A stretch of DNA of 56,494 nt from Rufibacter ruber (lineage in GTDB: Bacteria; Bacteroidota; Bacteroidia; Cytophagales; Hymenobacteraceae): assembly GCF_001647275.1 (NCBI RefSeq), contig NZ_LRMM01000029.1, positions 1-56,494 on the forward strand. Reading direction: 5' to 3'. The notes below the pieces were generated by a model that was not told where the DNA came from, did no database searches, and saw only the letters and a program-made list of their open reading frames with translations. Positions 1-56,494 of this stretch are shown here, one piece after another. A program made the position numbers and the translations under genes. Positions within the stretch are counted from its first letter, which is position 1; the number at the start of each line of letters is the position of its first letter.

Positions 1-61
1 CAAACCCTCCCTAGCCCCCGTCCCTCCGGACCCCAGTCCGAGGAGAGCGCAGAGGGTTGAG

Positions 62-111
62 TTTTTGCGTTTTAGGGCTGTTTTTCAGAAAACAGGCGGA
101 AAACGCAAAAT
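62..111. repeat. Dispersed palindrome copy 1 (GCG-ended)
   Basis: The left arm tttttgcgttttagggctg and the right arm with aaaacgcaaaaa are near-complementary around a tttttcagaaaa centre. It belongs to the family found 23 times in this window. The extra T run before and A run after extend the stem, so it could act as a terminator on either strand. Confidence 0.8.
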
Positions 112-115
112 TTTT

Positions 116-327
116 CTGGCGCGAGTCTCTGGACTCGTGACTACGGATGAAGCGAGTCTCCAGACTCGCCGGGAACCGAGAGCTGGTGCTACATGAAATT
201 TCTCTATTGGATTTCTTTCTGGGCAAGAGCGGAAAGTAGCTCAGCCATGCGCTCGGTCGCTGCGGGGCAGCGAGGGTAGTCAGAGACTACCCCTTATCCC
301 AAGGCACAAGTCAGAGACTCGCGCCAG
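116..327. repeat. 212-bp block bounded by a 16-bp inverted repeat
   Basis: CTGGCGCGAGTCTCTG at 116-131 is the exact reverse complement of 312-327. Inside or overlapping are three further palindromes: CGAGTC-TCTG-GACTCG at 122-137, GCGAGTCT-CC-AGACTCGC at 152-169 and GGGTAGTC-AGA-GACTACCC at 274-292. No open reading frame fills the block. It could be a miniature mobile repeat or a structured RNA; no target-site duplication is evident beside the ends, so the type is left open. Confidence 0.6.
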
Positions 328-414
328 CTTTTTCTATTATCAAACTCAGGACTCTTGACTCAGAACTCTGAACTTCCTTTGACCTCGCAGCTCTTATGTG
401 CGCCTCTGTACAAG

Positions 415-454
415 CTGTTTTTGACCTGTTTTTCTGAAATCAGCTTAAAAACAG
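415..454. repeat. Dispersed palindrome copy 2 (CTG-ended)
   Basis: ctgtttttgacctgttttt pairs imperfectly with the right arm ending in aaaaacag. It lies only 21 bases before the start codon of the response regulator, so unlike most copies it would be in the 5' leader rather than a 3' end. Confidence 0.75.
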
Positions 455-475
455 TAATTTCAACCAACGCGCTGA

Positions 476-1867
476 ATGAACCCCATGATTTTAATTATTG
501 ACGATGACGTAGCCGTGCGGGCTTCCCTGAGCTTGTTGCTTAAACAGGCGGGCTATGCCACGGCCCAGGCGGCTAACCCCGCCGAGGCGCTGCAGGCTGC
601 GGCTACCCTGCGCCCGCAGCTTATGCTCCTGGACATGAACTTTTCCATGGAGACCACGGGCGAAGACGGTCTGCAGTTGCTGGGCCAGCTGAAGCAGCTT
701 TACCCGCAGGTGCCGGTCATTTTGATCACGGGCTGGGGTTCCATCACCCTGGCGGTAGAGGGCATCAAAGGCGGCGCGGCCGATTTCATCACCAAGCCCT
801 GGAACAACGACCATCTGCTGCAGAGCGTGAAGACGGCGCTGGAACTGGCGCAGCCTACCACTGAGGTTCCCGCAGGCAAGCTCACCCGCAAGCAGCTGAA
901 CGACCAGTATGACTTCTCCATGCTAGTGGGCGAAGACCCTGGCCTGCTGCAGGTGCTGCGCAACGTGGGTCAGATCAGCGCCACAGATGCCTCGGTGTTG
1001 ATTGAAGGCGAAAGCGGCACGGGCAAGGAGCTCATTGCTGAGGCCATTCACAAAAACAGCCATCGCCGCAAGGCACCGTTTGTGAAGGTGAACCTGGGCG
1101 GCATCTCGGCCAGCCTGTTTGAAAGCGAGATGTTCGGGCACCGCCGCGGCGCGTTCACAGACGCCAAAACCGACCGAGCGGGCCGTTTCGAGATGGCCAA
1201 CAAAGGCACTATTTTCCTGGATGAAATTGGCGAACTGGACATGGCCAGCCAGGTGAAACTGCTGCGCGTGCTGCAAGACCGCACCTATGAGGTCCTCGGC
1301 GACAGCCGCTCCCGCAACCTGGACATACGCGTGGTCTGCGCCACCAACCGCAACCTGCAGGAGATGGTGGCCGAGGGCAAATTCCGGGAAGACCTTTATT
1401 ATAGAATCAACCTGATTACCGTGAAGCTGCCCGCCCTGCGCGAACGCAACCAGGACATACCGCTGCTGGTGCAGCATTTTGTGAACAACCTCAAGAAAAC
1501 CTACCATAAGCAGGAGCTGCAGGTGAGTAATAAAGCCCTTAAATGGCTCAGAGAACAGCCGCTGCCGGGTAACATTCGGGAATTGAAGAACCTGGTGGAG
1601 CGCACGGTGCTGGTAAGTGGCAAAAGCCTGCTGGAGGTGGAGGATTTTCAGAACCAACTGCAGGGCGGCCTTAGAAAACTGGAGGAAAAGGCCCTGCCCA
1701 GTGTAGGGGCCATGACCCTGGAAGAGCTGGAGGCCAGCATGATTAAGAAATCTATGGCGTATTACCATAACAACGTGAGCAAAGTAGCCAAGGCTTTAGG
1801 CGTGAGCCGCGGGGCGCTGTACCGACGGCTGGAGAAGTTCAACATTCCGTATGACGCTCAGGAGTAA
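476..1867 (+). CDS. NtrC-family sigma-54-dependent response regulator
   Basis: A 463-residue activator with three parts in the usual order. The receiver domain covers about 4-125, with acidic pocket D9-D11, phospho-acceptor D53 in LLDMNF and K107. The AAA+ domain covers about 145-385, with Walker A GESGTGKE at 178-185, Walker B LDE at 248-250 and REDLYYR near 304-310. A Fis-type helix-turn-helix lies at about 430-458. The sigma-54 contact loop reads GAFTDA (225-230) instead of GAFTGA. It overlaps the following kinase gene by 17 bases, so the two form a two-component operon in which the kinase should phosphorylate D53. The target genes are not evident; an envelope or nitrogen-type stress role is only a guess. 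Confidence 0.95.
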   Translation: MNPMILIIDDDVAVRASLSLLLKQAGYATAQAANPAEALQAAATLRPQLMLLDMNFSMETTGEDGLQLLGQLKQLYPQVPVILITGWGSITLAVEGIKGGAADFITKPWNNDHLLQSVKTALELAQPTTEVPAGKLTRKQLNDQYDFSMLVGEDPGLLQVLRNVGQISATDASVLIEGESGTGKELIAEAIHKNSHRRKAPFVKVNLGGISASLFESEMFGHRRGAFTDAKTDRAGRFEMANKGTIFLDEIGELDMASQVKLLRVLQDRTYEVLGDSRSRNLDIRVVCATNRNLQEMVAEGKFREDLYYRINLITVKLPALRERNQDIPLLVQHFVNNLKKTYHKQELQVSNKALKWLREQPLPGNIRELKNLVERTVLVSGKSLLEVEDFQNQLQGGLRKLEEKALPSVGAMTLEELEASMIKKSMAYYHNNVSKVAKALGVSRGALYRRLEKFNIPYDAQE

Positions 1868-3155
1868 GTTTGTGCTGGTGGCCGTGCTCCTCTACGGGGC
1901 CATGCTGGTGCTGGCCTGGCAGCTGGTGGCCTACAACCGCTGGCTGTTTGTGGCCGCCGAGGTCTTGATTGTCGCCAGTTTGTTGTTTACCGTGAAGTTG
2001 TACACGTCTTTCGTGCGGCCGCTCAACCTCATTGCCGCGGGCGTGGAGTCCATCAGGGACCGTGATTTTTCGATCAAATTCCTGAAAACGGGCCAAAAAG
2101 AGGTAGACCAGCTGGTGGAGGTGTACAACCAGATGATGGAGGAGCTGCGGCAGGAGCGGGTGGTGCAGACCGAGAAACATTTTCTGCTGGAACGCCTGAT
2201 TGAAGCCTCGCCCTCGGGCATCATCCTATTAGATAGCCACGACCGCGTGGCGGGCCTGAACCCTGCGGCGGCGGTGCTGCTGCAGGCCAGCGGCAGAGAT
2301 CTGGTGGCCAAACCGCTGGCGGATCTGCCAGGGCATTGGGGTGCTTCATTGGGAAAATTGCCTAAAGATGAGCAGCGCATCATCAGGCCCAACGGCATTC
2401 AGACGTACCGCTGCCGCAAAATCAGGTTCCTGGACAAAGGCTACCACCGCTACTTTATTTTAATAGAGGAACTCACCCAGGAACTGCTGGAAAAGGAGCG
2501 CAACGCCTATGAGAAGCTGATCAGGATGATGTCGCATGAAATTAACAACTCCATTGGCGCGGTCAATTCCATTTTACACTCCTTCGCATATTTCTCACCG
2601 CAACTGGACCCGGGCACCCGCCCAGACTTTGACGAGGCGCTGCAGGTGTGCATCACCCGCAACCAGAACCTGGCCGGTTTCATGGCCAACTTTGCCAATG
2701 TGGTGCGCATACCGCCGCCTGCCAAGCAACCTGTGAGCCTGCATGAGCTGCTCCACAGCATTCAACGGCTCATGCTGCCCAGCGTTGAGCGCAAAGGGGT
2801 GTTGTGGCACTGGGAGCTGGACTCAGTTTCACCTACGGTGGAAGTAGACGTGCAGCAACTGGAGCAGGTGCTCATTAACGTGGTGAAGAATGCCGTGGAA
2901 GCTGTGGAGGAAGGTGGCTGGGTAAAGGTGAAAACAGTAGCGAACCCGCCACAACTGCTCATCCAGGACAACGGCCAAGGCATTGCGCCTGAGGTGCAGG
3001 AAAAGCTCTTTAGCCCGTTCTTCAGTACCAAAGCCAACGGCCAGGGCATTGGCCTGACCATGGTGCGGGAGATTCTGCTGCAGCACGGTTTCCCCTTCTC
3101 CCTGCAGACAGGCGCAGACGGCGTGACTACGTTTCAGACTCAGTTTGTTTCTTGA
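1851..3155 (+). CDS. Membrane sensor histidine kinase (HAMP-PAS-HisKA-HATPase)
   Basis: The 434-residue partner of the preceding regulator. Two membrane helices at about 5-27 and 31-50 are separated by only a few residues, so there is almost no periplasmic sensor. A HAMP-like linker follows (about 52-105), then a PAS-like domain (about 112-212). The phospho-acceptor is H229 in MMSHEINN. The N box is around N347, the G1 box DNGQGI is at 373-378 and the G2 box GQGIGL at 397-402. The lack of an external sensor domain suggests it reads a membrane or cytoplasmic signal, probably through the PAS domain. Translation is probably coupled to the upstream gene through the 17-base overlap. Confidence 0.94.
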   Translation: MTLRSKFVLVAVLLYGAMLVLAWQLVAYNRWLFVAAEVLIVASLLFTVKLYTSFVRPLNLIAAGVESIRDRDFSIKFLKTGQKEVDQLVEVYNQMMEELRQERVVQTEKHFLLERLIEASPSGIILLDSHDRVAGLNPAAAVLLQASGRDLVAKPLADLPGHWGASLGKLPKDEQRIIRPNGIQTYRCRKIRFLDKGYHRYFILIEELTQELLEKERNAYEKLIRMMSHEINNSIGAVNSILHSFAYFSPQLDPGTRPDFDEALQVCITRNQNLAGFMANFANVVRIPPPAKQPVSLHELLHSIQRLMLPSVERKGVLWHWELDSVSPTVEVDVQQLEQVLINVVKNAVEAVEEGGWVKVKTVANPPQLLIQDNGQGIAPEVQEKLFSPFFSTKANGQGIGLTMVREILLQHGFPFSLQTGADGVTTFQTQFVS

Positions 3156-3199
3156 CCTCACCCCCAGCCCCTCTCCCACAATGAGGGAGTTCTGCTGTT

Positions 3200-3239
3200 G
3201 CGTTTTTAGCTTGTTTTGGCCAAAACAGGCCGAAAACGC
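3200..3239. repeat. Dispersed palindrome copy 3 (GGCC-centred, GCG-ended)
   Basis: gcgtttttagcttgttttgg is followed by a right arm ending in gaaaacgc. The centre is the self-complementary ttttggccaaaa, without the CTGAA/CAGAA loop seen in most copies. It is downstream of the histidine kinase. Confidence 0.8.
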
Positions 3240-3287
3240 TTCTTGGTTTCCCTCGCTCTTTTTCTAAGCGAGAGAAATTATGTAAGT

Positions 3288-3327
3288 GCGTTTTTGGGCT
3301 ATTTTGGCTAAAACAGCCTGAAAACGC
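3288..3327. repeat. Dispersed palindrome copy 4 (GCG-ended)
   Basis: gcgtttttgggctattttgg has a right arm taaaacagcctgaaaacgc. The centre ttttggctaaaa resembles that of the copy at 3200, and the two lie 48 bases apart in the same gap. Confidence 0.78.
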
Positions 3328-3480
3328 TTGCTCAAGACCTGGCCGTGTCTTTCAGAGGGCGAGTGTCTCCGTCAATTTTAGAGGCTAACCAAATCCTGAA
3401 AATCAACCTCAATGCTGGGAATCCCTTTCCTGACAGAAAAGTTCTTTCAGGTTTTGAAAACCGGAGAGACAGAAGGAGGG

Positions 3481-3520
3481 CTGTTTTGGACCTGTTTTTC
3501 TAAAAACAGGCCCAAAACGC
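3481..3520. repeat. Dispersed palindrome copy 5
   Basis: ctgttttggacctgttttt is followed by ctaaaaacaggcccaaaacgc. It lies 28 bases beyond the 3' end of the leftward DUF72 gene and could terminate it. Confidence 0.8.
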
Positions 3521-3547
3521 ACTAATAGCTTTCGGGCGTTCTTGCGC

Positions 3548-4456
3548 TTAGAAAAGCTGCCCTTGCACAAACTGCTGCACTTTTTGCGGGCGGGGCAGGG
3601 AAATGCCGGTTCTCTTCTCTAGTTGCTCCATCAAATAGACGAGCGTGGGCGGCGCGTCCAGTACTTCTGGCTGGTGCATGAAGAAATAAACGGTTTGCAG
3701 GCCTTGGTCCAGCCACTGGTGCAGGCGGTCTGCCCAGTCGTTCAGGCGGGTAAAGTCAGTGGGGTGTTTGGCGTGTCCGTTGAACCTGATCATGGCCACG
3801 GGGGTGGTGAGGCGCATGTGCAGGACATCGCGGCGGCCGGCCGCGTCTGTTAGCACGGTGGTAATGTTCCGCTCCTCCAGAAACTGAAACGCCCCTTGCG
3901 TAACCGCTGATTCTTTGAACCAGTTCTCATGCCTGAACTCTACGGCCAGCGGCACCTCCTGCGGGAACTGCAACAGAAACTGCTCCAGCACCGGCCAGTC
4001 CTCTGGCCCAAAGAACGGCGGCAACTGCAGAAAGGCCATGCCCAATGCGTCGCCCAGGCTTAAAATGGCGTTGCAGAACAGTTTGGTGGGTTCGCCCACG
4101 TGGTGCAGCAACTGGTCATGGCTTATCACCTGCGGAATTTTTGGGCAGAACACAAACCCCGGCGGCACGGCTTGGCGCCACTTATGAATGGCCCTGGCAT
4201 CTGGAATACGGTAGTGGGTGGTATTCATCTCCAGCGTGTTGAACTGGCGGGCGTAGAAGTGCAGCAGTTGCGTGTCCTGGGCACCGGCAGGATAGTAAAT
4301 TCCCTGCCAGGTTTTGTTTGTCCAGGTGGGGCAGCCCAGATACAGACCGGGCCTGGTAGGCCGCTGCGAACGGGCCAGCACCTGCGGGGTGGCGGGGTGG
4401 TCTGGCGGCAGGGTGAAGTCTACCTGATTGAGGTTGGGAAGTCTACCAAAATCCAT
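3548..4456 (-). CDS. DUF72 (YecE-like) TIM-barrel protein
   Basis: The 302-residue product matches the DUF72 family: YLGCPTWTNKTW at 39-50, FNTLEMNTTHYRIP at about 72-85, then a run of beta/alpha units including AVEFRHENWF at 171-180. These are the conserved segments of this TIM-barrel-like family. No signal peptide is visible, so it should be cytoplasmic. The family has no settled biochemical function. Its 3' end faces the kinase gene across three palindromes. The start at 4456 begins MDFGRLPN; an internal start is possible because the first 35 residues precede the domain. Confidence 0.88.
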   Translation of the reverse strand: MDFGRLPNLNQVDFTLPPDHPATPQVLARSQRPTRPGLYLGCPTWTNKTWQGIYYPAGAQDTQLLHFYARQFNTLEMNTTHYRIPDARAIHKWRQAVPPGFVFCPKIPQVISHDQLLHHVGEPTKLFCNAILSLGDALGMAFLQLPPFFGPEDWPVLEQFLLQFPQEVPLAVEFRHENWFKESAVTQGAFQFLEERNITTVLTDAAGRRDVLHMRLTTPVAMIRFNGHAKHPTDFTRLNDWADRLHQWLDQGLQTVYFFMHQPEVLDAPPTLVYLMEQLEKRTGISLPRPQKVQQFVQGQLF

Positions 4457-4866
4457 TTGTGCTAATATCGTTTTAGGTCTATATACGTGTCAAAAGGGTG
4501 AGCAATCGACTAAAAAAAGAGGGGTTCCACTAATTTTTTTAGAATAATTACATTTTTTTTTACCTGATTTTACTTTTCCAAGTCTTTTTAAGATGACGAG
4601 GCAGGCTGGGGTGGCGGTTAAATTGCGCTGGAGCCTTCTTAAAGCCTGAAAATCTGTTAAAGTAAAGCTTGAAGTTTGGCATACCACATTTTGTGAATTT
4701 AGTTATATTTCAAAAATAAAAAATTGAACATTTTACAATAAATGTATTAATTTATTAGGTTGAGACAGCGACAAAAGCAGGTGTCAGGGAGGGGGAAGGG
4801 TTGCATTGAAAAAAATATTCCTAATTTTGTCGCTTTGAAATTGATGTTCCACCAACAAAACCTAAA
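4457..4866. other. AT-rich divergent gap with the rlpA promoter
   Basis: The gap separates the leftward DUF72 gene from the rightward RlpA-like gene and is clearly more AT-rich than its neighbours, with several T and A runs. The only element I can support is the Bacteroidota-type promoter at 4801-4829. No gene is seen. Confidence 0.6.
4801..4829 (+). promoter_or_regulatory. Bacteroidota-type promoter of the RlpA-like gene
   Basis: TTG at 4801-4803, an 18-base spacer and TAATTTTG at 4822-4829 match the Bacteroidota -33/-7 consensus (TTG, TAnnTTTG). Transcription would start near 4836, giving a leader of about 30 bases before ATG 4867. Confidence 0.65.
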
Positions 4867-5637
4867 ATGGGGAAACTGAAAATTTACTATGCAATTGCCG
4901 TTCTTTTCATCTTGTTCTTTGGGATTGCACCACTTGCTTCTGCACAGGAAGTAGGTGAGACTCAAAGCGGAACCGCATCATGGTATGGATCAAAATACCA
5001 CGGTCGCCGCACCAGCAGTGGAGAGGTGTACAACCGCCACAAATTGACTGCCGCCCATAACGGGCTTCCTTTAGGCACTAAAGTTAAAGTAACCAACCTC
5101 ACCAACGGGGAGAGTGTGGTGGTAAAGATAAATGACCGCGGTCCGTTCAGAGGCCGCCGCATCATTGACCTGTCTGAAGCCGCCGCCAAGAGAATTCATT
5201 ACCGCAGCAGCGGTCTTACTGAGGTAAAAGTAGAAGTGCTGGAACTGCCGGAGGCCTTCCTGGCCGCCCGCGCTAAAAAGGCAGAGGCTGAGAATCCTGA
5301 TCTCACCGCCACCGCTGAACCTGTCACCGCTGAGACCACGCCCCTTGTAGTGGCGGCGGCCCCGGTTCAGCAGCAACTGTTTGTAGTGCAGGCCGGTGCC
5401 TTCGGGAACCAGGCCAACGCAGAGGCGCAGGCAGAGAAATTACGCAAGATTTACCAGAAACTGCCCATCTCATTGGTAGAGGAGACCGTGAACGGTAAAA
5501 AAGTGCACCGCATTATTGCCGGCCGCTTCAACAGCCGCCTGACCGCTGAGCAAGCCCGCAAAGATTTTGCGCAAAAAGGTGTTCAGGGACTGGTAAAGGT
5601 GATGGCAGAGCCTGCCCCTATTGCTAGCACGCTGTAA
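4867..5637 (+). CDS. rlpA: RlpA-like septal ring protein with SPOR domain
   Basis: A 256-residue exported protein. A signal peptide ends at about ASA-Q (26/27). A double-psi beta-barrel (RlpA) domain runs from about 34 to 130, with SGTASWYG, TSSGEVY (50-55), LTAAH (60-64) and INDRGPF (88-94). A proline/alanine linker leads to a C-terminal SPOR domain (about 168-250) that in this family binds denuded peptidoglycan at division sites. Enzymes of this family can be lytic transglycosylases acting on peptidoglycan; activity is inferred from the family. A promoter sits about 37 bases upstream, and the gene is monocistronic by spacing. A hairpin with arms gccaag/cttggc (5664-5689) and a family palindrome follow. 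Confidence 0.92.
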   Translation: MGKLKIYYAIAVLFILFFGIAPLASAQEVGETQSGTASWYGSKYHGRRTSSGEVYNRHKLTAAHNGLPLGTKVKVTNLTNGESVVVKINDRGPFRGRRIIDLSEAAAKRIHYRSSGLTEVKVEVLELPEAFLAARAKKAEAENPDLTATAEPVTAETTPLVVAAAPVQQQLFVVQAGAFGNQANAEAQAEKLRKIYQKLPISLVEETVNGKKVHRIIAGRFNSRLTAEQARKDFAQKGVQGLVKVMAEPAPIASTL

Positions 5638-5663
5638 GAGTCCATTGTTTTATTTAGGTTTAC

Positions 5664-5689
5664 TGCCAAGTCTGCCCTGCAGGCTTGGC
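5664..5689 (+). terminator. Hairpin after the RlpA-like gene
   Basis: GCCAAG (5664-5669) pairs with CTTGGC (5684-5689), with partial pairing inside the loop, followed by only three T residues. It is a weak terminator candidate, backed up by the larger palindrome at 5691-5736. Confidence 0.4.
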
Positions 5690-5690
5690 T

Positions 5691-5736
5691 TTCCTGTTTT
5701 GGAGCCGTTTTCAGAAAAACAGCCCCAAAACAGGAA
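5691..5736. repeat. Dispersed palindrome copy 6
   Basis: ttcctgttttggagccgtttt pairs with a right arm ending in ccaaaacaggaa. It lies between two rightward genes, after the RlpA-like gene. Confidence 0.8.
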
Positions 5737-5871
5737 AACTGAATTTTCTGTGTAGATTTTTGTTCCTTTAAACAAGCTCTCAGCAGGCAGGTAGCGGCAC
5801 CTTGGGGTAAAGCGTATACCATAGAGGGCGTAAACACGTTTAAGGCATTGAAAAGTGAAAGAAGTAGTGCT

Positions 5872-6777
5872 ATGAGAATTGTACATGCGTGGCTGGTGGT
5901 TTTGGGTGTGCTGCTCCTGGCGGCAGTGCCGCAGGAGGCGCAGGCGCAGACCATAGGGAAGGAGAAGAAAAAAATCTTTTTCTGGAAGAAAGCCAGGAAG
6001 CCGGTTGACCTGAACCCCGTTGATTCTGGGGCCGTGGTTGACTCCCTGGACATGCCTTCTTTGGCGGTAGCCCAGCAAGACAGCGTTGACGAAGACGGCG
6101 GCAAAAAGAAATCAAAGAAAAAGAAGAAGGCCTACTTTGGTATGCGGGTGAAACGGGGCTTCGCCCGGCAGGGCAAGGGCAAAAACCAGATTGTAGAAAC
6201 CTTTCACTACCTGCGCGAATACAAAGACCCCAACCCGTATGTGCAGGACAAGCATTATTTTGACGTAAAGAAGCGCAAGATCTTCAGGGCGAAAGCGCTG
6301 GACCCCAAGAAAACCCCCATGCTGATTCTGCACGGGCCTTACACCAAAAAGCGTGGCGATGTGGTGATTGAGCAGGGTTACTTTTTTGTGGGGGCGAAGC
6401 ACCTGCGGTGGGAGACCTTCAGGCCAGACAGTACCCTGACCCAAAAAATACACTACTACAAAGGGTTTCTGAGAGACTCAGAGATCTCATACTATGATGC
6501 CGCCAAAACCAAGATCAAAGAGGTGATCCCGTACCAATACGGGCAAGTGCAGGGTGATTATTATAAGTTCTACGAGAACGGCCAGTTAGAATGGCAGGGT
6601 ACCTATGACAAAGGCCGGAAAGTGGGCACCTGGATCAACTTCTATGATTTCAGGGGGCGGCGCCAGTACGAGTTCATGTACCCTGAAACCGGTTTTGACG
6701 CCCCAGCTGAACCTGTGCTGGTAAAACAGTACAACCGAAGCGGGGAACTGGTGTTTGAGAATAAGGAAAAGAAATAA
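5872..6777 (+). CDS. Exported YwqK/MORN-like repeat protein
   Basis: About 301 residues. I choose the ATG at 5872 because MRIVHAWLVVLGVLLLA gives a clean signal peptide ending near AQAQ; the longer frame from 5848 adds eight polar residues. A lysine-rich segment (about 70-85) precedes the body. The C-terminal third contains YYKFYENGQLEWQGTYDKGR and further F/Y-x-x-x-G-x units, the pattern of the YwqK/MORN_2 repeat family. In Bacteroidota such proteins are usually exported and of unknown function, so the toxin-antitoxin label sometimes attached to YwqK should not be transferred. It ends in a strong palindromic terminator at 6803-6854. Function unknown. Confidence 0.8.
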   Translation: MRIVHAWLVVLGVLLLAAVPQEAQAQTIGKEKKKIFFWKKARKPVDLNPVDSGAVVDSLDMPSLAVAQQDSVDEDGGKKKSKKKKKAYFGMRVKRGFARQGKGKNQIVETFHYLREYKDPNPYVQDKHYFDVKKRKIFRAKALDPKKTPMLILHGPYTKKRGDVVIEQGYFFVGAKHLRWETFRPDSTLTQKIHYYKGFLRDSEISYYDAAKTKIKEVIPYQYGQVQGDYYKFYENGQLEWQGTYDKGRKVGTWINFYDFRGRRQYEFMYPETGFDAPAEPVLVKQYNRSGELVFENKEKK

Positions 6778-6802
6778 CCGCTTCTGCAGTTTGAGTCTGC
6801 CG

Positions 6803-6854
6803 CTGTCTGTTTTGGCTGTTTTGGAGAAAACAGCCCCAAAACAGACAGTTTTTT
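6803..6854 (+). terminator. Palindrome copy 7 acting as intrinsic terminator
   Basis: ctgtctgttttggctgtttt pairs with a right arm ending in aaaacagacag and is followed at once by TTTTTT. This copy of the dispersed palindrome has all the features of a rho-independent terminator for the YwqK-like gene. Confidence 0.8.
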
Positions 6855-7139
6855 ATGGCCTTTCTGCTCTATGTGCCGGGGTAGAAGGAACAATACATTT
6901 TGCCCTCCCTGTCATCCTGAAAGGGCTGAGGGAACAGGTGGCTACGGTAGTAGCGGTCAACAGGGCCTACTCTGGTTCGCCATCTGTTTCCCCAGGATGT
7001 GATTTTGTAAGATTCAATTTTATTTCGGATTCCATTCATAAAAGACACTGTTCCCCTGGTTTGGTGAAACTGCTATGGGCAGCTGTGTGGCGGGTTCTTT
7101 GCGAGAGGCAGGGCGCCCGCGCGGCGGCGGGGCTGTTTT

Positions 7140-7180
7140 CCGTTTTAGGGCTGTTTTCTGAAAAGTAGCCCTAAAACAGG
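7140..7180. repeat. Dispersed palindrome copy 8 (AAAAGTAG variant)
   Basis: ccgttttagggctgttttc is followed by tgaaaagtagccctaaaacagg. The right arm carries AAAAGTAGCCC in place of AAAACAGCCC; the same change recurs at 38438, 39569 and, less closely, 43801. It lies 20 bases beyond the 3' end of yraN. Confidence 0.78.
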
Positions 7181-7199
7181 ATGTAAGGCCTTGCTGTTT

Positions 7200-7553
7200 T
7201 TAGTGGAAGGCGTCTTCAATGTGCAGAATCTCCGGGCGGTCTGGGTGCCAGATAATGGAGATGACGTCAAAGCGGACGTCGTGCTGCCAGTTCATTGCTT
7301 CTATATAGTGTTCGGCCGCCAGGTGCAGCATTTGCTCTTTTCTGGCCGAGACGGCCGCCTCTGGGAACCCAAACGCCTGGCTGCTCCGGGTTTTCACCTC
7401 TACCAGCACCAGTACTTTCTCCTTGGTGGCTATCAAGTCTACCTCAGCGCGCTTAAACCGGAAGTTTCTGGCCAGGATCAGGTAGCCTTTCTGTAGAAGG
7501 AACGCCTCTGCGGCGGCTTCGCCCTGCCTGCCCATGTGGGTATTATGTCCCAT
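7200..7553 (-). CDS. YraN family (UPF0102) endonuclease-fold protein
   Basis: A 117-residue protein of the UPF0102/YraN family, which has a restriction-endonuclease-like fold. The family signature is visible: GRQGEAAAEAFL near the start, then EVDLIA (37-42) and LVEVKTRSS (50-58), giving the likely metal-site residues D39, E52 and K54. Its biological role is unsettled; Holliday-junction-related nuclease fold is the usual description. There is a second in-frame Met at residue 7, directly before GRQGE. It faces the YwqK-like gene and is divergent from lipB. Confidence 0.9.
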   Translation of the reverse strand: MGHNTHMGRQGEAAAEAFLLQKGYLILARNFRFKRAEVDLIATKEKVLVLVEVKTRSSQAFGFPEAAVSARKEQMLHLAAEHYIEAMNWQHDVRFDVISIIWHPDRPEILHIEDAFH

Positions 7554-7677
7554 TTTTGTTCCTTCTTGGTTTAATGAGTAATTTGCAGAGTTTCTGCCAC
7601 GTATGGCTTATACAGGGGCAGAAACGGCGGTTGGGTGGCACGGCCCCTTGATTTTGTACGAAAGCAGCCTGAAATAA

Positions 7678-8409
7678 GTGGAGCGCAACAAAGAGATATT
7701 GGTTGAGAAACTGGGGCTGGTAGATTACCAGCAGGCCTGGGATTACCAGGAGCAGTTGCTGAAGAGTGTGCTGGAGATAAAGGCAGGCAACCGGCAGCTG
7801 CCGCCAGAAGAGCAGCAGGCCACCTCTAATTACCTGCTTCTCTGCCAGCACCCGCACGTGTACACGCTGGGCAAAAGCGGGCACCTGGAGCACCTGCTGC
7901 TAGATGAGCAGGGATTGCAGCAGAAGGAGGCAACCTTTTACAAGATTAACCGTGGAGGGGATATTACCTACCACGGGCCGGGGCAGCTGGTGGCTTACCC
8001 TATCCTGGACCTGGAGAATTATTTTACTGATATCCATAAGTACCTCAGGTTTCTGGAGGAGGCCGTGATGCTAACGCTGGCTGATTTTGGCATATTAGCG
8101 GGCCGTATTGAGGGCCTGACCGGGGTCTGGCTGGACTTTGAGGAACAGGAAAACCCCAGAAAGATCTGTGCCATGGGCGTGAAGTGCAGCCGCTGGGTGA
8201 CTATGCACGGGCTGGCCTTGAACGTGAACACAGACCTCAGCTACTTTGGGAACATTGTTCCCTGCGGGATCTCTGACAAAGCCGTGACTTCCATGGCGCT
8301 GGAGCTAGGGCGCAATGTGGCGCTGGAGGAGGTAGAAAGACGGCTACTGGTCCATTTTGAACAATTATTTGAAGCCACGTTGTTGGAGCAGCATGAAGAA
8401 AGATATTGA
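7678..8409 (+). CDS. lipB: Octanoyl-[acyl-carrier-protein]:protein octanoyltransferase
   Basis: A 243-residue LipB that transfers octanoyl from ACP to lipoyl domains, the first step of endogenous lipoate synthesis. The signature RGGDITYHGPGQLVAYP is at about 100-116. The catalytic pair is K169 in MGVKCSRW and C196 in NIVPCGI. The start is GTG at 7678, directly after an in-frame TAA at 7675-7677, so no longer product is possible; the N-terminus (LGLVDYQQAWDYQE) is already full length. The next gene begins inside its last 17 bases, and the run continues to hemD. Confidence 0.94.
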   Translation: MERNKEILVEKLGLVDYQQAWDYQEQLLKSVLEIKAGNRQLPPEEQQATSNYLLLCQHPHVYTLGKSGHLEHLLLDEQGLQQKEATFYKINRGGDITYHGPGQLVAYPILDLENYFTDIHKYLRFLEEAVMLTLADFGILAGRIEGLTGVWLDFEEQENPRKICAMGVKCSRWVTMHGLALNVNTDLSYFGNIVPCGISDKAVTSMALELGRNVALEEVERRLLVHFEQLFEATLLEQHEERY

Positions 8410-8797
8410 TTTTCATCAGGTAGAGGGCGTTTCAGTGGCTGTTGCCCGTGAGACAAACGAGCTGGGGCTGGAGGAGTGGAACGTGTACCTCATCAACAGC
8501 AATGCCTTCACTATAGACAATGTGCTGGTTGCCTCTAAAGGCTATGGCGAGCATGAGGGGCAGGAAGTGAAGACGTCAGTGCTGCGGCACATGTTTGAGC
8601 AGGTGCCTGGCAAGAGTTCTCAGCAGGTGGAGCCTATTGACCCGGCGTTGTTTCACCTGACCAATGAGTTCTGGGTGAGCTATTATATAGGCAATAAGAT
8701 ACATGATAAGCGCTTCCTGTTTGTGCCGGGAAGTATTGTAGAAGATAATTTAATCCAGATTTCCATATTGGAGAAGCAAGGAGTACTGCACTCATAG
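8393..8797 (+). CDS. Small conserved protein after lipB, function unknown
   Basis: 134 residues from the ATG at 8393 (MKKDIDFHQVEG), overlapping the end of lipB by 17 bases. A longer frame from 8357 lies wholly inside lipB and is unlikely. The protein is mixed alpha/beta with no signal peptide or membrane helix, and includes WNVYLIN, VLVASKGYGE, FWVSYYIGNKIHDKRFLFVPGSI. It looks like a conserved Bacteroidota family of unknown function that I recall beside lipB or similar housekeeping genes; I cannot name a domain. Translational coupling with lipB is likely. Confidence 0.75.
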   Translation: MKKDIDFHQVEGVSVAVARETNELGLEEWNVYLINSNAFTIDNVLVASKGYGEHEGQEVKTSVLRHMFEQVPGKSSQQVEPIDPALFHLTNEFWVSYYIGNKIHDKRFLFVPGSIVEDNLIQISILEKQGVLHS

Positions 8798-8865
8798 GCC
8801 CAGCCAAGAGGCTTTTGCCCAATAAGTGCCGCTTTGCGAAGAACGTTACTAATCAATGACCCTGC

Positions 8866-9933
8866 ATGAAGTTTTTTACCTACCTGCTTTCCTTTAGCTG
8901 GTCTTTTTTCATAACCCTGTTTGCCATACCCTCTATTGTGTATGTGGCACACCTTAAAAATATTCTGGATCAGCCTAACAAGCGCACGGTGCACGTTTCC
9001 CTTACGCCCCGCCTGGGTGGTCTGGGGGTGTTTGCCGGTTTCATGTCAGCACTGACCATCTTTGGGGATCTGTCTAACGGGGTGCAGCAGGTGCTGGCGG
9101 GGTGTATCATCCTGTTCTTTGGCGGTTTGAAAGATGACCTGGTGTCTATCTCGGCCTTTAAAAAGTTCTTTATGCAGGTTCTGGCCACGGGGGTGGTGAT
9201 GTTCATGGCAGACATCAGGATTACCAGTTTTCAGGGAATCTTCGGGATCAATGAGCTGCCCATTGGGTTAAGTTATGCGTTTACCTTTTTCACCATTGTT
9301 GGGGTCACCAATGCCATTAACTTGATTGACGGGCTTGATGGTTTGGCAGGGACCATTGTCACCATCATTGTGTCCACGTTCGGGTTTTACTTCTGGTACG
9401 CGCATTTGGCCAACTATTCAAACTACGCAGGGGTGGCTGTGTGTCTGATTGGCGGGCTTTTGGGCTTTTTGAGGTATAATTTTTACAAGGCGCGTATATT
9501 CATGGGAGACACCGGCTCGCTCTTGTGTGGGTTTGTGGTTTCTGTGATGGCTATTCAGTTTATAGAAATGCACCGCATGGGGCCTCTGTACAGCAGTGAG
9601 GTGTATCAGATATACGCTGCGCCTGCCGTGGCCCTGGGGGTGCTGTTTGTCCCGCTGTTTGACACCATCAGGGTTTCTTTGATCAGGGTGATGAAAGGGG
9701 TGTCGCCGTTTTCGCCAGATAAAAACCACATTCACCACCGCATTCTGGCCATGGGTTTCAGTCAGGTGGCCACCGTATTGATTTTGGCCATGTTGAATAT
9801 TCTGGTCATTGTCTTTGTGTTTAACTTCTCCCACTGGGGTAATCTGAACCTTCTGCTCTGCCTCTTAGGGTTTTCTATTCTCTTGAGCTTTGTGTTGGGG
9901 CAGTATAAGGCCAGGCCTACCACTACGGCATAA
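8866..9933 (+). CDS. MraY/WecA-type undecaprenyl-phosphate sugar-1-phosphate transferase
   Basis: A 355-residue polytopic enzyme with about ten membrane helices that moves a sugar-1-phosphate (probably HexNAc) from a UDP-sugar to a polyprenyl phosphate carrier. Conserved cytoplasmic motifs are in order: DD at 90-91 in GLKDDLVS, NAINLIDGLDGLAG at 149-162, FMGDTGSL at 212-219, and the histidine loop PDKNHIHHRIL at 284-293. The KNHIHH loop is typical of WecA-like HexNAc-1-P transferases rather than MraY. It would start O-antigen or exopolysaccharide synthesis. Only three bases separate it from the DUF4271 gene. Confidence 0.9.
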   Translation: MKFFTYLLSFSWSFFITLFAIPSIVYVAHLKNILDQPNKRTVHVSLTPRLGGLGVFAGFMSALTIFGDLSNGVQQVLAGCIILFFGGLKDDLVSISAFKKFFMQVLATGVVMFMADIRITSFQGIFGINELPIGLSYAFTFFTIVGVTNAINLIDGLDGLAGTIVTIIVSTFGFYFWYAHLANYSNYAGVAVCLIGGLLGFLRYNFYKARIFMGDTGSLLCGFVVSVMAIQFIEMHRMGPLYSSEVYQIYAAPAVALGVLFVPLFDTIRVSLIRVMKGVSPFSPDKNHIHHRILAMGFSQVATVLILAMLNILVIVFVFNFSHWGNLNLLLCLLGFSILLSFVLGQYKARPTTTA

Positions 9934-9936
9934 GGT

Positions 9937-11064
9937 ATGCGGTTTTGGCTTTTGCTTTTCAGTTTCTGGTTGGCAGGTGTGGGGGTGCGGGCAGAAGAGC
10001 CTTATCTTAAGCCGCTGCTTTCATCTGACTGGCTAATCTACAAAGCGGCAGACAACTCATTAGTGCCGTATTTACCCGGTTACCATGATGAGCGCCAGGC
10101 GCTGTATCAATGGGTTTCGCTTGACCAGTTTACGAACCCTAAAATTGAGTTTGCAGCCCGTAAGCAGCTGTGTCTTTTTCTGGACAACCAACTGGTTTTC
10201 TCAGCAGACTCCACGGCCCGGTTTACCGTTGATTTTACCGGGAGAATGGTGCCCGGTAGGCGGTACCTGCTTACCGTCTGGCACCCAGAGCAGCAGCCCA
10301 ATTATCTTTCCTTCAGGGTTCCGCAGGAGCCCATGACTGCCAGTAACCCGGTGCAAAAGAAGGTGCTGCAGGTGAAGGTGAGGCAGCCTTCTTCGCATAG
10401 GAGCACGTTGGTGCTGGTGATGCTTGTGGTGGGTCTGGTGTATGGGGGGCTTCGGCTTACATTTTACTCTGATTTTGCCAGCATCTTCAGAGTCAGTAAT
10501 TTCTTGAAACTTTCAACTTTAGAAGAAGGGCTTCTGACCAAGCCTATTGGCAACTGGTCCAGTATTCTGTTTGTGCTCGCTTTCTCCCTGTCTTTTGCCT
10601 TGCTGATTGTAGCCATTCACACTGACATTGAAGACCTGGCGCTGCTCAACCAGCTGTTCACTGCCACCCAGGCTGATCTGGTCTCCAAAATACTGCTCTA
10701 TGCCCTGATAATTTTTTTGTTTGTGGTGTTTAAGTACCTGTTTCTGAAGTTGATGGGCTTTATTTTTGGTGTGGCAGAAATTGTGCTTACCCAGTACCGG
10801 GAATTCTTGCGCACCCTGCTTTCTATGGGGGCGTTCCTGCCCGTAATCATGTTGCTGTACTTAGGCACGTCTTCTTCTGTGCCGCAGCTGGTGTATTGGA
10901 TTGCAAATGTGAGCGTTACCATTCTGCTTGTCTTGACAGCCGTCAGGACTTTTCTAACGGTAAGTAAAAAATATTCCCTCCAAAATCTACATTTATTTTC
11001 GTACCTTTGCGCCACAGAAGTGATACCATTAATGATTTTGCTCAAACTGATTGTGTTTGTGTAG
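9937..11064 (+). CDS. DUF4271 integral membrane protein
   Basis: 375 residues. An N-terminal signal peptide (about 1-19, ending near RAEE) is followed by an exported beta-rich part (about 20-150). A helix at about 155-175 precedes roughly five further membrane helices (about 205-375), which is the DUF4271 arrangement. This family is restricted to Bacteroidota and often precedes hemD next to the gliding genes, as here. Function is unknown; proximity suggests but does not show a T9SS or envelope role. It starts three bases after the upstream transferase. Its 3' end carries a promoter-like TACCTTTG. Confidence 0.82.
   Translation: MRFWLLLFSFWLAGVGVRAEEPYLKPLLSSDWLIYKAADNSLVPYLPGYHDERQALYQWVSLDQFTNPKIEFAARKQLCLFLDNQLVFSADSTARFTVDFTGRMVPGRRYLLTVWHPEQQPNYLSFRVPQEPMTASNPVQKKVLQVKVRQPSSHRSTLVLVMLVVGLVYGGLRLTFYSDFASIFRVSNFLKLSTLEEGLLTKPIGNWSSILFVLAFSLSFALLIVAIHTDIEDLALLNQLFTATQADLVSKILLYALIIFLFVVFKYLFLKLMGFIFGVAEIVLTQYREFLRTLLSMGAFLPVIMLLYLGTSSSVPQLVYWIANVSVTILLVLTAVRTFLTVSKKYSLQNLHLFSYLCATEVIPLMILLKLIVFV
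11002..11009 (+). promoter_or_regulatory. Possible hemD promoter (-7 element TACCTTTG)
   Basis: TACCTTTG matches the Bacteroidota -7 consensus exactly and is followed by GCGCC. It lies within the last codons of the DUF4271 gene. No clear TTG is found 18-20 bases upstream, so the element is incomplete. The leader to hemD would be about 113 bases. Confidence 0.42.
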
Positions 11065-11128
11065 TAGATCCTGGTAAATGTAAGGGGTATCACTAATCTC
11101 AGATACAAGTTGTTTAACTACTTCTAAC

Positions 11129-11920
11129 ATGGCTGACGGTAAAGAAGCGTTGGGTGCGGACAGACATTCAAAGAAAATCTCCAGTATACTAGTCACGCAG
11201 CCAAAGCCGGCAAATGATAACTCGCCTTATTTGGGTATTGCCGAAAAATATGGCATTAAAGTTGATTTCAGGGCTTTTATAGAGATTGAGCCTGTCTCCT
11301 ATAAGGATTTCCGGAAGGAGAAGATCAATATACTTGATCATACTGCCGTTATCTTTACCAGCCGTAATGCTGTTGACCATTTCTTCAGGATCTGTGCCGA
11401 AGGTAAAATAGAGGTGCCCGCAGAGATGAAATATTTCTGTATCTCTGACCAGACGGCCTATTACCTGCAGAAGTACATTGTGCTGCGTAAGCGTAAATTG
11501 TTTATTGGCGGCAAAACAGCCACTGACCTGTTTGATGTGCTGAAGAAGCATAAGAATGAGAAGTTCCTGTATCCTTGCTCTAACATCAGGAAAGAAGATA
11601 TTCCTGAGTTTATGCGGGAAAACGGGTTTAACTTTACAGAGGCTACCATGTATAAGACCGTGGCCGCAGATCTTTCTGATCTGGCAGAAGTGAAGTATGA
11701 CTGTATTGCCTTCTTCAGCCCTTCAGGAATTCATTCCCTTTTTGTGAATTTCCCTGACTTCAAACAGAATAATACCAGAATAGCTGCGTTTGGACCTACT
11801 ACAGCCCAGGCTGTGCGTGATGCAGGTTTAGAACTTGATATTGAAGCCCCTATGCCCAATGCGCCTTCTATGACAGGGGCCATTGAGGTTTATATACAAC
11901 AGAATTCTGGGAAAAAGTAA
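11129..11920 (+). CDS. hemD: Uroporphyrinogen-III synthase
   Basis: A 263-residue HemD-like protein that would cyclise hydroxymethylbilane to uroporphyrinogen III in haem synthesis. HemD sequences diverge strongly; support comes from the two-lobed pattern: SSILVTQP near the N-terminus, VIFTSRNAVDHFF, FLYPCSNIRKEDIPE, then YDCIAFFSPSGIHSLF and IAAFGPTTAQAVRDAGL near the end, the characteristic domain-2 segments. There is no signal peptide. Gene order DUF4271-hemD-porP/sprF-gldKLMN is, to my knowledge, common in this part of the phylum. A nested hairpin follows at 11977-12028. Confidence 0.88.
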   Translation: MADGKEALGADRHSKKISSILVTQPKPANDNSPYLGIAEKYGIKVDFRAFIEIEPVSYKDFRKEKINILDHTAVIFTSRNAVDHFFRICAEGKIEVPAEMKYFCISDQTAYYLQKYIVLRKRKLFIGGKTATDLFDVLKKHKNEKFLYPCSNIRKEDIPEFMRENGFNFTEATMYKTVAADLSDLAEVKYDCIAFFSPSGIHSLFVNFPDFKQNNTRIAAFGPTTAQAVRDAGLELDIEAPMPNAPSMTGAIEVYIQQNSGKK

Positions 11921-11976
11921 ATATCTTGTTACTTTTCATGAGATTGTGCGTAGCATTGGCTAAGGCTTAAAATGAG

Positions 11977-12028
11977 GTGGTCTTTTGGTGGATCGTTAGC
12001 AATTTGCTAGATTAAGCCAAAAGACTAC
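11977..12028. promoter_or_regulatory. Nested inverted repeat before porP/sprF
   Basis: GTGGTCTTTTGG (11977-11988) pairs with CCAAAAGACTAC (12017-12028), with one G-T pair. Inside is a second palindrome TAGCAA-T-TTGCTA. Only TTT follows, so it is a poor intrinsic terminator; it may be an attenuator, a binding site or a weak terminator between hemD and the secretion genes. Confidence 0.5.
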
Positions 12029-12063
12029 TTTAATGATGGTCCAGTCTTTATAAACGACTTACA

Positions 12064-13047
12064 ATGCGCAGAATCTGTCTATCACTTACCATCTTGTGCC
12101 TTTTAGCTTCTGTGCTTGCCAAAGCGCAGCAAGTTCCCCAGTTTAGTCACTACGGGTTCAATGGTCAGTTTATTAGTCCAGCTTATTCAGGTGTGAGCGG
12201 GCAGACTGAGTTGAATGTACTTTACCGCTACCAGTGGTTAGGGTATGATGGTGCTTTTGATGCCGGCGGTTCTCCCAAGACAGCGTTGTTTACCCTCTCT
12301 GCCCCTTTGCCAACTTTAAAGAGTGGGGTGGGGGTTATTGTGATGAAAGATGAGATTGGAGCGGTAGATGTGTTTCAGGCTCAACTTTCTTATGCGTATC
12401 ATGTGTCTGTTGGAACCGGCACCCTGAGCCTGGGCGTGCAGGGAGGTATGACCAACATGAGCAAAGGCGGGTACCGGCCAAATAATGAGAATGACCCAAA
12501 GGTGCCCTTTAACAGCTCAGACAGAAAGTTTGATATGGGGGCTGGTGTGTGGTACCAGCATGCAAAATGGTACGTGGGGGCGGGGCTGGTAAACCTGCTG
12601 GGTGCCACCTATGAGTTTGAGGGCCGCGCTGCTGATACGGGGGCAGAGCCTGCCACGGTGCGGGGAACCGTAACCGGTGAGAAGCATCTAATGGTAACCG
12701 GTGGGTACCACTGGGAACTTTCTGATGCCGTTACCGTAACACCTACTGCTATTTTAAAGCAAGATTTGCAAGCGAATACAAACTCAATTGAAGCAGGTGC
12801 AAGAGCAACTTTTAATAATAAGTTTTGGGGAGGGCTTGGGTATAGGTTTGAAGAGGCTGCTACGGCAATGTTAGGTATTTATCTTTTGAAAGACAATGCC
12901 TTGAGTTTTGGGTATGCCTTTGACTATACTGTGGTAGATGCAAACGCCAAAAGCCCCACCTCTCATGAGGTAATGCTTGGGTATAGGTTGCCTAAATCTA
13001 AGAATACTACAAAACCTCCTGTGAGAACCCCCAGATATAATTTTTGA
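12064..13047 (+). CDS. PorP/SprF-family type IX secretion outer-membrane protein
   Basis: A 327-residue outer-membrane beta-barrel. A signal peptide ends at about AKAQQ (21-23), followed by the family start VPQFSHYGFNGQFISPAYSG. Alternating strands with glycine and aromatic residues run to a C-terminal segment LGYRLPKSK. PorP/SprF proteins help T9SS cargo reach or anchor at the surface; several paralogs per genome are normal, each often paired with a gliding adhesin, and no adhesin gene is adjacent here. It lies 168 bases before a gldK promoter, so it may be a separate transcript. Confidence 0.9.
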   Translation: MRRICLSLTILCLLASVLAKAQQVPQFSHYGFNGQFISPAYSGVSGQTELNVLYRYQWLGYDGAFDAGGSPKTALFTLSAPLPTLKSGVGVIVMKDEIGAVDVFQAQLSYAYHVSVGTGTLSLGVQGGMTNMSKGGYRPNNENDPKVPFNSSDRKFDMGAGVWYQHAKWYVGAGLVNLLGATYEFEGRAADTGAEPATVRGTVTGEKHLMVTGGYHWELSDAVTVTPTAILKQDLQANTNSIEAGARATFNNKFWGGLGYRFEEAATAMLGIYLLKDNALSFGYAFDYTVVDANAKSPTSHEVMLGYRLPKSKNTTKPPVRTPRYNF

Positions 13048-13160
13048 GTACAAGCAGATGGGAGGCAGGCAATGAACTGATGGAGTTGTGTTTACTGCTG
13101 AAATAAAATAATATTTTTTTAACACCGTTAGAGAGTTGACTTTCAAGAAAAAACAATAAT

Positions 13161-13190
13161 TTTGTTTTTTAATTCTGTTGTATATATTTG
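13161..13190 (+). promoter_or_regulatory. Bacteroidota-type promoter of gldKLMN
   Basis: TTTG at 13161-13164, an 18-base spacer and TATATTTG at 13183-13190 match the consensus. The start site would be near 13197, about 50 bases before the ATG of gldK at 13249. Confidence 0.7.
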
Positions 13191-13248
13191 CTATCTTTAA
13201 AACCTAATACGCAGAGTGGTAGCGCTATCTTTTTACAAGTCCAAGAAT

Positions 13249-14277
13249 ATGAATAAGTTTTTACAGTCTTCTGCCATTGCGTTGAGCGTTGTGTTGATGG
13301 CGGGGTGTGGTATGGGGAGAAGCTCTGAGGGGGATGTGATTGGGGCGGCAGACCGTCCTGAGTTCAATCCGCAGGAGGTGCCATATGGAATGATTGCCTG
13401 CCCTGGTGGAACATTTCACATGGGGCAAACAGATCAGGATATTGCCGCCAGTATGTCTAACCTGAACAAGCAGGTGACAATTGGTGGTTTTTATATGGAT
13501 GAGACTGAAATCACCAACAATGAGTACCGTCAGTTTATTGACGCTATTCGGCAGGACTCATTAGATGTGTTGGGGGAAGAGTATGTGATGACCCAGCTGT
13601 ATCCAGATACCACCGTATGGGTGCGGGACTTTACGTATCATATGGGGGATCCTTTGATGGAATATTATTTCACCCACCCGGCATTTGATGATTATCCTGT
13701 AGTTGGGGTAGACTGGTTTGCTGCAAAATATTTCAACAACTGGAGAACCAAGTTGAAGAATGCCTATAATACAGAGAACGGTCAGGCACCAATGCCAAAC
13801 TTCCGTTTGCCTTCTGAGGCAGAGTGGGAGTATGCGGCACGCGGTGGCCGTGATTTGGCAACATATCCTTGGGGTGGTCCTTACCTGCGTAACGCCAGAG
13901 GCTGTATGTTGGCAAACTTCAAGCCGGGCCGCGGTGACTATTACAGCGATGGTTTCACTTACACCGCTCCGGTAGGCCAGTATTATCCTAACGATTTCGG
14001 TCTGTATGACATGTCTGGTAATGTGGCTGAGTGGTGTGAAGACGCATACTCTGAAGCATCTGTGCCAGTGGTGTGGGATTTGAACCCAACCTATTATAAA
14101 GATGATGAGCCCCGCAAGATTGTGCGCGGTGGTTCCTGGAAAGACATTGCCTATTTCTTAGAGACGGGTGTCCGTAATTTTGAATACCAGGACTCTGCCC
14201 GTTCTTACATTGGCTTCAGAAGTGCCATGATCTACATTGGCCGTTCTTCAGGCCGTGAGTTCGGCTTTGGGAACTAA
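13249..14277 (+). CDS. gldK: GldK, T9SS ring lipoprotein
   Basis: 342 residues from ATG 13249, chosen because it gives a lipoprotein signal peptide with lipobox LMAGC (C20); the frame from 13216 adds 11 residues. The body (about 45-335) is a formylglycine-generating-enzyme (SUMF1) fold: GGTFHMG, MDETEITNNEYRQFI, PSEAEWEYAARGG, YPWGG, GLYDMSGNVAEWCED and RGGSW. GldK uses the fold structurally and forms, with GldN, the periplasmic ring under the T9SS outer-membrane parts. It is first in the gldKLMN run and has its own promoter. Confidence 0.95.
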   Translation: MNKFLQSSAIALSVVLMAGCGMGRSSEGDVIGAADRPEFNPQEVPYGMIACPGGTFHMGQTDQDIAASMSNLNKQVTIGGFYMDETEITNNEYRQFIDAIRQDSLDVLGEEYVMTQLYPDTTVWVRDFTYHMGDPLMEYYFTHPAFDDYPVVGVDWFAAKYFNNWRTKLKNAYNTENGQAPMPNFRLPSEAEWEYAARGGRDLATYPWGGPYLRNARGCMLANFKPGRGDYYSDGFTYTAPVGQYYPNDFGLYDMSGNVAEWCEDAYSEASVPVVWDLNPTYYKDDEPRKIVRGGSWKDIAYFLETGVRNFEYQDSARSYIGFRSAMIYIGRSSGREFGFGN

Positions 14278-14345
14278 TATTCTTTTTTGAACCTTCAACT
14301 GCTATTTAAAAATAATTCCTGAACTAATCTAAATCTGTCAAAACA

Positions 14346-15140
14346 ATGAGCAAATCGAAAGGCAACTTCTTCTATGATAAAGTGATGCCAAAAATCTACG
14401 GTATCGGGGCTGCGGTAGTAATTGTTGGTGCCTTGTTTAAAATTCTTCACTTAGACGGAGCCAATGAAATGTTGATTGTAGGGTTGGGAACAGAAGCGGC
14501 TATTTTCTTTTTAAGTGCCTTTCAGCCAAATCCGCATGAGCCAGAGTGGGAGCGTGTGTATCCTCAATTGAGAGATGATTATGACGGCCCGCTTCCTACA
14601 GTGCCCGCTGCTACGAACAACGCCTCTTTAACCGGAGATCTTGATAAGATGCTGCGTGACGCTAATGTAACCCCGGCCACCATTGGGTCATTAGGTCAAG
14701 GGTTGAACCGTCTGAGCGATACAGCCGCTAAAATGTCTGATATTGCAGATGCCACTGTGGCTACCAATGAGTACACTACCCGTGTAAGAGCTGCGGCTGG
14801 TTCTTTAGACAGAATCAACGAAGCGTACGGTGCAACAGTTGAGGCCGTGTCTCACATGGCAAACGCCACGAAAGATGCCCAAGCCTACCATGCCCAGGTT
14901 CAGAACATTACTAAAAATCTGGGTGCCTTGAACGCTGTATATGAAATGGAGTTACAGGATGCGAACAGCCACCTGAAGTCAATGAATAAGTTCTACGGTA
15001 GCCTGACCATGGCTATGGAGAACTTGACAGACGCCAGCCGTGATACAGAGCAATTCAAAGAAGAGGTAGCAAATCTTACCAAGAACCTGCATTCTTTGAA
15101 TAACGTGTACGGTAACATGTTGAATGCCATGAGAGGGTAA
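14346..15140 (+). CDS. gldL: GldL, T9SS/gliding motor inner-membrane protein
   Basis: A 264-residue inner-membrane protein with two helices (about 16-34 and 42-60). The second contains the membrane-buried glutamate E50 (GLGTEAAIFF), corresponding to the residue proposed to couple proton flow in the GldLM motor. After a short basic/acidic stretch the cytoplasmic tail is helical and shows three related units around 140-260, each with a pattern like VxxxTKNLxxLNxxY. In structures of the motor a GldL pentamer surrounds two GldM helices. It is 68 bases after gldK and 59 before gldM. Confidence 0.95.
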   Translation: MSKSKGNFFYDKVMPKIYGIGAAVVIVGALFKILHLDGANEMLIVGLGTEAAIFFLSAFQPNPHEPEWERVYPQLRDDYDGPLPTVPAATNNASLTGDLDKMLRDANVTPATIGSLGQGLNRLSDTAAKMSDIADATVATNEYTTRVRAAAGSLDRINEAYGATVEAVSHMANATKDAQAYHAQVQNITKNLGALNAVYEMELQDANSHLKSMNKFYGSLTMAMENLTDASRDTEQFKEEVANLTKNLHSLNNVYGNMLNAMRG

Positions 15141-15199
15141 CCTCTGTCCTTCCCTATACAATATAAGTTTAACTACAAAGTAAACCCTATAAGGATACT

Positions 15200-16792
15200 A
15201 TGGCTGGAGGAAAAGAAACGCCACGGCAGAAGATGATCGGGATGATGTATCTCGTTCTGACTGCGCTGCTGGCCTTGAACGTAAGCTCTGCGATACTTCT
15301 AAAATTCCAATTTATTGATGAAAGCCTGATGGAAGTAAACCGTAATACGGTTTCTGACAACAGCAACGTAGTGAAAAGCATCGCATCATCTGTCGCAAAA
15401 GCTGGGAACAGACCCGCCGATGCCAAAGTGGTAGAGCAGGCTGATCAGGTTCGGAAGCAAACGGCTGAAATGGTGAGCTACCTGCGTGGCTTGAGAGATG
15501 AATTGGAAAAAGCATCAGGTGGAAAAGACGCTGAAACCGGCAACTACATTAACCCTGAGGCTAACGAGATTGTCAATGAAGTGATGATTGGCGGCACCAA
15601 GAAAGGCAAGGGCTATGAATTGGAGCAGAAACTAAACGGATATGCTTCCTTTCTGCGTCAGTTCAATACTGGTGTTCCAGAGAGAATAGCAATGAGCGGT
15701 GCGCAAGACCCTAGAGTGAAAAACAACCAGGATCAGCGGAAGAAAGACTTTGCCCAACTGAACTTTGAAGAAACCCCAATGGTAGCAGCCTTGGCTACGC
15801 TAGCGCAAAAGGAATCTGAGGTTTTGAAGTATGAAGCGGAGACTCTTTCTCAATTAGCCCAAAAAGTGGGTGCAGATATAATCAAGTTTGAAAATATCTT
15901 CGCCATGGCAAGTGCCGAGTCTAAGACTGTAGCGGCTGGTACTAAATACAAAGCTGAAATGTTCTTAGCGGCTTCTTCTGATGCCGTATCACCTACCATG
16001 TCGGTAGATGGACGTTCAATTCCGGTAAAAGCTGGGAAAGGTCAGATTGAATTTACGGCCACTGCCGGTAATTATGATGCAGAAGGCAATGCTAAGAAAA
16101 CCTGGAAAGGTCAGGTACGTTTCCGTCAACCAAGTGGAAAAGATACAGTCTTTACTGTGACTCAAGAATATGTAGTGGCCAAGCCTGTAATGCAAATTCA
16201 GTCAGCCTCTATCAACTCTTTGTACTTCAACTGCGGAAACGAACTCAGTGTTCAGGTGCCTGCTTTGGGAGCGACGTATGATCCAGCTTTCTCAGCTTCT
16301 GGGGCAACAGTGGTAAAAGGAGCTAAAAAAGGCTTCCTGACTATTATCCCTACCAGCAGACAGGTAAAACTGAACGTGAGCAGCGGGGGGAATTCTATTG
16401 GCTCCCAGGATTTTACTGTGAAACTAGTGCCAAGACCGCAGGTAGTAGCGTATGCCAATGGCAGACCAGTTGACATTGTAAAGGGGATGGCAGCCCCAGG
16501 CCCAAGGGTTTTGGAAATCAGAGCTATTGCTGATGAAAGCTTTAAGAACCAATTACCTAAAGATGCGCGTTACAGAGTAACCGAGTATGTGGTGTACCTG
16601 GTGCGGGGGAACCGCCCTGCCGGTCAGGTGCCAGGAAATGGACCTACAGTAAACATCTCATCACTGGCTGCCCAGGCTCGTCCGGGAGATCGTCTTGCCA
16701 TTGATGTAAGAGAGGTACGCCGAATGAACTTCCGTGATCAGCAGGAGGTTGTTCCTTCTGATGGATCAAGCATCAGCATTCAGCTTAATTAA
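15200..16792 (+). CDS. gldM: GldM, T9SS/gliding motor periplasmic shaft
   Basis: 530 residues. One N-terminal membrane helix (MIGMMYLVLTALLALNVSSA, about 12-31) is followed by a long periplasmic part: a helical bundle (about 40-225) then beta domains to the C-terminus. GldM dimers pass through the GldL pentamer and carry motion to the GldK/GldN ring. Start MAGGKETPRQKMIGMMYLVL is the usual GldM start. It is followed after 20 bases by gldN. Length is normal for the family. Confidence 0.95.
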   Translation: MAGGKETPRQKMIGMMYLVLTALLALNVSSAILLKFQFIDESLMEVNRNTVSDNSNVVKSIASSVAKAGNRPADAKVVEQADQVRKQTAEMVSYLRGLRDELEKASGGKDAETGNYINPEANEIVNEVMIGGTKKGKGYELEQKLNGYASFLRQFNTGVPERIAMSGAQDPRVKNNQDQRKKDFAQLNFEETPMVAALATLAQKESEVLKYEAETLSQLAQKVGADIIKFENIFAMASAESKTVAAGTKYKAEMFLAASSDAVSPTMSVDGRSIPVKAGKGQIEFTATAGNYDAEGNAKKTWKGQVRFRQPSGKDTVFTVTQEYVVAKPVMQIQSASINSLYFNCGNELSVQVPALGATYDPAFSASGATVVKGAKKGFLTIIPTSRQVKLNVSSGGNSIGSQDFTVKLVPRPQVVAYANGRPVDIVKGMAAPGPRVLEIRAIADESFKNQLPKDARYRVTEYVVYLVRGNRPAGQVPGNGPTVNISSLAAQARPGDRLAIDVREVRRMNFRDQQEVVPSDGSSISIQLN

Positions 16793-16812
16793 GAAAGTAA
16801 TTACATAGTACC

Positions 16813-17826
16813 ATGAAGAAGTTAGTTGTTTTGGGATTGGCTGGATTGCTTAGCATTCCAATGGTAGGTACGGCGCAAAAACGTACTACAAAGAAAGCTA
16901 CCACAACGCAGTCAAAAACCCAGTCTAATGCTGCGGCCCAAGCGGCGCAAGAGAAGGCTCGTCAGGAGGAGTTGGCACGTCAGCAAGAAGCTCAGAAGCA
17001 ATCTGAGCAGGCGCAGCTCCTGATGACTACTTCTGCGGCGGCGAACCCTTCTGCCCGTCCTATTTCTCCTTCAGACGTCATGTTTAAGAAGACGGTATGG
17101 CGTGCCATTGACTTGAGAGAGAAGCAGAACAAACCCATGTTCTCTAACGGCAAACAGATTTCTAAATTAATTGTAGATGCTGTTAAACGTGGAGAGCTGC
17201 AGGCTTACCGTTCAGATACACTGGTGACTCCCATTTCTGCTCAGGAATTTCTGGCCAACATGACGCCTGCTGAATCTGGAGGGGGATTAACTGAGGCTGA
17301 AAAGGCTGCTGGTTTTGATGCACCTGCCGCTGATGACGGGTGGGGAGCTCCAGCTCCTAAGAAGGGTGGTAAATCAACAGCCGCTGCAGCACCAGCTCCT
17401 GTTGTTTCAAATGAGCTTCTTCCTAATGAGCTGTACAAGATGGAGCTGAAAGAAGACGTTGTGTTTGATAAAAAACGCTCACGTCTGTACCATGATATTC
17501 AAGCTTTAACGCTTATCATGCCTGCAAAGTACAACAGCTTAGGTTTTGAGAAACCTATTGCCTCTTTCAAGTTCAGTGACCTGGTGAGAGTGTTCAGAGC
17601 ACACCCTGAAGAAGCGGTATGGTTCAATGAACAAAATAATTCGCAGCATAAGAACCTGGCAGATGCTTTTGATCTATGGTTGTTCAGCTCTTATATCACT
17701 AAAGTTTCTAACGTAAATGATGCTCGCTTAGATGAGGTATACGGAACTGGCAAAAAAGGTCTCCTAGCTGCTCAGCAAGCAATGGAAGAAATGATTGAGT
17801 GGGAATATAGCCTGTGGAGCTACTAA
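16813..17826 (+). CDS. gldN: GldN, T9SS ring protein
   Basis: 337 residues with a signal peptide (MKKLVVLGLAGLLSIPMVG, cleavage near TAQ) and no lipobox. An Ala/Gln/Lys-rich stretch (about 25-75) precedes the GldN domain: SDVMFKKTVWRAIDLREKQN, then IYQ-type alpha/beta segments and LFSSYITKVSNVNDARLDEVYGTGK near the end. GldN binds GldK in the periplasmic ring. A low-complexity Gly/Ala/Pro insertion lies at about 155-200. It is the last gene of the block and is followed by a strong terminator. Confidence 0.95.
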   Translation: MKKLVVLGLAGLLSIPMVGTAQKRTTKKATTTQSKTQSNAAAQAAQEKARQEELARQQEAQKQSEQAQLLMTTSAAANPSARPISPSDVMFKKTVWRAIDLREKQNKPMFSNGKQISKLIVDAVKRGELQAYRSDTLVTPISAQEFLANMTPAESGGGLTEAEKAAGFDAPAADDGWGAPAPKKGGKSTAAAAPAPVVSNELLPNELYKMELKEDVVFDKKRSRLYHDIQALTLIMPAKYNSLGFEKPIASFKFSDLVRVFRAHPEEAVWFNEQNNSQHKNLADAFDLWLFSSYITKVSNVNDARLDEVYGTGKKGLLAAQQAMEEMIEWEYSLWSY

Positions 17827-17840
17827 CCTGTTAGCATGTT

Positions 17841-17883
17841 ATAAAATAAGAAAGGAGGCCTAACGCCTCCTTTCTTATTTTAT
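17841..17883 (+). terminator. Strong intrinsic terminator of the gld operon
   Basis: A perfect 19-bp stem: 17841-17859 pairs with 17865-17883 around a 5-base loop CTAAC, with a GGAGGC/GCCTCC core and an A/T-rich base that supplies TTTCTTATTTTAT on the 3' side. It works on both strands by symmetry. Confidence 0.88.
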
Positions 17884-19030
17884 AAATCTCCCATTTTGCT
17901 GGCTACATCGGCTACTAGGTTCAAAAAAAAGAACCCGCGCTCCCTACTTTACAATTGACCAAGCAGATGACTTCCGGGAATACATGAATACCGCTGCGGC
18001 ACTATTGCTCTACAAGTGCCGCAGGTTGTAAAACCCGCAAACCCAAGTTCGGGCGAACAGCCGCAGCAAATGTAAAGTCCTTTCTCTCTGATAGAGGTAT
18101 AATATGGAATGGGTGGGGCATAGGAAATATTATTGTACCTCAGCCATGCGTGCACCGGCAGGTAAATACCCGTCTTTATGAGCTTCTCCCGCTACCTTAA
18201 TACTCGTTTGGGTGCCTCTTAAGTGAGATTTCCCCTTTGCCCCCTTCCATGGGAAAGGTAGCGTTAGTAGCACGGAAGTAACTTCCGCGCCATAGAGGGC
18301 AAAAGAGATGCGGGGCAGCCGACTTATGGTAGTTGCAAACTGTTGCCATGATAGATACAGTTTAAATATCTTTAACCTGTATCTTCTTTTACCACTCCTG
18401 CTGTTGCTACTCCCTATTAATCCTCACTTCTGTCAGAAGCTATCTCATAATTAGGAAGCTTGAAACATCTGTTCTGTTTTTGGCCTGTTTTCAGGAAAAC
18501 AGGCCAAAACAGAGGTCACCCTACCCGTGCAAAACCTAGCACTTTAATCAGACATGTATGGGACAGATTCTACTTATTTCTGCTGCTGGCACCTCTGTTA
18601 ATTAGCACTTCTGTCTCTGGCTGATTGCGCAGCACGGGCTCGCCACAGGCCAGCGGAACAGCAGCGGTTACCTGCAGAGACAGACAAAAGAAGAGGAGCT
18701 GATCAGAAGAGGAACCCAAACTGATTCTGGCGGTGGTGAGCGCCTCTGTTACTACGGTGCCGAAGGCGTAGTTTTAACAGCAGTGTGAGCGCCAGGACGG
18801 GGCCCCTCGGCCGTGAGCGCTTACCGGTAAAGAAGAAACAACACAGCTATTAAACCACCGCGTCAAACGACAAAGCCAGGGGAAACAGCAGACTATTCAC
18901 CGCCAAAAGTGGACTACACATACTTGCCGCTCTTCTTACCATAAGAGCCCCAAACCACACATTTTAACAACAGGAGCAACTTCTAAAAGAGCAGCAGAAT
19001 CTACACATCAGCAGAAACTACATTTAAAGC
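17884..19030. other. 1.15-kb stretch without a recognisable gene
   Basis: All six frames are broken into short frames with no domain I recognise. Visible structures are hairpins GGTTC-A8-GAACC (near 17919-17937), GCGGCAC/GTGCCGC (about 17994-18020) and GTTCGGGCGAAC (near 18044), a family palindrome at 18473-18513, and GTGAGCGC three times (18736, 18785, 18813). No tRNA, tmRNA, SRP or RNase P signature was found. It may be decayed sequence or hold an unrecognised RNA. Confidence 0.5.
18473..18513. repeat. Dispersed palindrome copy 9
   Basis: tctgtttttggcctgtttt pairs with a right arm aaaacaggccaaaacaga around TCAGG. It is inside the gene-free stretch rather than beside a stop codon. Confidence 0.8.
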
Positions 19031-19074
19031 TTCTGTTTTAGGGCTGTTTTCTGAAAAACAGCCCTAAAACAGAA
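19031..19074. repeat. Dispersed palindrome copy 10
   Basis: ttctgttttagggctgtttt pairs almost perfectly with a right arm ending in gccctaaaacagaa around CTGA. It lies 17 bases beyond the stop of uvrC and is placed to terminate the leftward sprE-PBP-uvrC transcript. Confidence 0.85.
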
Positions 19075-19091
19075 GAACGAAAAAAATACGT

Positions 19092-20894
19092 TTATTTGCT
19101 TTGGCTGAAATAGTTGCGTAAGATCTGGGCTTTGCTCTTCCCTACTTCCACCTCTAACTCTTCTTGCGAAAGACTTGCTATTTTCTTTACAGATTTAAAT
19201 TTACTTAAGAGCTTTTCTGCCGTAGCGGGCCCCAGGCCTTTAATTTGGGTAAGTTCAGTCTGCAAAGTACCGGCGTCACGTCTTGAGCGGTGGAATGTAA
19301 TGGCAAAACGGTGCGCTTCATTACGTAGCCGTTGAATCAGTTTTAAAGATTCAGACTTCTTGTCAATGTAGAGAGGGAAGGAATCACCGGGATAAAAGAT
19401 TTCCTCCAGCCTTTTGGCAATACCCACTATGGCTACCTGCCCATAGATGCCCAGGTCTTTCAGGGCTTTCACGGCCATGCCCAGTTGTCCTTTTCCACCA
19501 TCAATGATGACAAGCTGGGGCAGAGAAGCCCCTTCTTCCAAAAGCCGACGGTACCGGCGGGTGACCACCTCATACATTGAGGCAAAGTCATCTGGCCCAA
19601 CTACCGTTTTGATGTGGAAGTGACGGTAATCCTTTTTAGAGGGCTTGGCGTTCCTGAAGCATACCATAGAGGCCACCGGGTTATCTCCCTGAAAGTTGGA
19701 GTTGTCAAAGCACTCAATATGCTTAGGAAGCTCTGTGAGGCGAAGGTCCCGTTTCATGGTCTCCATGATGCGCACCTCACTGCTGTCTTTACTCTTGTCT
19801 TGCATGCTTTCGCGCTCTTTGCGCAAGTACAAGGCATTTTTAAGCGAGAGGTTCAGCAGTTTGCGCTTATCGCCTATCTGGGGTACCGTAATGGTGATGC
19901 TATCAAGCGGCAACTGCAGGTCATCTATGTTTACCAGTATCTCCTTGGCTGTACTCTCATAGTCTGCGCGCAGCTGCATAATCATAGATGCCAGAATATC
20001 CTGATCTGTTTCTTCCAGTTTTTTCTGCAGCTCCAGCGACTGGGTAGATATAATAGAGCCGTTCATCACCTTCAGGTAATTGAGAAATGCGCATTTCTCA
20101 TTTGAAGTAATGGTGAAGACATCAATGTTGGTAAGGGTATTGCTGACTACAGTAGACTTAGATTGGAAATCATCCAACAGGTCAAGTTTCTGCTTATACT
20201 GGTGCGCCAGTTCATACTGGTACTCTGCCGCAGCTGCAGACATCTTCTCTTTGAAGTAATTCTTGGCTACGGCCATATTACCAGAGAGAATGTTCTTGAT
20301 CTGCTGTATGTGCTGGTTGTATTCTTCCTCCTCATACAATCCTTCACAGGGGCCTTTGCAGTTGCCAATGTGGTACTCCAGGCAAACCTTGAATTTACCA
20401 CTCTGAATATTGACAGGGCTCAGGTTGTAGCTGCAGGTACGTAAGGGGTACAGGGACCTGATCAGTTCCAGCACCACGTACATACTGGTCACACTAGGGT
20501 AGGGGCCAAAATAACGGGAGCCGTCATTGATCTTGTTGCGCGTGCTCAGAACGCGGGGAAAGCGCTCATTGGTAATACACAGGTACGGGTATGTCTTACC
20601 ATCCTTCAGCAGAATATTGTATTTGGGCTGATGCTGCTTGATAAGGTTGTTCTCCAGGAGGAAAGCATCTGCCTCACTGTCTACAATGGTAAACTCTACC
20701 CGTTTGATCTGGGAGATGAGCTTGAGCGTCTTCTTGTTGTGCTGGTTAGAACGGTTGAAGTAGCTGCTCACCCGTTTTCTGATGTCAACGGCTTTACCCA
20801 CATAGATAATGCCTTTGTCATCATAGAACTTGTAGATACCCGGCCGGTGCGGCAAGTGTTTTAACTGCTCCTTCAGTGTTTCCTCAACAGCCAT
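19092..20894 (-). CDS. uvrC: Excinuclease ABC subunit C
   Basis: A 600-residue UvrC, the dual-incision nuclease of nucleotide excision repair. The GIY-YIG domain is at about 14-95 (GIYKFYDDKGIIYVGKA). Cysteines C154, C171, C179 and C183 match the iron-sulfur cluster positions reported for UvrC. A UVR helix pair is at about 200-240. The RNase H-like 5' nuclease has CFDNSN (D397), VGPDDFASMYE (about 432-442), IIDGGKGQ (D465) and RNEAHRFA. Helix-hairpin-helix motifs end the protein (IKGLGPATAEKLL). It starts 15 bases after the penicillin-binding protein and is last in that operon. Confidence 0.97.
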   Translation of the reverse strand: MAVEETLKEQLKHLPHRPGIYKFYDDKGIIYVGKAVDIRKRVSSYFNRSNQHNKKTLKLISQIKRVEFTIVDSEADAFLLENNLIKQHQPKYNILLKDGKTYPYLCITNERFPRVLSTRNKINDGSRYFGPYPSVTSMYVVLELIRSLYPLRTCSYNLSPVNIQSGKFKVCLEYHIGNCKGPCEGLYEEEEYNQHIQQIKNILSGNMAVAKNYFKEKMSAAAAEYQYELAHQYKQKLDLLDDFQSKSTVVSNTLTNIDVFTITSNEKCAFLNYLKVMNGSIISTQSLELQKKLEETDQDILASMIMQLRADYESTAKEILVNIDDLQLPLDSITITVPQIGDKRKLLNLSLKNALYLRKERESMQDKSKDSSEVRIMETMKRDLRLTELPKHIECFDNSNFQGDNPVASMVCFRNAKPSKKDYRHFHIKTVVGPDDFASMYEVVTRRYRRLLEEGASLPQLVIIDGGKGQLGMAVKALKDLGIYGQVAIVGIAKRLEEIFYPGDSFPLYIDKKSESLKLIQRLRNEAHRFAITFHRSRRDAGTLQTELTQIKGLGPATAEKLLSKFKSVKKIASLSQEELEVEVGKSKAQILRNYFSQSK

Positions 20895-20909
20895 ATGCTT
20901 CTGCTTCCC

Positions 20910-23204
20910 TTAAAATTTCTGCTCGTCAACGTTTTCTGGCAACGTTAAGATTTGCTCTTGTTGTACGGAATCAGCGGGGGCAGGGCCATTGTTATAGGTA
21001 TTGCAGTTGATTTCTACTGAAAGCGAGGCTGGTTTAGGGAAGGGTGCCTTAGAGACATTCAGGTTTTTATCTGCATACACTTTCTGCATGAAATACGCAT
21101 AAATAGGCAACGCTAATTTATTACCCTGGCCATAGGCCGCACTCCGGAAGTGGATACTGCGGTCTTCACCGCCTACCCAAACCCCGGCTGCTAAATCTGG
21201 GGTAATCCCCATAAACCAGGCATCTGATTGGTTAGACGTGGTTCCGGTTTTAGCCCCAATCTCATTTTTCAAACCATACCTGTGGCGCAAACCGTAATAG
21301 GAGGTACCACCCCGTATGTCAGCCCCCGCTTGCAGCATGTGTACCATGAGGTAGGCGGTCTCCTCATTTAAAGCCTCTACGGTTTTAGGGGCAAATTCCT
21401 GTAACACGTTGCCGTTCTTATCTTCAATGCGAAGCAGGTACTGTGGCTCTGTCCAGACACCTTTGTTCACAAAGGTACCGTAGGCACCCACCATGTCATA
21501 AAGAGTCACATCATCAGAGCCCAGCGCCAAAGAGGCGTATGGGTTCAGCTTAGTAGTAATACCGAGGCGCTTGGCGGTGCTCACCACTTCCTCAGGCCCC
21601 AGTTTCTTCATTAAGAACGCGGTAATGGAGTTCACAGAAAAGGCCAGTGCCTGACGCAAAGTAAGTTTTTTGCCAGAATATGTTCCTTCGCTGTTTTTGG
21701 GAGTCCAGGGAACGCCGTCTTCATTAATGATGGTGACAGGGGCATCTACCACTTCATAGCAAGGTGAATAGCCCTTTTCAATGGCAGTGGTGTAGACAAA
21801 TGGTTTGAACGTAGAACCGGGCTGGCGCGCGCCTTGTTTCACGTGGTCATATTTGAAGTACTTGTAATTAGTCCCCCCAACCCAGGCCTTAATGTGACCG
21901 GTCAAGGGGTCCATTGCCATAAAGCCCGCCTGCAGGTAATGTTTGTAATAGCGCAATGAATCCATAGGGCTCATGAGCGTGTCACGCTCACCACTCCAGG
22001 AAAAGACCTTCATGGGCACTTTCTCATTCAGGTAGAACTTGATAGAATCTTCATTTCCGTCATACTGTTCTACCAGGCTCTTATAGCGGGCGGTGCGTTT
22101 AATCTGATCCTGAAGGAAGCCTTTAATTTCGCGGCCGTTCTCATCAATCCAGGGGCTTTTGCCTTTAAACTGCCGGAAGAATTCTTTCTGCATCACTTTC
22201 ATGTGCTGCTCTACCGCCGCCTCTGCGTGCTGCTGCATGCGGGCATTGATGGTGGTGTAAATCTTGAGCCCGTCAGAATACAGGTCATAGCCGTTCTCCT
22301 TGGCCCACTTTACCAGGAACTTGCCCATCTCTGTCCTGAAATAGGGGGCTAAGCCTTTGTTCTGGTTTTCAACATTCAGGTTAAGGGCAATAGGTTTGGC
22401 TGTGGCTGCCGTATAGGTGGGCTCGTCAATGAAATTATATTTGTGCATCTGGTCCAGAACCGTATTGCGGCGGCTCAGGGACCGTTCTGGGCGGGAAACT
22501 GGGCTATAGTAGGAGGGGCCTTTTAATACTCCCACCAAGGTGGCGGCCTCTTCCACGGTTAAATCTTCCGGGCTCTTATTGAAGAAGGTTCTGGCGGCTA
22601 CTTTTATCCCAAATGCGTTGCTGCCAAAATCTACGGTGTTCAGGTACATGAGCAGGATCTCCCGCTTGGTATAAGACCGCTCCAGCTTAATAGACATGAT
22701 CCATTCTTTGGTCTTGATGATCAGCATGCGCAGACCTGGCACCCCGCTGAGCAAACCATCATTCAGGTCTTCACGGGTCCGGAAGAGGTTGCGGGCCAAT
22801 TGCTGGGTGAGGGTACTGGAGCCACGGTCCTGCTTGCCCGTGAGCTGATAGTAGGGTACCGCCAGGGTGCCCTTAAAGTCTATGCCGGAGTGTTCCTCAA
22901 ACCGGATGTCTTCTGTGGCAATGAGGGCGTCAACCAGGTGTTTGGGCAATTGCTCATAAGTAACAGGGCTACGGTTCTCCCGGAAGTATTTGCCCAGCAG
23001 CTGGCCGTCTTCTGAATACACCTCAGAGGCTAGCTCACTTTTAGGGTTCTCCAGTGTTTTCAAGTCTGGCAGGTCGCCAAAAAGGTTCAGGAAGTTAATG
23101 CTGACGGCAAAAATGTACAGCAGGAAGAACACAAACCCTCCGGCAAAGAGGATCCAAAGCCCCGAAATGATCTTCCGGTACTTATTTGAAGGCGATGATG
23201 ACAT
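20910..23204 (-). CDS. Class A penicillin-binding protein (PBP1A-type)
   Basis: 764 residues from ATG 23204, which is one base after the sprE stop; a longer reading to 23225 would need a TTG start inside sprE. A cytoplasmic N-terminus and one membrane helix (about 12-38) precede the GT51 glycosyltransferase domain, with catalytic E98 in EDIRFEEHSG and GSSTLTQQLARN at 128-139. The transpeptidase domain has S464 (STFK), SVN at 523-525 and KTGT at 652-655. All catalytic motifs are intact, so it should both polymerise and cross-link peptidoglycan. Its close coupling to sprE suggests coordination of wall growth with T9SS or gliding complexes (inference). Confidence 0.95.
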   Translation of the reverse strand: MSSSPSNKYRKIISGLWILFAGGFVFFLLYIFAVSINFLNLFGDLPDLKTLENPKSELASEVYSEDGQLLGKYFRENRSPVTYEQLPKHLVDALIATEDIRFEEHSGIDFKGTLAVPYYQLTGKQDRGSSTLTQQLARNLFRTREDLNDGLLSGVPGLRMLIIKTKEWIMSIKLERSYTKREILLMYLNTVDFGSNAFGIKVAARTFFNKSPEDLTVEEAATLVGVLKGPSYYSPVSRPERSLSRRNTVLDQMHKYNFIDEPTYTAATAKPIALNLNVENQNKGLAPYFRTEMGKFLVKWAKENGYDLYSDGLKIYTTINARMQQHAEAAVEQHMKVMQKEFFRQFKGKSPWIDENGREIKGFLQDQIKRTARYKSLVEQYDGNEDSIKFYLNEKVPMKVFSWSGERDTLMSPMDSLRYYKHYLQAGFMAMDPLTGHIKAWVGGTNYKYFKYDHVKQGARQPGSTFKPFVYTTAIEKGYSPCYEVVDAPVTIINEDGVPWTPKNSEGTYSGKKLTLRQALAFSVNSITAFLMKKLGPEEVVSTAKRLGITTKLNPYASLALGSDDVTLYDMVGAYGTFVNKGVWTEPQYLLRIEDKNGNVLQEFAPKTVEALNEETAYLMVHMLQAGADIRGGTSYYGLRHRYGLKNEIGAKTGTTSNQSDAWFMGITPDLAAGVWVGGEDRSIHFRSAAYGQGNKLALPIYAYFMQKVYADKNLNVSKAPFPKPASLSVEINCNTYNNGPAPADSVQQEQILTLPENVDEQKF

Positions 23205-23205
23205 C

Positions 23206-25788
23206 TTATTGGTAATTTTTTTCAAAGAAGGCTACATACTGCTCAATATCCCGCAATTGCTGAAGCGCCGCGAGGTTGGCATCTGAGATAACAAAGGTAG
23301 CAAATTTCGGGCCTTTTATAGAAGCAAGCGGGGAGCTGCGGGCCGTTTGTAATTTAGCGTACTGCTGACTGCCTTTAAAATCTGGGAAGGGGGTTATCAC
23401 AAGCAAGACCGTACCCTCATTAAAGGGCAGCGTAGTTATTGTAAGGTTCTTACGAGGGTGAAACCTGCTGTTGTACTGTTCAAACCCTTTGATGAGCTGA
23501 CTCAGGGCAAGGGTATCTGCTGAATGGGCTACTACAAACGAGTGCCGAGCGGTGAGATCAGCTTTGTATTGGGGCAGAACGGCCACTGGTGCGGCAGGGG
23601 CCGCGGGTTCTGGAGCCTTTGCCAGTTCGCCGCTCTCATAGCGCTGGTGCAGGGTTAGAAACTCTTTGGCTTTAGGCAGAAGCTTGCTCTCTGGGTATTG
23701 TTGGATAAACTGCTCCAGACCAGCCTTGAACGTGTCTGCGGGTTGGGTGCGGCCCACTATCATTGTTCGCAGAAAGGCTACCTGGTCCGGAATGTCGTTT
23801 CCGGGGTATTTTTCTGAAAGTTGGTCTAAAACAGCATTGGCCGGGGCATACGCCTCTGTGTTATACAGCACAAACGCAGAGTCATAAAGGGCATGGGCGG
23901 CCGCATTCTCTGCAGAATAGGTGCGCAGGAAGTCAGGCTGATCAATGAGCTTGGTATACTTAGACGTAGGAAAACGCTCCCGCAGCGCGGCGGCATATTT
24001 CTGGGCAGCCTCTGTTTGTTGCAGGGCATTGGCCATCACGTACAGGCTGTAATACACCTCTGAGGCATGTGACGAAGCGGGAAAACGGCGCAGCAGGGTT
24101 TCAAAAGTGCTAATAGCCTCTTCAGGCTCCCTGAGCCGCTGCTGGTAAATATTGCCCAGTGTGAAATAGGCTTCTTCCAGACGGGTGTTAGACGCCTGCT
24201 GCTGTGCCGGGGTAAGCGGAATCGCCGCTAGGTACTCAGCCTGTTTTTGAGCATTTGCTTCGGCCAGGGCCACACTGTCAACTCCGGCTACGGTCTGTAC
24301 GCCAGCTGTCAACCCTATGCTGCCAGAGAGGGCGGCCATGCGGCGCCAGTTGTCCTGGAGTGGCCGTTCACCCCAGGTGCGGAGGAAATCGTTGCGGGCG
24401 TTGGCTATGACTACCGGGTTGTCATAGTACCAGGTGCCGCCTTGCGTGCCAAAGCCGGCGGCAGGTCCTCTGGAGGCGGCGGTGCCGGTGGCGCCAGGGG
24501 CTGCGGCGGCCTGAGCGGCCAGGCGCTGCGCTTCCTGCTCATTGGCAATCTGCTGGGCTACACGCTGCGCCCGCTCCTCTGTTCCTAAACGTGCCAGGGC
24601 CTGCAGACTGTCTTCGGTTCTGATGATGTCCAGTTGCTGCACAAAAGCCGTTAAGACGGTTTTCCGGTCAGTTAATTCTTCATAGCCCAGAGCGGTAGAG
24701 GGCAATAGCTGAAGGGTGCTGTCATAGTATGCCTGCGCCAACTTGTATTGCTCCAGATGCTCATAATGAATCTGGGCCGTGAGCAGGTAAGAATACGCCT
24801 TCTGGTTTCTGTTGGTGGTAGAGGCGGCGGTAGACTGCTTGAGATAGCCTAACGCGTCCTGGTACTCGTTCTGGCGCAGCTGAAGCTTTGCCAGGTCATA
24901 GTAGATTTTATCCAGGTACTCTTTGTTTTTTTCGTCTTTGGCCAGTTTGAACAGGAAAGACTCAATTTCTTCTTTGGCTTTGGCGTCTTTCAGCTCTGTG
25001 ACCTGCGCCAGGTTCAGCTGCGCGTAGAAGCCCAGCTCATAGGGCGGGTTCTTTTTAAGGATGCGGGCATAGTGCGGGTACGCCTTGTCATCCTGGTTGG
25101 TGGCCTGGTACAGCTGCCCCAGTATGAACCTGATTCTGGACTCCTGGTCTTTCGCCTTCGCAAACGGGACGGCCCTTTCCAGGTTTTCAATCACCACCGG
25201 CAGGGTATTCTGCTCACTGGCAAGTTGCGCCCTGGTCAGCAGAAGCGCCAGGCCATTCTCCTCATTCATGCGTTCCTTTCTGAACAGTTCAGAGACCGAG
25301 ATGGCCGCATCATAGTCTTTCTGCCGCAGGTAGGTGCGCATCAGCCAGACCAGGGCCTCATGCCTGGCATGGCGGTCTTTACCGGTGGTCTGCACAAACC
25401 GGAACGCTTTAATGGCTTCTATTTCTTCGCCCTGATAGTAACGGGCTTTGCCAATAAGCACGTAGCAGTCATCTACCCATTTAGATTTAGGGTGGCGGGC
25501 AATAGGAAAGGACGCGCGTTTGATAACTTCCTCAAGGTCTGGCTGCAGCGTTTTCAGGACCGTGGTGTCCAGCGGCGGAAGAATGTCTAGAATGCGGTTG
25601 TAGTCATTCACGTGGGCCGCCTCTATTTTGGCCTCTACTTCCTTCATTTTCTCCCGCGCCAGAAAGTACCCGTTGTACCGGGCATTGAGGTTATGGAACC
25701 GCCGCCCCAAAAAGCCGGTGCTGTCAGGGGAACAGCCAGCCAGAAGGGGAACTAAGAAAATAAAAAGAAGAAAACGTGTCTGCTTCAA
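23206..25788 (-). CDS. SprE/PorW-like T9SS lipoprotein with TPR repeats
   Basis: About 860 residues. No ATG exists near the N-terminus. I choose the TTG at 25788 because MKQTRFLLFIFLVPLLAGC is an ideal lipoprotein signal peptide; another TTG at 25830 would add 14 residues. After the lipid-modified cysteine comes RRFHNLNARYNGYFLAREK, a segment typical of SprE/PorW. Tetratricopeptide-like helical repeats span most of the protein, with an Ala/Gln-rich interruption at about 420-470. The family is needed for T9SS function and gliding and is thought to link GldK/GldN or PorP-type barrels to the rest. It heads the leftward operon with the PBP and uvrC. Confidence 0.86.
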   Translation of the reverse strand: MKQTRFLLFIFLVPLLAGCSPDSTGFLGRRFHNLNARYNGYFLAREKMKEVEAKIEAAHVNDYNRILDILPPLDTTVLKTLQPDLEEVIKRASFPIARHPKSKWVDDCYVLIGKARYYQGEEIEAIKAFRFVQTTGKDRHARHEALVWLMRTYLRQKDYDAAISVSELFRKERMNEENGLALLLTRAQLASEQNTLPVVIENLERAVPFAKAKDQESRIRFILGQLYQATNQDDKAYPHYARILKKNPPYELGFYAQLNLAQVTELKDAKAKEEIESFLFKLAKDEKNKEYLDKIYYDLAKLQLRQNEYQDALGYLKQSTAASTTNRNQKAYSYLLTAQIHYEHLEQYKLAQAYYDSTLQLLPSTALGYEELTDRKTVLTAFVQQLDIIRTEDSLQALARLGTEERAQRVAQQIANEQEAQRLAAQAAAAPGATGTAASRGPAAGFGTQGGTWYYDNPVVIANARNDFLRTWGERPLQDNWRRMAALSGSIGLTAGVQTVAGVDSVALAEANAQKQAEYLAAIPLTPAQQQASNTRLEEAYFTLGNIYQQRLREPEEAISTFETLLRRFPASSHASEVYYSLYVMANALQQTEAAQKYAAALRERFPTSKYTKLIDQPDFLRTYSAENAAAHALYDSAFVLYNTEAYAPANAVLDQLSEKYPGNDIPDQVAFLRTMIVGRTQPADTFKAGLEQFIQQYPESKLLPKAKEFLTLHQRYESGELAKAPEPAAPAAPVAVLPQYKADLTARHSFVVAHSADTLALSQLIKGFEQYNSRFHPRKNLTITTLPFNEGTVLLVITPFPDFKGSQQYAKLQTARSSPLASIKGPKFATFVISDANLAALQQLRDIEQYVAFFEKNYQ

Positions 25789-25915
25789 CGTAAAAGGAAT
25801 ATGGATCAACAGTAGAACTGTACGCTGCAAGATTTATTTTAAAGAACACCTTCTATTTCAGCCTGTAGCACAACGCTTTACCCTGCTCTGCCCGTACTGT
25901 AAAAGACATAAGAAG

Positions 25916-25923
25916 CAAATTTA
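25916..25923 (-). promoter_or_regulatory. Possible -7 element of the sprE operon
   Basis: On the minus strand this reads TAAATTTG, an exact match to TAnnTTTG. No TTG is present at the right distance upstream. The leader to the TTG start at 25788 would be about 120 bases. Confidence 0.38.
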
Positions 25924-26005
25924 CAATTTTTTAGGCTCTTGCTACCATACGTAAATAGCTGCGCTGCAGATAAAGTAAGGTAGGCCAACTCCTGTAAAAA
26001 AAAAG

Positions 26006-26045
26006 CTGTTTCTGGCCTGTTTTCTGAAAAACAGGCCAGAAACAG
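26006..26045. repeat. Dispersed palindrome copy 11
   Basis: ctgtttctggcctgtttt pairs fully with its right arm aaacaggccagaaacag around CTGA. The outer position is TCTGG/CCAGA here against TTAGG/CCTAA at 19031, a compensated change. Confidence 0.85.
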
Positions 26046-26100
26046 AAAATATAATGACGCATTAAAGAAGTGGCTTACACGCTTATGCCCGCAGCTTGGT

Positions 26101-26139
26101 GCGTTTTCGGCCTGTTTTGGCCAAAACAGGCGAAAACAG
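26101..26139. repeat. Dispersed palindrome copy 12 (GGCC-centred)
   Basis: gcgttttcggcctgttttgg is followed by ccaaaacaggcgaaaaca. The centre is ttttggccaaaa, like the copy at 3200. It ends five bases before the -33 element of the atp promoter, so it lies just upstream of a promoter rather than at a gene end. Confidence 0.8.
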
Positions 26140-26143
26140 AAAA

Positions 26144-26173
26144 TTGGAAATCGGCGCGGTGTGCGTAGCTTTG
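26144..26173 (+). promoter_or_regulatory. Bacteroidota-type promoter of the atp operon
   Basis: TTG at 26144-26146, a 19-base spacer and TAGCTTTG at 26166-26173. The start site would be near 26180, giving a 20-base leader to ATG 26201. This also rules out the longer frame from 26096. Confidence 0.7.
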
Positions 26174-26200
26174 TCCTCTGTATTCCAAAACCCTACTGCC

Positions 26201-26437
26201 ATGGAACCTAACCAGAAGCCTTTGAAGGAAGAGGAAGAATCAAACGTGAAGCCCTACCTGAAGTATTCTGGATTGGCTTTTCAGATGATTGCCATCATGG
26301 GGGTGGCGGCGTTTGGCGGCCGGAAACTAGACGCCTATTTCCAGAACCAGACACCCTGGTGGACGCTGGCGCTGCTGGTGGTTGCGGTGTTTGCCTCCAT
26401 GTACTCAGTAATAGTATCTCTCACCAAGAAGAAGTAA
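26201..26437 (+). CDS. atpZ: AtpZ/AtpI-family F1Fo assembly protein
   Basis: 78 residues with an acidic, charged N-terminus (MEPNQKPLKEEEESNVKPY) and two membrane helices (about 24-41 and 51-70) ending in TKKK. Small two-helix proteins of this AtpZ/AtpI type head many atp operons and help assemble the c-ring. The start is fixed by the promoter at 26144-26173. It is followed after two bases by another small membrane protein. Confidence 0.82.
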   Translation: MEPNQKPLKEEEESNVKPYLKYSGLAFQMIAIMGVAAFGGRKLDAYFQNQTPWWTLALLVVAVFASMYSVIVSLTKKK

Positions 26438-26439
26438 GC

Positions 26440-26823
26440 GTGAAGTTTATACGGGGAATGGTAGTGGTGACCGGTGTGCTGGTATTGGTGGCAAGCGCAC
26501 TGCAGGCGTTTACCGGGTTTGAGGTGGTGCACCCGTACATCTGGTGGCTGCTGGCGTTCTTTGTGTTTGTGACCGGCTTTGCCCACTACCTGGCCAATAT
26601 GGGGCTGAAGTTTGACGCAGAGCACCTGGCCGCGTTCTATTACACCTCTATGGGGGTGCGCATGCTGTTCTCAATAATAGCAATTTTTGTATATAGATAT
26701 TTCCATGAGGAACGGCTGGTGCAATTTGTGTTAAACTTTTTCGCCCTTTATTTTATTTATACCGCATTTGAAATCTACGCATTGTTGAGTAACTTGCGCC
26801 GAAATTCAAAAAAGCATGCCTAG
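26440..26823 (+). CDS. Small four-helix membrane protein of the atp operon
   Basis: 127 residues from GTG 26440 (VKFIRGMVVVTG), two bases after the atpZ stop; ATG 26458 is an alternative giving six residues less. Four membrane helices are evident (about 7-23, 32-52, 65-83 and 94-112), then a basic tail LRRNSKKHA. The frame extends upstream to 26359 but only by overlapping atpZ. It occupies the place of atpI and probably helps Fo assembly, although I see no clear AtpI signature. Such a protein between atpZ and atpB is usual in Bacteroidota atp operons as far as I recall. Confidence 0.7.
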   Translation: MKFIRGMVVVTGVLVLVASALQAFTGFEVVHPYIWWLLAFFVFVTGFAHYLANMGLKFDAEHLAAFYYTSMGVRMLFSIIAIFVYRYFHEERLVQFVLNFFALYFIYTAFEIYALLSNLRRNSKKHA

Positions 26824-26867
26824 GGCAATGCGTTTACATAAAATGTGTTGCTTTTAAATCGCTCTTA

Positions 26868-27953
26868 ATGAAGAAGATACTCGTTTTCCTGTTTGCTTTG
26901 TTTACTTTTTCTGCCCAAGCGGCAGAATCAGCCGAAGGTGAGAAATTCAGCCCCGGTGATATGATCATGCACCACGTGGGGGATGATTATACCTGGCATT
27001 TCGCTGATGGTGTTGTGTTGCCGTTGCCGGTAATATTATATGGCGAGGGCAAGTTGGATGTTTTTATGTCATCTAACTTTTATGATGAACATCATCAGTT
27101 GAAGCCCTACAAAGGCTATGTGATGGAGCACGGGCATATTTACTATGCCAATGAAGAAGGTGAGCCAAAGGTGGTAGAGGGGGAGAACGGTGAGGAAAAA
27201 CACGCGGCCCCTTTAGATTTGTCTATCACCAAAAACGTGGCTTCCATGTTTGTGAGCGTGCTGCTGTTGTTCCTGGTGTTCTTCTCTATAGCCGGGGCGT
27301 ACAAAAAACGCAGAGGGCAGGGGCCAAGAGGGGTTCAGTCTTTCTTTGAGCCTATCATCATCTTTATTCGCGATGAGATTGCAAAAACCAACATTGGGCC
27401 TAAGTATGAGCGGTTTATGCCCTACTTGCTCACTATCTTCTTCTTTATCTGGTTCAATAACCTGTTGGGCTTGATCCCGGGCGGTGCTAACTTGACCGGT
27501 AATATTGCCGTTACGTTGGTGCTTGCGTTGATGACTTTGTTGATCACTGTGTTTAGTGGGAACAAATCCTACTGGGGGCATATTTTCAATACGCCGGGTG
27601 TTCCGTGGTGGCTGAAATGGGGTATTCCTATTATGCCATTGGTAGAGGTGATTGGTATTTTTACCAAGCCTTTCTCTCTCATGGTGCGTCTTTTTGCCAA
27701 CATTACGGCCGGGCACATCATTATTCTTAGCTTGTTCAGCCTAATCTTTATTTTTGAAAGCGTAGCCATTGGTCCTGTGAGTGTGGCATTTGCTACCTTT
27801 ATGAACTTTTTGGAGCTGTTTGTGGCTTTACTGCAAGCGTATATCTTTACCCTGCTGTCTGCCATGTACTTTGGCGGGGCGGTAGAAGAGCATGACCACC
27901 ATGATGATATGGGCCACGGCGACGCCCCGTATGCGGTAGACGCCCACCATTAA
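26868..27953 (+). CDS. atpB: ATP synthase Fo subunit a
   Basis: 361 residues, well above the roughly 270 of E. coli subunit a. The excess is an N-terminal signal-like segment (MKKILVFLFALFTFSAQAA) and a polar region (about 20-120) before the first core helix at about 122-145. The essential arginine is R274 in LMVRLFANITAGH, in the helix next to the c-ring. The C-terminus is histidine-rich (EEHDHHDDMGHGDAP...HH). The long N-terminus is a Bacteroidota habit. Starts ATG 26868, 44 bases after the preceding gene. Confidence 0.95.
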   Translation: MKKILVFLFALFTFSAQAAESAEGEKFSPGDMIMHHVGDDYTWHFADGVVLPLPVILYGEGKLDVFMSSNFYDEHHQLKPYKGYVMEHGHIYYANEEGEPKVVEGENGEEKHAAPLDLSITKNVASMFVSVLLLFLVFFSIAGAYKKRRGQGPRGVQSFFEPIIIFIRDEIAKTNIGPKYERFMPYLLTIFFFIWFNNLLGLIPGGANLTGNIAVTLVLALMTLLITVFSGNKSYWGHIFNTPGVPWWLKWGIPIMPLVEVIGIFTKPFSLMVRLFANITAGHIIILSLFSLIFIFESVAIGPVSVAFATFMNFLELFVALLQAYIFTLLSAMYFGGAVEEHDHHDDMGHGDAPYAVDAHH

Positions 27954-27992
27954 TATTTGAATTCCTTTTTTTAACTATATATATCTACTACT

Positions 27993-28253
27993 ATGTTGTT
28001 AGCATTATTGCTTCAAGCTTTTTCAGAAGGTGCTGGTTTAGCTATCATGGGTGCCGGTATCGGTGCTGGTTTAGTTGCTCTTGGCGCTGGTCTGGGTATC
28101 GGTAGAATCGGTGGCTCTGCCATGGAATCTATCGCAAGACAACCAGAAGCTGGTGGTAAGATCCAGACTGCAATGATCATTGCTTCTGCTCTTATTGAAG
28201 GTGTGGCCCTGTTTGGCGTGGTTGTTTGCCTTCTGATTTCTTTCATTCGCTAA
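27993..28253 (+). CDS. atpE: ATP synthase Fo subunit c
   Basis: 86 residues forming a hairpin of two helices joined by the polar loop ARQPE (48-52). The ion-binding carboxylate is E69 in ALIEGVALFG. Glycine-rich helix 1 (AGIGAGLVALGAGLGIG) packs the ring. The residue after E69 is glycine and helix 1 lacks the Gln of sodium-type rings, so proton coupling is likely. It is followed by a large intercistronic hairpin that may set its high copy number relative to the other subunits. Confidence 0.96.
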   Translation: MLLALLLQAFSEGAGLAIMGAGIGAGLVALGAGLGIGRIGGSAMESIARQPEAGGKIQTAMIIASALIEGVALFGVVVCLLISFIR

Positions 28254-28260
28254 GAATGAG

Positions 28261-28308
28261 TTTTATCGCATCTCCCGTCCTGACGATTGGTCTGGACCGG
28301 GAGACGCG
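28261..28308 (+). promoter_or_regulatory. Large hairpin between atpE and atpF
   Basis: TTTTATCGC-A-TCTCCCG on the left pairs with CGGGAGA-C-GCGATAAAA on the right, with one mismatch, around a loop of about 15 bases that can pair further (CC/GG). The run after the stem is A, not T, so it is not a normal terminator for the operon; it is more like an mRNA-processing or stabilising element, or a terminator for antisense transcription. Confidence 0.65.
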
Positions 28309-28374
28309 ATAAAAAAAGTGTAGTAGAGTCAATAGTTGAGAGAAGCGTTTCTCTGGAAAAATAAACATTGTAAG

Positions 28375-28872
28375 ATGAATCCGTTAGTAACCCCAGGTAT
28401 TGGTTTACTTTTTTGGCAAGTGGTTACCTTCTTGCTGGTGCTGTTCCTGTTGTCTAAGTTCGCCTGGAAGCCTATCATGGCAGCCCTGCGCGAGCGCGAA
28501 GCGAACATTGACCATGCGTTGAGCATGGCTGAAAAAGCCAAGCTGGAAATGCAGTCTCTGAAAGCAGACAATGAGCGTCTGTTAAATGAAGCCCGTGCAG
28601 AACGCGAGCGCATCTTGAAAGAAGCTACTGAAGCGGCTAACCACCTGGTGGAAGGTGCGCGGGCCAAAGCCAATGAAGAAGGCCAGCGCATGATTGAAAA
28701 TGCGCGTCTGTCAATTGAAAATGAGAAGAAAGCAGCGTTGACTGAGGTGAAAAACCTGGCGGCTACTTTGTCAATTGATATTGCAGAGAAACTGATCAAG
28801 CGTGAGCTGCAAGATGAGCAGGCGCAACGCGCGTTGGTTCAGAGCTACTTGCAGGAGGCTAACTTAGGCTAA
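28375..28872 (+). CDS. atpF: ATP synthase Fo subunit b
   Basis: 165 residues from ATG 28375 (MNPLVTPGIGLLFWQ), the usual start; the frame from 28336 adds 13 residues without family likeness. One membrane helix (about 8-27) is followed by a long charged coiled coil (about 30-155) that forms the peripheral stalk holding F1 still against subunit a. There is a single atpF gene, so the stalk is presumably a homodimer. It is 74 bases before atpH. Confidence 0.95.
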   Translation: MNPLVTPGIGLLFWQVVTFLLVLFLLSKFAWKPIMAALREREANIDHALSMAEKAKLEMQSLKADNERLLNEARAERERILKEATEAANHLVEGARAKANEEGQRMIENARLSIENEKKAALTEVKNLAATLSIDIAEKLIKRELQDEQAQRALVQSYLQEANLG

Positions 28873-28946
28873 GACGTAAGAACAGGCGAGCGGCTTCCCG
28901 CCCCAAAAGTGGAAGCAAATCGTTTTAACCCACGCAAGAGAAAGAA

Positions 28947-29504
28947 ATGTCAGACGAAAGAGTTGCCTCCCGGTACGCCAAGTCTCTGCTAGAACTAGCC
29001 CAGGAAAAAGGGTCACTGGAGAAAGTATACCAAGATATGCTTTCCTTCACCAAGACCTTGAGCGGAAGCCGTGACTTGAGCCTAGTACTGCGCAACCCGA
29101 TTATAAAACATGATAAGAAGCTTGCCATCCTCACTTCCCTCTTTGGGAATAGCATGACTGAGCTTACCATGGCCTTCTTTAGAATTGTAACCCAGAAGAA
29201 CCGCGAAGAGATTCTGGAGTCTGTGGCAACAGAGTTTGTGAAACAGTACAATAATATCAAAGGCATCCAAAAAGCAACGGTAACCACTGCCGTGCCTCTC
29301 ACCCCAGAGTTGCGGGCTACCTTCCAGAAGATGGTGGTAGACCGTACAGGAAAAACGGTAGAGTTACAAGAAGTGGTAGACCCGGCTGTAGTGGGCGGGT
29401 ACGTACTGCGCATTGGCGATCTGCAACTAGACAACTCGGTTCGCAGCAACGTGCAGAAATTGAAAAATAAGTTTAAAGAAAATCCATACATTACTAAACT
29501 ATAA
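28947..29504 (+). CDS. atpH: ATP synthase F1 subunit delta
   Basis: 185 residues of the OSCP/delta family, joining the peripheral stalk to the top of F1. The helical N-terminal domain begins [17 protein letters not shown], and the C-terminal part has the expected [31 protein letters not shown] near 140-175. It starts at ATG 28947 and ends two bases before the atpA start, so the two are co-transcribed and probably translationally coupled. Confidence 0.95.
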
Positions 29505-29506
29505 TC

Positions 29507-31087
29507 ATGGCAGAAGTTAGACCTGATGAAGTATCAGCGATTTTAAGAGAACAGCTGTCAAACTTCAGAACCGAAGCTGAACTGGAAGAAGTTGGTACGG
29601 TGCTGCAAGTGGGTGACGGTGTTGCTCGTATCTACGGCTTATCTAAGGCGCAGTCTGGTGAGTTGTTAGAGTTCGAAAATGGTCTGCAAGCCCTTGTTCT
29701 TAACTTAGAGGAAGACAATGTGGGTGCGGTATTGTTGGGTGACTGGAGCGACGTTAAAGAAGGCGATACAGTTAAAAAAACAAATAAAATTGCCTCTGTA
29801 AGAGTAGGTGATGGCATGGTAGGCCGCGTGGTGAACACCCTTGGTCAACCAATTGACGGCAAAGGCCCATTAGTGGGTGAGCTGTATGAAATGCCCATTG
29901 AAAGAAAAGCACCAGGCGTTATCTACCGCCAGCCGGTAAATGAGCCTATGCAAACCGGTATCAAAGCCATTGACTCTATGATTCCGATTGGCCGTGGCCA
30001 GCGGGAGTTGATCATTGGTGACCGCCAGACTGGTAAAACCGCCGTGGCCATTGATACCATCATCAACCAGGGCGAGTTCTTTGAAAGAGGCGAGCCTGTC
30101 TTCTGTATCTACGTAGCCATTGGCCAGAAAGCCTCTACCGTAGCGCAGATTGTAAACGCGTTGGAAGCAGGTGGCGCTATGCGTTACACCGTGGTAGTAG
30201 CCGCTCCGGCTGCTGACCCAGCCCCAATGCAGTTCTACGCACCGTTCACGGGTGCTGCTATTGGTGAGTTCTTCCGTGATACCGGCCGTCCTGCGCTGGT
30301 AGTATATGATGACTTGTCTAAGCAGGCCGTTGCTTACCGTGAAGTGTCTCTGTTGCTTCGTCGTCCGCCAGGGCGTGAGGCGTACCCAGGTGACGTATTC
30401 TACCTTCACTCCCGTTTACTGGAGCGTGCCGCTAAGATCAACGCCTCTGACTCTATTGCGCAAGACATGAACGACTTGCCAGAGTCTATCAAGCACTTGG
30501 TGAAAGGTGGCGGGTCTTTGACCGCTCTTCCCATCATTGAGACCCAGGCTGGTGACGTTTCTGCCTATATCCCAACCAACGTGATTTCTATCACAGACGG
30601 TCAGATCTTCTTGGAAACCAATCTCTTCAACTCTGGTATCCGTCCTGCTATCAACGTAGGTATCTCGGTGTCCCGCGTGGGTGGTTCTGCCCAGATCAAA
30701 TCAATGAAGAAAGTGGCCGGTACCTTGAAGCTGGATCAGGCGCAGTTCCGTGAGTTGGAAGCCTTCGCTAAATTTGGTTCTGACCTTGATGCCGCTACCA
30801 AATTGACCATTGAGCGTGGCCGCAGAAACCTAGAGGTTCTGAAGCAGCCTCAGTTTGCTCCAGTGGCGGTAGAAGATCAGGTAGCTATGATCTACTGCTG
30901 TACCAACGGTCTGATTGATGATGTTCCGGTTAACGAGGTGCGTACTTTTGAGAAAGATTTCACCATGACCTTAAACGCGCAGCACCGTCCAGTGTTAGAT
31001 GCGTTGAGAGCTGGTAAATTTGATGATTCCATCACTGATGTGTTGAAATCAGTAGCTCGTGATTTAACGGCGAGATACCGTAAATAA
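29507..31087 (+). CDS. atpA: ATP synthase F1 subunit alpha
   Basis: 526 residues, normal length. The beta-barrel domain is at about 25-95; the nucleotide-binding domain has the P-loop GDRQTGKT at about 171-178; and the signature [17 protein letters not shown] with the catalytic-site arginine lies near 380-397. Alpha subunits bind non-catalytic nucleotides and complete the catalytic sites of beta. Starts at ATG 29507. No beta-subunit gene follows, so atpD must be elsewhere in the genome. Confidence 0.97.
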
Positions 31088-31160
31088 TTAAAATCAACAG
31101 GAGGAGAGCATTGGTAAGAGCCGTGCTCTTCTTTCTCTGTTCATACTTGACTAACTATTA

Positions 31161-32051
31161 ATGGCTAGTTTAAAAGAAGTACGTAACCGAATCGTTTCTG
31201 TAGGCTCCACGCAGCAGATCACCAAAGCCATGAAAATGGTGGCGGCGGCTAAATTGCGCCGGGCTCAGGATAACATCATTCGTATGCGCCCATACGCCCA
31301 GCGGCTGAACAATATTTTGACTAACCTTTCCAGCGTACAGGGAGAGGCGGGGCAGAATGTGTATGCGCAGAAACGTGACGTGCAGCGGGTGTTGATCATT
31401 GCCGTTACCTCAGACAGAGGGTTGTGCGGTGCCTTCAACAGCAACGTTATGAAAGCGGTCAACAACCTGATCAATGAGCGCTACAGAGACCTGCAAGCGG
31501 CAGGGAATGTAGAGATCATGGCTATCGGGAAGAAAGGGCACGAGTATTTCCAGAAGCGTAACTTCACCATGCCCGGTGATTATACCGGCGTGTTTGGGAA
31601 GCTATCTTTTGAAACCGTACGGGTTGCCGCTGAAGAAGCCATGGAAGGGTTCAGAACCGGGTACTATGACCAGGTAGACATTGTCTACAACGAGTTCAAA
31701 AACGTGGCTACCCAAATCATCCGGACAGAGCAGTTCCTGCCTATTCAGGAGAGTGTGGAGGAGCAGGGGACGGCTCAAGCCGAGTCTGACTATATTTTTG
31801 AACCTTCTAAAGAGGAGATTCTGGAGCAGTTGATTCCTAAATCATTAAAGATTCAGGTGTATAAAGCTGTGTTAGAGTCTAACGCCTCTGAGCACGGTGC
31901 CCGTATGACTGCCATGGACAAAGCCACTGAGAATGCCGGTGAACTCCTGAAACAATTGAAACTTACCTATAACCGAACGCGCCAAGCGGCCATTACCACT
32001 GAGATCCTGGAGATTGTGGGTGGTGCAGAGGCGCTTGCAGCCGGAAGATAA
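31161..32051 (+). CDS. atpG: ATP synthase F1 subunit gamma
   Basis: 296 residues forming the rotor shaft. The N-terminal coiled-coil helix has the signature VRNRIVSVGSTQQITKAMKMVA, the central alpha/beta domain includes ITSDRGLCGAFN-type sequence, and the C-terminal helix has NRTRQAAITTEILEIVGGAEAL. A short hairpin (GAGAGCA/TGCTCTT, about 31104-31129) lies in the 73-base gap after atpA. It is the last gene of the operon and is followed by a terminator. Confidence 0.96.
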   Translation: MASLKEVRNRIVSVGSTQQITKAMKMVAAAKLRRAQDNIIRMRPYAQRLNNILTNLSSVQGEAGQNVYAQKRDVQRVLIIAVTSDRGLCGAFNSNVMKAVNNLINERYRDLQAAGNVEIMAIGKKGHEYFQKRNFTMPGDYTGVFGKLSFETVRVAAEEAMEGFRTGYYDQVDIVYNEFKNVATQIIRTEQFLPIQESVEEQGTAQAESDYIFEPSKEEILEQLIPKSLKIQVYKAVLESNASEHGARMTAMDKATENAGELLKQLKLTYNRTRQAAITTEILEIVGGAEALAAGR

Positions 32052-32074
32052 GTTTAACCTATACCTCATACAGC

Positions 32075-32108
32075 AGCGCCCATTGATGAAATGGGCGCTT
32101 TGCTTTTA
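32075..32108 (+). terminator. Intrinsic terminator of the atp operon
   Basis: A perfect 10-bp stem AGCGCCCATT/AATGGGCGCT (32075-32084 and 32090-32099), loop GATGA, then TTGCTTTTA. It starts 24 bases after the atpG stop. Confidence 0.8.
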
Positions 32109-32190
32109 TACCTATCCCATGTTACCTCCATATTAAATTTGGAGATGTTTGTTAAAATGGGTGGAGGTCTGGCAAAGCAAAGATATATTT

Positions 32191-32230
32191 ACGTTTTTGA
32201 GCCGTTTTCAGAAAAATAGCTAATAAACGC
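32191..32230. repeat. Dispersed palindrome copy 13 (degenerate)
   Basis: acgtttttgagccgttttc is followed by agaaaaatagctaataaacg; several pairs are lost, so this looks like a decayed member. It ends 17 bases before the phosphatase start codon, in its 5' leader. Confidence 0.6.
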
Positions 32231-32247
32231 AGGCCAAAACAACCAAA

Positions 32248-33921
32248 ATGGGAAAAGGAACAAAGAAACTTTGGATTTTCTTCATAGCCATCTTGTTAGG
32301 GGGGCTTCCGGCAGAGGCACAGAAAAAGAAGAAGTCTGGGAGCCGCGTGCCTGAGCAGCCAAAGCTGGTGGTGGGGATTGTGGTAGACCAGATGCGGTAT
32401 GATTATCTCTACCGCTATTGGGACAAATACTCCAATGAGGGCTTTAAGCGCCTGCTCCGGGAAGGGTTTAACTTCCGGGATAATCACTATAACTACGTTC
32501 CCACCTATACGGGGCCAGGGCATGCCTCTATCTATACGGGTACCACGCCTGCCTTTCATGGAATAGTGAGCAATGACTGGTACAACCGTGAAACCGGGCG
32601 CAATACGTACTGTGCCGAAGACAAAAGTGTTAAAACGGTGGGTAGTTCAAGTAAGGCAGGTGAGATGTCACCGGTCAACATGATTGCCTCTACCATTACA
32701 GATGAGTTGAAGCTGGCTACCAACCAAAAGAGCAAAGTGATTGGGTTAAGCTTAAAGGACAGAGGCTCTATTCTTCCTGCGGGCCATGCCGCCAATGCCG
32801 CTTACTGGTATGACGGTAGTAATGGCAGCATGATCAGCAGTACATATTACATGCAGGATTTACCTGAGTGGGTGAAAGCTTTTAATAAACGTAACCTGGC
32901 AGATCAATACCTGAGCCAGCCATGGACCACGCTGCGCCCCCTGGAGCAGTACACCGCCAGTACCGCAGATGATCAGCCGTTTGAAGGAACCTTTGCTGGG
33001 GAGCAGAAACCTGTTTTCCCCCATAATATTCCGGCTTACCGGGGTAAAACCTTTGACATGCTGCGCGCTATCCCGGCAGGCAACACCTATACAAAAGAAT
33101 TTGCCGTTGAGGCCATCAAGGCAGAGAGCATGGGGAAAGGGGCTGTAACAGATTTCCTGGCTGTTAGCTTCTCCACCACAGATTATGTGGGGCATCAGTT
33201 CGGCCCAAATTCTATTGAGGTAGAAGATACTTACTTGCGCCTTGACCAGGATCTGGCTGATTTCCTGAAGTTTATTGACGGCCATCTGGGGAAAGAAAAC
33301 GTTCTTGTCTTCCTGACGTCTGACCATGGCGGTGCCCATAACCCAACCTACTTGCAGCAATTGCGTATTCCGGCTGGTACCACCAATAACATAGTCATGG
33401 CTGACACCCTGGAGAAAAGGCTGAACCAAAAGTTTGGAAAAGCTGATTGGGTGAGTAAGTTTATGAACCAGCAGGTCTACCTCAACCATAACGTAATAGA
33501 GAGCAAAAAAGTAAACCTGATAGAGGTACAGGAGGAGGTTGCCAGAATTATGATGCTCTTCCCGGGAGTGGCCCGTGTGTTTACGGCAGATAACCTGCTC
33601 CGTAGTAATTGGACGGCCGGCCTGGGTATGATGGTGGAGAAAGGCTTCATGTACGCCCGCTCCGGAGATGTGATGGTGGTTCTGCAGCCCGGGTGGTATG
33701 ACAACTATGGCCGGGCCGTAGTTAAAGGCACCAGCCACGGGAGTTCCTATGGCTATGACACCCATGTCCCGCTGCTCTGGTATGGCTGGCAAATACCAGC
33801 CGGTGAAACAACCGTAAGGACCCACATTACAGATATAGCCCCAAGTTTAGCCGCCTGGCTGCGCATTCAGGAGCCTAATGGCACCATGGGCCGTTCATTA
33901 GTAGAGTACGTCCGGAAATAA
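32248..33921 (+). CDS. PafA-type alkaline phosphatase
   Basis: 557 residues with a signal peptide (about 1-25, cleavage near AEAQ). It belongs to the alkaline phosphatase superfamily and matches the PafA type: metal ligand D47 in VVDQMRYD, nucleophile T88 in PTYTGPGHAS, N109 in SNDWYNR, and K170/R172 in LKDRGS, the pair that distinguishes PafA-like monoesterases. Later SDHGG and a histidine in SHGSSYGYDTHVPLL complete the zinc sites. It should release phosphate from organic monoesters in the periplasm. A TAAATTTG at 32134-32141 might be part of its promoter, but no -33 element is seen. Confidence 0.92.
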   Translation: MGKGTKKLWIFFIAILLGGLPAEAQKKKKSGSRVPEQPKLVVGIVVDQMRYDYLYRYWDKYSNEGFKRLLREGFNFRDNHYNYVPTYTGPGHASIYTGTTPAFHGIVSNDWYNRETGRNTYCAEDKSVKTVGSSSKAGEMSPVNMIASTITDELKLATNQKSKVIGLSLKDRGSILPAGHAANAAYWYDGSNGSMISSTYYMQDLPEWVKAFNKRNLADQYLSQPWTTLRPLEQYTASTADDQPFEGTFAGEQKPVFPHNIPAYRGKTFDMLRAIPAGNTYTKEFAVEAIKAESMGKGAVTDFLAVSFSTTDYVGHQFGPNSIEVEDTYLRLDQDLADFLKFIDGHLGKENVLVFLTSDHGGAHNPTYLQQLRIPAGTTNNIVMADTLEKRLNQKFGKADWVSKFMNQQVYLNHNVIESKKVNLIEVQEEVARIMMLFPGVARVFTADNLLRSNWTAGLGMMVEKGFMYARSGDVMVVLQPGWYDNYGRAVVKGTSHGSSYGYDTHVPLLWYGWQIPAGETTVRTHITDIAPSLAAWLRIQEPNGTMGRSLVEYVRK

Positions 33922-33961
33922 GGGTTTCTGGGCGAGAGGATAGATTAGATAAAAAAGTAAG

Positions 33962-34522
33962 ATGTTAGAAACTTCACAAACCGCCAGCAATCCTTGGCAT
34001 GATGTACATTACGGCGAAGATGCGCCAAAAGTGGTGACCGGTATTATTGAGATCCCCAAAGGGTCTAAAGCAAAATATGAGTTAGATAAAGACAGCGGCC
34101 TGCTTAAATTAGACCGCGTGTTGTTTTCAGCGGTACATTACCCCGCCAACTACGGTTTTATTCCGCAGACCTACTGTGATGACAAAGACCCGCTTGATAT
34201 CCTGGTGCTCTGCTCTATTGATGTGGCCCCTATGTGCCTCATTGACGCCAAAGTGATTGGGGTGATGCAGATGATTGACAACAACGAGGAAGATGATAAA
34301 ATCATTGCGGTTGCTGCCAATGATATGTCTGTGAAACACATCAATGACATCTCTGAGTTGCCTCCACACACCCTGTTGGAGATCCAGCGTTTCTTTGAAG
34401 ACTATAAGAAGCTGGAGAACAAAGAAGTGATTGTAGAAAACTTCCTGGGCAGGGAAGATGCCTACCGCATTATTGAGCAAAGCATTGAGCTGTACAACAC
34501 CACGTTCAGAGCCAACAGCTAA
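33962..34522 (+). CDS. ppa: Inorganic pyrophosphatase (family I)
   Basis: 186 residues of the soluble family I enzyme that hydrolyses pyrophosphate to two phosphates in the cytoplasm. Seen are the substrate-binding stretch [16 protein letters not shown], the conserved [13 protein letters not shown], and the metal-binding signature [11 protein letters not shown]. No signal peptide is present. It lies 40 bases after the phosphatase gene and has its own terminator at 34546-34580, so the two may share a transcript. Confidence 0.96.
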
Positions 34523-34545
34523 GCTGTAGGGAACAGAATACCAGA

Positions 34546-34580
34546 AACGCCGCTCTCCTGCAAAGGGGCGGCGTTTTTTA
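34546..34580 (+). terminator. Intrinsic terminator of ppa
   Basis: AACGCCGC (34546-34553) pairs with GCGGCGTT (34568-34575) and is followed by TTTTTTA. It starts 23 bases after the ppa stop. Confidence 0.85.
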
Positions 34581-34687
34581 TTGGAGACGCAAGAAAAATA
34601 CCCCTTGTTTAAAATATTGTTGCACCTATATAGTTTACAGCCGTATTTTGCCTAGGTAGAGGCGTTCTCTCCAGACAGAAGATTTGC

Positions 34688-35536
34688 ATGCGGTTTGCCC
34701 TGAACACCCTTAATTTTATTCTGTACAGTAACGTGTTCATCTCTGTTTGCGCAACGGGGCTGGTGTGGGAGACCTATCTGCTGAACCAGATGCCCATCTC
34801 ACTGCGCATGGGGGGCATTGTCTTCTTCGCCACCTTGTTCGTCTATAACATAGACAGCCTGTTGCCTTACAAGTTCAACCAGGACGTGCCGCTCACGCCC
34901 CGTACCGAGTGGATTCAGAGCAACCGGCTGGTCTTGATGTCTGTGGCCCTGGCCAGTGCCCTTTGTACCTTTACCCTGTATTGGACCAGCCTCTTTGACC
35001 TCAACTTCTGGTTCCTCCTGCACCTGGTGGTAGTGGCGGGGCTTTATTCTGTACCTGTTATCCCAGACCGGGAAAACTACATTCCCCTGAGAGACATCCC
35101 GCTCCTGAAAGTATTCCTGATTGCTTATGTATGGTCAGCCATCACGGTGCAACTGCCCCTCATGGAAGCAGGGCAGGATCTGTTCTCCACTAACAGTTTG
35201 GTGTTGTTTGCACGCCGCTTTCTGTTCATCTTCGCGCTGACGCTGGTATTTGATATCAGAGATGTGCAAAAAGACGCGCTCACCGGTACTGTGACTTTCC
35301 CGGTAAAATTTGGGATAGAACAGACCAAGCGGCTGGCATTGCTGTCACTGTTCTTGTTCGCGCTGTTGCTGCCCGCCGGGCTGTCTGTTCCGGAGCGGCT
35401 GGCCTTGGGGCTTTCTGGGGTTGGGGCGGCACTGGTGGTTTGGTATGCCCATGAAACCCGTTCACCTTACTACTTCCTCATTCTAGCTGATGGCATGATG
35501 CTTGTCCAGTTCCTGCTGGTGTGGCTGGTGCTGTAA
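34688..35536 (+). CDS. UbiA-like prenyltransferase family membrane protein
   Basis: 282 residues with about eight membrane helices. Two aspartate-rich segments fit the UbiA superfamily: YNIDSLLPYKFNQD (53-66) and FDIRDVQKDALTG (188-200), the second being the better match. Such enzymes transfer prenyl chains to aromatic or other acceptors using magnesium held by the aspartates. The first motif is looser than usual, so the substrate, and even activity, are uncertain; the Bacteroidota genes of this type are mostly annotated as hypothetical. A TATTTTG at 34644-34650 with TTG at 34617-34622 may be an imperfect promoter. Seven bases after the stop begins a palindrome shared with the convergent nnrD/nnrE gene. 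Confidence 0.72.
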   Translation: MRFALNTLNFILYSNVFISVCATGLVWETYLLNQMPISLRMGGIVFFATLFVYNIDSLLPYKFNQDVPLTPRTEWIQSNRLVLMSVALASALCTFTLYWTSLFDLNFWFLLHLVVVAGLYSVPVIPDRENYIPLRDIPLLKVFLIAYVWSAITVQLPLMEAGQDLFSTNSLVLFARRFLFIFALTLVFDIRDVQKDALTGTVTFPVKFGIEQTKRLALLSLFLFALLLPAGLSVPERLALGLSGVGAALVVWYAHETRSPYYFLILADGMMLVQFLLVWLVL

Positions 35537-35543
35537 CCAAAAG

Positions 35544-35583
35544 GCGTTTCTGGCCTGTTTTTCTGAAAACAGGCCGAAAACAG
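35544..35583. repeat. Dispersed palindrome copy 14 between convergent genes
   Basis: gcgtttctggcctgtttttc is followed by tgaaaacaggccgaaaacagg. It occupies nearly all of the 52-base gap between two convergent stop codons (7 bases from one, 5 from the other), a position expected of a bidirectional terminator. Confidence 0.85.
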
Positions 35584-35588
35584 GAATA

Positions 35589-37103
35589 CTACTTTTCCTG
35601 CTGCAGCACCCGCTGGAAGGCTGCCCCCAAATATCTGTAAAGGTCTGAGGCAATAAGGGAAGTCTGCCCCTCTTTCTCGGCGGCCACATCACCTGCCAGG
35701 CCGTGCAGGTACACACCCAGCAGACACGTCTCCAGCGCTGAATATCCCTGCGCCCGCAGCCCCGTCAAAATTCCCGTGAGCACATCTCCTGTACCGCCGG
35801 TGGCCATGCCCGCATTGCCGGTGCTGTTAAAGTAGAATTCGCCGCTGGGCGTGCCAATACATGTATGGGCGCCTTTGAGTACTACAAAACACTGGTGTTC
35901 CCGGCAGAAGCTGTGCAGCAGCTGCAGCCGGTGGAAATCATTTTTGGCGGGCCCCACCAACCGCTCAAACTCTTTGGGGTGCGGTGTGAGAATACTGTCT
36001 GCGGGAAGGTTTGTTAACAGCATTCTGTCTGCGGCCAGCAGGTTGAGCGCATCTGCATCCAGAACCAAGGGTGGCAACGGGTTTCTGAAAAGCAGTTCCA
36101 TGGCCACCCTTGACTCCTCTGCCTGCCCTAGGCCCGGGCCAATGCCCAGGCAGTCATATTTCTTCAGATCTGAAGGAAAGGTAGAAAAGTGAAATTCATG
36201 GGCGTCAATGAGGGCCATGGCTTCGGGCACCGCCGTCTGTAGAATGGGGTATCCTGCCTGAGGTACTTGTACTGTCAGCAGCCCCAGCCCCGCCCGCAGG
36301 GCAGCCTGTGCGGCCAAGGTGGCGGCCCCCATCTTGCCATAGCTTCCGCCAATTAACAAGGCATGGCCAAAGGTGCCCTTGTGGGAGAACTTTAGCCGGG
36401 GGCGTAGGAGCTGTTTTATCTTATGGAGGGTCACCAAGGCATAAGGAGAGGTCACTTGCTGTAAGAAGCCCGGGTGCAGCCCAATAGGAACCACCTGCCA
36501 CTCCCCCACATAGGTGCCAGAGGCTGGGAGCAGAAACGCCAGCTTAGGCTGTTCAAAAGAAACGGTGTACGCAGCCTGCACCACCTGGCTCCCGGGTGGG
36601 GTAGGTTCATCTGCAAACAGACCTGAAGGAATGTCAACGGCCACTACCGTGGCACTGCCTGAGTTGAGGTGCGCAACCAACTGCGCGTAGATTCCCTCTA
36701 AGGGCCGTGTCAGCCCAGAGCCAAATAGGGCGTCTAGCACCACTGCCTGGGTAGACAAGGCAGGGAAATCTTCTGGAGACTGTAGGTTGGCTTGTGAGAT
36801 TTCTTCTGGGAGCCGCTCTAAGTTTTGGGTAAAGTCTGCAGAGCGGTTTTGCTCCGGACCGGTTAGGAAAACATAGACATCATACGCCCGCTGGTGCAGC
36901 AAACGGGCAACAGCCAAGCCATCGCCGCCGTTGTTGCCGGGGCCGCAGAAAATATAGAAAGGCCGCTCCCGCTGGAAATGCTGCTCCAGCCACTGCACCA
37001 GCGCCGTAGCCGCCCGCTCCATCAAGTCCAGGGAGGAGATGGGTTCCTGGGCAATGGTGTAGGCATCAGCGTCTCGGGTTTGGGCGGCAGAGAGAATTTT
37101 CAT
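35589..37103 (-). CDS. Bifunctional NAD(P)HX epimerase/dehydratase
   Basis: 504 residues that repair hydrated NAD(P)H. The N-terminal YjeF_N epimerase domain (about 1-210) has the signature CGPGNNGGDGLAVARLL (53-69). The C-terminal kinase-like dehydratase domain (about 225-500) has GGSYGKMGAATLAAQAALRAGLG, GIGPGLGQ, TPHPKEFERL and the catalytic GTGD (437-440). The fusion is the common bacterial NnrE-NnrD arrangement. It starts at ATG 37103 and is convergent with the UbiA-like gene. Confidence 0.94.
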   Translation of the reverse strand: MKILSAAQTRDADAYTIAQEPISSLDLMERAATALVQWLEQHFQRERPFYIFCGPGNNGGDGLAVARLLHQRAYDVYVFLTGPEQNRSADFTQNLERLPEEISQANLQSPEDFPALSTQAVVLDALFGSGLTRPLEGIYAQLVAHLNSGSATVVAVDIPSGLFADEPTPPGSQVVQAAYTVSFEQPKLAFLLPASGTYVGEWQVVPIGLHPGFLQQVTSPYALVTLHKIKQLLRPRLKFSHKGTFGHALLIGGSYGKMGAATLAAQAALRAGLGLLTVQVPQAGYPILQTAVPEAMALIDAHEFHFSTFPSDLKKYDCLGIGPGLGQAEESRVAMELLFRNPLPPLVLDADALNLLAADRMLLTNLPADSILTPHPKEFERLVGPAKNDFHRLQLLHSFCREHQCFVVLKGAHTCIGTPSGEFYFNSTGNAGMATGGTGDVLTGILTGLRAQGYSALETCLLGVYLHGLAGDVAAEKEGQTSLIASDLYRYLGAAFQRVLQQEK

Positions 37104-37390
37104 GGGGACTGGTTTATCGCGAATGGTGCCTTTCTGGGAGTAGTTTCGGCTTTGCCGCTTTTCCTCTTGCGTAGAGCTGGTTTTTCGTTTTAAGGTGGTA
37201 AACTCAACTGGCAGTGTAAGGTTCTACCGTGTTCGGCTTGAGCTTGTGAACAGCACTGCAAAAGCATTAAGTGATGAAGGTAAATACTTGCTTGCTTTGC
37301 CCGGCAAAGGCGGCAGGCACATAGGCACCTGGCGGGCATTGCGGTGAACACGCAGACTACAGCAAAAATTGCGCATTCACAACCAACAAT

Positions 37391-38182
37391 CTAAAACTGA
37401 AGGGCGAATCCCATTCCCAGTTCGCCGTTGGGGAGAACGGTGGGGGCGAGGGTGGCGTTCAGGCCTTTGTTCCGCATGATACGGTCATGCACAAAATATA
37501 CGGCATTGACAGAGAGAATGCCTATGCCGGCACCGGCCAGCACATCAGACATCCAGTGTTCATTGTTCAGAACGCGCATGACCCCCGTGGCCGAGGCAAT
37601 GGTGTAGCTCCCCACGCTGATCCAGGGGCTCTTGTCTCTGAACTCTTTGTCTACAATGGTGGCAATGGTAAAGGCATACGAGGTATGGCCCGAAGGGAAG
37701 GCCCTTGGTTCGCCGTTAGGCCGCTCAACCCCCGTTGAGATCTTGATAGGATAGGTCATGGCCGTAGTCAACAACCCCGAAGCCAGCAGCAACCCCGTTT
37801 GCCTTCTGATGTCATGCTTGTTCTGTGACGAGAAGAGGTTAAAGCTGTACAAGCCAACAATGGGCACAAAAAACAGATAATCGTCTGCCTTGGTCTGGAA
37901 GTTGGGGAATGCCCGGCGTGCATCACGGCTGGCGTCATAGCTGCTGTAAAACCCGTTGTCTCTTATGGTGGAGATACCGGCTGCAATGAGAATAACAGAG
38001 GGAACTACCGCCCTTTTTATAAACCTCCCCGTCTTAGACTGACTGTCTTGGGCGGCGGGTGTAGCCGTCACTTCTCTGGCGGCAACAACTGCAGAGGTGT
38101 CTGTGGCCTGGTTCTGGGCCACGGCCCCCAAGGTGAAAGAAACCCAGAGGAGATGCGTTGTGATAAACTTGGTTAGCGCCAC
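37391..38182 (-). CDS. PAP2-family phosphatase (paralog 1)
   Basis: 263 residues with a GTG start at 38182; no in-frame ATG was found nearby upstream. A signal peptide ends near AVAQN. The three phosphatase motifs are present: K-x6-RP (KISTGVERP), PSGHTS, and RVLNNEHWMSD corresponding to SR-x5-H-x3-D. It is probably an envelope lipid or undecaprenyl-diphosphate phosphatase with several membrane helices. It is a tandem paralog of 38497-39339, from which it is separated by 314 bases that contain a palindrome. Confidence 0.88.
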   Translation of the reverse strand: MALTKFITTHLLWVSFTLGAVAQNQATDTSAVVAAREVTATPAAQDSQSKTGRFIKRAVVPSVILIAAGISTIRDNGFYSSYDASRDARRAFPNFQTKADDYLFFVPIVGLYSFNLFSSQNKHDIRRQTGLLLASGLLTTAMTYPIKISTGVERPNGEPRAFPSGHTSYAFTIATIVDKEFRDKSPWISVGSYTIASATGVMRVLNNEHWMSDVLAGAGIGILSVNAVYFVHDRIMRNKGLNATLAPTVLPNGELGMGFALQF

Positions 38183-38496
38183 GGTCTTCTTTGTTATAGG
38201 GTAGCTGCGTCGGTTAGGAGCATCATCAAAATAGGGGAACCCGGGTTACTGTAACCGGTTTTGTGCGTAGAGCCTGTTTAAAATAAGTCTTTCGTGCTGC
38301 CAAGGTCCCGCCAGGAACCTGCCTTGCCGCATTTTTTGCCTGGTAGCCACTGCTCCCAGAAAAAAAACTCATCTGGAGAACCTCCCTTTGCCCCGCTTCA
38401 ACAATAATGACAACATGTAAACATGCCCTTAAGTTGATTTCCTGTTTTAGGGCTGTTTTCCCAAAAGTAGCCCTAAAACAGGAAACAGTGTATATG
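38183..38496. other. Gap between the two PAP2 genes
   Basis: Apart from the palindrome at 38438-38485, no gene, promoter match or repeat is recognised in this 314-base stretch. Confidence 0.5.
38438..38485. repeat. Dispersed palindrome copy 15 (AAAAGTAG variant)
   Basis: tttcctgttttagggctg pairs with a right arm agccctaaaacaggaaa; the inner part is ttttcccaaaagtag. It begins 12 bases beyond the stop of the second PAP2 gene. Confidence 0.8.
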
Positions 38497-39339
38497 TTAG
38501 TTCAACGGAATTACCATGGCCACCCCCGGCGTGCCGTTAAACATCACAGTTGGCACCACTTGTGCGTTGAAGCCTCTGTTCTTGAACCAGCGGTCATGCG
38601 CCAGGTACACCAGGTTGGTAGACAGTATGCCTACGCCGGCACCCGCCAGTACATCTGAGAACCAGTGGGCGTCATTGAGCACCCGCATCATACCGGTAAC
38701 CCCGGCGGTGGTGTAACTGGCAATGCCAATCCATTTGCTTTTCCCCCTGAACTCGCGGCTCACCATGGTGGCTACCACAAAGGCGTACGTAGTGTGGCCG
38801 GAAGGAAAGGAGTAGCTGTTCTCCTCGTTGGGGCGGGGCACTGCCGTCACTTTTTTCAGAGGCCACAGCAGGGCAGAGGCCAGCGCCGCTGATCCCGCCA
38901 GCAGCCCCACCTGGCGCGTGACATCGTGCCGGTTCTGAGACGAGAAAATATCAAACACCAACAGCCCGGCCGCCGGTGCGAAGATCAGGAAGTCATCAAC
39001 ATCTGATTTAAAATTAGGGAACGGCTTGGTTCTGAAGTCATATCTGAAGTCTTGCCGGTCATACAGGCCGTTGTCAATCATAAGCAGGCCCACCCCAACA
39101 AAGATGGCGGGGGCAATAAGCCTTTTGCGCAGCGCCCCTTTCTGTAAGGCAGGGTCAAGCGTAGAGACAGGCACCCCGGCCTTGGTGGTATCTGGTTCAG
39201 TTAACGTCACCGTGGTCTGCAGCGTGTCTGACGTCACCTGCGCCAGGGCCGGGGCTGGCAGTAAGGCGAACCATAGGCAAGGCACTAGCGCTAGGTGGCG
39301 CAGTGACTCAAGGAGATTGAAGGTAGGAATCTGTGTCAT
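38497..39339 (-). CDS. PAP2-family phosphatase (paralog 2)
   Basis: 280 residues from ATG 39339 with a signal peptide ending near ALAQV. Motifs are KKVTAVPRP, PSGHTTYAF and RVLNDAHWFSD. It is closely related along its whole length to the neighbouring paralog (for example IFSSQNRHD-x-x-RQ-x-GLL and HWxSDVLAGAGxGILS in both), so the pair arose by tandem duplication. It is likely an inner-membrane lipid phosphate phosphatase with its active site facing the periplasm. A C9 tract lies about 83 bases upstream. Confidence 0.88.
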   Translation of the reverse strand: MTQIPTFNLLESLRHLALVPCLWFALLPAPALAQVTSDTLQTTVTLTEPDTTKAGVPVSTLDPALQKGALRKRLIAPAIFVGVGLLMIDNGLYDRQDFRYDFRTKPFPNFKSDVDDFLIFAPAAGLLVFDIFSSQNRHDVTRQVGLLAGSAALASALLWPLKKVTAVPRPNEENSYSFPSGHTTYAFVVATMVSREFRGKSKWIGIASYTTAGVTGMMRVLNDAHWFSDVLAGAGVGILSTNLVYLAHDRWFKNRGFNAQVVPTVMFNGTPGVAMVIPLN

Positions 39340-39568
39340 AACAAACGTGGTCTGGTGAGTAGAACTTCCGTTTGTACGCGCAAACAGTGGTCTAGTTATC
39401 CTTCACCATATTTTGCAGATTCCCCCCCCCTTCCGCCCGCGGCCGGTCCATTGCCTTGGGAACAAAGCGCCGGGGCCGGGCATGTTGTACAGCCGAGCGG
39501 TTCTTACGGGAGAGGCGGTGGCTTGCCGGCGGGTGTGGCAGTTTTGCCTGGGGCTATTGCGGAAGGTG

Positions 39569-39608
39569 CTGTTTTGGGGCTGTTTTCCTAAAAGTAGCCC
39601 TAAAACAG
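39569..39608. repeat. Dispersed palindrome copy 16 (AAAAGTAG variant)
   Basis: ctgttttggggctgttttcc is followed by taaaagtagccctaaaacag. It ends five bases from the stop codon of the leftward MORN/TonB-C gene. Confidence 0.8.
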
Positions 39609-39612
39609 AATG

Positions 39613-40758
39613 CTATTTTCCCTCTTCAAGTGGGGCGAAAAACCTTGTCTCCGCATAAAAGCTGTTTTCTTTAAAGGAGACATGCAGCTGCATAGAATAC
39701 CTGCTGGGCTGTTGGTCTACCAGGGCAGGCTGCCATTTTCCAGTGCTGGCCACTATTTTTTTAAGGTGTTCAACCAGAGAAGGCGGTGGGGTGCCAAAGG
39801 AGTTGGAAGGGTGAATGTTGACTACCTCGCCTTGCGTATTCACCTCAAAATTGATGTTGACAATGCCCGTGAAAAGAGTTTCTTCTGCACTGCGGGGCCG
39901 GTTTCTGATCTGGGCAACTATTTCTTTGTTGAGGTTTTCATTCCCGCCCCTATACCCAGGAACCTTGATGGCACGCTTGTCCCTGGGCTTGACCACTACA
40001 CAATTGGGGCTGAATAGAAATGTTTCGCCTTTGAGCACCTGATCTGGCTCTTGCAAAAACCTGAACCGGGTCTTGTCCTGGTAGGTGTCTCTGGGGGAGG
40101 TGCCTTTGGTAAATTTACCCTCTTTGAATTTTTCCTGAAAGTAGACGTACCCGTCTCTTCTGTGGTATAGCCAATTGCCCTCCATTAACCCGTTCTTGAC
40201 CTTGCCTTCTATGATATCAAAGTTCTCAATCTTTACTGTCCCGTTTCCGTTGGCTACTGTTTGCTTTCCGTCCCGGTCCCAGGCTTCTAAGACATAGACG
40301 GAGTCCTGGGAAAACCTTAGGGTGATCTGTGGCTTCCCGTTTTCATACCAGTAATACCAAAGCCCTTGCCTCTTATTGTCTGCATAGTGGCCGCTAAAGG
40401 CCGGGAGGCCGGTTCTATGGTGGTAACCTGAAAACAGGCCCTCTTTCTTCCTGTTTTCATAGTTGCCGGTGAACGTAACCACACTGTCTCTGGAGAGGTC
40501 TTTCACGGCACCGGTGAAAAAGCCGTCTGGGGTTAACCTGGTGTAGCGGTACGTCACAGCGCACTGCGGTTTCACTAAGTGCCACCCTGCCTCATAATAG
40601 AACACCACACTGTCTGGCCCCAATTGTCTGTAAGAGACGGTATAATCATCTTTGGCCGTAGTTTCCTGGCCCCAACACGGTAAGAACGGCAGGAATGGGA
40701 AAGCCAGCCCTAGAAGAATCTGCTTTGAAAACCTTATGAAATGCCAGCTCAGGAACAT
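39613..40758 (-). CDS. Exported MORN-repeat protein with TonB C-terminal-like domain
   Basis: 381 residues. The N-terminus (SKQILLGLAFPFLPFLPCWGQ) is a signal peptide or anchor. About 60-240 carries MORN/YwqK-like units (GLFSGYHHRTGLPAFSGHY, GLWYYWYENGKPQ, GNWLYHRRDGYVYFQEKFKEGKF). The last 100 residues resemble a TonB C-terminal domain (FTGIVNINFEVNTQGEVVNIH, LKKIVASTGKWQPA). No proline-rich TonB linker is present, so it is unlikely to be a functioning energy transducer; this domain pair occurs in Bacteroidota envelope proteins of unknown role. A -7-like TATTTTTG (minus strand, 40827-40834) may be its promoter. Confidence 0.75.
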   Translation of the reverse strand: MFLSWHFIRFSKQILLGLAFPFLPFLPCWGQETTAKDDYTVSYRQLGPDSVVFYYEAGWHLVKPQCAVTYRYTRLTPDGFFTGAVKDLSRDSVVTFTGNYENRKKEGLFSGYHHRTGLPAFSGHYADNKRQGLWYYWYENGKPQITLRFSQDSVYVLEAWDRDGKQTVANGNGTVKIENFDIIEGKVKNGLMEGNWLYHRRDGYVYFQEKFKEGKFTKGTSPRDTYQDKTRFRFLQEPDQVLKGETFLFSPNCVVVKPRDKRAIKVPGYRGGNENLNKEIVAQIRNRPRSAEETLFTGIVNINFEVNTQGEVVNIHPSNSFGTPPPSLVEHLKKIVASTGKWQPALVDQQPSRYSMQLHVSFKENSFYAETRFFAPLEEGK

Positions 40759-40925
40759 ATAGGATATAAAATGAGTATTAAATCAGGAAATCTGAAAGAA
40801 TGTTTTTGATAGAAGAAGGGACCGTACAAAAATAAGGTTTCAACGCAATAGTTGGTAGACAGAATTCTGCTAGTTATCTGGTTTCTGAAAAGATTAATTG
40901 AATACACATATACCACTTTAAACGC

Positions 40926-42347
40926 ATGCTTACCGGACGCGTCAATGCCCCTGAGATCAACACCCGCCACGGCTGGCTCAACACAGACCGGGACTACACG
41001 CTCAAAGACTTCAGGGGGAAGGTTGTACTGCTGGATTTCTGGACCTTTGGGTGTATTAACTGCCAGCACCTGCTGCCAGACCTGAAGCGCCTGGAGCAGG
41101 AGTACCCCACTGAACTGGTGGTCATTGGCGTGCACTCAGCCAAGTTTGACGCTGAAAAACGAACGGCTGCCATACGGCAGGCCATCCTTAAATTTGGGAT
41201 TTCCCACCCCGTGGTCAATGACGCCGACTTTGAGGTCTGGAAGCAGTACGCGGTCAACGCGTGGCCAACGGTGGTGCTCATTGACCCCAACGGCAAGGTG
41301 GTGGGGCAGAAGTCAGGCGAAGGGATCTATGACATTATCAAACCGTATCTGGAGGAACTGATCCAGACGTTTGGAGATCGTTTGAACCGGGACCCGCTGC
41401 CTTTCATCAAAGAAAAACCAGTAGAAGCCCCTTTACGCTTTCCCTCTAAACTCATGGCAGATGACACCAGCCACCTGTACCTCGCAGACAGCGGGCACCA
41501 CCGCCTGCTCAGGCTCACACCTCAGGGGCAGGTGGTGGCGGTCATTGGCAGCGGTCGGCAGGGGTTCACCAACGGCGGCTACGCCGAAGCCCAATTTAAT
41601 GAGCCGCACGGGTTGGCGCTGCACGGCCAGTTTCTGTACGTGGCAGATGCCAAGAACAATGCCATCAGAAAAGTAAACCTTGCCACCCGGCAAGTAACCA
41701 CCGTTGCCGGAACCGGGGAGTTGAGCTATTATTTCTTCTATGAGCAGGTGGGTGTGCCGGTGAACCCCAACAGCCCCTGGGACCTGGCCGTGGTAGAAGA
41801 CCAGCTCTACATTGCCAGCGCCGGCAACCACCAGCTCCTGCGTCTGGACCTGGCCACTGAGAAAGTCTTCCGCTTTGCGGGCACCGGCCGCGAAGCCCTC
41901 GCAGACGGCCCCCTCCCTGATGCCGCTTTTAATCAACCCAGCGGGCTCGCCCTTATCAACCACACGCTCTATGTGGCAGACCCAGAGGCCAGCGCCGTGC
42001 GGGCCGTTGACCTGTGCCAAGGCACCGTGACCACCCTCATAGGCCGCGGCCTGTTTGAGTTTGGAGATGAAGACGGCGATTTTGATGAGGCTTACCTGCA
42101 GCACTGTCTGGGCATTGCCGCGCATGCCGGGAATTTATTTCTGGCAGACACTTACAACGGGAAGATTAAGTTTCTGGACCTGGAAAGGCAACGCATCAAA
42201 ACCATAGTCTCCGGGCTGGAGGAACCCAATGATGTGCTGGTGCACCAAGGGTATCTCTGGATTACCAACACCAACGCCCATGAACTCTGGCGGGTGCACC
42301 TGGAGACCTGGGAGCGGGAAGTGGTAGACGTGCGGTTGCCTCTGTGA
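40926..42347 (+). CDS. Thioredoxin-NHL beta-propeller fusion (NHLRC2-like)
   Basis: 473 residues. The first ~150 form a TlpA/thioredoxin-like domain with redox pair C43/C46 in DFWTFGCINCQHLLPDL. The remainder is a set of NHL-type propeller repeats (for example LYLADSGHHRLLRLTPQGQVV, LYVADAKNNAIRKVNLATRQVTTVAGTG, LFLADTYNGKIKFLDL). This is the layout of the animal protein NHLRC2 and its bacterial relatives. No signal peptide is seen, so it should be cytoplasmic, unusual for a TlpA-like thioredoxin. Function unknown; a thiol-redox role with a propeller for partner binding is inferred. Confidence 0.85.
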   Translation: MLTGRVNAPEINTRHGWLNTDRDYTLKDFRGKVVLLDFWTFGCINCQHLLPDLKRLEQEYPTELVVIGVHSAKFDAEKRTAAIRQAILKFGISHPVVNDADFEVWKQYAVNAWPTVVLIDPNGKVVGQKSGEGIYDIIKPYLEELIQTFGDRLNRDPLPFIKEKPVEAPLRFPSKLMADDTSHLYLADSGHHRLLRLTPQGQVVAVIGSGRQGFTNGGYAEAQFNEPHGLALHGQFLYVADAKNNAIRKVNLATRQVTTVAGTGELSYYFFYEQVGVPVNPNSPWDLAVVEDQLYIASAGNHQLLRLDLATEKVFRFAGTGREALADGPLPDAAFNQPSGLALINHTLYVADPEASAVRAVDLCQGTVTTLIGRGLFEFGDEDGDFDEAYLQHCLGIAAHAGNLFLADTYNGKIKFLDLERQRIKTIVSGLEEPNDVLVHQGYLWITNTNAHELWRVHLETWEREVVDVRLPL

Positions 42348-42365
42348 TCTTGAGCAGATAAGTTT

Positions 42366-42406
42366 TGCGTTTTGGAGCTGTTTTAAGAAAAACAGCTCCA
42401 AAACAG
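42366..42406. repeat. Dispersed palindrome copy 17
   Basis: gcgttttggagctgttttaa pairs with gaaaaacagctccaaaacagg. The inner arm is GGAGCTG/CAGCTCC, another compensated variant of GGCCTG/CAGGCC. It begins 18 bases after the stop of the NHL protein. Confidence 0.82.
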
Positions 42407-42461
42407 GACCTGAGCTGATAACAGGTACAAACAGACGCTTGCGGCAGTGACGGAGTTATCC

Positions 42462-42600
42462 CAGAACCGCGTTCCCTGCTACGGCCAACCTACCCGACGC
42501 TGAGTGGCTGCCCCGCTGTTAAAAGCAGAGAGGCTTCTGCATACGAAGAGCCTGTTCCCCTGAAAGGAGAAATTTGGTGATGGTTTTAACCGCGGTTCTG
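42462..42600. repeat. 10-bp inverted repeat in the NHL-DinB gap
   Basis: CAGAACCGCG at 42462-42471 is repeated inverted at 42591-42600, with 119 bases between. No coding sequence lies inside. It may be chance or a long-range RNA stem. Confidence 0.35.
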
Positions 42601-42608
42601 TAACACCA

Positions 42609-43172
42609 TCACGCCACCAAACCAACAGGCACCTGTGCCAGTGCCCGCTGGGCCTGCCGTACGTGGCGCTGCTGGTGCAGAACCACAAACGCGAAAGCCT
42701 CGCCGGTGCGCAGCTTCAGGAGCCGGAAGAACTCTACCGGTATGGTTTTCTGATTGAGATCGGCTTTGGCTGCAGCGGTTAATAGATATAGCAGCTTTTC
42801 CTGGTGTTGCAGAAACTCAGGAAGGACCTCTGGGGAAAGAGTGCTGTGGCGCGGGTTCATGTGTTGAAGCGTCTTGTGCTTCTTCACGTTGCCGGGGTTG
42901 ACCAAATCCAGCGACTTCCTGCCCAGCCAGGAATACCGCACGGGCTGGGGCTCAGAAAGCGCGGGAGCGGCCGCCACGGCTTTTTCTAAATACGGAAGGT
43001 AAAAGCGGCTGTAGCGGTTCAGGTGCTCCAGGCACTCCAAGATGCTCCAGCCGGTGGCGTGGGGCTTGAAGTGGAGTGCGGCGTCTTCCAATGTCAGGAA
43101 CTCTGTTGAAACAGTGCCTTGTAGCGCCTGTACCTGCGTCTGGAGCTGTGAGAGAAGGGTAGAGGTGTCCAT
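42609..43172 (-). CDS. DinB-family metal-dependent protein
   Basis: 187 residues from ATG 43172. A promoter-like element at 43197-43224 lies between this codon and the upstream start at 43223, so the shorter form is preferred. The four-helix DinB fold is indicated by WSILECLEHLNRYSRFYLPYLEKA with a metal-ligand histidine, and by VVLHQQRHVRQAQRAL with the two others. DinB proteins are thiol-transferase-like or stress proteins of mostly unknown substrate. It follows the Crp/Fnr gene by 71 bases on the same strand. Confidence 0.85.
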   Translation of the reverse strand: MDTSTLLSQLQTQVQALQGTVSTEFLTLEDAALHFKPHATGWSILECLEHLNRYSRFYLPYLEKAVAAAPALSEPQPVRYSWLGRKSLDLVNPGNVKKHKTLQHMNPRHSTLSPEVLPEFLQHQEKLLYLLTAAAKADLNQKTIPVEFFRLLKLRTGEAFAFVVLHQQRHVRQAQRALAQVPVGLVA

Positions 43173-43196
43173 ATGTGCTTGTCGTTTTCTTGCGGG

Positions 43197-43224
43197 CAAA
43201 GGTAGCGGGCGGGGCAACGGCAAA
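43197..43224 (-). promoter_or_regulatory. Likely promoter of the DinB gene
   Basis: On the minus strand, TTTG (43224-43221), a 16-base spacer and TACCTTTG (43204-43197). The -7 match is exact and the spacer slightly short. Transcription would begin near 43190, about 18 bases before ATG 43172. Confidence 0.5.
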
Positions 43225-43243
43225 CCTTGACCAGAATCAAGAT

Positions 43244-43795
43244 TTACAGAATACGGCTCAGCGTCTCTGGGGTCATGCGCAGGTACGAGGCAATGTACTT
43301 GCGGGGCACCAGCTGAAAGATGTGCGGGCTTCGGGCCAGTAAGCGTTGCAGCCGCTGCTCAGGAGTAAGGAGCTGCAGGTCAATCTCGCGCTCCATCTTT
43401 CCCATGAGTGCCTTCTCCAGCTCCAGCCGCCAGAATTTGCCAAATACCGGCCGTTTTTCCTGAATTGTGTCAAAATCAGATTTAGTGATGGCCAGCAGCT
43501 CAGCCTTGCGCAGCGCCTGAATGCAGTACGTAGACGGCTGCTGCGTCACCAGTGAAGGGAACGCCGTGACCAGCGTGTTGGGGTAGGCAAAACCCACGCA
43601 GATGTTCTCTGCCGGGGTGGGGTAATAGAGCCAGAAGGCGCCACTCAGCACAAAGTACAGGTGCTGCTCCACCTGCCCCTCCCTGACCAGGAAATCGCCC
43701 CGGCTCACCGTCACCTTTTTATGCCACAGCGGCACAAAGGCGGCAATGTCATCTGGGGTGAAATAGGGCACTTGTTGAAGCAGTGACGCCAGCAT
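43244..43795 (-). CDS. Crp/Fnr-family transcriptional regulator
   Basis: 183 residues. A cyclic-nucleotide-binding-like beta domain fills about 20-115 (VSRGDFLVREGQVEQHLYFVLSGAFWLYY). The C-terminal part ends in PRKYIASYLRMTPETLSRIL, which is the helix-turn-helix, but the protein stops right after SRIL where most relatives have several more residues. The DNA-recognition helix is therefore barely complete. No oxygen-sensing cysteine cluster is evident. Its ligand and targets are unknown; a role over the adjacent DinB or serine dehydratase gene is possible. The upstream start codon is five or so bases from a family palindrome. Confidence 0.88.
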   Translation of the reverse strand: MLASLLQQVPYFTPDDIAAFVPLWHKKVTVSRGDFLVREGQVEQHLYFVLSGAFWLYYPTPAENICVGFAYPNTLVTAFPSLVTQQPSTYCIQALRKAELLAITKSDFDTIQEKRPVFGKFWRLELEKALMGKMEREIDLQLLTPEQRLQRLLARSPHIFQLVPRKYIASYLRMTPETLSRIL

Positions 43796-43800
43796 GGGTT

Positions 43801-43841
43801 GTGTTTTGGAGCTGTTTTCAGAAAAGTAAGCCAGAAACAGG
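43801..43841. repeat. Dispersed palindrome copy 18 (imperfect)
   Basis: gtgttttggagctgttttc is followed by agaaaagtaagccagaaacag; inner pairing is partly lost. It sits just upstream of the Crp/Fnr start codon in a divergent region, not at a gene end. Confidence 0.65.
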
Positions 43842-44020
43842 CGCTGGAACTAACCCCGGGTTTTTTTCTTTATCAGGTGGGGGAGAGGGTGTAGCAGAAG
43901 CCCAGATCTTTCCTGTAAATTTAAAGGTTAATTGCTCCTGCGCAACCTTAAACGCGTAAGGAAGAACCAGAGGGGCACCTTGGTGCGCCTATTGCTAAAA
44001 CTAACATTCGTATAAACAAG

Positions 44021-44926
44021 ATGGCATTGCTCTTTAATGATTTCAGGAGCTGGGAACAGCACTGCACCGCAACGGGGGAACCGCTGTACCGCCCCGTGCT
44101 GGGCTATGAGATAGAACAGAAGGGGCGCACTGAGGAAGAAATATGGGCTGGCCTGGCCCGCGCCTATGAGGTTATGCGTGACGCCGTGCAAACCGGCCTC
44201 ACCCAAGACATGACCTCCCGCTCCGGCATGGTGAACAACGGCGCCAAGAAAGTAGCCGCGGCCCCGGTGACCGTGCTGTCACCAGAGTTTCAGCAGTTGA
44301 TCAGCCGCGCCCTGGGGGCCAAGGAGGTGAATTCCTGCATGGGCCGGGTGGTAGCGGCGCCTACCGCGGGGGCTTCAGGCATTCTGCCCGGGATCCTCAC
44401 CACCATTCAGGACCTGCATACACTGGATGACCGGAAAATTCATGAAGGACTGCTGGTAGCCGCCGGTATTGCTTTGATCATTGAGCAGAACGCTTCTTTG
44501 GCCGGAGCCGTGGGCGGTTGCCAGGCCGAAACCGGCAGTGCGGCTGCCATGGGGGCCGGGGCCATTGTCTATTGCCTGGGCGGTACGGTTGAGCAGACTT
44601 TTGCCGCCGTGGCCATTACCATTCAGTGCATGCTGGGTTTGATCTGTGACCCGGTGGCGGGACTGGTGGAGGTGCCGTGCATTGTGCGCAACGCCAGTGC
44701 CGCCGCCATTGCCTTCTCCAGCGCCCAGATTGCCATTGCCGGGGTGAACCCGGTGATTCCGGTAGACCAGTGTGTGCTGGCTCTGGGCGAAGTGGGCCAG
44801 AGCATGGAAACCAAGTACAAAGAAACCGCCCTGGGCGGACTTGCCAACACCCCCAGAGGTAGGGAAATAGAGAAGCTGGTGCTGGTACAGGACGTGGAGA
44901 TTCTGCCAGATGAAGACGGTGAGTAA
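44021..44926 (+). CDS. sdaAA: L-serine dehydratase, iron-sulfur type, alpha subunit
   Basis: 301 residues matching the alpha (catalytic) part of the iron-sulfur L-serine ammonia-lyase, which deaminates serine to pyruvate. Seen are SRSGMVNNGAKK, NSCMGRVVAAPTAGASGILPG, VGGCQAETGSAAAMGAGA, LICDPVAGLVEVPC and VIPVDQCVLALGEVG; cysteines in the last three are in the regions that hold the 4Fe-4S cluster. The N-terminal beta domain of one-chain enzymes is absent and no beta-subunit gene is adjacent, so the partner must be encoded elsewhere. It is divergent from the Crp/Fnr gene and ends in a strong palindrome. Confidence 0.92.
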   Translation: MALLFNDFRSWEQHCTATGEPLYRPVLGYEIEQKGRTEEEIWAGLARAYEVMRDAVQTGLTQDMTSRSGMVNNGAKKVAAAPVTVLSPEFQQLISRALGAKEVNSCMGRVVAAPTAGASGILPGILTTIQDLHTLDDRKIHEGLLVAAGIALIIEQNASLAGAVGGCQAETGSAAAMGAGAIVYCLGGTVEQTFAAVAITIQCMLGLICDPVAGLVEVPCIVRNASAAAIAFSSAQIAIAGVNPVIPVDQCVLALGEVGQSMETKYKETALGGLANTPRGREIEKLVLVQDVEILPDEDGE

Positions 44927-44929
44927 GAG

Positions 44930-44983
44930 ATGAAAGCTGTTTTGGACCTGTTTTCTGAAAAACAGGCCTAAAACAGCTTTCAT
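44930..44983 (+). terminator. Palindrome copy 19, extended stem after sdaAA
   Basis: atgaaagctgttttggacctg pairs with a right arm ending in aaaacagctttcat, giving the longest stem of the family (54 bases in all) around TTTTCTGAAAA. It begins four bases after the sdaAA stop codon and is the likely terminator. Confidence 0.78.
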
Positions 44984-45256
44984 TTAAGAGCTTCTTTACT
45001 TTTTGCTTTTGCAGGCGAGAACGGGGAGCAAAAGGTTCTTCTATCCCGTTTTTAGTGCGGCGTAGCAGCGTTATGGGGCGAGGCAACCGCGAGGGCAGGT
45101 TCTATTGAGGCCCGTTTGCAGCGCAAAAGACAAATGGAAACAGGCTCTAAGAATTCACAGTTGCCTAAACGGCAATACTCTCCCCCTGAGAGCTTTTTCC
45201 AGCATACGCTCCCCCTGATTTCTGCTGAATCTATTGCCATCTCCCTCCATGCATTT

Positions 45257-45296
45257 ACGTTTTAGGCCTCTTTTTCAGAAAACAGGCCTAAAACGT
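45257..45296. repeat. Dispersed palindrome copy 20
   Basis: acgttttaggcctcttttt pairs with a right arm aaaacaggcctaaaacgt around CAG, with one mismatch in the inner arm. It is upstream of prmA. Confidence 0.8.
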
Positions 45297-45331
45297 ACTT
45301 CTTCTTCTGTAATTTCGTTCAATTTAAACTT

Positions 45332-45365
45332 GGAGCCATCTGCCAGACCAGGTGGCTCCTTCATT
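45332..45365 (+). terminator. Terminator-like hairpin in the prmA leader
   Basis: GGAGCCA (45332-45338) pairs with TGGCTCC (45353-45359), followed by TTCATTCTTT. It ends about 10 bases before the prmA start codon. It could stop read-through or act as an attenuator that includes the ribosome-binding region. Confidence 0.55.
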
Positions 45366-45374
45366 CTTTCACCT

Positions 45375-46208
45375 ATGGATTTTATTGAAGTTACCGTTAC
45401 TGCCGCCCCAGACTACGCAGACATTCTCATTGCAGAACTGGGCGAGCTGGGGTTTGACACCTTTCAGGAGACTGACACCGGGTTTCAGGCCTACATTTAT
45501 GAAGACCAGTTCTCAGAAGAAGCCGTGCAGGAGGTGCTGGAGCGGTATAAGTTTGCCGGTGCGTTCCCCTATGAGGTGAAAACCATTGCCAAGCAGAACT
45601 GGAACGAGGAGTGGGAGAAGAACTTTGAGCCGTTGCTGATTTCAGGGCAGGTGAGCGTGCGGGCAGATTTTCACCCTAAACCAGAGGGAGTCACCTATGA
45701 CGTGGTAATTACCCCAAAAATGTCTTTCGGCACCGGGCACCATGAGACCACCACGCTCATGATTGAGAACCAATTAACCCTGAATCACGTAGGCAAGCGC
45801 GTATTAGACATGGGGTGCGGCACAGGTATCCTGGCCATCATGGCAGAACAGCTGGGCGCGCAAAATGTTTTGGCTGTTGACATTGAAGACTGGACGGTAG
45901 AGAACGCCAAAGAAAACGCGGCGCGGAATGGCTGCTCTACCCTGGAGGTGAAATTAGGTGATGCCGCGGTCTTGGCCGCTGAAGCCCCCTTTGACCTGGT
46001 GCTGGCGAACATCAACCGCAATGTGCTGCTGGAAGACATGCCAGAGTACAGCCGTCTGCTGCTGCCGCAAGGGCCCCTGGTGCTGAGCGGCTTTTACACA
46101 GAAGACCTCCCTGCCATTCAGGCGAAAGCCGAGGAGCAGGGGCTTGCGTTTGAAAGCATGCGATCCAAAAACAACTGGGTTTCAGCGGTTTTTAGAAAAA
46201 ACGCCTGA
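45375..46208 (+). CDS. prmA: Ribosomal protein L11 methyltransferase
   Basis: 277 residues from ATG 45375 (MDFIEVTVTAAPDYADIL); the frame from 45234 would add 47 residues that run through a palindrome and a hairpin. The N-terminal substrate-binding domain (about 1-90) includes KQNWNEEWEKNFEP. The methyltransferase part has FGTGHHETT (118-126), the SAM-binding DMGCGTGILA (145-154) and LANINRNVLLED. PrmA trimethylates L11 in the ribosome using S-adenosylmethionine. The 1750-residue protein follows after 20 bases and may be co-transcribed. Confidence 0.94.
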   Translation: MDFIEVTVTAAPDYADILIAELGELGFDTFQETDTGFQAYIYEDQFSEEAVQEVLERYKFAGAFPYEVKTIAKQNWNEEWEKNFEPLLISGQVSVRADFHPKPEGVTYDVVITPKMSFGTGHHETTTLMIENQLTLNHVGKRVLDMGCGTGILAIMAEQLGAQNVLAVDIEDWTVENAKENAARNGCSTLEVKLGDAAVLAAEAPFDLVLANINRNVLLEDMPEYSRLLLPQGPLVLSGFYTEDLPAIQAKAEEQGLAFESMRSKNNWVSAVFRKNA

Positions 46209-46228
46209 TAAACGGTATCTTACAACAT

Positions 46229-49200
46229 ATGAAGCACTTTACTCTATTCTTATTTCTCTTGCTGGGTTGGGGTGCAGGGTTTGCCCAGAGCTATAAGATA
46301 GCCGCAGAGGATCAGCAGCAGTTTATTACAGACGTGAAGGCCATGATGGCTGGCACCAAGAATGAGGCCGCCATACAGGTAGCCAACGGTCTGGAAACCG
46401 CCTGGAACAGCGGCAAGGTAAGTGCCCCCCAGAAAACCAAGGTGATGGACCTGACTCAGCAAATGCTGAAGAGGAAACTGAAGTCCCGTCCGCATTTTGA
46501 GCATTTCTTTGGGGCGCTGGCCAGTGGCGTAAATGTGCACCAGTACACGGGAGGTACTTTGGACCAGTTCCTGAACGTGGCTGAGCAGACCCTGCAAAAG
46601 CAGGATGCCAAAGTGTATGAGAAGTTTCTGACCAATGCCCACCAGTTCCTGGATTCCAAAACCCTGTTTAAGGGCCCCACCAACGGGCTGCGGGTGCTGG
46701 GCGGCAGCTTTGCCTTTGAATACCGCGACGGTACCGCTATTGCCGGGGCCGCCGGTGCCGGCTGGGGCGAGGAGCCTGAGGTTGCGAAAGAAGCGCCGGC
46801 CCCAGAGAAACCTGCGGCTGCAAAACCCGCGGCTGCTAAAACAGCACCCAAAAAAGCGGCTCCCAAAAAAGCCGACCCTTGGGATGACTGGGAAGCCCCC
46901 AAAGCAGTAGCCGCCGAAGACGACCCGTGGGCGGCGTGGGAAAAGCCTAAGAAGAAAACCGTTCCTAAAAAGACCACGGCCAGCAAGTCTGCCAAAGCTG
47001 CCACGCCCACAAAAGAGAAAGTACCGGCCAAGCCCACCGGTACGCCCATTCCCAAAGAAGAGGCGGCCCCAGTGGTGCCAAAGTTTGAGTACATGGCAGA
47101 TCCGCTACCGGTGTTGGCGGGGCCGGTGGTGGTGTTAAACGGGGCAGATCTGTTTTTTACCACCCCGTTTGACTCGGTGACCATTAAAGGTACCACCGGG
47201 GCCATGTCTTTAGACGGCAAACTGTTTGTGGGCCAGGGCGGGAAATATGTCTGGAACACGTTAGGCGGTGATGCCACGGCAGAGTTTAAAGGATTAGCCA
47301 TTGATGTGAGCAAAGCCGGCTTCAAAGCCGAAGATGTGACCCTGACTTTCCCGGCGGTGTTGGACAACAGCATCAGGGGAAACCTGGAGTACAAGATGGT
47401 TCGGCCCAATGCCAAAGGCGAGAAAGCGTATCCGCGGTTTATTTCCCATACCAATGATGCCAAAATCAAGCGGTTTGGCGCAGACATTCAGTACACGGGC
47501 GGTATGTCTTTGAGCGGGAGCACGCTCATGAGTGCCGCCTTAGACGGAAGCCCGTCTACCATCTGGGTGCTGGACGGTGCTGAGAAGAAATTCAGGGCCT
47601 CCTCCCGCAACTACACCATCAGTGACAGCCTCATCACCGCGCCCGTGACGTCTATCACCCTCCTGCAGGGGCAGGATTCCATCACCCACCCGGGCGTTAA
47701 GTTCAAGTACAACAAAGACGCCAAACGCCTGGTGCTGCTCAACGCAGACGGGGTCTACAAGACTACCCCCTATTACCACTCATACAACCAGGTAGAGTTG
47801 GCCACTGACATGGCAGTCTGGAACATTCAGAAGCCCCAGATTGACTTTGCCATTCTAACGGCTAAAAACCAGGTGCCGGCGCAGGTGAACTCTAAAGAAT
47901 ATTTTACAGAGACCCGTTTCCAGCAGATCAAAACCATCTCCAACTTCCATCCGCTGTATGCGGTGGTGGGCTACGGCACTAAATTGGGCAAGCGCTCTTT
48001 CTACATGCTGGAGATGGCAGAAGAGACTAAAATCAGGCCTGAGACCCTGCACAACGCCCTCACCACCCTGGTGCAGGGCAACTATGTAGACTATGATCCC
48101 AGCACGGGCTACGTGTACCTGAAAGAGAAGGCGTACCACCACGTAGATGCCTCCCGTGACAAGAGAGACTATGACTACATTCACCTGAACGCCTTGTCGC
48201 CGGCCGGTAAAAACGCCACCCTTGACATGACTACCGGGGAGCTGCTGCTGAGAGGGGTAAAGAAATTTGCCTTTACTGGTGACTCCTCTGTCATTGCTGA
48301 GCCAGACAGCCAGATCGTCAGGATCCAAAAGAACCGGAATATCCTGTTCAACGGCCGGGTCAAGTCAGCCAACTTCACCTTTAAGGGGCAGGAGTTCGTG
48401 TTTGACTATGACGGCTTCTTTGTAGACCTGGCTAAGATTGATTCAACTGTATTGACCACCCAGTCAAAAGACAAAGACGGGAAAGTAAAGGAAACGCCTT
48501 TTACCCTGGTAAACCGCGGCGGACAAGGGAAGGCCAAATTGTACCTGAATAGGCCAGACAATAAATCAGGGCGTAAAAAAGTGCCGGGATACCCTTCATT
48601 AGATGCGGTTTCTGGGGCTACGGTCTACTTTAACAAGCCTGAGATTCTGGGCGGCGTGTATGATACCAGTGTGTATTTCAGCATACCGCCGTTTAAGATT
48701 GACAGCATCACCAGCGCCAAAAGTGCCATTGGCTTTAACGGTACCTTCTATTCGGGCGGTATCTTCCCCCCGTTTGATACTAAACTTTCTATTCAGCCAG
48801 ACGGTGCGCTGGGCTTTGAGTATGTGGTGCCCAAGAATGGCTTTGCCGTGTATGGCGGCAAGGGCCACTTCAATGACACTGTTACCATGAACACCAAAGG
48901 CCTGCGCGGCAAAGGGGTTCTTACCTACCAAACCGCCACCATGCATTCGCCGGGGTTTGTGTTCTTTGTAGACTCAGCCGTGACCGAGGTGGGAACCAAA
49001 GGTAGTTTCAAGGCAGGTTCTGTGGCGCAGGGGTCCTATCCAAGCGGGTCGTTCAAGAGCTTCAGAATGGACTGGTGGCCGTACCGTGATACGCTGGAAG
49101 TGCATTCTAAAGGCAAAGAGCTCATGAGCATGTTCAATGACCGCTTTACCTATAAAGGGATGCTGGGCTTTACCCCGTCTGCGCTGTTTGGTGACGGCGT

Positions 49201-51481
49201 GGCCGAAAGCAAGGAGGTGGCCATTAAATCACCGCTCTTTATGTTCAAGAAGGGGCTGATTCACGGGAACCGGGCTTCTATGGAGGTGAATTCTTCAGAC
49301 AAAAAAGTGCCGGCGCTCACCACCTATGACGTGTTCCTGGACTTTTACCTGGATGACGGCTATGCCCAGTATGCGCCAGAGCGGAAAGGCTTTGCCAGCA
49401 CTGTCTTCCCGCTGGCCCAGTACAAGTCTTCGCTGGGGGGTGGCCGTTGGGATTTCAAAACCAAGAAACTTACCCTTTCCAGCGGAAACGAAGACCTCAA
49501 CACCTCCTACTTCTACTCCATGAAATCTGGGCCTGATTCCTTGCGGTTCAAAGCTACCGGGGCGGTGTATGACTTGAGCGATTTCACTTTGGTAGCCTCA
49601 GGCGTACCTTATATTCCGGTGGGGGACAGCTACCTAATCCCAGACAGCAACCAGGTGCATATTTTAAAGGATGCCAAACTAAAGACCTTCCAGAACGCGG
49701 GCATTGCCATGGACTCCGTGCAGAAGCACCACCAGATGGTGCGCGGCGAAGTGCATCTTGACAATGCGTTCGGCCTGACCGGAAACGCCATCTACAAGTT
49801 CACCAACTCAGCCTCAGAGGCCTACAACATCAAGTTTGACAACTTTGCCTGGAACCAGCCTGCGCAAGACAAGAAAGCTGAGAAAAAAGGAGAGGCCGCC
49901 ACGCCGTATTTCCTGGCCTCAGCCACGGTGAAAGAGACAGACACCCTGTTCATCTTGCCCAACGTGCGGTACTACGGTGACATCAAATTGATGTCTAACC
50001 AGAAGCTGCTGAACTTTGACGGGCACGCCAAGCTGCTGTTCAGCGGCAATGAAAGCTCTGACTGGTTTCCGTACAAACGTGATGGCCTGAACCCCGAAGA
50101 CGTGCGGTTGGAGATCAAAGATCCTAAGCTGGCAGACGGTACCCCGTTAAAAACCGGTATTCACGTAAGCACCGCCACCGGCAAGATCTACAACACCTTT
50201 GTGACCAAGAAGCAAGATGACACTGACCTGGACGTGTTTGAGGTAGAAGGTTTGCTCTCTTTCAACAAAGAAGAAAAGAAATTCAAGCTGGGAGATGAAG
50301 GCCGGGCCTACGGCAATTCGTACACCGGTAACGTGCTCAAATACAATGATGCCACCAAAGAGGTGACCTATGAGGGCAAGTTCAAGTTGATTGAGCCGGT
50401 AAAAGGCTTTGACCTGCAGGTGGCGGGGAGCGGCTCTGGGCGTACAGATAGCAGCCTGTACCAGCTAGACACCTTTATGGCCTTTAACTTTGATGTGCCG
50501 GCGCAGGCTGTTGAGAGCATGGCCAAGATTGTGGCTAAGAACGCAGAGGGAGCACCTGAGGCGGTTGATTTGAACAGCCCCACGCTGCCGTACAAACTGG
50601 CCGCCTTCATTGGTGACAAAGGGGTAGAAGATTTTAAAGCCAAAACGGCCAGTACCTATGTGCCGTTTGCGCAGGTTTCATCTAAGCTGGTGCACTCCCT
50701 GGTGCTCAATGATGTGAAACTGAAGTGGTCGCCGCAGACCAACGCCTGGTACAGCGTGGGGCCGCTTAGTGTGGCGGGCATTGGCAAGACAGACATTAAC
50801 GCCAAAATGAACGGGTACATAGAGATCAAGCGCGGTGCCAGCGGTGATGTGGTGTCTCTGTACCTGGAGCCAACGCCTTACTCCTGGTACTACCTGAACT
50901 TCTATGAGGGAGGGTTAGGCCTGGCTGCCGCCGATGGGGATTTCAACAGCATTATTGCCAACAAGTCAAAAGGTGGCCCGGGCTCCGGCTCGTATAACTT
51001 CTACCCGGTAGAGCAGGTGGAGAAGATGGAGTTTGTGAACTACTTCCGGAAGACCTACCTGGGCAAAGGGCCGGTAAAAGAAGTGGTGCAGCCTACCATT
51101 GACACCTTTGCCTCAGCAGATGAGGAAGAGGCCTCTGGTAAAAAAGCCAAGAAGAGCAAAAAGAACAAGAAAGACGAAGCAACAGACGCCATGCCTCCCG
51201 GCTTTGACACCCCTCCGGCAGAGGAAGCACCGGCTGAAAAGTCTAAGAAGGAGAAGAAGAAAAAAGAGGAGGCCCAGCCCGCCGCTGACATTCCGGTAGC
51301 TGCCCCGGCCACTGAGGCTGCTTCTGAGAAGAACAGCAAAAAAGACAAAAAGAAGAAGGAGGAAGTAGCCCCGGCCCCAGACATTCCGGTGGCAGAGCCG
51401 GAGGAGGGCAAGAAGGAGAAGAAAAAGAAGAAGAAAAAGGAGGAGGAAGAGACCCCACCAGATATTCAGGTGGGGAACTGA
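46229..51481 (+). CDS. Giant exported protein with lysine-rich tail, function unknown
   Basis: 1750 residues. A signal peptide (about 1-19, FAQ) is followed by a short helical region (about 20-170), then an Ala/Lys/Pro-rich linker (about 185-290) holding two tryptophan units, DPWDDWEAPK and DPWAAWEKPK. From about 290 to 1620 it is beta-rich with many short strands and Gly/Asp turns and no domain I can name; it may form a long repetitive beta structure. The last 125 residues (about 1627-1750) are of Lys/Glu blocks alternating with Ala/Pro segments, including DIPVA, DIPVA and DIQVG at similar spacing. The tail ends DIQVGN. There is no T9SS-type C-terminal sorting domain evident and no lipobox. 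Location (periplasm or surface) is uncertain. I do not recognise the family. Confidence 0.85.
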   Translation: MKHFTLFLFLLLGWGAGFAQSYKIAAEDQQQFITDVKAMMAGTKNEAAIQVANGLETAWNSGKVSAPQKTKVMDLTQQMLKRKLKSRPHFEHFFGALASGVNVHQYTGGTLDQFLNVAEQTLQKQDAKVYEKFLTNAHQFLDSKTLFKGPTNGLRVLGGSFAFEYRDGTAIAGAAGAGWGEEPEVAKEAPAPEKPAAAKPAAAKTAPKKAAPKKADPWDDWEAPKAVAAEDDPWAAWEKPKKKTVPKKTTASKSAKAATPTKEKVPAKPTGTPIPKEEAAPVVPKFEYMADPLPVLAGPVVVLNGADLFFTTPFDSVTIKGTTGAMSLDGKLFVGQGGKYVWNTLGGDATAEFKGLAIDVSKAGFKAEDVTLTFPAVLDNSIRGNLEYKMVRPNAKGEKAYPRFISHTNDAKIKRFGADIQYTGGMSLSGSTLMSAALDGSPSTIWVLDGAEKKFRASSRNYTISDSLITAPVTSITLLQGQDSITHPGVKFKYNKDAKRLVLLNADGVYKTTPYYHSYNQVELATDMAVWNIQKPQIDFAILTAKNQVPAQVNSKEYFTETRFQQIKTISNFHPLYAVVGYGTKLGKRSFYMLEMAEETKIRPETLHNALTTLVQGNYVDYDPSTGYVYLKEKAYHHVDASRDKRDYDYIHLNALSPAGKNATLDMTTGELLLRGVKKFAFTGDSSVIAEPDSQIVRIQKNRNILFNGRVKSANFTFKGQEFVFDYDGFFVDLAKIDSTVLTTQSKDKDGKVKETPFTLVNRGGQGKAKLYLNRPDNKSGRKKVPGYPSLDAVSGATVYFNKPEILGGVYDTSVYFSIPPFKIDSITSAKSAIGFNGTFYSGGIFPPFDTKLSIQPDGALGFEYVVPKNGFAVYGGKGHFNDTVTMNTKGLRGKGVLTYQTATMHSPGFVFFVDSAVTEVGTKGSFKAGSVAQGSYPSGSFKSFRMDWWPYRDTLEVHSKGKELMSMFNDRFTYKGMLGFTPSALFGDGVAESKEVAIKSPLFMFKKGLIHGNRASMEVNSSDKKVPALTTYDVFLDFYLDDGYAQYAPERKGFASTVFPLAQYKSSLGGGRWDFKTKKLTLSSGNEDLNTSYFYSMKSGPDSLRFKATGAVYDLSDFTLVASGVPYIPVGDSYLIPDSNQVHILKDAKLKTFQNAGIAMDSVQKHHQMVRGEVHLDNAFGLTGNAIYKFTNSASEAYNIKFDNFAWNQPAQDKKAEKKGEAATPYFLASATVKETDTLFILPNVRYYGDIKLMSNQKLLNFDGHAKLLFSGNESSDWFPYKRDGLNPEDVRLEIKDPKLADGTPLKTGIHVSTATGKIYNTFVTKKQDDTDLDVFEVEGLLSFNKEEKKFKLGDEGRAYGNSYTGNVLKYNDATKEVTYEGKFKLIEPVKGFDLQVAGSGSGRTDSSLYQLDTFMAFNFDVPAQAVESMAKIVAKNAEGAPEAVDLNSPTLPYKLAAFIGDKGVEDFKAKTASTYVPFAQVSSKLVHSLVLNDVKLKWSPQTNAWYSVGPLSVAGIGKTDINAKMNGYIEIKRGASGDVVSLYLEPTPYSWYYLNFYEGGLGLAAADGDFNSIIANKSKGGPGSGSYNFYPVEQVEKMEFVNYFRKTYLGKGPVKEVVQPTIDTFASADEEEASGKKAKKSKKNKKDEATDAMPPGFDTPPAEEAPAEKSKKEKKKKEEAQPAADIPVAAPATEAASEKNSKKDKKKKEEVAPAPDIPVAEPEEGKKEKKKKKKKEEEETPPDIQVGN

Positions 51482-51521
51482 CCGCCCGTTGGTGGCTAGT
51501 CTTTCCACTGAAAGCCAGAGG

Positions 51522-51570
51522 AACCCGTTTTTGGCCTGTTTTTCAGAAAACAGCAAAAACGGGTTTTCTT
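51522..51570 (+). terminator. Palindrome copy 21 after the giant gene
   Basis: aacccgtttttggcctgttttt pairs with a right arm aaaacagcaaaaacgggtt and is followed by TTCTTTTT. It lies 41 bases after the stop and should terminate the transcript. Confidence 0.78.
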
Positions 51571-51618
51571 TTTAAGGGATCTGCGTAAGCAGGAGGGGCG
51601 TAGGTAGAGGCTTTTTCC

Positions 51619-51626
51619 TATATTTG
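51619..51626 (+). promoter_or_regulatory. Possible -7 element of plsY
   Basis: TATATTTG matches TAnnTTTG exactly but no TTG is found 17-21 bases upstream. The leader would be about 70 bases. Confidence 0.4.
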
Positions 51627-51702
51627 AAAACTCATTTTATGGCGCAGCGGGCTGTTTCAGTATCATCTGCCGCTAAACCAAACCGTTAACCAGAAGAGTT
51701 CT

Positions 51703-52341
51703 ATGGAGTGGATGATCATTGCAGGAGTTGTCTTGGCGGCTTACCTGATAGGGGCCGTGCCTACGGCCGTGTGGGTAGGCAAAAAGTTCTACGGTATTGA
51801 CGTGCGCCAGCACGGCAGCGGGAACGCGGGGGCCACCAACACGTTTAGGGTGCTGGGCAAAAAACCGGGGGCGCTGGTCATGGCTGTAGATATCTTTAAA
51901 GGCTGGGCAGCTACTTCCTTGGCATATCTGCTGGTGCAGTGGGGGGCTGTCACCCCTGACCAGTTGATCCTGTTCAAGATTATCTTGGGTGCGGTGGCGG
52001 TGGTAGGGCATATCTTTCCGGTGTACGTGGGTTTTAAAGGAGGCAAGGGCGTGGCCACGCTCATGGGCATGGTGCTGGGCGTGCATTTGACGGCCGCCCT
52101 GATCTGCCTGGGTATCTTTCTGGTAGTGCTGCTCATCACCCACTATGTGTCGTTAAGTTCTATGACCGCGGCCGTTTGCTTTCCTCTTCTTCTGTTGCTG
52201 CCCTCTTTCAGGCCAGAGGAGCCCATGCTCTTTGTCTTTGCTATCTTAATTGCCCTAATGGTAATCTGGACGCACCGCAAGAACATTACCCGTCTGCTGC
52301 AGGGCGTGGAAAGCAAGATTTACCTCTTCGGCAAAAAATAA
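51703..52341 (+). CDS. plsY: Acyl-phosphate glycerol-3-phosphate acyltransferase
   Basis: 212 residues with about five to seven membrane helices. The PlsY motifs are GSGNAGATN (38-46), involved in glycerol-3-phosphate and acyl phosphate binding, DIFKGWAAT (63-71) and GFKGGKGVAT (110-119). It makes lysophosphatidate at the inner membrane, the first acylation of phospholipid synthesis. It starts at ATG 51703 and is closed by a terminator at 52354-52385, so it is probably a single-gene transcript. Confidence 0.95.
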   Translation: MEWMIIAGVVLAAYLIGAVPTAVWVGKKFYGIDVRQHGSGNAGATNTFRVLGKKPGALVMAVDIFKGWAATSLAYLLVQWGAVTPDQLILFKIILGAVAVVGHIFPVYVGFKGGKGVATLMGMVLGVHLTAALICLGIFLVVLLITHYVSLSSMTAAVCFPLLLLLPSFRPEEPMLFVFAILIALMVIWTHRKNITRLLQGVESKIYLFGKK

Positions 52342-52353
52342 ATGTTTCAACAG

Positions 52354-52385
52354 AAGCCATTCCTGCTCAGGGTGGCTTTTTTATT
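52354..52385 (+). terminator. Intrinsic terminator of plsY
   Basis: AAGCCATTC (52354-52362) pairs with GGGTGGCTT (52370-52378), with two G-T pairs, loop of seven bases, then TTTTTTTATT. It lies 12 bases after plsY and 28 before the start of the M20 peptidase. Confidence 0.8.
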
Positions 52386-52413
52386 CTACACACCTCTCAC
52401 CAAACCATCTGCT

Positions 52414-53784
52414 ATGAACGCTTACATAGAAGAGAATAAAGACCGTTTCATTCAGGAACTGCTGGACCTGCTGCGTATCCCGTCTGTGAGTGCTGACCCT
52501 GCTTTTAAAGGCGATGTACTAAAAGCCGCTGACTTCCTGAGGGAGAAGCTGGCGCAGGCCGGAGCTGAAAACGCCCAGTTGTTTGAGACCGCCGGCAACC
52601 CTATTGTGTATGCCGAAAAAATCATAGACCCCGCACTGCCCACGGTTCTGGTGTACGGCCACTATGACGTGCAGCCCGCTGACCCCTATGAACTGTGGGA
52701 CTCGCCGCCGTTTGAGCCGGTGATCAAAGATGAAAAAATCTATGCCCGCGGGGCCTGTGATGACAAAGGCCAGACCTATATGCACGTGAAAGCTTTTGAG
52801 GCCATGATGCAGCACCAGGCGCTGCCGTGCAACGTGAAGTTCATGATTGAGGGCGAAGAGGAAGTAGGCTCTGTGAACCTGGCCACTTTTGTGAAAGAGA
52901 ACAAAGATCGGCTGAAAGCCGATGTGATTGTGATCTCAGACACGGGTATGCTGGCCAATGACATCCCGTCTGTCACTACCGGCCTGCGTGGCCTCAGCTA
53001 CCATGAGGTGGAGGTGACAGGGCCCAACCGGGATCTGCACTCCGGGCTGTACGGCGGGGCGGTGGCCAACCCCATCAACATTCTCTGCAAGATGATTGCC
53101 TCCTTGCATGATGAGAACAACCACATCACCATTCCCGGTTTCTATGATGACGTAGAGGAACTGAGCCAGGAGGAGCGGGCCGAGATGGCGCGGGCGCCGT
53201 TCAGCCTGGAGGCTTATAAAAAAGCCCTTGATTTACCTGATGTGCACGGCGAGGAAGGCTATGTGACCATGGAGCGCAATTCTATTAGACCAACACTGGA
53301 TGTGAACGGTATCTGGGGCGGGTACACGGGTGAGGGAGCCAAGACGGTGATTCCGTCTAAAGCGTATGCCAAGATTTCTATGCGCCTGGTGCCGCACCAG
53401 AGCCATGAGGAGATCAGTGCATTGTTTCAGAAGCATTTTGAGTCTATTGCCCCGCCTAGCGTGAAAGTAGTGGTGAAACCGCACCATGGCGGAGAACCGG
53501 TGGTGACGCCTACCACGTCGGCGGGATACCAGGCGGCGGCCAAGGCCATGGAAGATACGTTTGGCAAAAAGCCGGTGCCGGTGCGCAGCGGGGGCAGTAT
53601 TCCTATTGTGGCCATGTTCAAGTCTGAGCTGGGGCTGGATACGGTGCTGATGGGCTTCGGGCTGGACTCTGATGCCATTCACTCGCCCAATGAGCACTAT
53701 GGCATTTTCAACTTCATGAAAGGTATAGAAACCATTCCCAGGTTCTACCAGCACTTTGCGCAGCTGCACCAGGCGCAGGCGTAG
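52414..53784 (+). CDS. M20-family metallodipeptidase
   Basis: 456 residues from ATG 52414 (MNAYIEENKDRFIQELLDLL); the frame from 52342 runs through the plsY terminator and is rejected. Dizinc site residues are H83 and D85 in YGHYDVQP, D116 in GACDDKGQ, the catalytic Glu group in IEGEEEVGS (146-152), with D and H ligands later. The dimerisation lid domain spans about 195-340. It is close to the carnosinase/CNDP-like dipeptidases and should cleave small peptides in the cytoplasm; the exact substrate is unknown. Its stop codon forms the first base of a palindrome. Confidence 0.93.
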   Translation: MNAYIEENKDRFIQELLDLLRIPSVSADPAFKGDVLKAADFLREKLAQAGAENAQLFETAGNPIVYAEKIIDPALPTVLVYGHYDVQPADPYELWDSPPFEPVIKDEKIYARGACDDKGQTYMHVKAFEAMMQHQALPCNVKFMIEGEEEVGSVNLATFVKENKDRLKADVIVISDTGMLANDIPSVTTGLRGLSYHEVEVTGPNRDLHSGLYGGAVANPINILCKMIASLHDENNHITIPGFYDDVEELSQEERAEMARAPFSLEAYKKALDLPDVHGEEGYVTMERNSIRPTLDVNGIWGGYTGEGAKTVIPSKAYAKISMRLVPHQSHEEISALFQKHFESIAPPSVKVVVKPHHGGEPVVTPTTSAGYQAAAKAMEDTFGKKPVPVRSGGSIPIVAMFKSELGLDTVLMGFGLDSDAIHSPNEHYGIFNFMKGIETIPRFYQHFAQLHQAQA

Positions 53785-53831
53785 TTTCTGTTTTAAGGCT
53801 GTTTTCAGAAAAACAGCCTTAAAACAGAAAC
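53784..53831. repeat. Dispersed palindrome copy 22, touching a stop codon
   Basis: gtttctgttttaaggctg pairs perfectly with a right arm cagccttaaaacagaaac around TTTTCAGAAAA. Its first base is the last base of the TAG stop of the M20 peptidase, and its last bases run into the terminator at 53828. Confidence 0.88.
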
Positions 53832-53862
53832 CCCGTTGCTCTTTGGGCAACGGGGTTTTTTA
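53828..53862 (+). terminator. Intrinsic terminator of the M20 peptidase
   Basis: A perfect 12-bp stem AAACCCCGTTGC/GCAACGGGGTTT (53828-53839, 53847-53858), seven-base loop, then TTTTTTATT. It overlaps the end of the palindrome at 53784-53831, giving two hairpins back to back. Confidence 0.88.
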
Positions 53863-53885
53863 TTACCAGTGGGCGTGGGCCAGCT

Positions 53886-54536
53886 CTATCTGCTGATAGG
53901 GAACCCCACAGATAGCTGAAACAAAGAATGGCGGGCGTCTTTGAAGTCTTCATTGTTCATGTTCACTTTTTCTGTGAAGTCAGTGAAGGCGCCGTTGTAG
54001 CGCAAGCCTAGGGTGATTCCGCCGGAGGTGGCAAAACCCACGCCTGCGGCATAACCAATTTCAAAATCTGAGTAGTTGTCTTTGCTCTTGGTGCTGGTTT
54101 CACTGGTGACCAGTTCACCGTCAATATATTTCTTGGTCTTGTCATTGATGCTGAGCAGGTAAGATGCCTGCGGACCCGCCTCAAAGAAAAGCGGGCCGGC
54201 TTTGACACGGGCCAACACCGGAATATCTATGTAGTTGAAGTTGGCGGAGCCTTCATAGCGGGTTTCGCCCAGCGGCGTGGCAATGACTTTGTCATCATAC
54301 TTGAACCCTTTGTTTGAGTAAAGCACTTCGGGCTGAATAGAGAAGAAGTCGCCCACAATAGGTGCATTCAGGTACAGGCCGGCATGAAAGCCCAGCTTAT
54401 TGTTAAAACGTGACTCCTCTTTTAAATCACCAGAAAGGTTGGAGTAATTCACGCCTCCTTTTATCCCGAAACTTGATTGCGCCTGTGCGGCATAAGACGC
54501 TACTACGGCGGCCACTAAGATGAATAGCTTTTTCAT
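53886..54536 (-). CDS. Outer-membrane beta-barrel (PorT-like), paralog 1
   Basis: 216 residues with a signal peptide ending near AQAQS. It is a small porin-family barrel with SSFGIKGGVNYSNLSGDL, FSIQPEVLYSNKGFKY, LARVKAGPLFFEAGPQASYLL, YAAGVGF and GLRYNGAFTDF, ending QLSVGFPISR. It shares these landmarks with the two following genes. Such eight-strand barrels of the OMP_b-brl type have mostly unknown function. A palindrome lies upstream at 54699-54740. Confidence 0.88.
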   Translation of the reverse strand: MKKLFILVAAVVASYAAQAQSSFGIKGGVNYSNLSGDLKEESRFNNKLGFHAGLYLNAPIVGDFFSIQPEVLYSNKGFKYDDKVIATPLGETRYEGSANFNYIDIPVLARVKAGPLFFEAGPQASYLLSINDKTKKYIDGELVTSETSTKSKDNYSDFEIGYAAGVGFATSGGITLGLRYNGAFTDFTEKVNMNNEDFKDARHSLFQLSVGFPISR

Positions 54537-54698
54537 AATGTTATGAGTTAAATTAGTTCCATTGGTGGGAACTTTATTTCAAAGACTGTGCCTGTTTTTA
54601 CAAAAGAGAGGTGTGGCTGCTATTTATTTGGTTTTGTTCTTTTGTAAATGCCTCTATATGAGGGGGACTTATTTGGGAACAGCTGGTTTTGGGAATTT

Positions 54699-54740
54699 GC
54701 TGTTTTTGGGCTGTTTTTCAGAAAACAGCCCAAAAACAGC
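54699..54740. repeat. Dispersed palindrome copy 23
   Basis: gctgtttttgggctgttttt pairs with a right arm aaaacagcccaaaaacagc around CAG. It lies between the first and second barrel genes, 30 bases beyond the terminator of the second. Confidence 0.85.
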
Positions 54741-54770
54741 GGCCTGCCCCTGGGGTTGACTGCACCGCTA

Positions 54771-54800
54771 AAAAAAAGAGGCCGCTCCATGAGCGGCCTC
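54771..54800 (-). terminator. Intrinsic terminator of barrel paralog 2
   Basis: A perfect 10-bp stem GAGGCCGCTC/GAGCGGCCTC with a three-base loop, with seven A residues on the plus strand that give a U run for the leftward transcript. It is 31 bases beyond the stop of 54831-55484. Confidence 0.88.
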
Positions 54801-54830
54801 CAGAATAATGGGTGCAAAATGAACGGTGCC

Positions 54831-55484
54831 TTATATTCCGCTGGGAAGAAGGAAGCCAACCGTTAATAAGAAGGCTGAATGGCGGGCGTTGGTCAACTCA
54901 TCCTTGTCTTCTTTGGCCAGACTGTTGATGCTGCCGTTGTAACGTAAGCCTAAGCTGAGGCCATTCTGCAACTGGTAGCCAATACCGGCCGCATAGCCAA
55001 TTTCCAGCTCAGAAAGATCGTCTTTGTCAATTACGTCTTTATCTTCATACTTATTGCCGCCAACCTGGATCTCCGTGTTGTTTCTTACCCCTAACAGGTA
55101 AGACAGCTGAGGCCCGCCTTCAAAGAACAAACCTCCGGCATTTACTCTAAGTAGCACAGGGAGCTCCAGGTAGTTGAAGTTTACATCACCTTTGTACTTA
55201 TAATCAACTCCAGCCCTACTGAACTTTTCATCACTGTACTGATATCCCTTTTGAGTATAAAGGAGCTCTGGCTGAATAGACAGGAAGCCGTCACTGGTGA
55301 GGGGAAAGTTAGCGGTAAGGCCACCTGTAAACCCAAACTTGTTGTCATAGATGTCCTGGTTGTCCAGATCACCTGAGAGATTAGAGTAGCTTACCCCGGC
55401 TTTGATCCCAACTCTAGGCCCGTTTTGTGCTTGAGCAAAGCTGATAGAAAAAGCAGCTGCTATGAATAATACAATCTTTTTCAT
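54831..55484 (-). CDS. Outer-membrane beta-barrel (PorT-like), paralog 2
   Basis: 217 residues with a signal peptide ending near AQAQN. Landmarks match paralog 1: VGIKAGVSYSNLSGDL, LSIQPELLYTQKGYQY, FFEGGPQLSYLLG, IGYAAGIGYQLQNGLSLGLRYNGSI and a C-terminal LLTVGFLL. It is followed by its own strong terminator, so it is probably transcribed alone. Function unknown. Confidence 0.88.
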   Translation of the reverse strand: MKKIVLFIAAAFSISFAQAQNGPRVGIKAGVSYSNLSGDLDNQDIYDNKFGFTGGLTANFPLTSDGFLSIQPELLYTQKGYQYSDEKFSRAGVDYKYKGDVNFNYLELPVLLRVNAGGLFFEGGPQLSYLLGVRNNTEIQVGGNKYEDKDVIDKDDLSELEIGYAAGIGYQLQNGLSLGLRYNGSINSLAKEDKDELTNARHSAFLLTVGFLLPSGI

Positions 55485-55695
55485 TGTTTCATTTGGTAAT
55501 GTAAAACATTGCCATTTATTATATGGCGTTTAAAACAACCCTATATACGGCTATAGCTAGAAAGGTTCTTGTTCTGCATAGGTATTGCAGCTAAGAAACA
55601 GATGTTGTTCAGATAAGGTATTGACTTAGAAAAAGATAAATTTCTATTTATTTTACTTGTTAAAGTAAAGGAGATTACCCTTACTTGGAGGGTAA

Positions 55696-55730
55696 CAAAA
55701 AAGGCTCCCATTTGTGTGGGAGCCCTTTTT
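55696..55730. terminator. Bidirectional terminator after barrel paralog 3
   Basis: GGCTCCCA (55703-55710) pairs with TGGGAGCC (55717-55724), with A6 on one side and T5 on the other, so it can act on both strands. It is 20 bases beyond the stop of 55750-56325. Confidence 0.82.
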
Positions 55731-55749
55731 GTTTATAAGAAAAGACGGA

Positions 55750-56325
55750 TTATCTGGTAAATGTGTAACCTACAGATAATAAGAAGTTAGAATTTCTGGT
55801 TTTTGAATTTTCTGCAATATCAGACAACCCGCCATTGTAACGAAGGCCAATGCTGATGCCATTCTGTAGCTGATAGCCTATACCTGCGGCATACCCAAAG
55901 TCAACTGAATTTACTCCATCAAAATCTCCAGAAATTTCATTTCCGTCTTCATCGTTCATTGTCACTTTTGAAGAGACGTTAAACGATAAAGTTGGGCCTA
56001 ATTCAAAAAATAGGCCATCAGCATTAATGTGTGCTAGTACTGGTACATCAATGTAGTTTAGTTTTACTTTAGTAGTAATGTCACCTTCCTTTTCCTGCGC
56101 ACCTTTCATAGTGAAAAGTAACTCGGGTTGAATTGACACCATTTCTGAAATCCCGAAATTGGCGAACAGACCACCATGGCCACCGAATTTATAATCTGCA
56201 TCAGCACCGTCACCGGCAAAATTGCTTAGGTTCACCCCAGCTTTCAAGCCTAGTTTCAGTCCATCTTGTGCTTGGGCAAAAGAAAAAGTGAAAAATGCGG
56301 CAACAAATAATAATAGCTTTTTCAT
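55750..56325 (-). CDS. Outer-membrane beta-barrel (PorT-like), paralog 3
   Basis: 191 residues, the shortest of the three, with a signal peptide ending near AQAQD. It has LGLKAGVNLSNFAGDG, VSIQPELLFTMKGAQ, LAHINADGLFFELGPTLSFN, FGYAAGIGYQLQNGISIGLRYNGGL and the C-terminal LLSVGYTFTR with a final aromatic-x-Arg end. The gene region is visibly more AT-rich than paralogs 1 and 2. It is closer to paralog 2 than to paralog 1 (shared GIGYQLQNG). Function unknown. Confidence 0.88.
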   Translation of the reverse strand: MKKLLLFVAAFFTFSFAQAQDGLKLGLKAGVNLSNFAGDGADADYKFGGHGGLFANFGISEMVSIQPELLFTMKGAQEKEGDITTKVKLNYIDVPVLAHINADGLFFELGPTLSFNVSSKVTMNDEDGNEISGDFDGVNSVDFGYAAGIGYQLQNGISIGLRYNGGLSDIAENSKTRNSNFLLSVGYTFTR

Positions 56326-56494
56326 AAAGGTTTTGAGGGTTTAAAAAATAGAAAATTGGTTAATTGTTTTTGATTGATGGTTGCAAGTTAAGTACGAAGC
56401 TGTTTAGAGTTTTTGATTTTGGTTGAATTTTCGGATAAACAAGGCTGTAAAGGCTAGCAGATGCAGGGCAAGCCAGTGCTGCGCCCTGGTTTCA

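What the first reader, a model, noticed from the sequence alone, without database searches (positions are those of the whole stretch)
62..54740. A 23-copy family of approximately 40-bp palindromes with compensating arm changes
Nearly every intergenic gap at a gene end holds a hairpin of the form (C/G)(T/C)GTTTTnGG(C/G)CTGTTTT-loop-AAAACAG(G/C)CCnAAAAC(A/G)(G/C). The inner arms vary in step: GGCC/GGCC at 26006, GGGC/GCCC at 19031 and 54699, GAGC/GCTC at 42366, AAGGC/GCCTT at 53784, with outer flanks such as ATGAAAG/CTTTCAT at 44930. Covariation in unrelated copies indicates that the hairpin itself is maintained. Most copies sit just after stop codons, and several have T runs, suggesting a dominant terminator or REP-like family peculiar to this lineage. 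No transposase of the REP-associated type is in the window.
Basis: partly seen in the sequence, partly recalled or inferred. Interest (0 to 1): 0.75.

Follow-up and report, generated by a model that had tools for sequence, protein, structure and literature searches.

The report
Fixed-position DNA palindromes unique to Rufibacter
One bacterial genus carries hundreds to thousands of similar 44-base palindromes between its genes; they stay at the same places from species to species while, in several species, their spelling has changed in step, which points to an unknown factor that reads them as DNA.

Summary
The palindromes are real: 24 in the window, 228 in a 456-kb sample of this genome (about 2,700 extrapolated), none in the reversed sample or in 79 non-Rufibacter loci (1.6 Mb). 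A covariance model gives 103-150 matches of 150 scored in each of 16 Rufibacter genomes, and 0-2 in each of 46 genomes of other Hymenobacteraceae genera. Arm covariation is genuine. There is no U tract, and downstream of stops A.C mismatches equal G.T ones, unlike canonical terminators, so RNA folding seems not to be what is selected. No inspected Y1/RAYT gene had family hairpins close on both sides; 9 of 19 RAYT-type loci had other palindromes. The main discovery: positions are fixed. Where this genome has a site, 99 of 115 orthologous gaps have one; where it has none, 7 of 187 do. Several species have their own dialect. Constraint falls on four A/T tracts. Best reading: a genus-wide DNA recognition signal, mostly at transcription-unit borders, read by an unidentified factor.

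The parts
65..108 (.). palindromic site
   Evidence: scan score 61, 17 of 20 pairs
413..456 (.). palindromic site, 19 bp upstream of the start of the sigma-54 response-regulator gene (476)
   Evidence: score 49; a site upstream of the ortholog in 8 of 12 species compared (16-17 bp in six, 34-35 bp in two)
3198..3241 (.). palindromic site
   Evidence: score 47, 42 bp after the stop at 3155
3286..3329 (.). palindromic site
   Evidence: score 45
3479..3522 (.). palindromic site
   Evidence: score 55, convergent gap, 25 bp from a stop; 12 of 12 orthologous gaps occupied, but 8 of those gaps are 1.9-2.4 kb long
5692..5735 (.). palindromic site
   Evidence: score 62, tandem gap; exactly one site in 12 of 12 orthologous gaps
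6803..6846 (.). palindromic site whose left inner spacer is two bases short
   Evidence: score 33, 14 of 20 pairs in register
7138..7181 (.). palindromic site
   Evidence: score 59, 18 bp from a stop
18472..18515 (.). palindromic site
   Evidence: score 48, gldN-uvrC convergent gap
19031..19074 (.). palindromic site, 20 of 20 pairs, 17 bp after the uvrC stop
   Evidence: score 71; orthologous gap occupied in 13 of 15 species
23793..23836 (.). weak match inside the TPR-protein gene
   Evidence: score 29, 11 of 20 pairs; may be chance or a relic
26004..26047 (.). palindromic site in a divergent gap before the ATP synthase genes
   Evidence: score 65; gap occupied in 13 of 15 species
26099..26142 (.). 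palindromic site
   Evidence: score 31
32189..32232 (.). site 15 bp upstream of the pafA start
   Evidence: score 32; 11-19 bp upstream of the ortholog start in 11 of 15 species at score >=20, 14 of 15 at score >=8
35542..35585 (.). palindromic site filling a 52-bp convergent gap
   Evidence: score 60; 12 of 15 orthologous gaps occupied
38440..38483 (.). palindromic site
   Evidence: score 58, 13 bp from a stop
39567..39610 (.). palindromic site
   Evidence: score 58, 2 bp from a stop
42365..42408 (.). palindromic site
   Evidence: score 56, 17 bp from a stop; only 3 of 7 orthologous gaps occupied
43799..43842 (.). site 3 bp upstream of a start codon (gene 43244-43795, minus strand)
   Evidence: score 39, only 10 of 20 pairs; 4-6 bp upstream of the ortholog start in 7 of 8 species
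44935..44978 (.). palindromic site
   Evidence: score 61, 8 bp after the serine dehydratase stop
45255..45298 (.). palindromic site
   Evidence: score 56
51523..51566 (.). palindromic site with an asymmetric arm
   Evidence: score 20
53786..53829 (.). palindromic site, 20 of 20 pairs, 1 bp after a stop
   Evidence: score 64
54698..54741 (.). palindromic site, 19 of 20 pairs
   Evidence: score 68

Best explanation
The 44-bp palindromes are a genus-wide DNA recognition signal at ancestral, fixed positions in the intergenic DNA of Rufibacter, mostly at borders of transcription units. Shown by calls: one family; about one site per 2 kb in this genome; essentially confined to the genus; almost only intergenic; positions conserved across species, in the gaps examined closely to within some bp; dialects in several species; strongest constraint on four A/T tracts; G.T/A.C parity. 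Inferred: that a trans-acting, dyad-symmetric DNA-binding protein (nucleoid-associated, insulating or transcription-boundary factor) reads GTTT-N9-TTT-N4-AAA-N9-AAAC, and that drift of its preference, coupled to the sites, makes the dialects. Template-switch repair between the arms may add to the covariation.
For: Fixed positions: 99 of 115 orthologous gaps occupied where this genome has a site, 7 of 187 where it has none; 85 of 100 if orthologous gaps over 1 kb are dropped, and 7 of 94 for empty G000 gaps of at least 120 bp (my sums). Gene level, not independent across species: 3' sites shared 147 of 203 against 16 of 358; 5' sites 30 of 39 against 18 of 516. Distances kept: 11-19 bp before pafA, 3-6 bp before the gene at 43795. 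Genus limit: 0-2 covariance-model matches in each of 46 other Hymenobacteraceae genomes, 3 of them not zero (105 candidates scored per genome), 0 in 79 other loci. Dialects: G012 CTCATTT, G004 GTTTA, G013/G006 GTTTTTGG. DNA level: G.T 236 and A.C 222 for tandem sites downstream of stops, against 128 and 58 in canonical terminators. Divergence in the two closest species pairs: A/T tracts 2-9% at 11 of 12 positions, flanks 19-21%, loop 35%. Several conserved sites have only 10-16 of 20 arm positions paired.
Against: No binding protein was identified or sought systematically. Excess covariation at spacer positions is not what a plain protein site predicts. Concerted re-spelling is not universal: orthologous sites are less alike than sites within either species in 15 of 42 species pairs, mostly those with G012, G004, G013 or G000, but more alike than sites within either species in 8 of 42 (my count), and on average slightly closer than random cross-species sites (8.7 against 9.4 of 34 positions). 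G008 has few sites (12 in 120 kb), so the signal cannot be indispensable everywhere. The gap after 42347 is occupied in only 3 of 7 orthologs. Enrichment right behind stops also fits a role in RNA 3' ends.
Confidence: 0.45

Rival explanations
1. A family of bidirectional transcription terminators or 3'-end stabilising RNA hairpins, perhaps factor-dependent, that became a standard gene end of the genus.
For: Crowded within 20 bp after stops; 42 of 46 convergent gaps carry one; a 52-bp convergent gap is filled by a site. In G003 and G014 convergent gene ends with a site have fewer canonical terminators (12 of 60 against 24 of 50), in G008 0 of 4 against 15 of 24.
Against: No U tract; no G.U excess; sites in divergent gaps and 3-20 bp before start codons at conserved positions. 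Over all Rufibacter loci canonical terminators are not rarer than elsewhere (88 of 236 convergent gene ends with a site and 46 of 92 without, against 25 of 80 in 100 kb each of four other-genus genomes), and in G000 29 of 33 tandem or convergent gaps with a canonical terminator also hold a site.
Confidence: 0.22
2. A REP-like palindrome, spread early in the genus by a tyrosine (Y1/RAYT) or other transposase and now vertically inherited.
For: High copy number, palindromic, extragenic, occasional neighbouring pairs 76-95 bp apart; Y1 proteins in 15 of 16 genomes. Family sites lie 138 bp downstream and about 0.5 kb upstream of the C100 RAYT of G000, and within about 0.5 kb of two others. Ten of 19 RAYT-type loci inspected show no palindrome of their own, so a cognate pair could be missed.
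Against: Nine of 19 RAYT-type loci have other palindromes beside them (AATCCGGAAG, AAACTTCC, AGACTCGC and AGATTGGC types), three IS200-type loci a fourth kind; 22 of 45 Y1 matches were inspected. G006 has no Y1 match but a strict family. Between G003 and G014 50 of 68 sites are shared; by eye most of the rest look decayed, not inserted; 3 of 74 mapped sites gave a gap under 10 bp, one of them with a site present, the other two not followed up. Fixed positions with changed dialects are not what copying from a master predicts.
Confidence: 0.15
3. Palindromes kept perfect by replication template switching (quasipalindrome correction), with little selection.
For: Multi-position compensated changes at an orthologous site with the same loop (G003/G014 at 86982); 44 of 100 left-arm changes compensated against 0.27 +- 0.04 with a borrowed right arm; A.C/G.T parity.
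Against: Cannot by itself keep the GTTT/TTT/AAA/AAAC consensus or restrict it to one genus; A/T tracts are more conserved than flanks; in G006/G013 0 of 9 changes were compensated.
Confidence: 0.08
4. A DNA uptake signal of natural transformation, kept and re-spelled by uptake-driven molecular drive, as in the dialects of Neisseriaceae.
For: One genome-wide motif with species dialects, as in the DUS case (PMC3630211, passages read); both strands alike.
Against: Only 6 of 228 sites lie in called genes although 77% of the sample is coding; intragenic DUS are common (PMC3630211, passage). Half-sites nearly always have a partner (190 of 198 with <=2 mismatches). The motif is much longer than a DUS (length of DUS recalled).
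Confidence: 0.1

Closest known systems
DNA uptake sequence dialects of Neisseriaceae
   Same: One genome-wide sequence per species with dialects between species, often as inverted pairs at gene ends (PMC3630211, passages).
   Different: DUS are 10-12 bases (recalled) and commonly intragenic (same passage); here a 44-bp palindrome, 6 of 228 in genes.
REP/REPIN palindromes with RAYT transposases
   Same: Extragenic palindromes in high copy with lineage-specific sequence.
   Different: No cognate RAYT found, no GTAG or CGTC tag in the logo (the two superfamilies as in the title, abstract start and one passage of PMC3733652), positions fixed across a genus.
Intrinsic (Rho-independent) terminators
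   Same: Hairpin-forming, enriched after stop codons.
   Different: T tract in the 5' arm and A tract in the 3' arm, no U tract after the stem, no G.U excess.
HIP1 of cyanobacteria
   Same: Palindrome iterated through the genomes of a lineage (PMC4390886, abstract start in a search listing).
   Different: HIP1 is the octamer GCGATCGC, discussed there with two methyltransferases; here 44 bp and intergenic.

Membership tests
REP/REPIN-RAYT | Extragenic palindromes in high copy | tested here: met
   228 sites in 456 kb, 6 in called genes
REP/REPIN-RAYT | Cognate RAYT bracketed by the same palindrome | tested here: not met
   22 of 45 Y1 matches inspected: none with family hairpins close on both sides; 9 of 19 RAYT-type loci beside other palindromes, 10 without; G006 has no Y1 match. 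23 matches were not inspected
REP/REPIN-RAYT | GTAG or CGTC tag at one end | tested here: not met
   Near-symmetric logo of 104 copies without such a tag
REP/REPIN-RAYT | Presence/absence at otherwise identical sites (mobility) | tested here: inconclusive
   Shared 50 of 68 in one pair and 8 of 8 in another; two candidate empty sites not followed up
Intrinsic terminator | U tract directly after the stem | tested here: not met
   TTTT within 12 nt in 22 of 114 sites after a stop
Intrinsic terminator | RNA pairing under selection (G.U tolerated over A.C) | tested here: not met
   236 to 222 against 128 to 58 in canonical terminators
Intrinsic terminator | RNA 3' ends at the site | not testable with these tools
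   no RNA data held
DNA uptake sequence | One genome-wide motif with species dialects | tested here: met
   clear in G000, G012, G013/G006 and G004, weak in others
DNA uptake sequence | Short motif, single copies common, also inside genes | tested here: not met
   190 of 198 half-sites paired; 6 of 228 in genes
DNA uptake sequence | Enhances DNA uptake | not testable with these tools
   needs a transformation assay
Genome-wide protein-read DNA signal | Positions conserved between species | tested here: met
   99 of 115 against 7 of 187
Genome-wide protein-read DNA signal | A specific binding protein | not tested
   no candidate sought systematically

The most novel reading that the evidence does not exclude
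Rufibacter carries hundreds to thousands of fixed DNA landmarks per genome, read by an unidentified sequence-specific factor that marks borders of transcription units, and in several species the whole set has been re-spelled together: a dialect system like DNA uptake sequences but built of 44-bp palindromes in intergenic DNA.
Probability: 0.38. Interest if true: 0.85.

Novelty: new variant of a known kind. Interest (0 to 1): 0.62.

Why it matters
High-copy palindromes are usually explained as mobile (REP) or as terminators. Here they keep their places across a genus while in several species their sequence has changed in concert, which suggests a common reader or driver. Finding it would expose an unrecognised global DNA-binding system or a new case of molecular drive, and sixteen sequenced species with differing dialects make coevolution of sites and reader directly testable.

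Tried and rejected
RAYT/REP: PF01797 in 16 genomes and flank inspection of 22 of the 45 matches. One search picked the wrong strand for some minus-strand loci; one search repeated nine of them. Rfam: no match at gathering threshold in the window. The first gene caller was too strict and missed gldM; replaced and again; genes under 80 aa or 60 aa were left out of contexts, and starts are unverified. tRNA ends as a terminator test: only 3 tRNA genes in 60 loci. A second synteny test around G000:C1 93-96 kb failed because synteny is lost; 5 comparable gaps only (2 of 2 and 0 of 3); replaced by the gene-level test, which includes the window's genes. A further anchor protein had no close ortholog (best 43% identity). 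Phage carriage: one IMG/VR contig for the G000 dialect, none for the G012 dialect. Papers: Rufibacter with palindromes (2 papers) or with terminators (1), Hymenobacteraceae with intergenic repeats (0): none relevant by their listing; general searches on REPs, concerted evolution, REPIN and template switching listed no description of this family; only listed papers were looked at. Alignment A1 was chosen for good pairing, so its pair counts are biased upward; one search is the fairer test. The constraint profile uses 47 of 91 sites, those that aligned without gaps, found in one species of each pair. Fisher values treat species as independent and overstate certainty. In one search a family hairpin followed by T's can itself count as a canonical terminator. 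After checking this report against the calls I found that the RAYT evidence covers fewer loci, and the dialects fewer species, than first drafted, and lowered the best explanation from 0.47 to 0.45, raised the REP rival from 0.13 to 0.15 and lowered the novel case from 0.40 to 0.38.
Full report
What is there. The window is contig C88 of a 5.50-Mb, 166-contig genome. The closest gldM match is Rufibacter sp. XAAS-G3-1 (83%), then Pontibacter at about 60%. That record's contig is 175,616 bases long, the same as contig C72 of G009, which is placed in the window's genus. So the genus is Rufibacter (Hymenobacteraceae). The logo of 104 exact copies is TT-CTGTTTTnGGsCTGTTTT-nnnn-AAAACAGsCCnAAAACAG-AA. 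A weight-matrix plus pairing scan, built from 62 sites of several species, finds 24 sites in the window and 228 in a 456-kb sample of the genome at score >=20, 0 in the reversed sample, and a best score of 5 in 79 non-Rufibacter loci. The sample is not random: most of contig C1, parts of four contigs chosen for Y1 transposase matches (C35, C97, C100, C112), and the window. Extrapolation gives roughly 2,700 sites.

Distribution over organisms. The exact core CTGTTTTNNNNAAAACAG occurs 1063 times here and 3-316 times in 15 other Rufibacter genomes, reversed controls 0 or 1. The covariance model R1 gives 103-150 matches of 150 scored candidates, both strands counted, in 16 of 16 Rufibacter genomes. 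In a draw of 60 genomes of the family it gives 0-2 matches in each of 46 genomes of five other genera, three of them not zero (stricter filters, 105 candidates scored). It gives none in 79 loci, 1.6 Mb, outside the genus, against 430 strand matches in the 456-kb sample.

Placement. Of 228 sites 129 lie in tandem gaps, 62 in convergent, 28 in divergent gaps, 6 in called genes and 3 at edges; 42 of 46 convergent, 93 of 189 tandem and 21 of 47 divergent gaps of at least 44 bp hold one. Of the 191 tandem and convergent sites, 53 start 0-19 bp after a stop and 10 overlap it, against about 25 if placed at random in the same gaps.

No cognate RAYT found. Y1 transposase matches occur in 15 of 16 Rufibacter genomes, 45 in all. 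I inspected 22. Three are IS200-like with AATGGGTT hairpins. Of 19 RAYT-type loci nine have other short palindromes beside them and ten show none. None has family hairpins close on both sides. Family sites do lie near some: 138 bp downstream and about 0.5 kb upstream of the G000 C100 gene, 226 bp downstream of the G001 gene in L094, and a short family-like hairpin 170 bp downstream of the G000 C112 gene. That is not unusual at one site per 2 kb. G006 has no Y1 match but a strict family.

Probably not selected as RNA. After the stem there is no T tract: TTTT within 12 nt in 22 of 114 sites nearest to a stop, and 8 of 114 before it. Reading hairpins on the sense strand, G.T mismatches equal A.C ones: 236 to 222 for tandem sites within 80 bp, 382 to 350 with convergent ones within 60 bp. 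Canonical terminators, found by a rule that treats both mismatches alike, give 56 to 27 in Rufibacter loci and 72 to 31 in other loci. The two sets differ, p = 5e-5. Canonical terminators are as common at convergent gene ends in Rufibacter (88 of 236 with a site, 46 of 92 without) as in four genomes of other genera (25 of 80). Against this, in G003 and G014 convergent ends with a site have fewer of them than ends without (12 of 60, 24 of 50), and in G008 0 of 4 against 15 of 24; in G000, G012 and G013 there is no such deficit.

Fixed positions. Around the window, gaps where G000 has a site have one in 99 of 115 orthologous gaps of up to 15 species; gaps where it has none have one in 7 of 187. 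Long gaps could be filled by chance: without orthologous gaps over 1 kb the first figure is 85 of 100, and for empty G000 gaps of at least 120 bp the second is 7 of 94 (my sums). Four of the 15 site-bearing gaps had no comparable ortholog, and one (after 42347) is occupied in only 3 of 7. Distances are kept: 50-73 bp after the stop at 5637 in 12 of 12 relatives, 11-19 bp before pafA, 3-6 bp before the minus-strand gene starting at 43795. A gene-by-gene test over 1.75 Mb of relatives gave 147 of 203 against 16 of 358 for 3' sites and 30 of 39 against 18 of 516 for 5' sites; many species per gene, so not independent.

Dialects. G012 uses CCGTTTTCGGGCTCATTT, G013 and G006 CGTTTTTGGCCTGTTTT, G004 CGTTTAGGGGCTGTTTT; G001, G007, G009 and G010 share a looser common spelling. 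In 42 of the 45 pairs of ten species (three had too few orthologs) orthologous sites differ at 8.7 of 34 arm positions on average, random sites of the two species at 9.4, sites within a species at 7.0 and 8.7. For G000-G012 the figures are 9.8, 9.6, 7.2 and 6.0. Orthologs are less alike than sites within either species in 15 of 42 pairs, mostly with G012, G004, G013 or G000, and more alike in 8 of 42, the sisters G013-G006 (4.5 against 5.5 and 6.8) among them (my counts). So positions are inherited everywhere, while in the species with strict dialects the sequence has been re-set in concert.

What is constrained. In the two closest species pairs, 47 gaplessly aligned sites of 91 diverge 2-9% at 11 of the 12 core positions of the four A/T tracts, 35% in the loop, 19-21% in the flanks. 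Sites with only 10-16 paired positions are conserved too. Covariation between arms is real (one-arm choice; 44 of 100 changes compensated against 27% with a borrowed arm in G003/G014, but 0 of 9 in G006/G013). The most economical reading is a dyad-symmetric DNA site read by a protein, with arm-to-arm copying during replication as a possible contributor. The protein, and what it does at unit borders, is inferred, not shown.

Comparison with what is known. The nearest precedent known to me for species-wide re-spelling of a genome-wide motif is the DNA uptake sequence (PMC3630211, passages; how far DUS positions are kept between species is recalled, not checked). The present motif fails its other features: length, single copies, presence in genes. 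REPs (PMC3733652, abstract start and one passage) share form but not the tag, the RAYT or, as far as tested, the behaviour. No description of this family appeared in the listings of the searches made.

Noticed in passing
L092, L096, L098, L100, L101, L103, L104, L106 and G000:C112 (L143): Rufibacter RAYT-type genes (most about 182 aa) with short palindromes of their own beside them, of several kinds (CTTCCGGATT/AATCCGGAAG, GGAAGTTT/AAACTTCC, GCCAATCT/AGATTGGC, GCGAGTCT/AGACTCGC): several RAYT-REP pairs in one genus.
   Followed up: partly
window 32075-32099: Inverted repeat AGCGCCCATT/AATGGGCGCT after atpG; the same arm occurs in the uvrC-yjeF interval of five other species, a variant in G012, a striking sequence conservation for an ordinary terminator.
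   Followed up: no
G012 and G005 stretches (L123, L164-L168; L113, L169-L173): A second over-represented motif, GCCGTCGGCC/TCGGCCGA: 48 TCGGCCGA in 120 kb of G012 and 18 in 120 kb of G005, about 2 expected in each.
   Followed up: no
window 17839-17885: A perfect hairpin with 21-base arms directly after gldN, of canonical bidirectional-terminator make; similar hairpins lie in the loci of relatives.
   Followed up: no
window 23793-23836: A weak family match inside the TPR-protein gene, one of 6 matches in called genes; chance or relic not decided.
   Followed up: no
L204 1271-1314: A 39-kb IMG/VR contig carries one good family site in the 3,987 bases held, perhaps a prophage of a Rufibacter.
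   Followed up: no
G000 sample: Called coding density is about 0.77 against 0.79-0.91 in the other Rufibacter stretches; long intergenic gaps.
   Followed up: no
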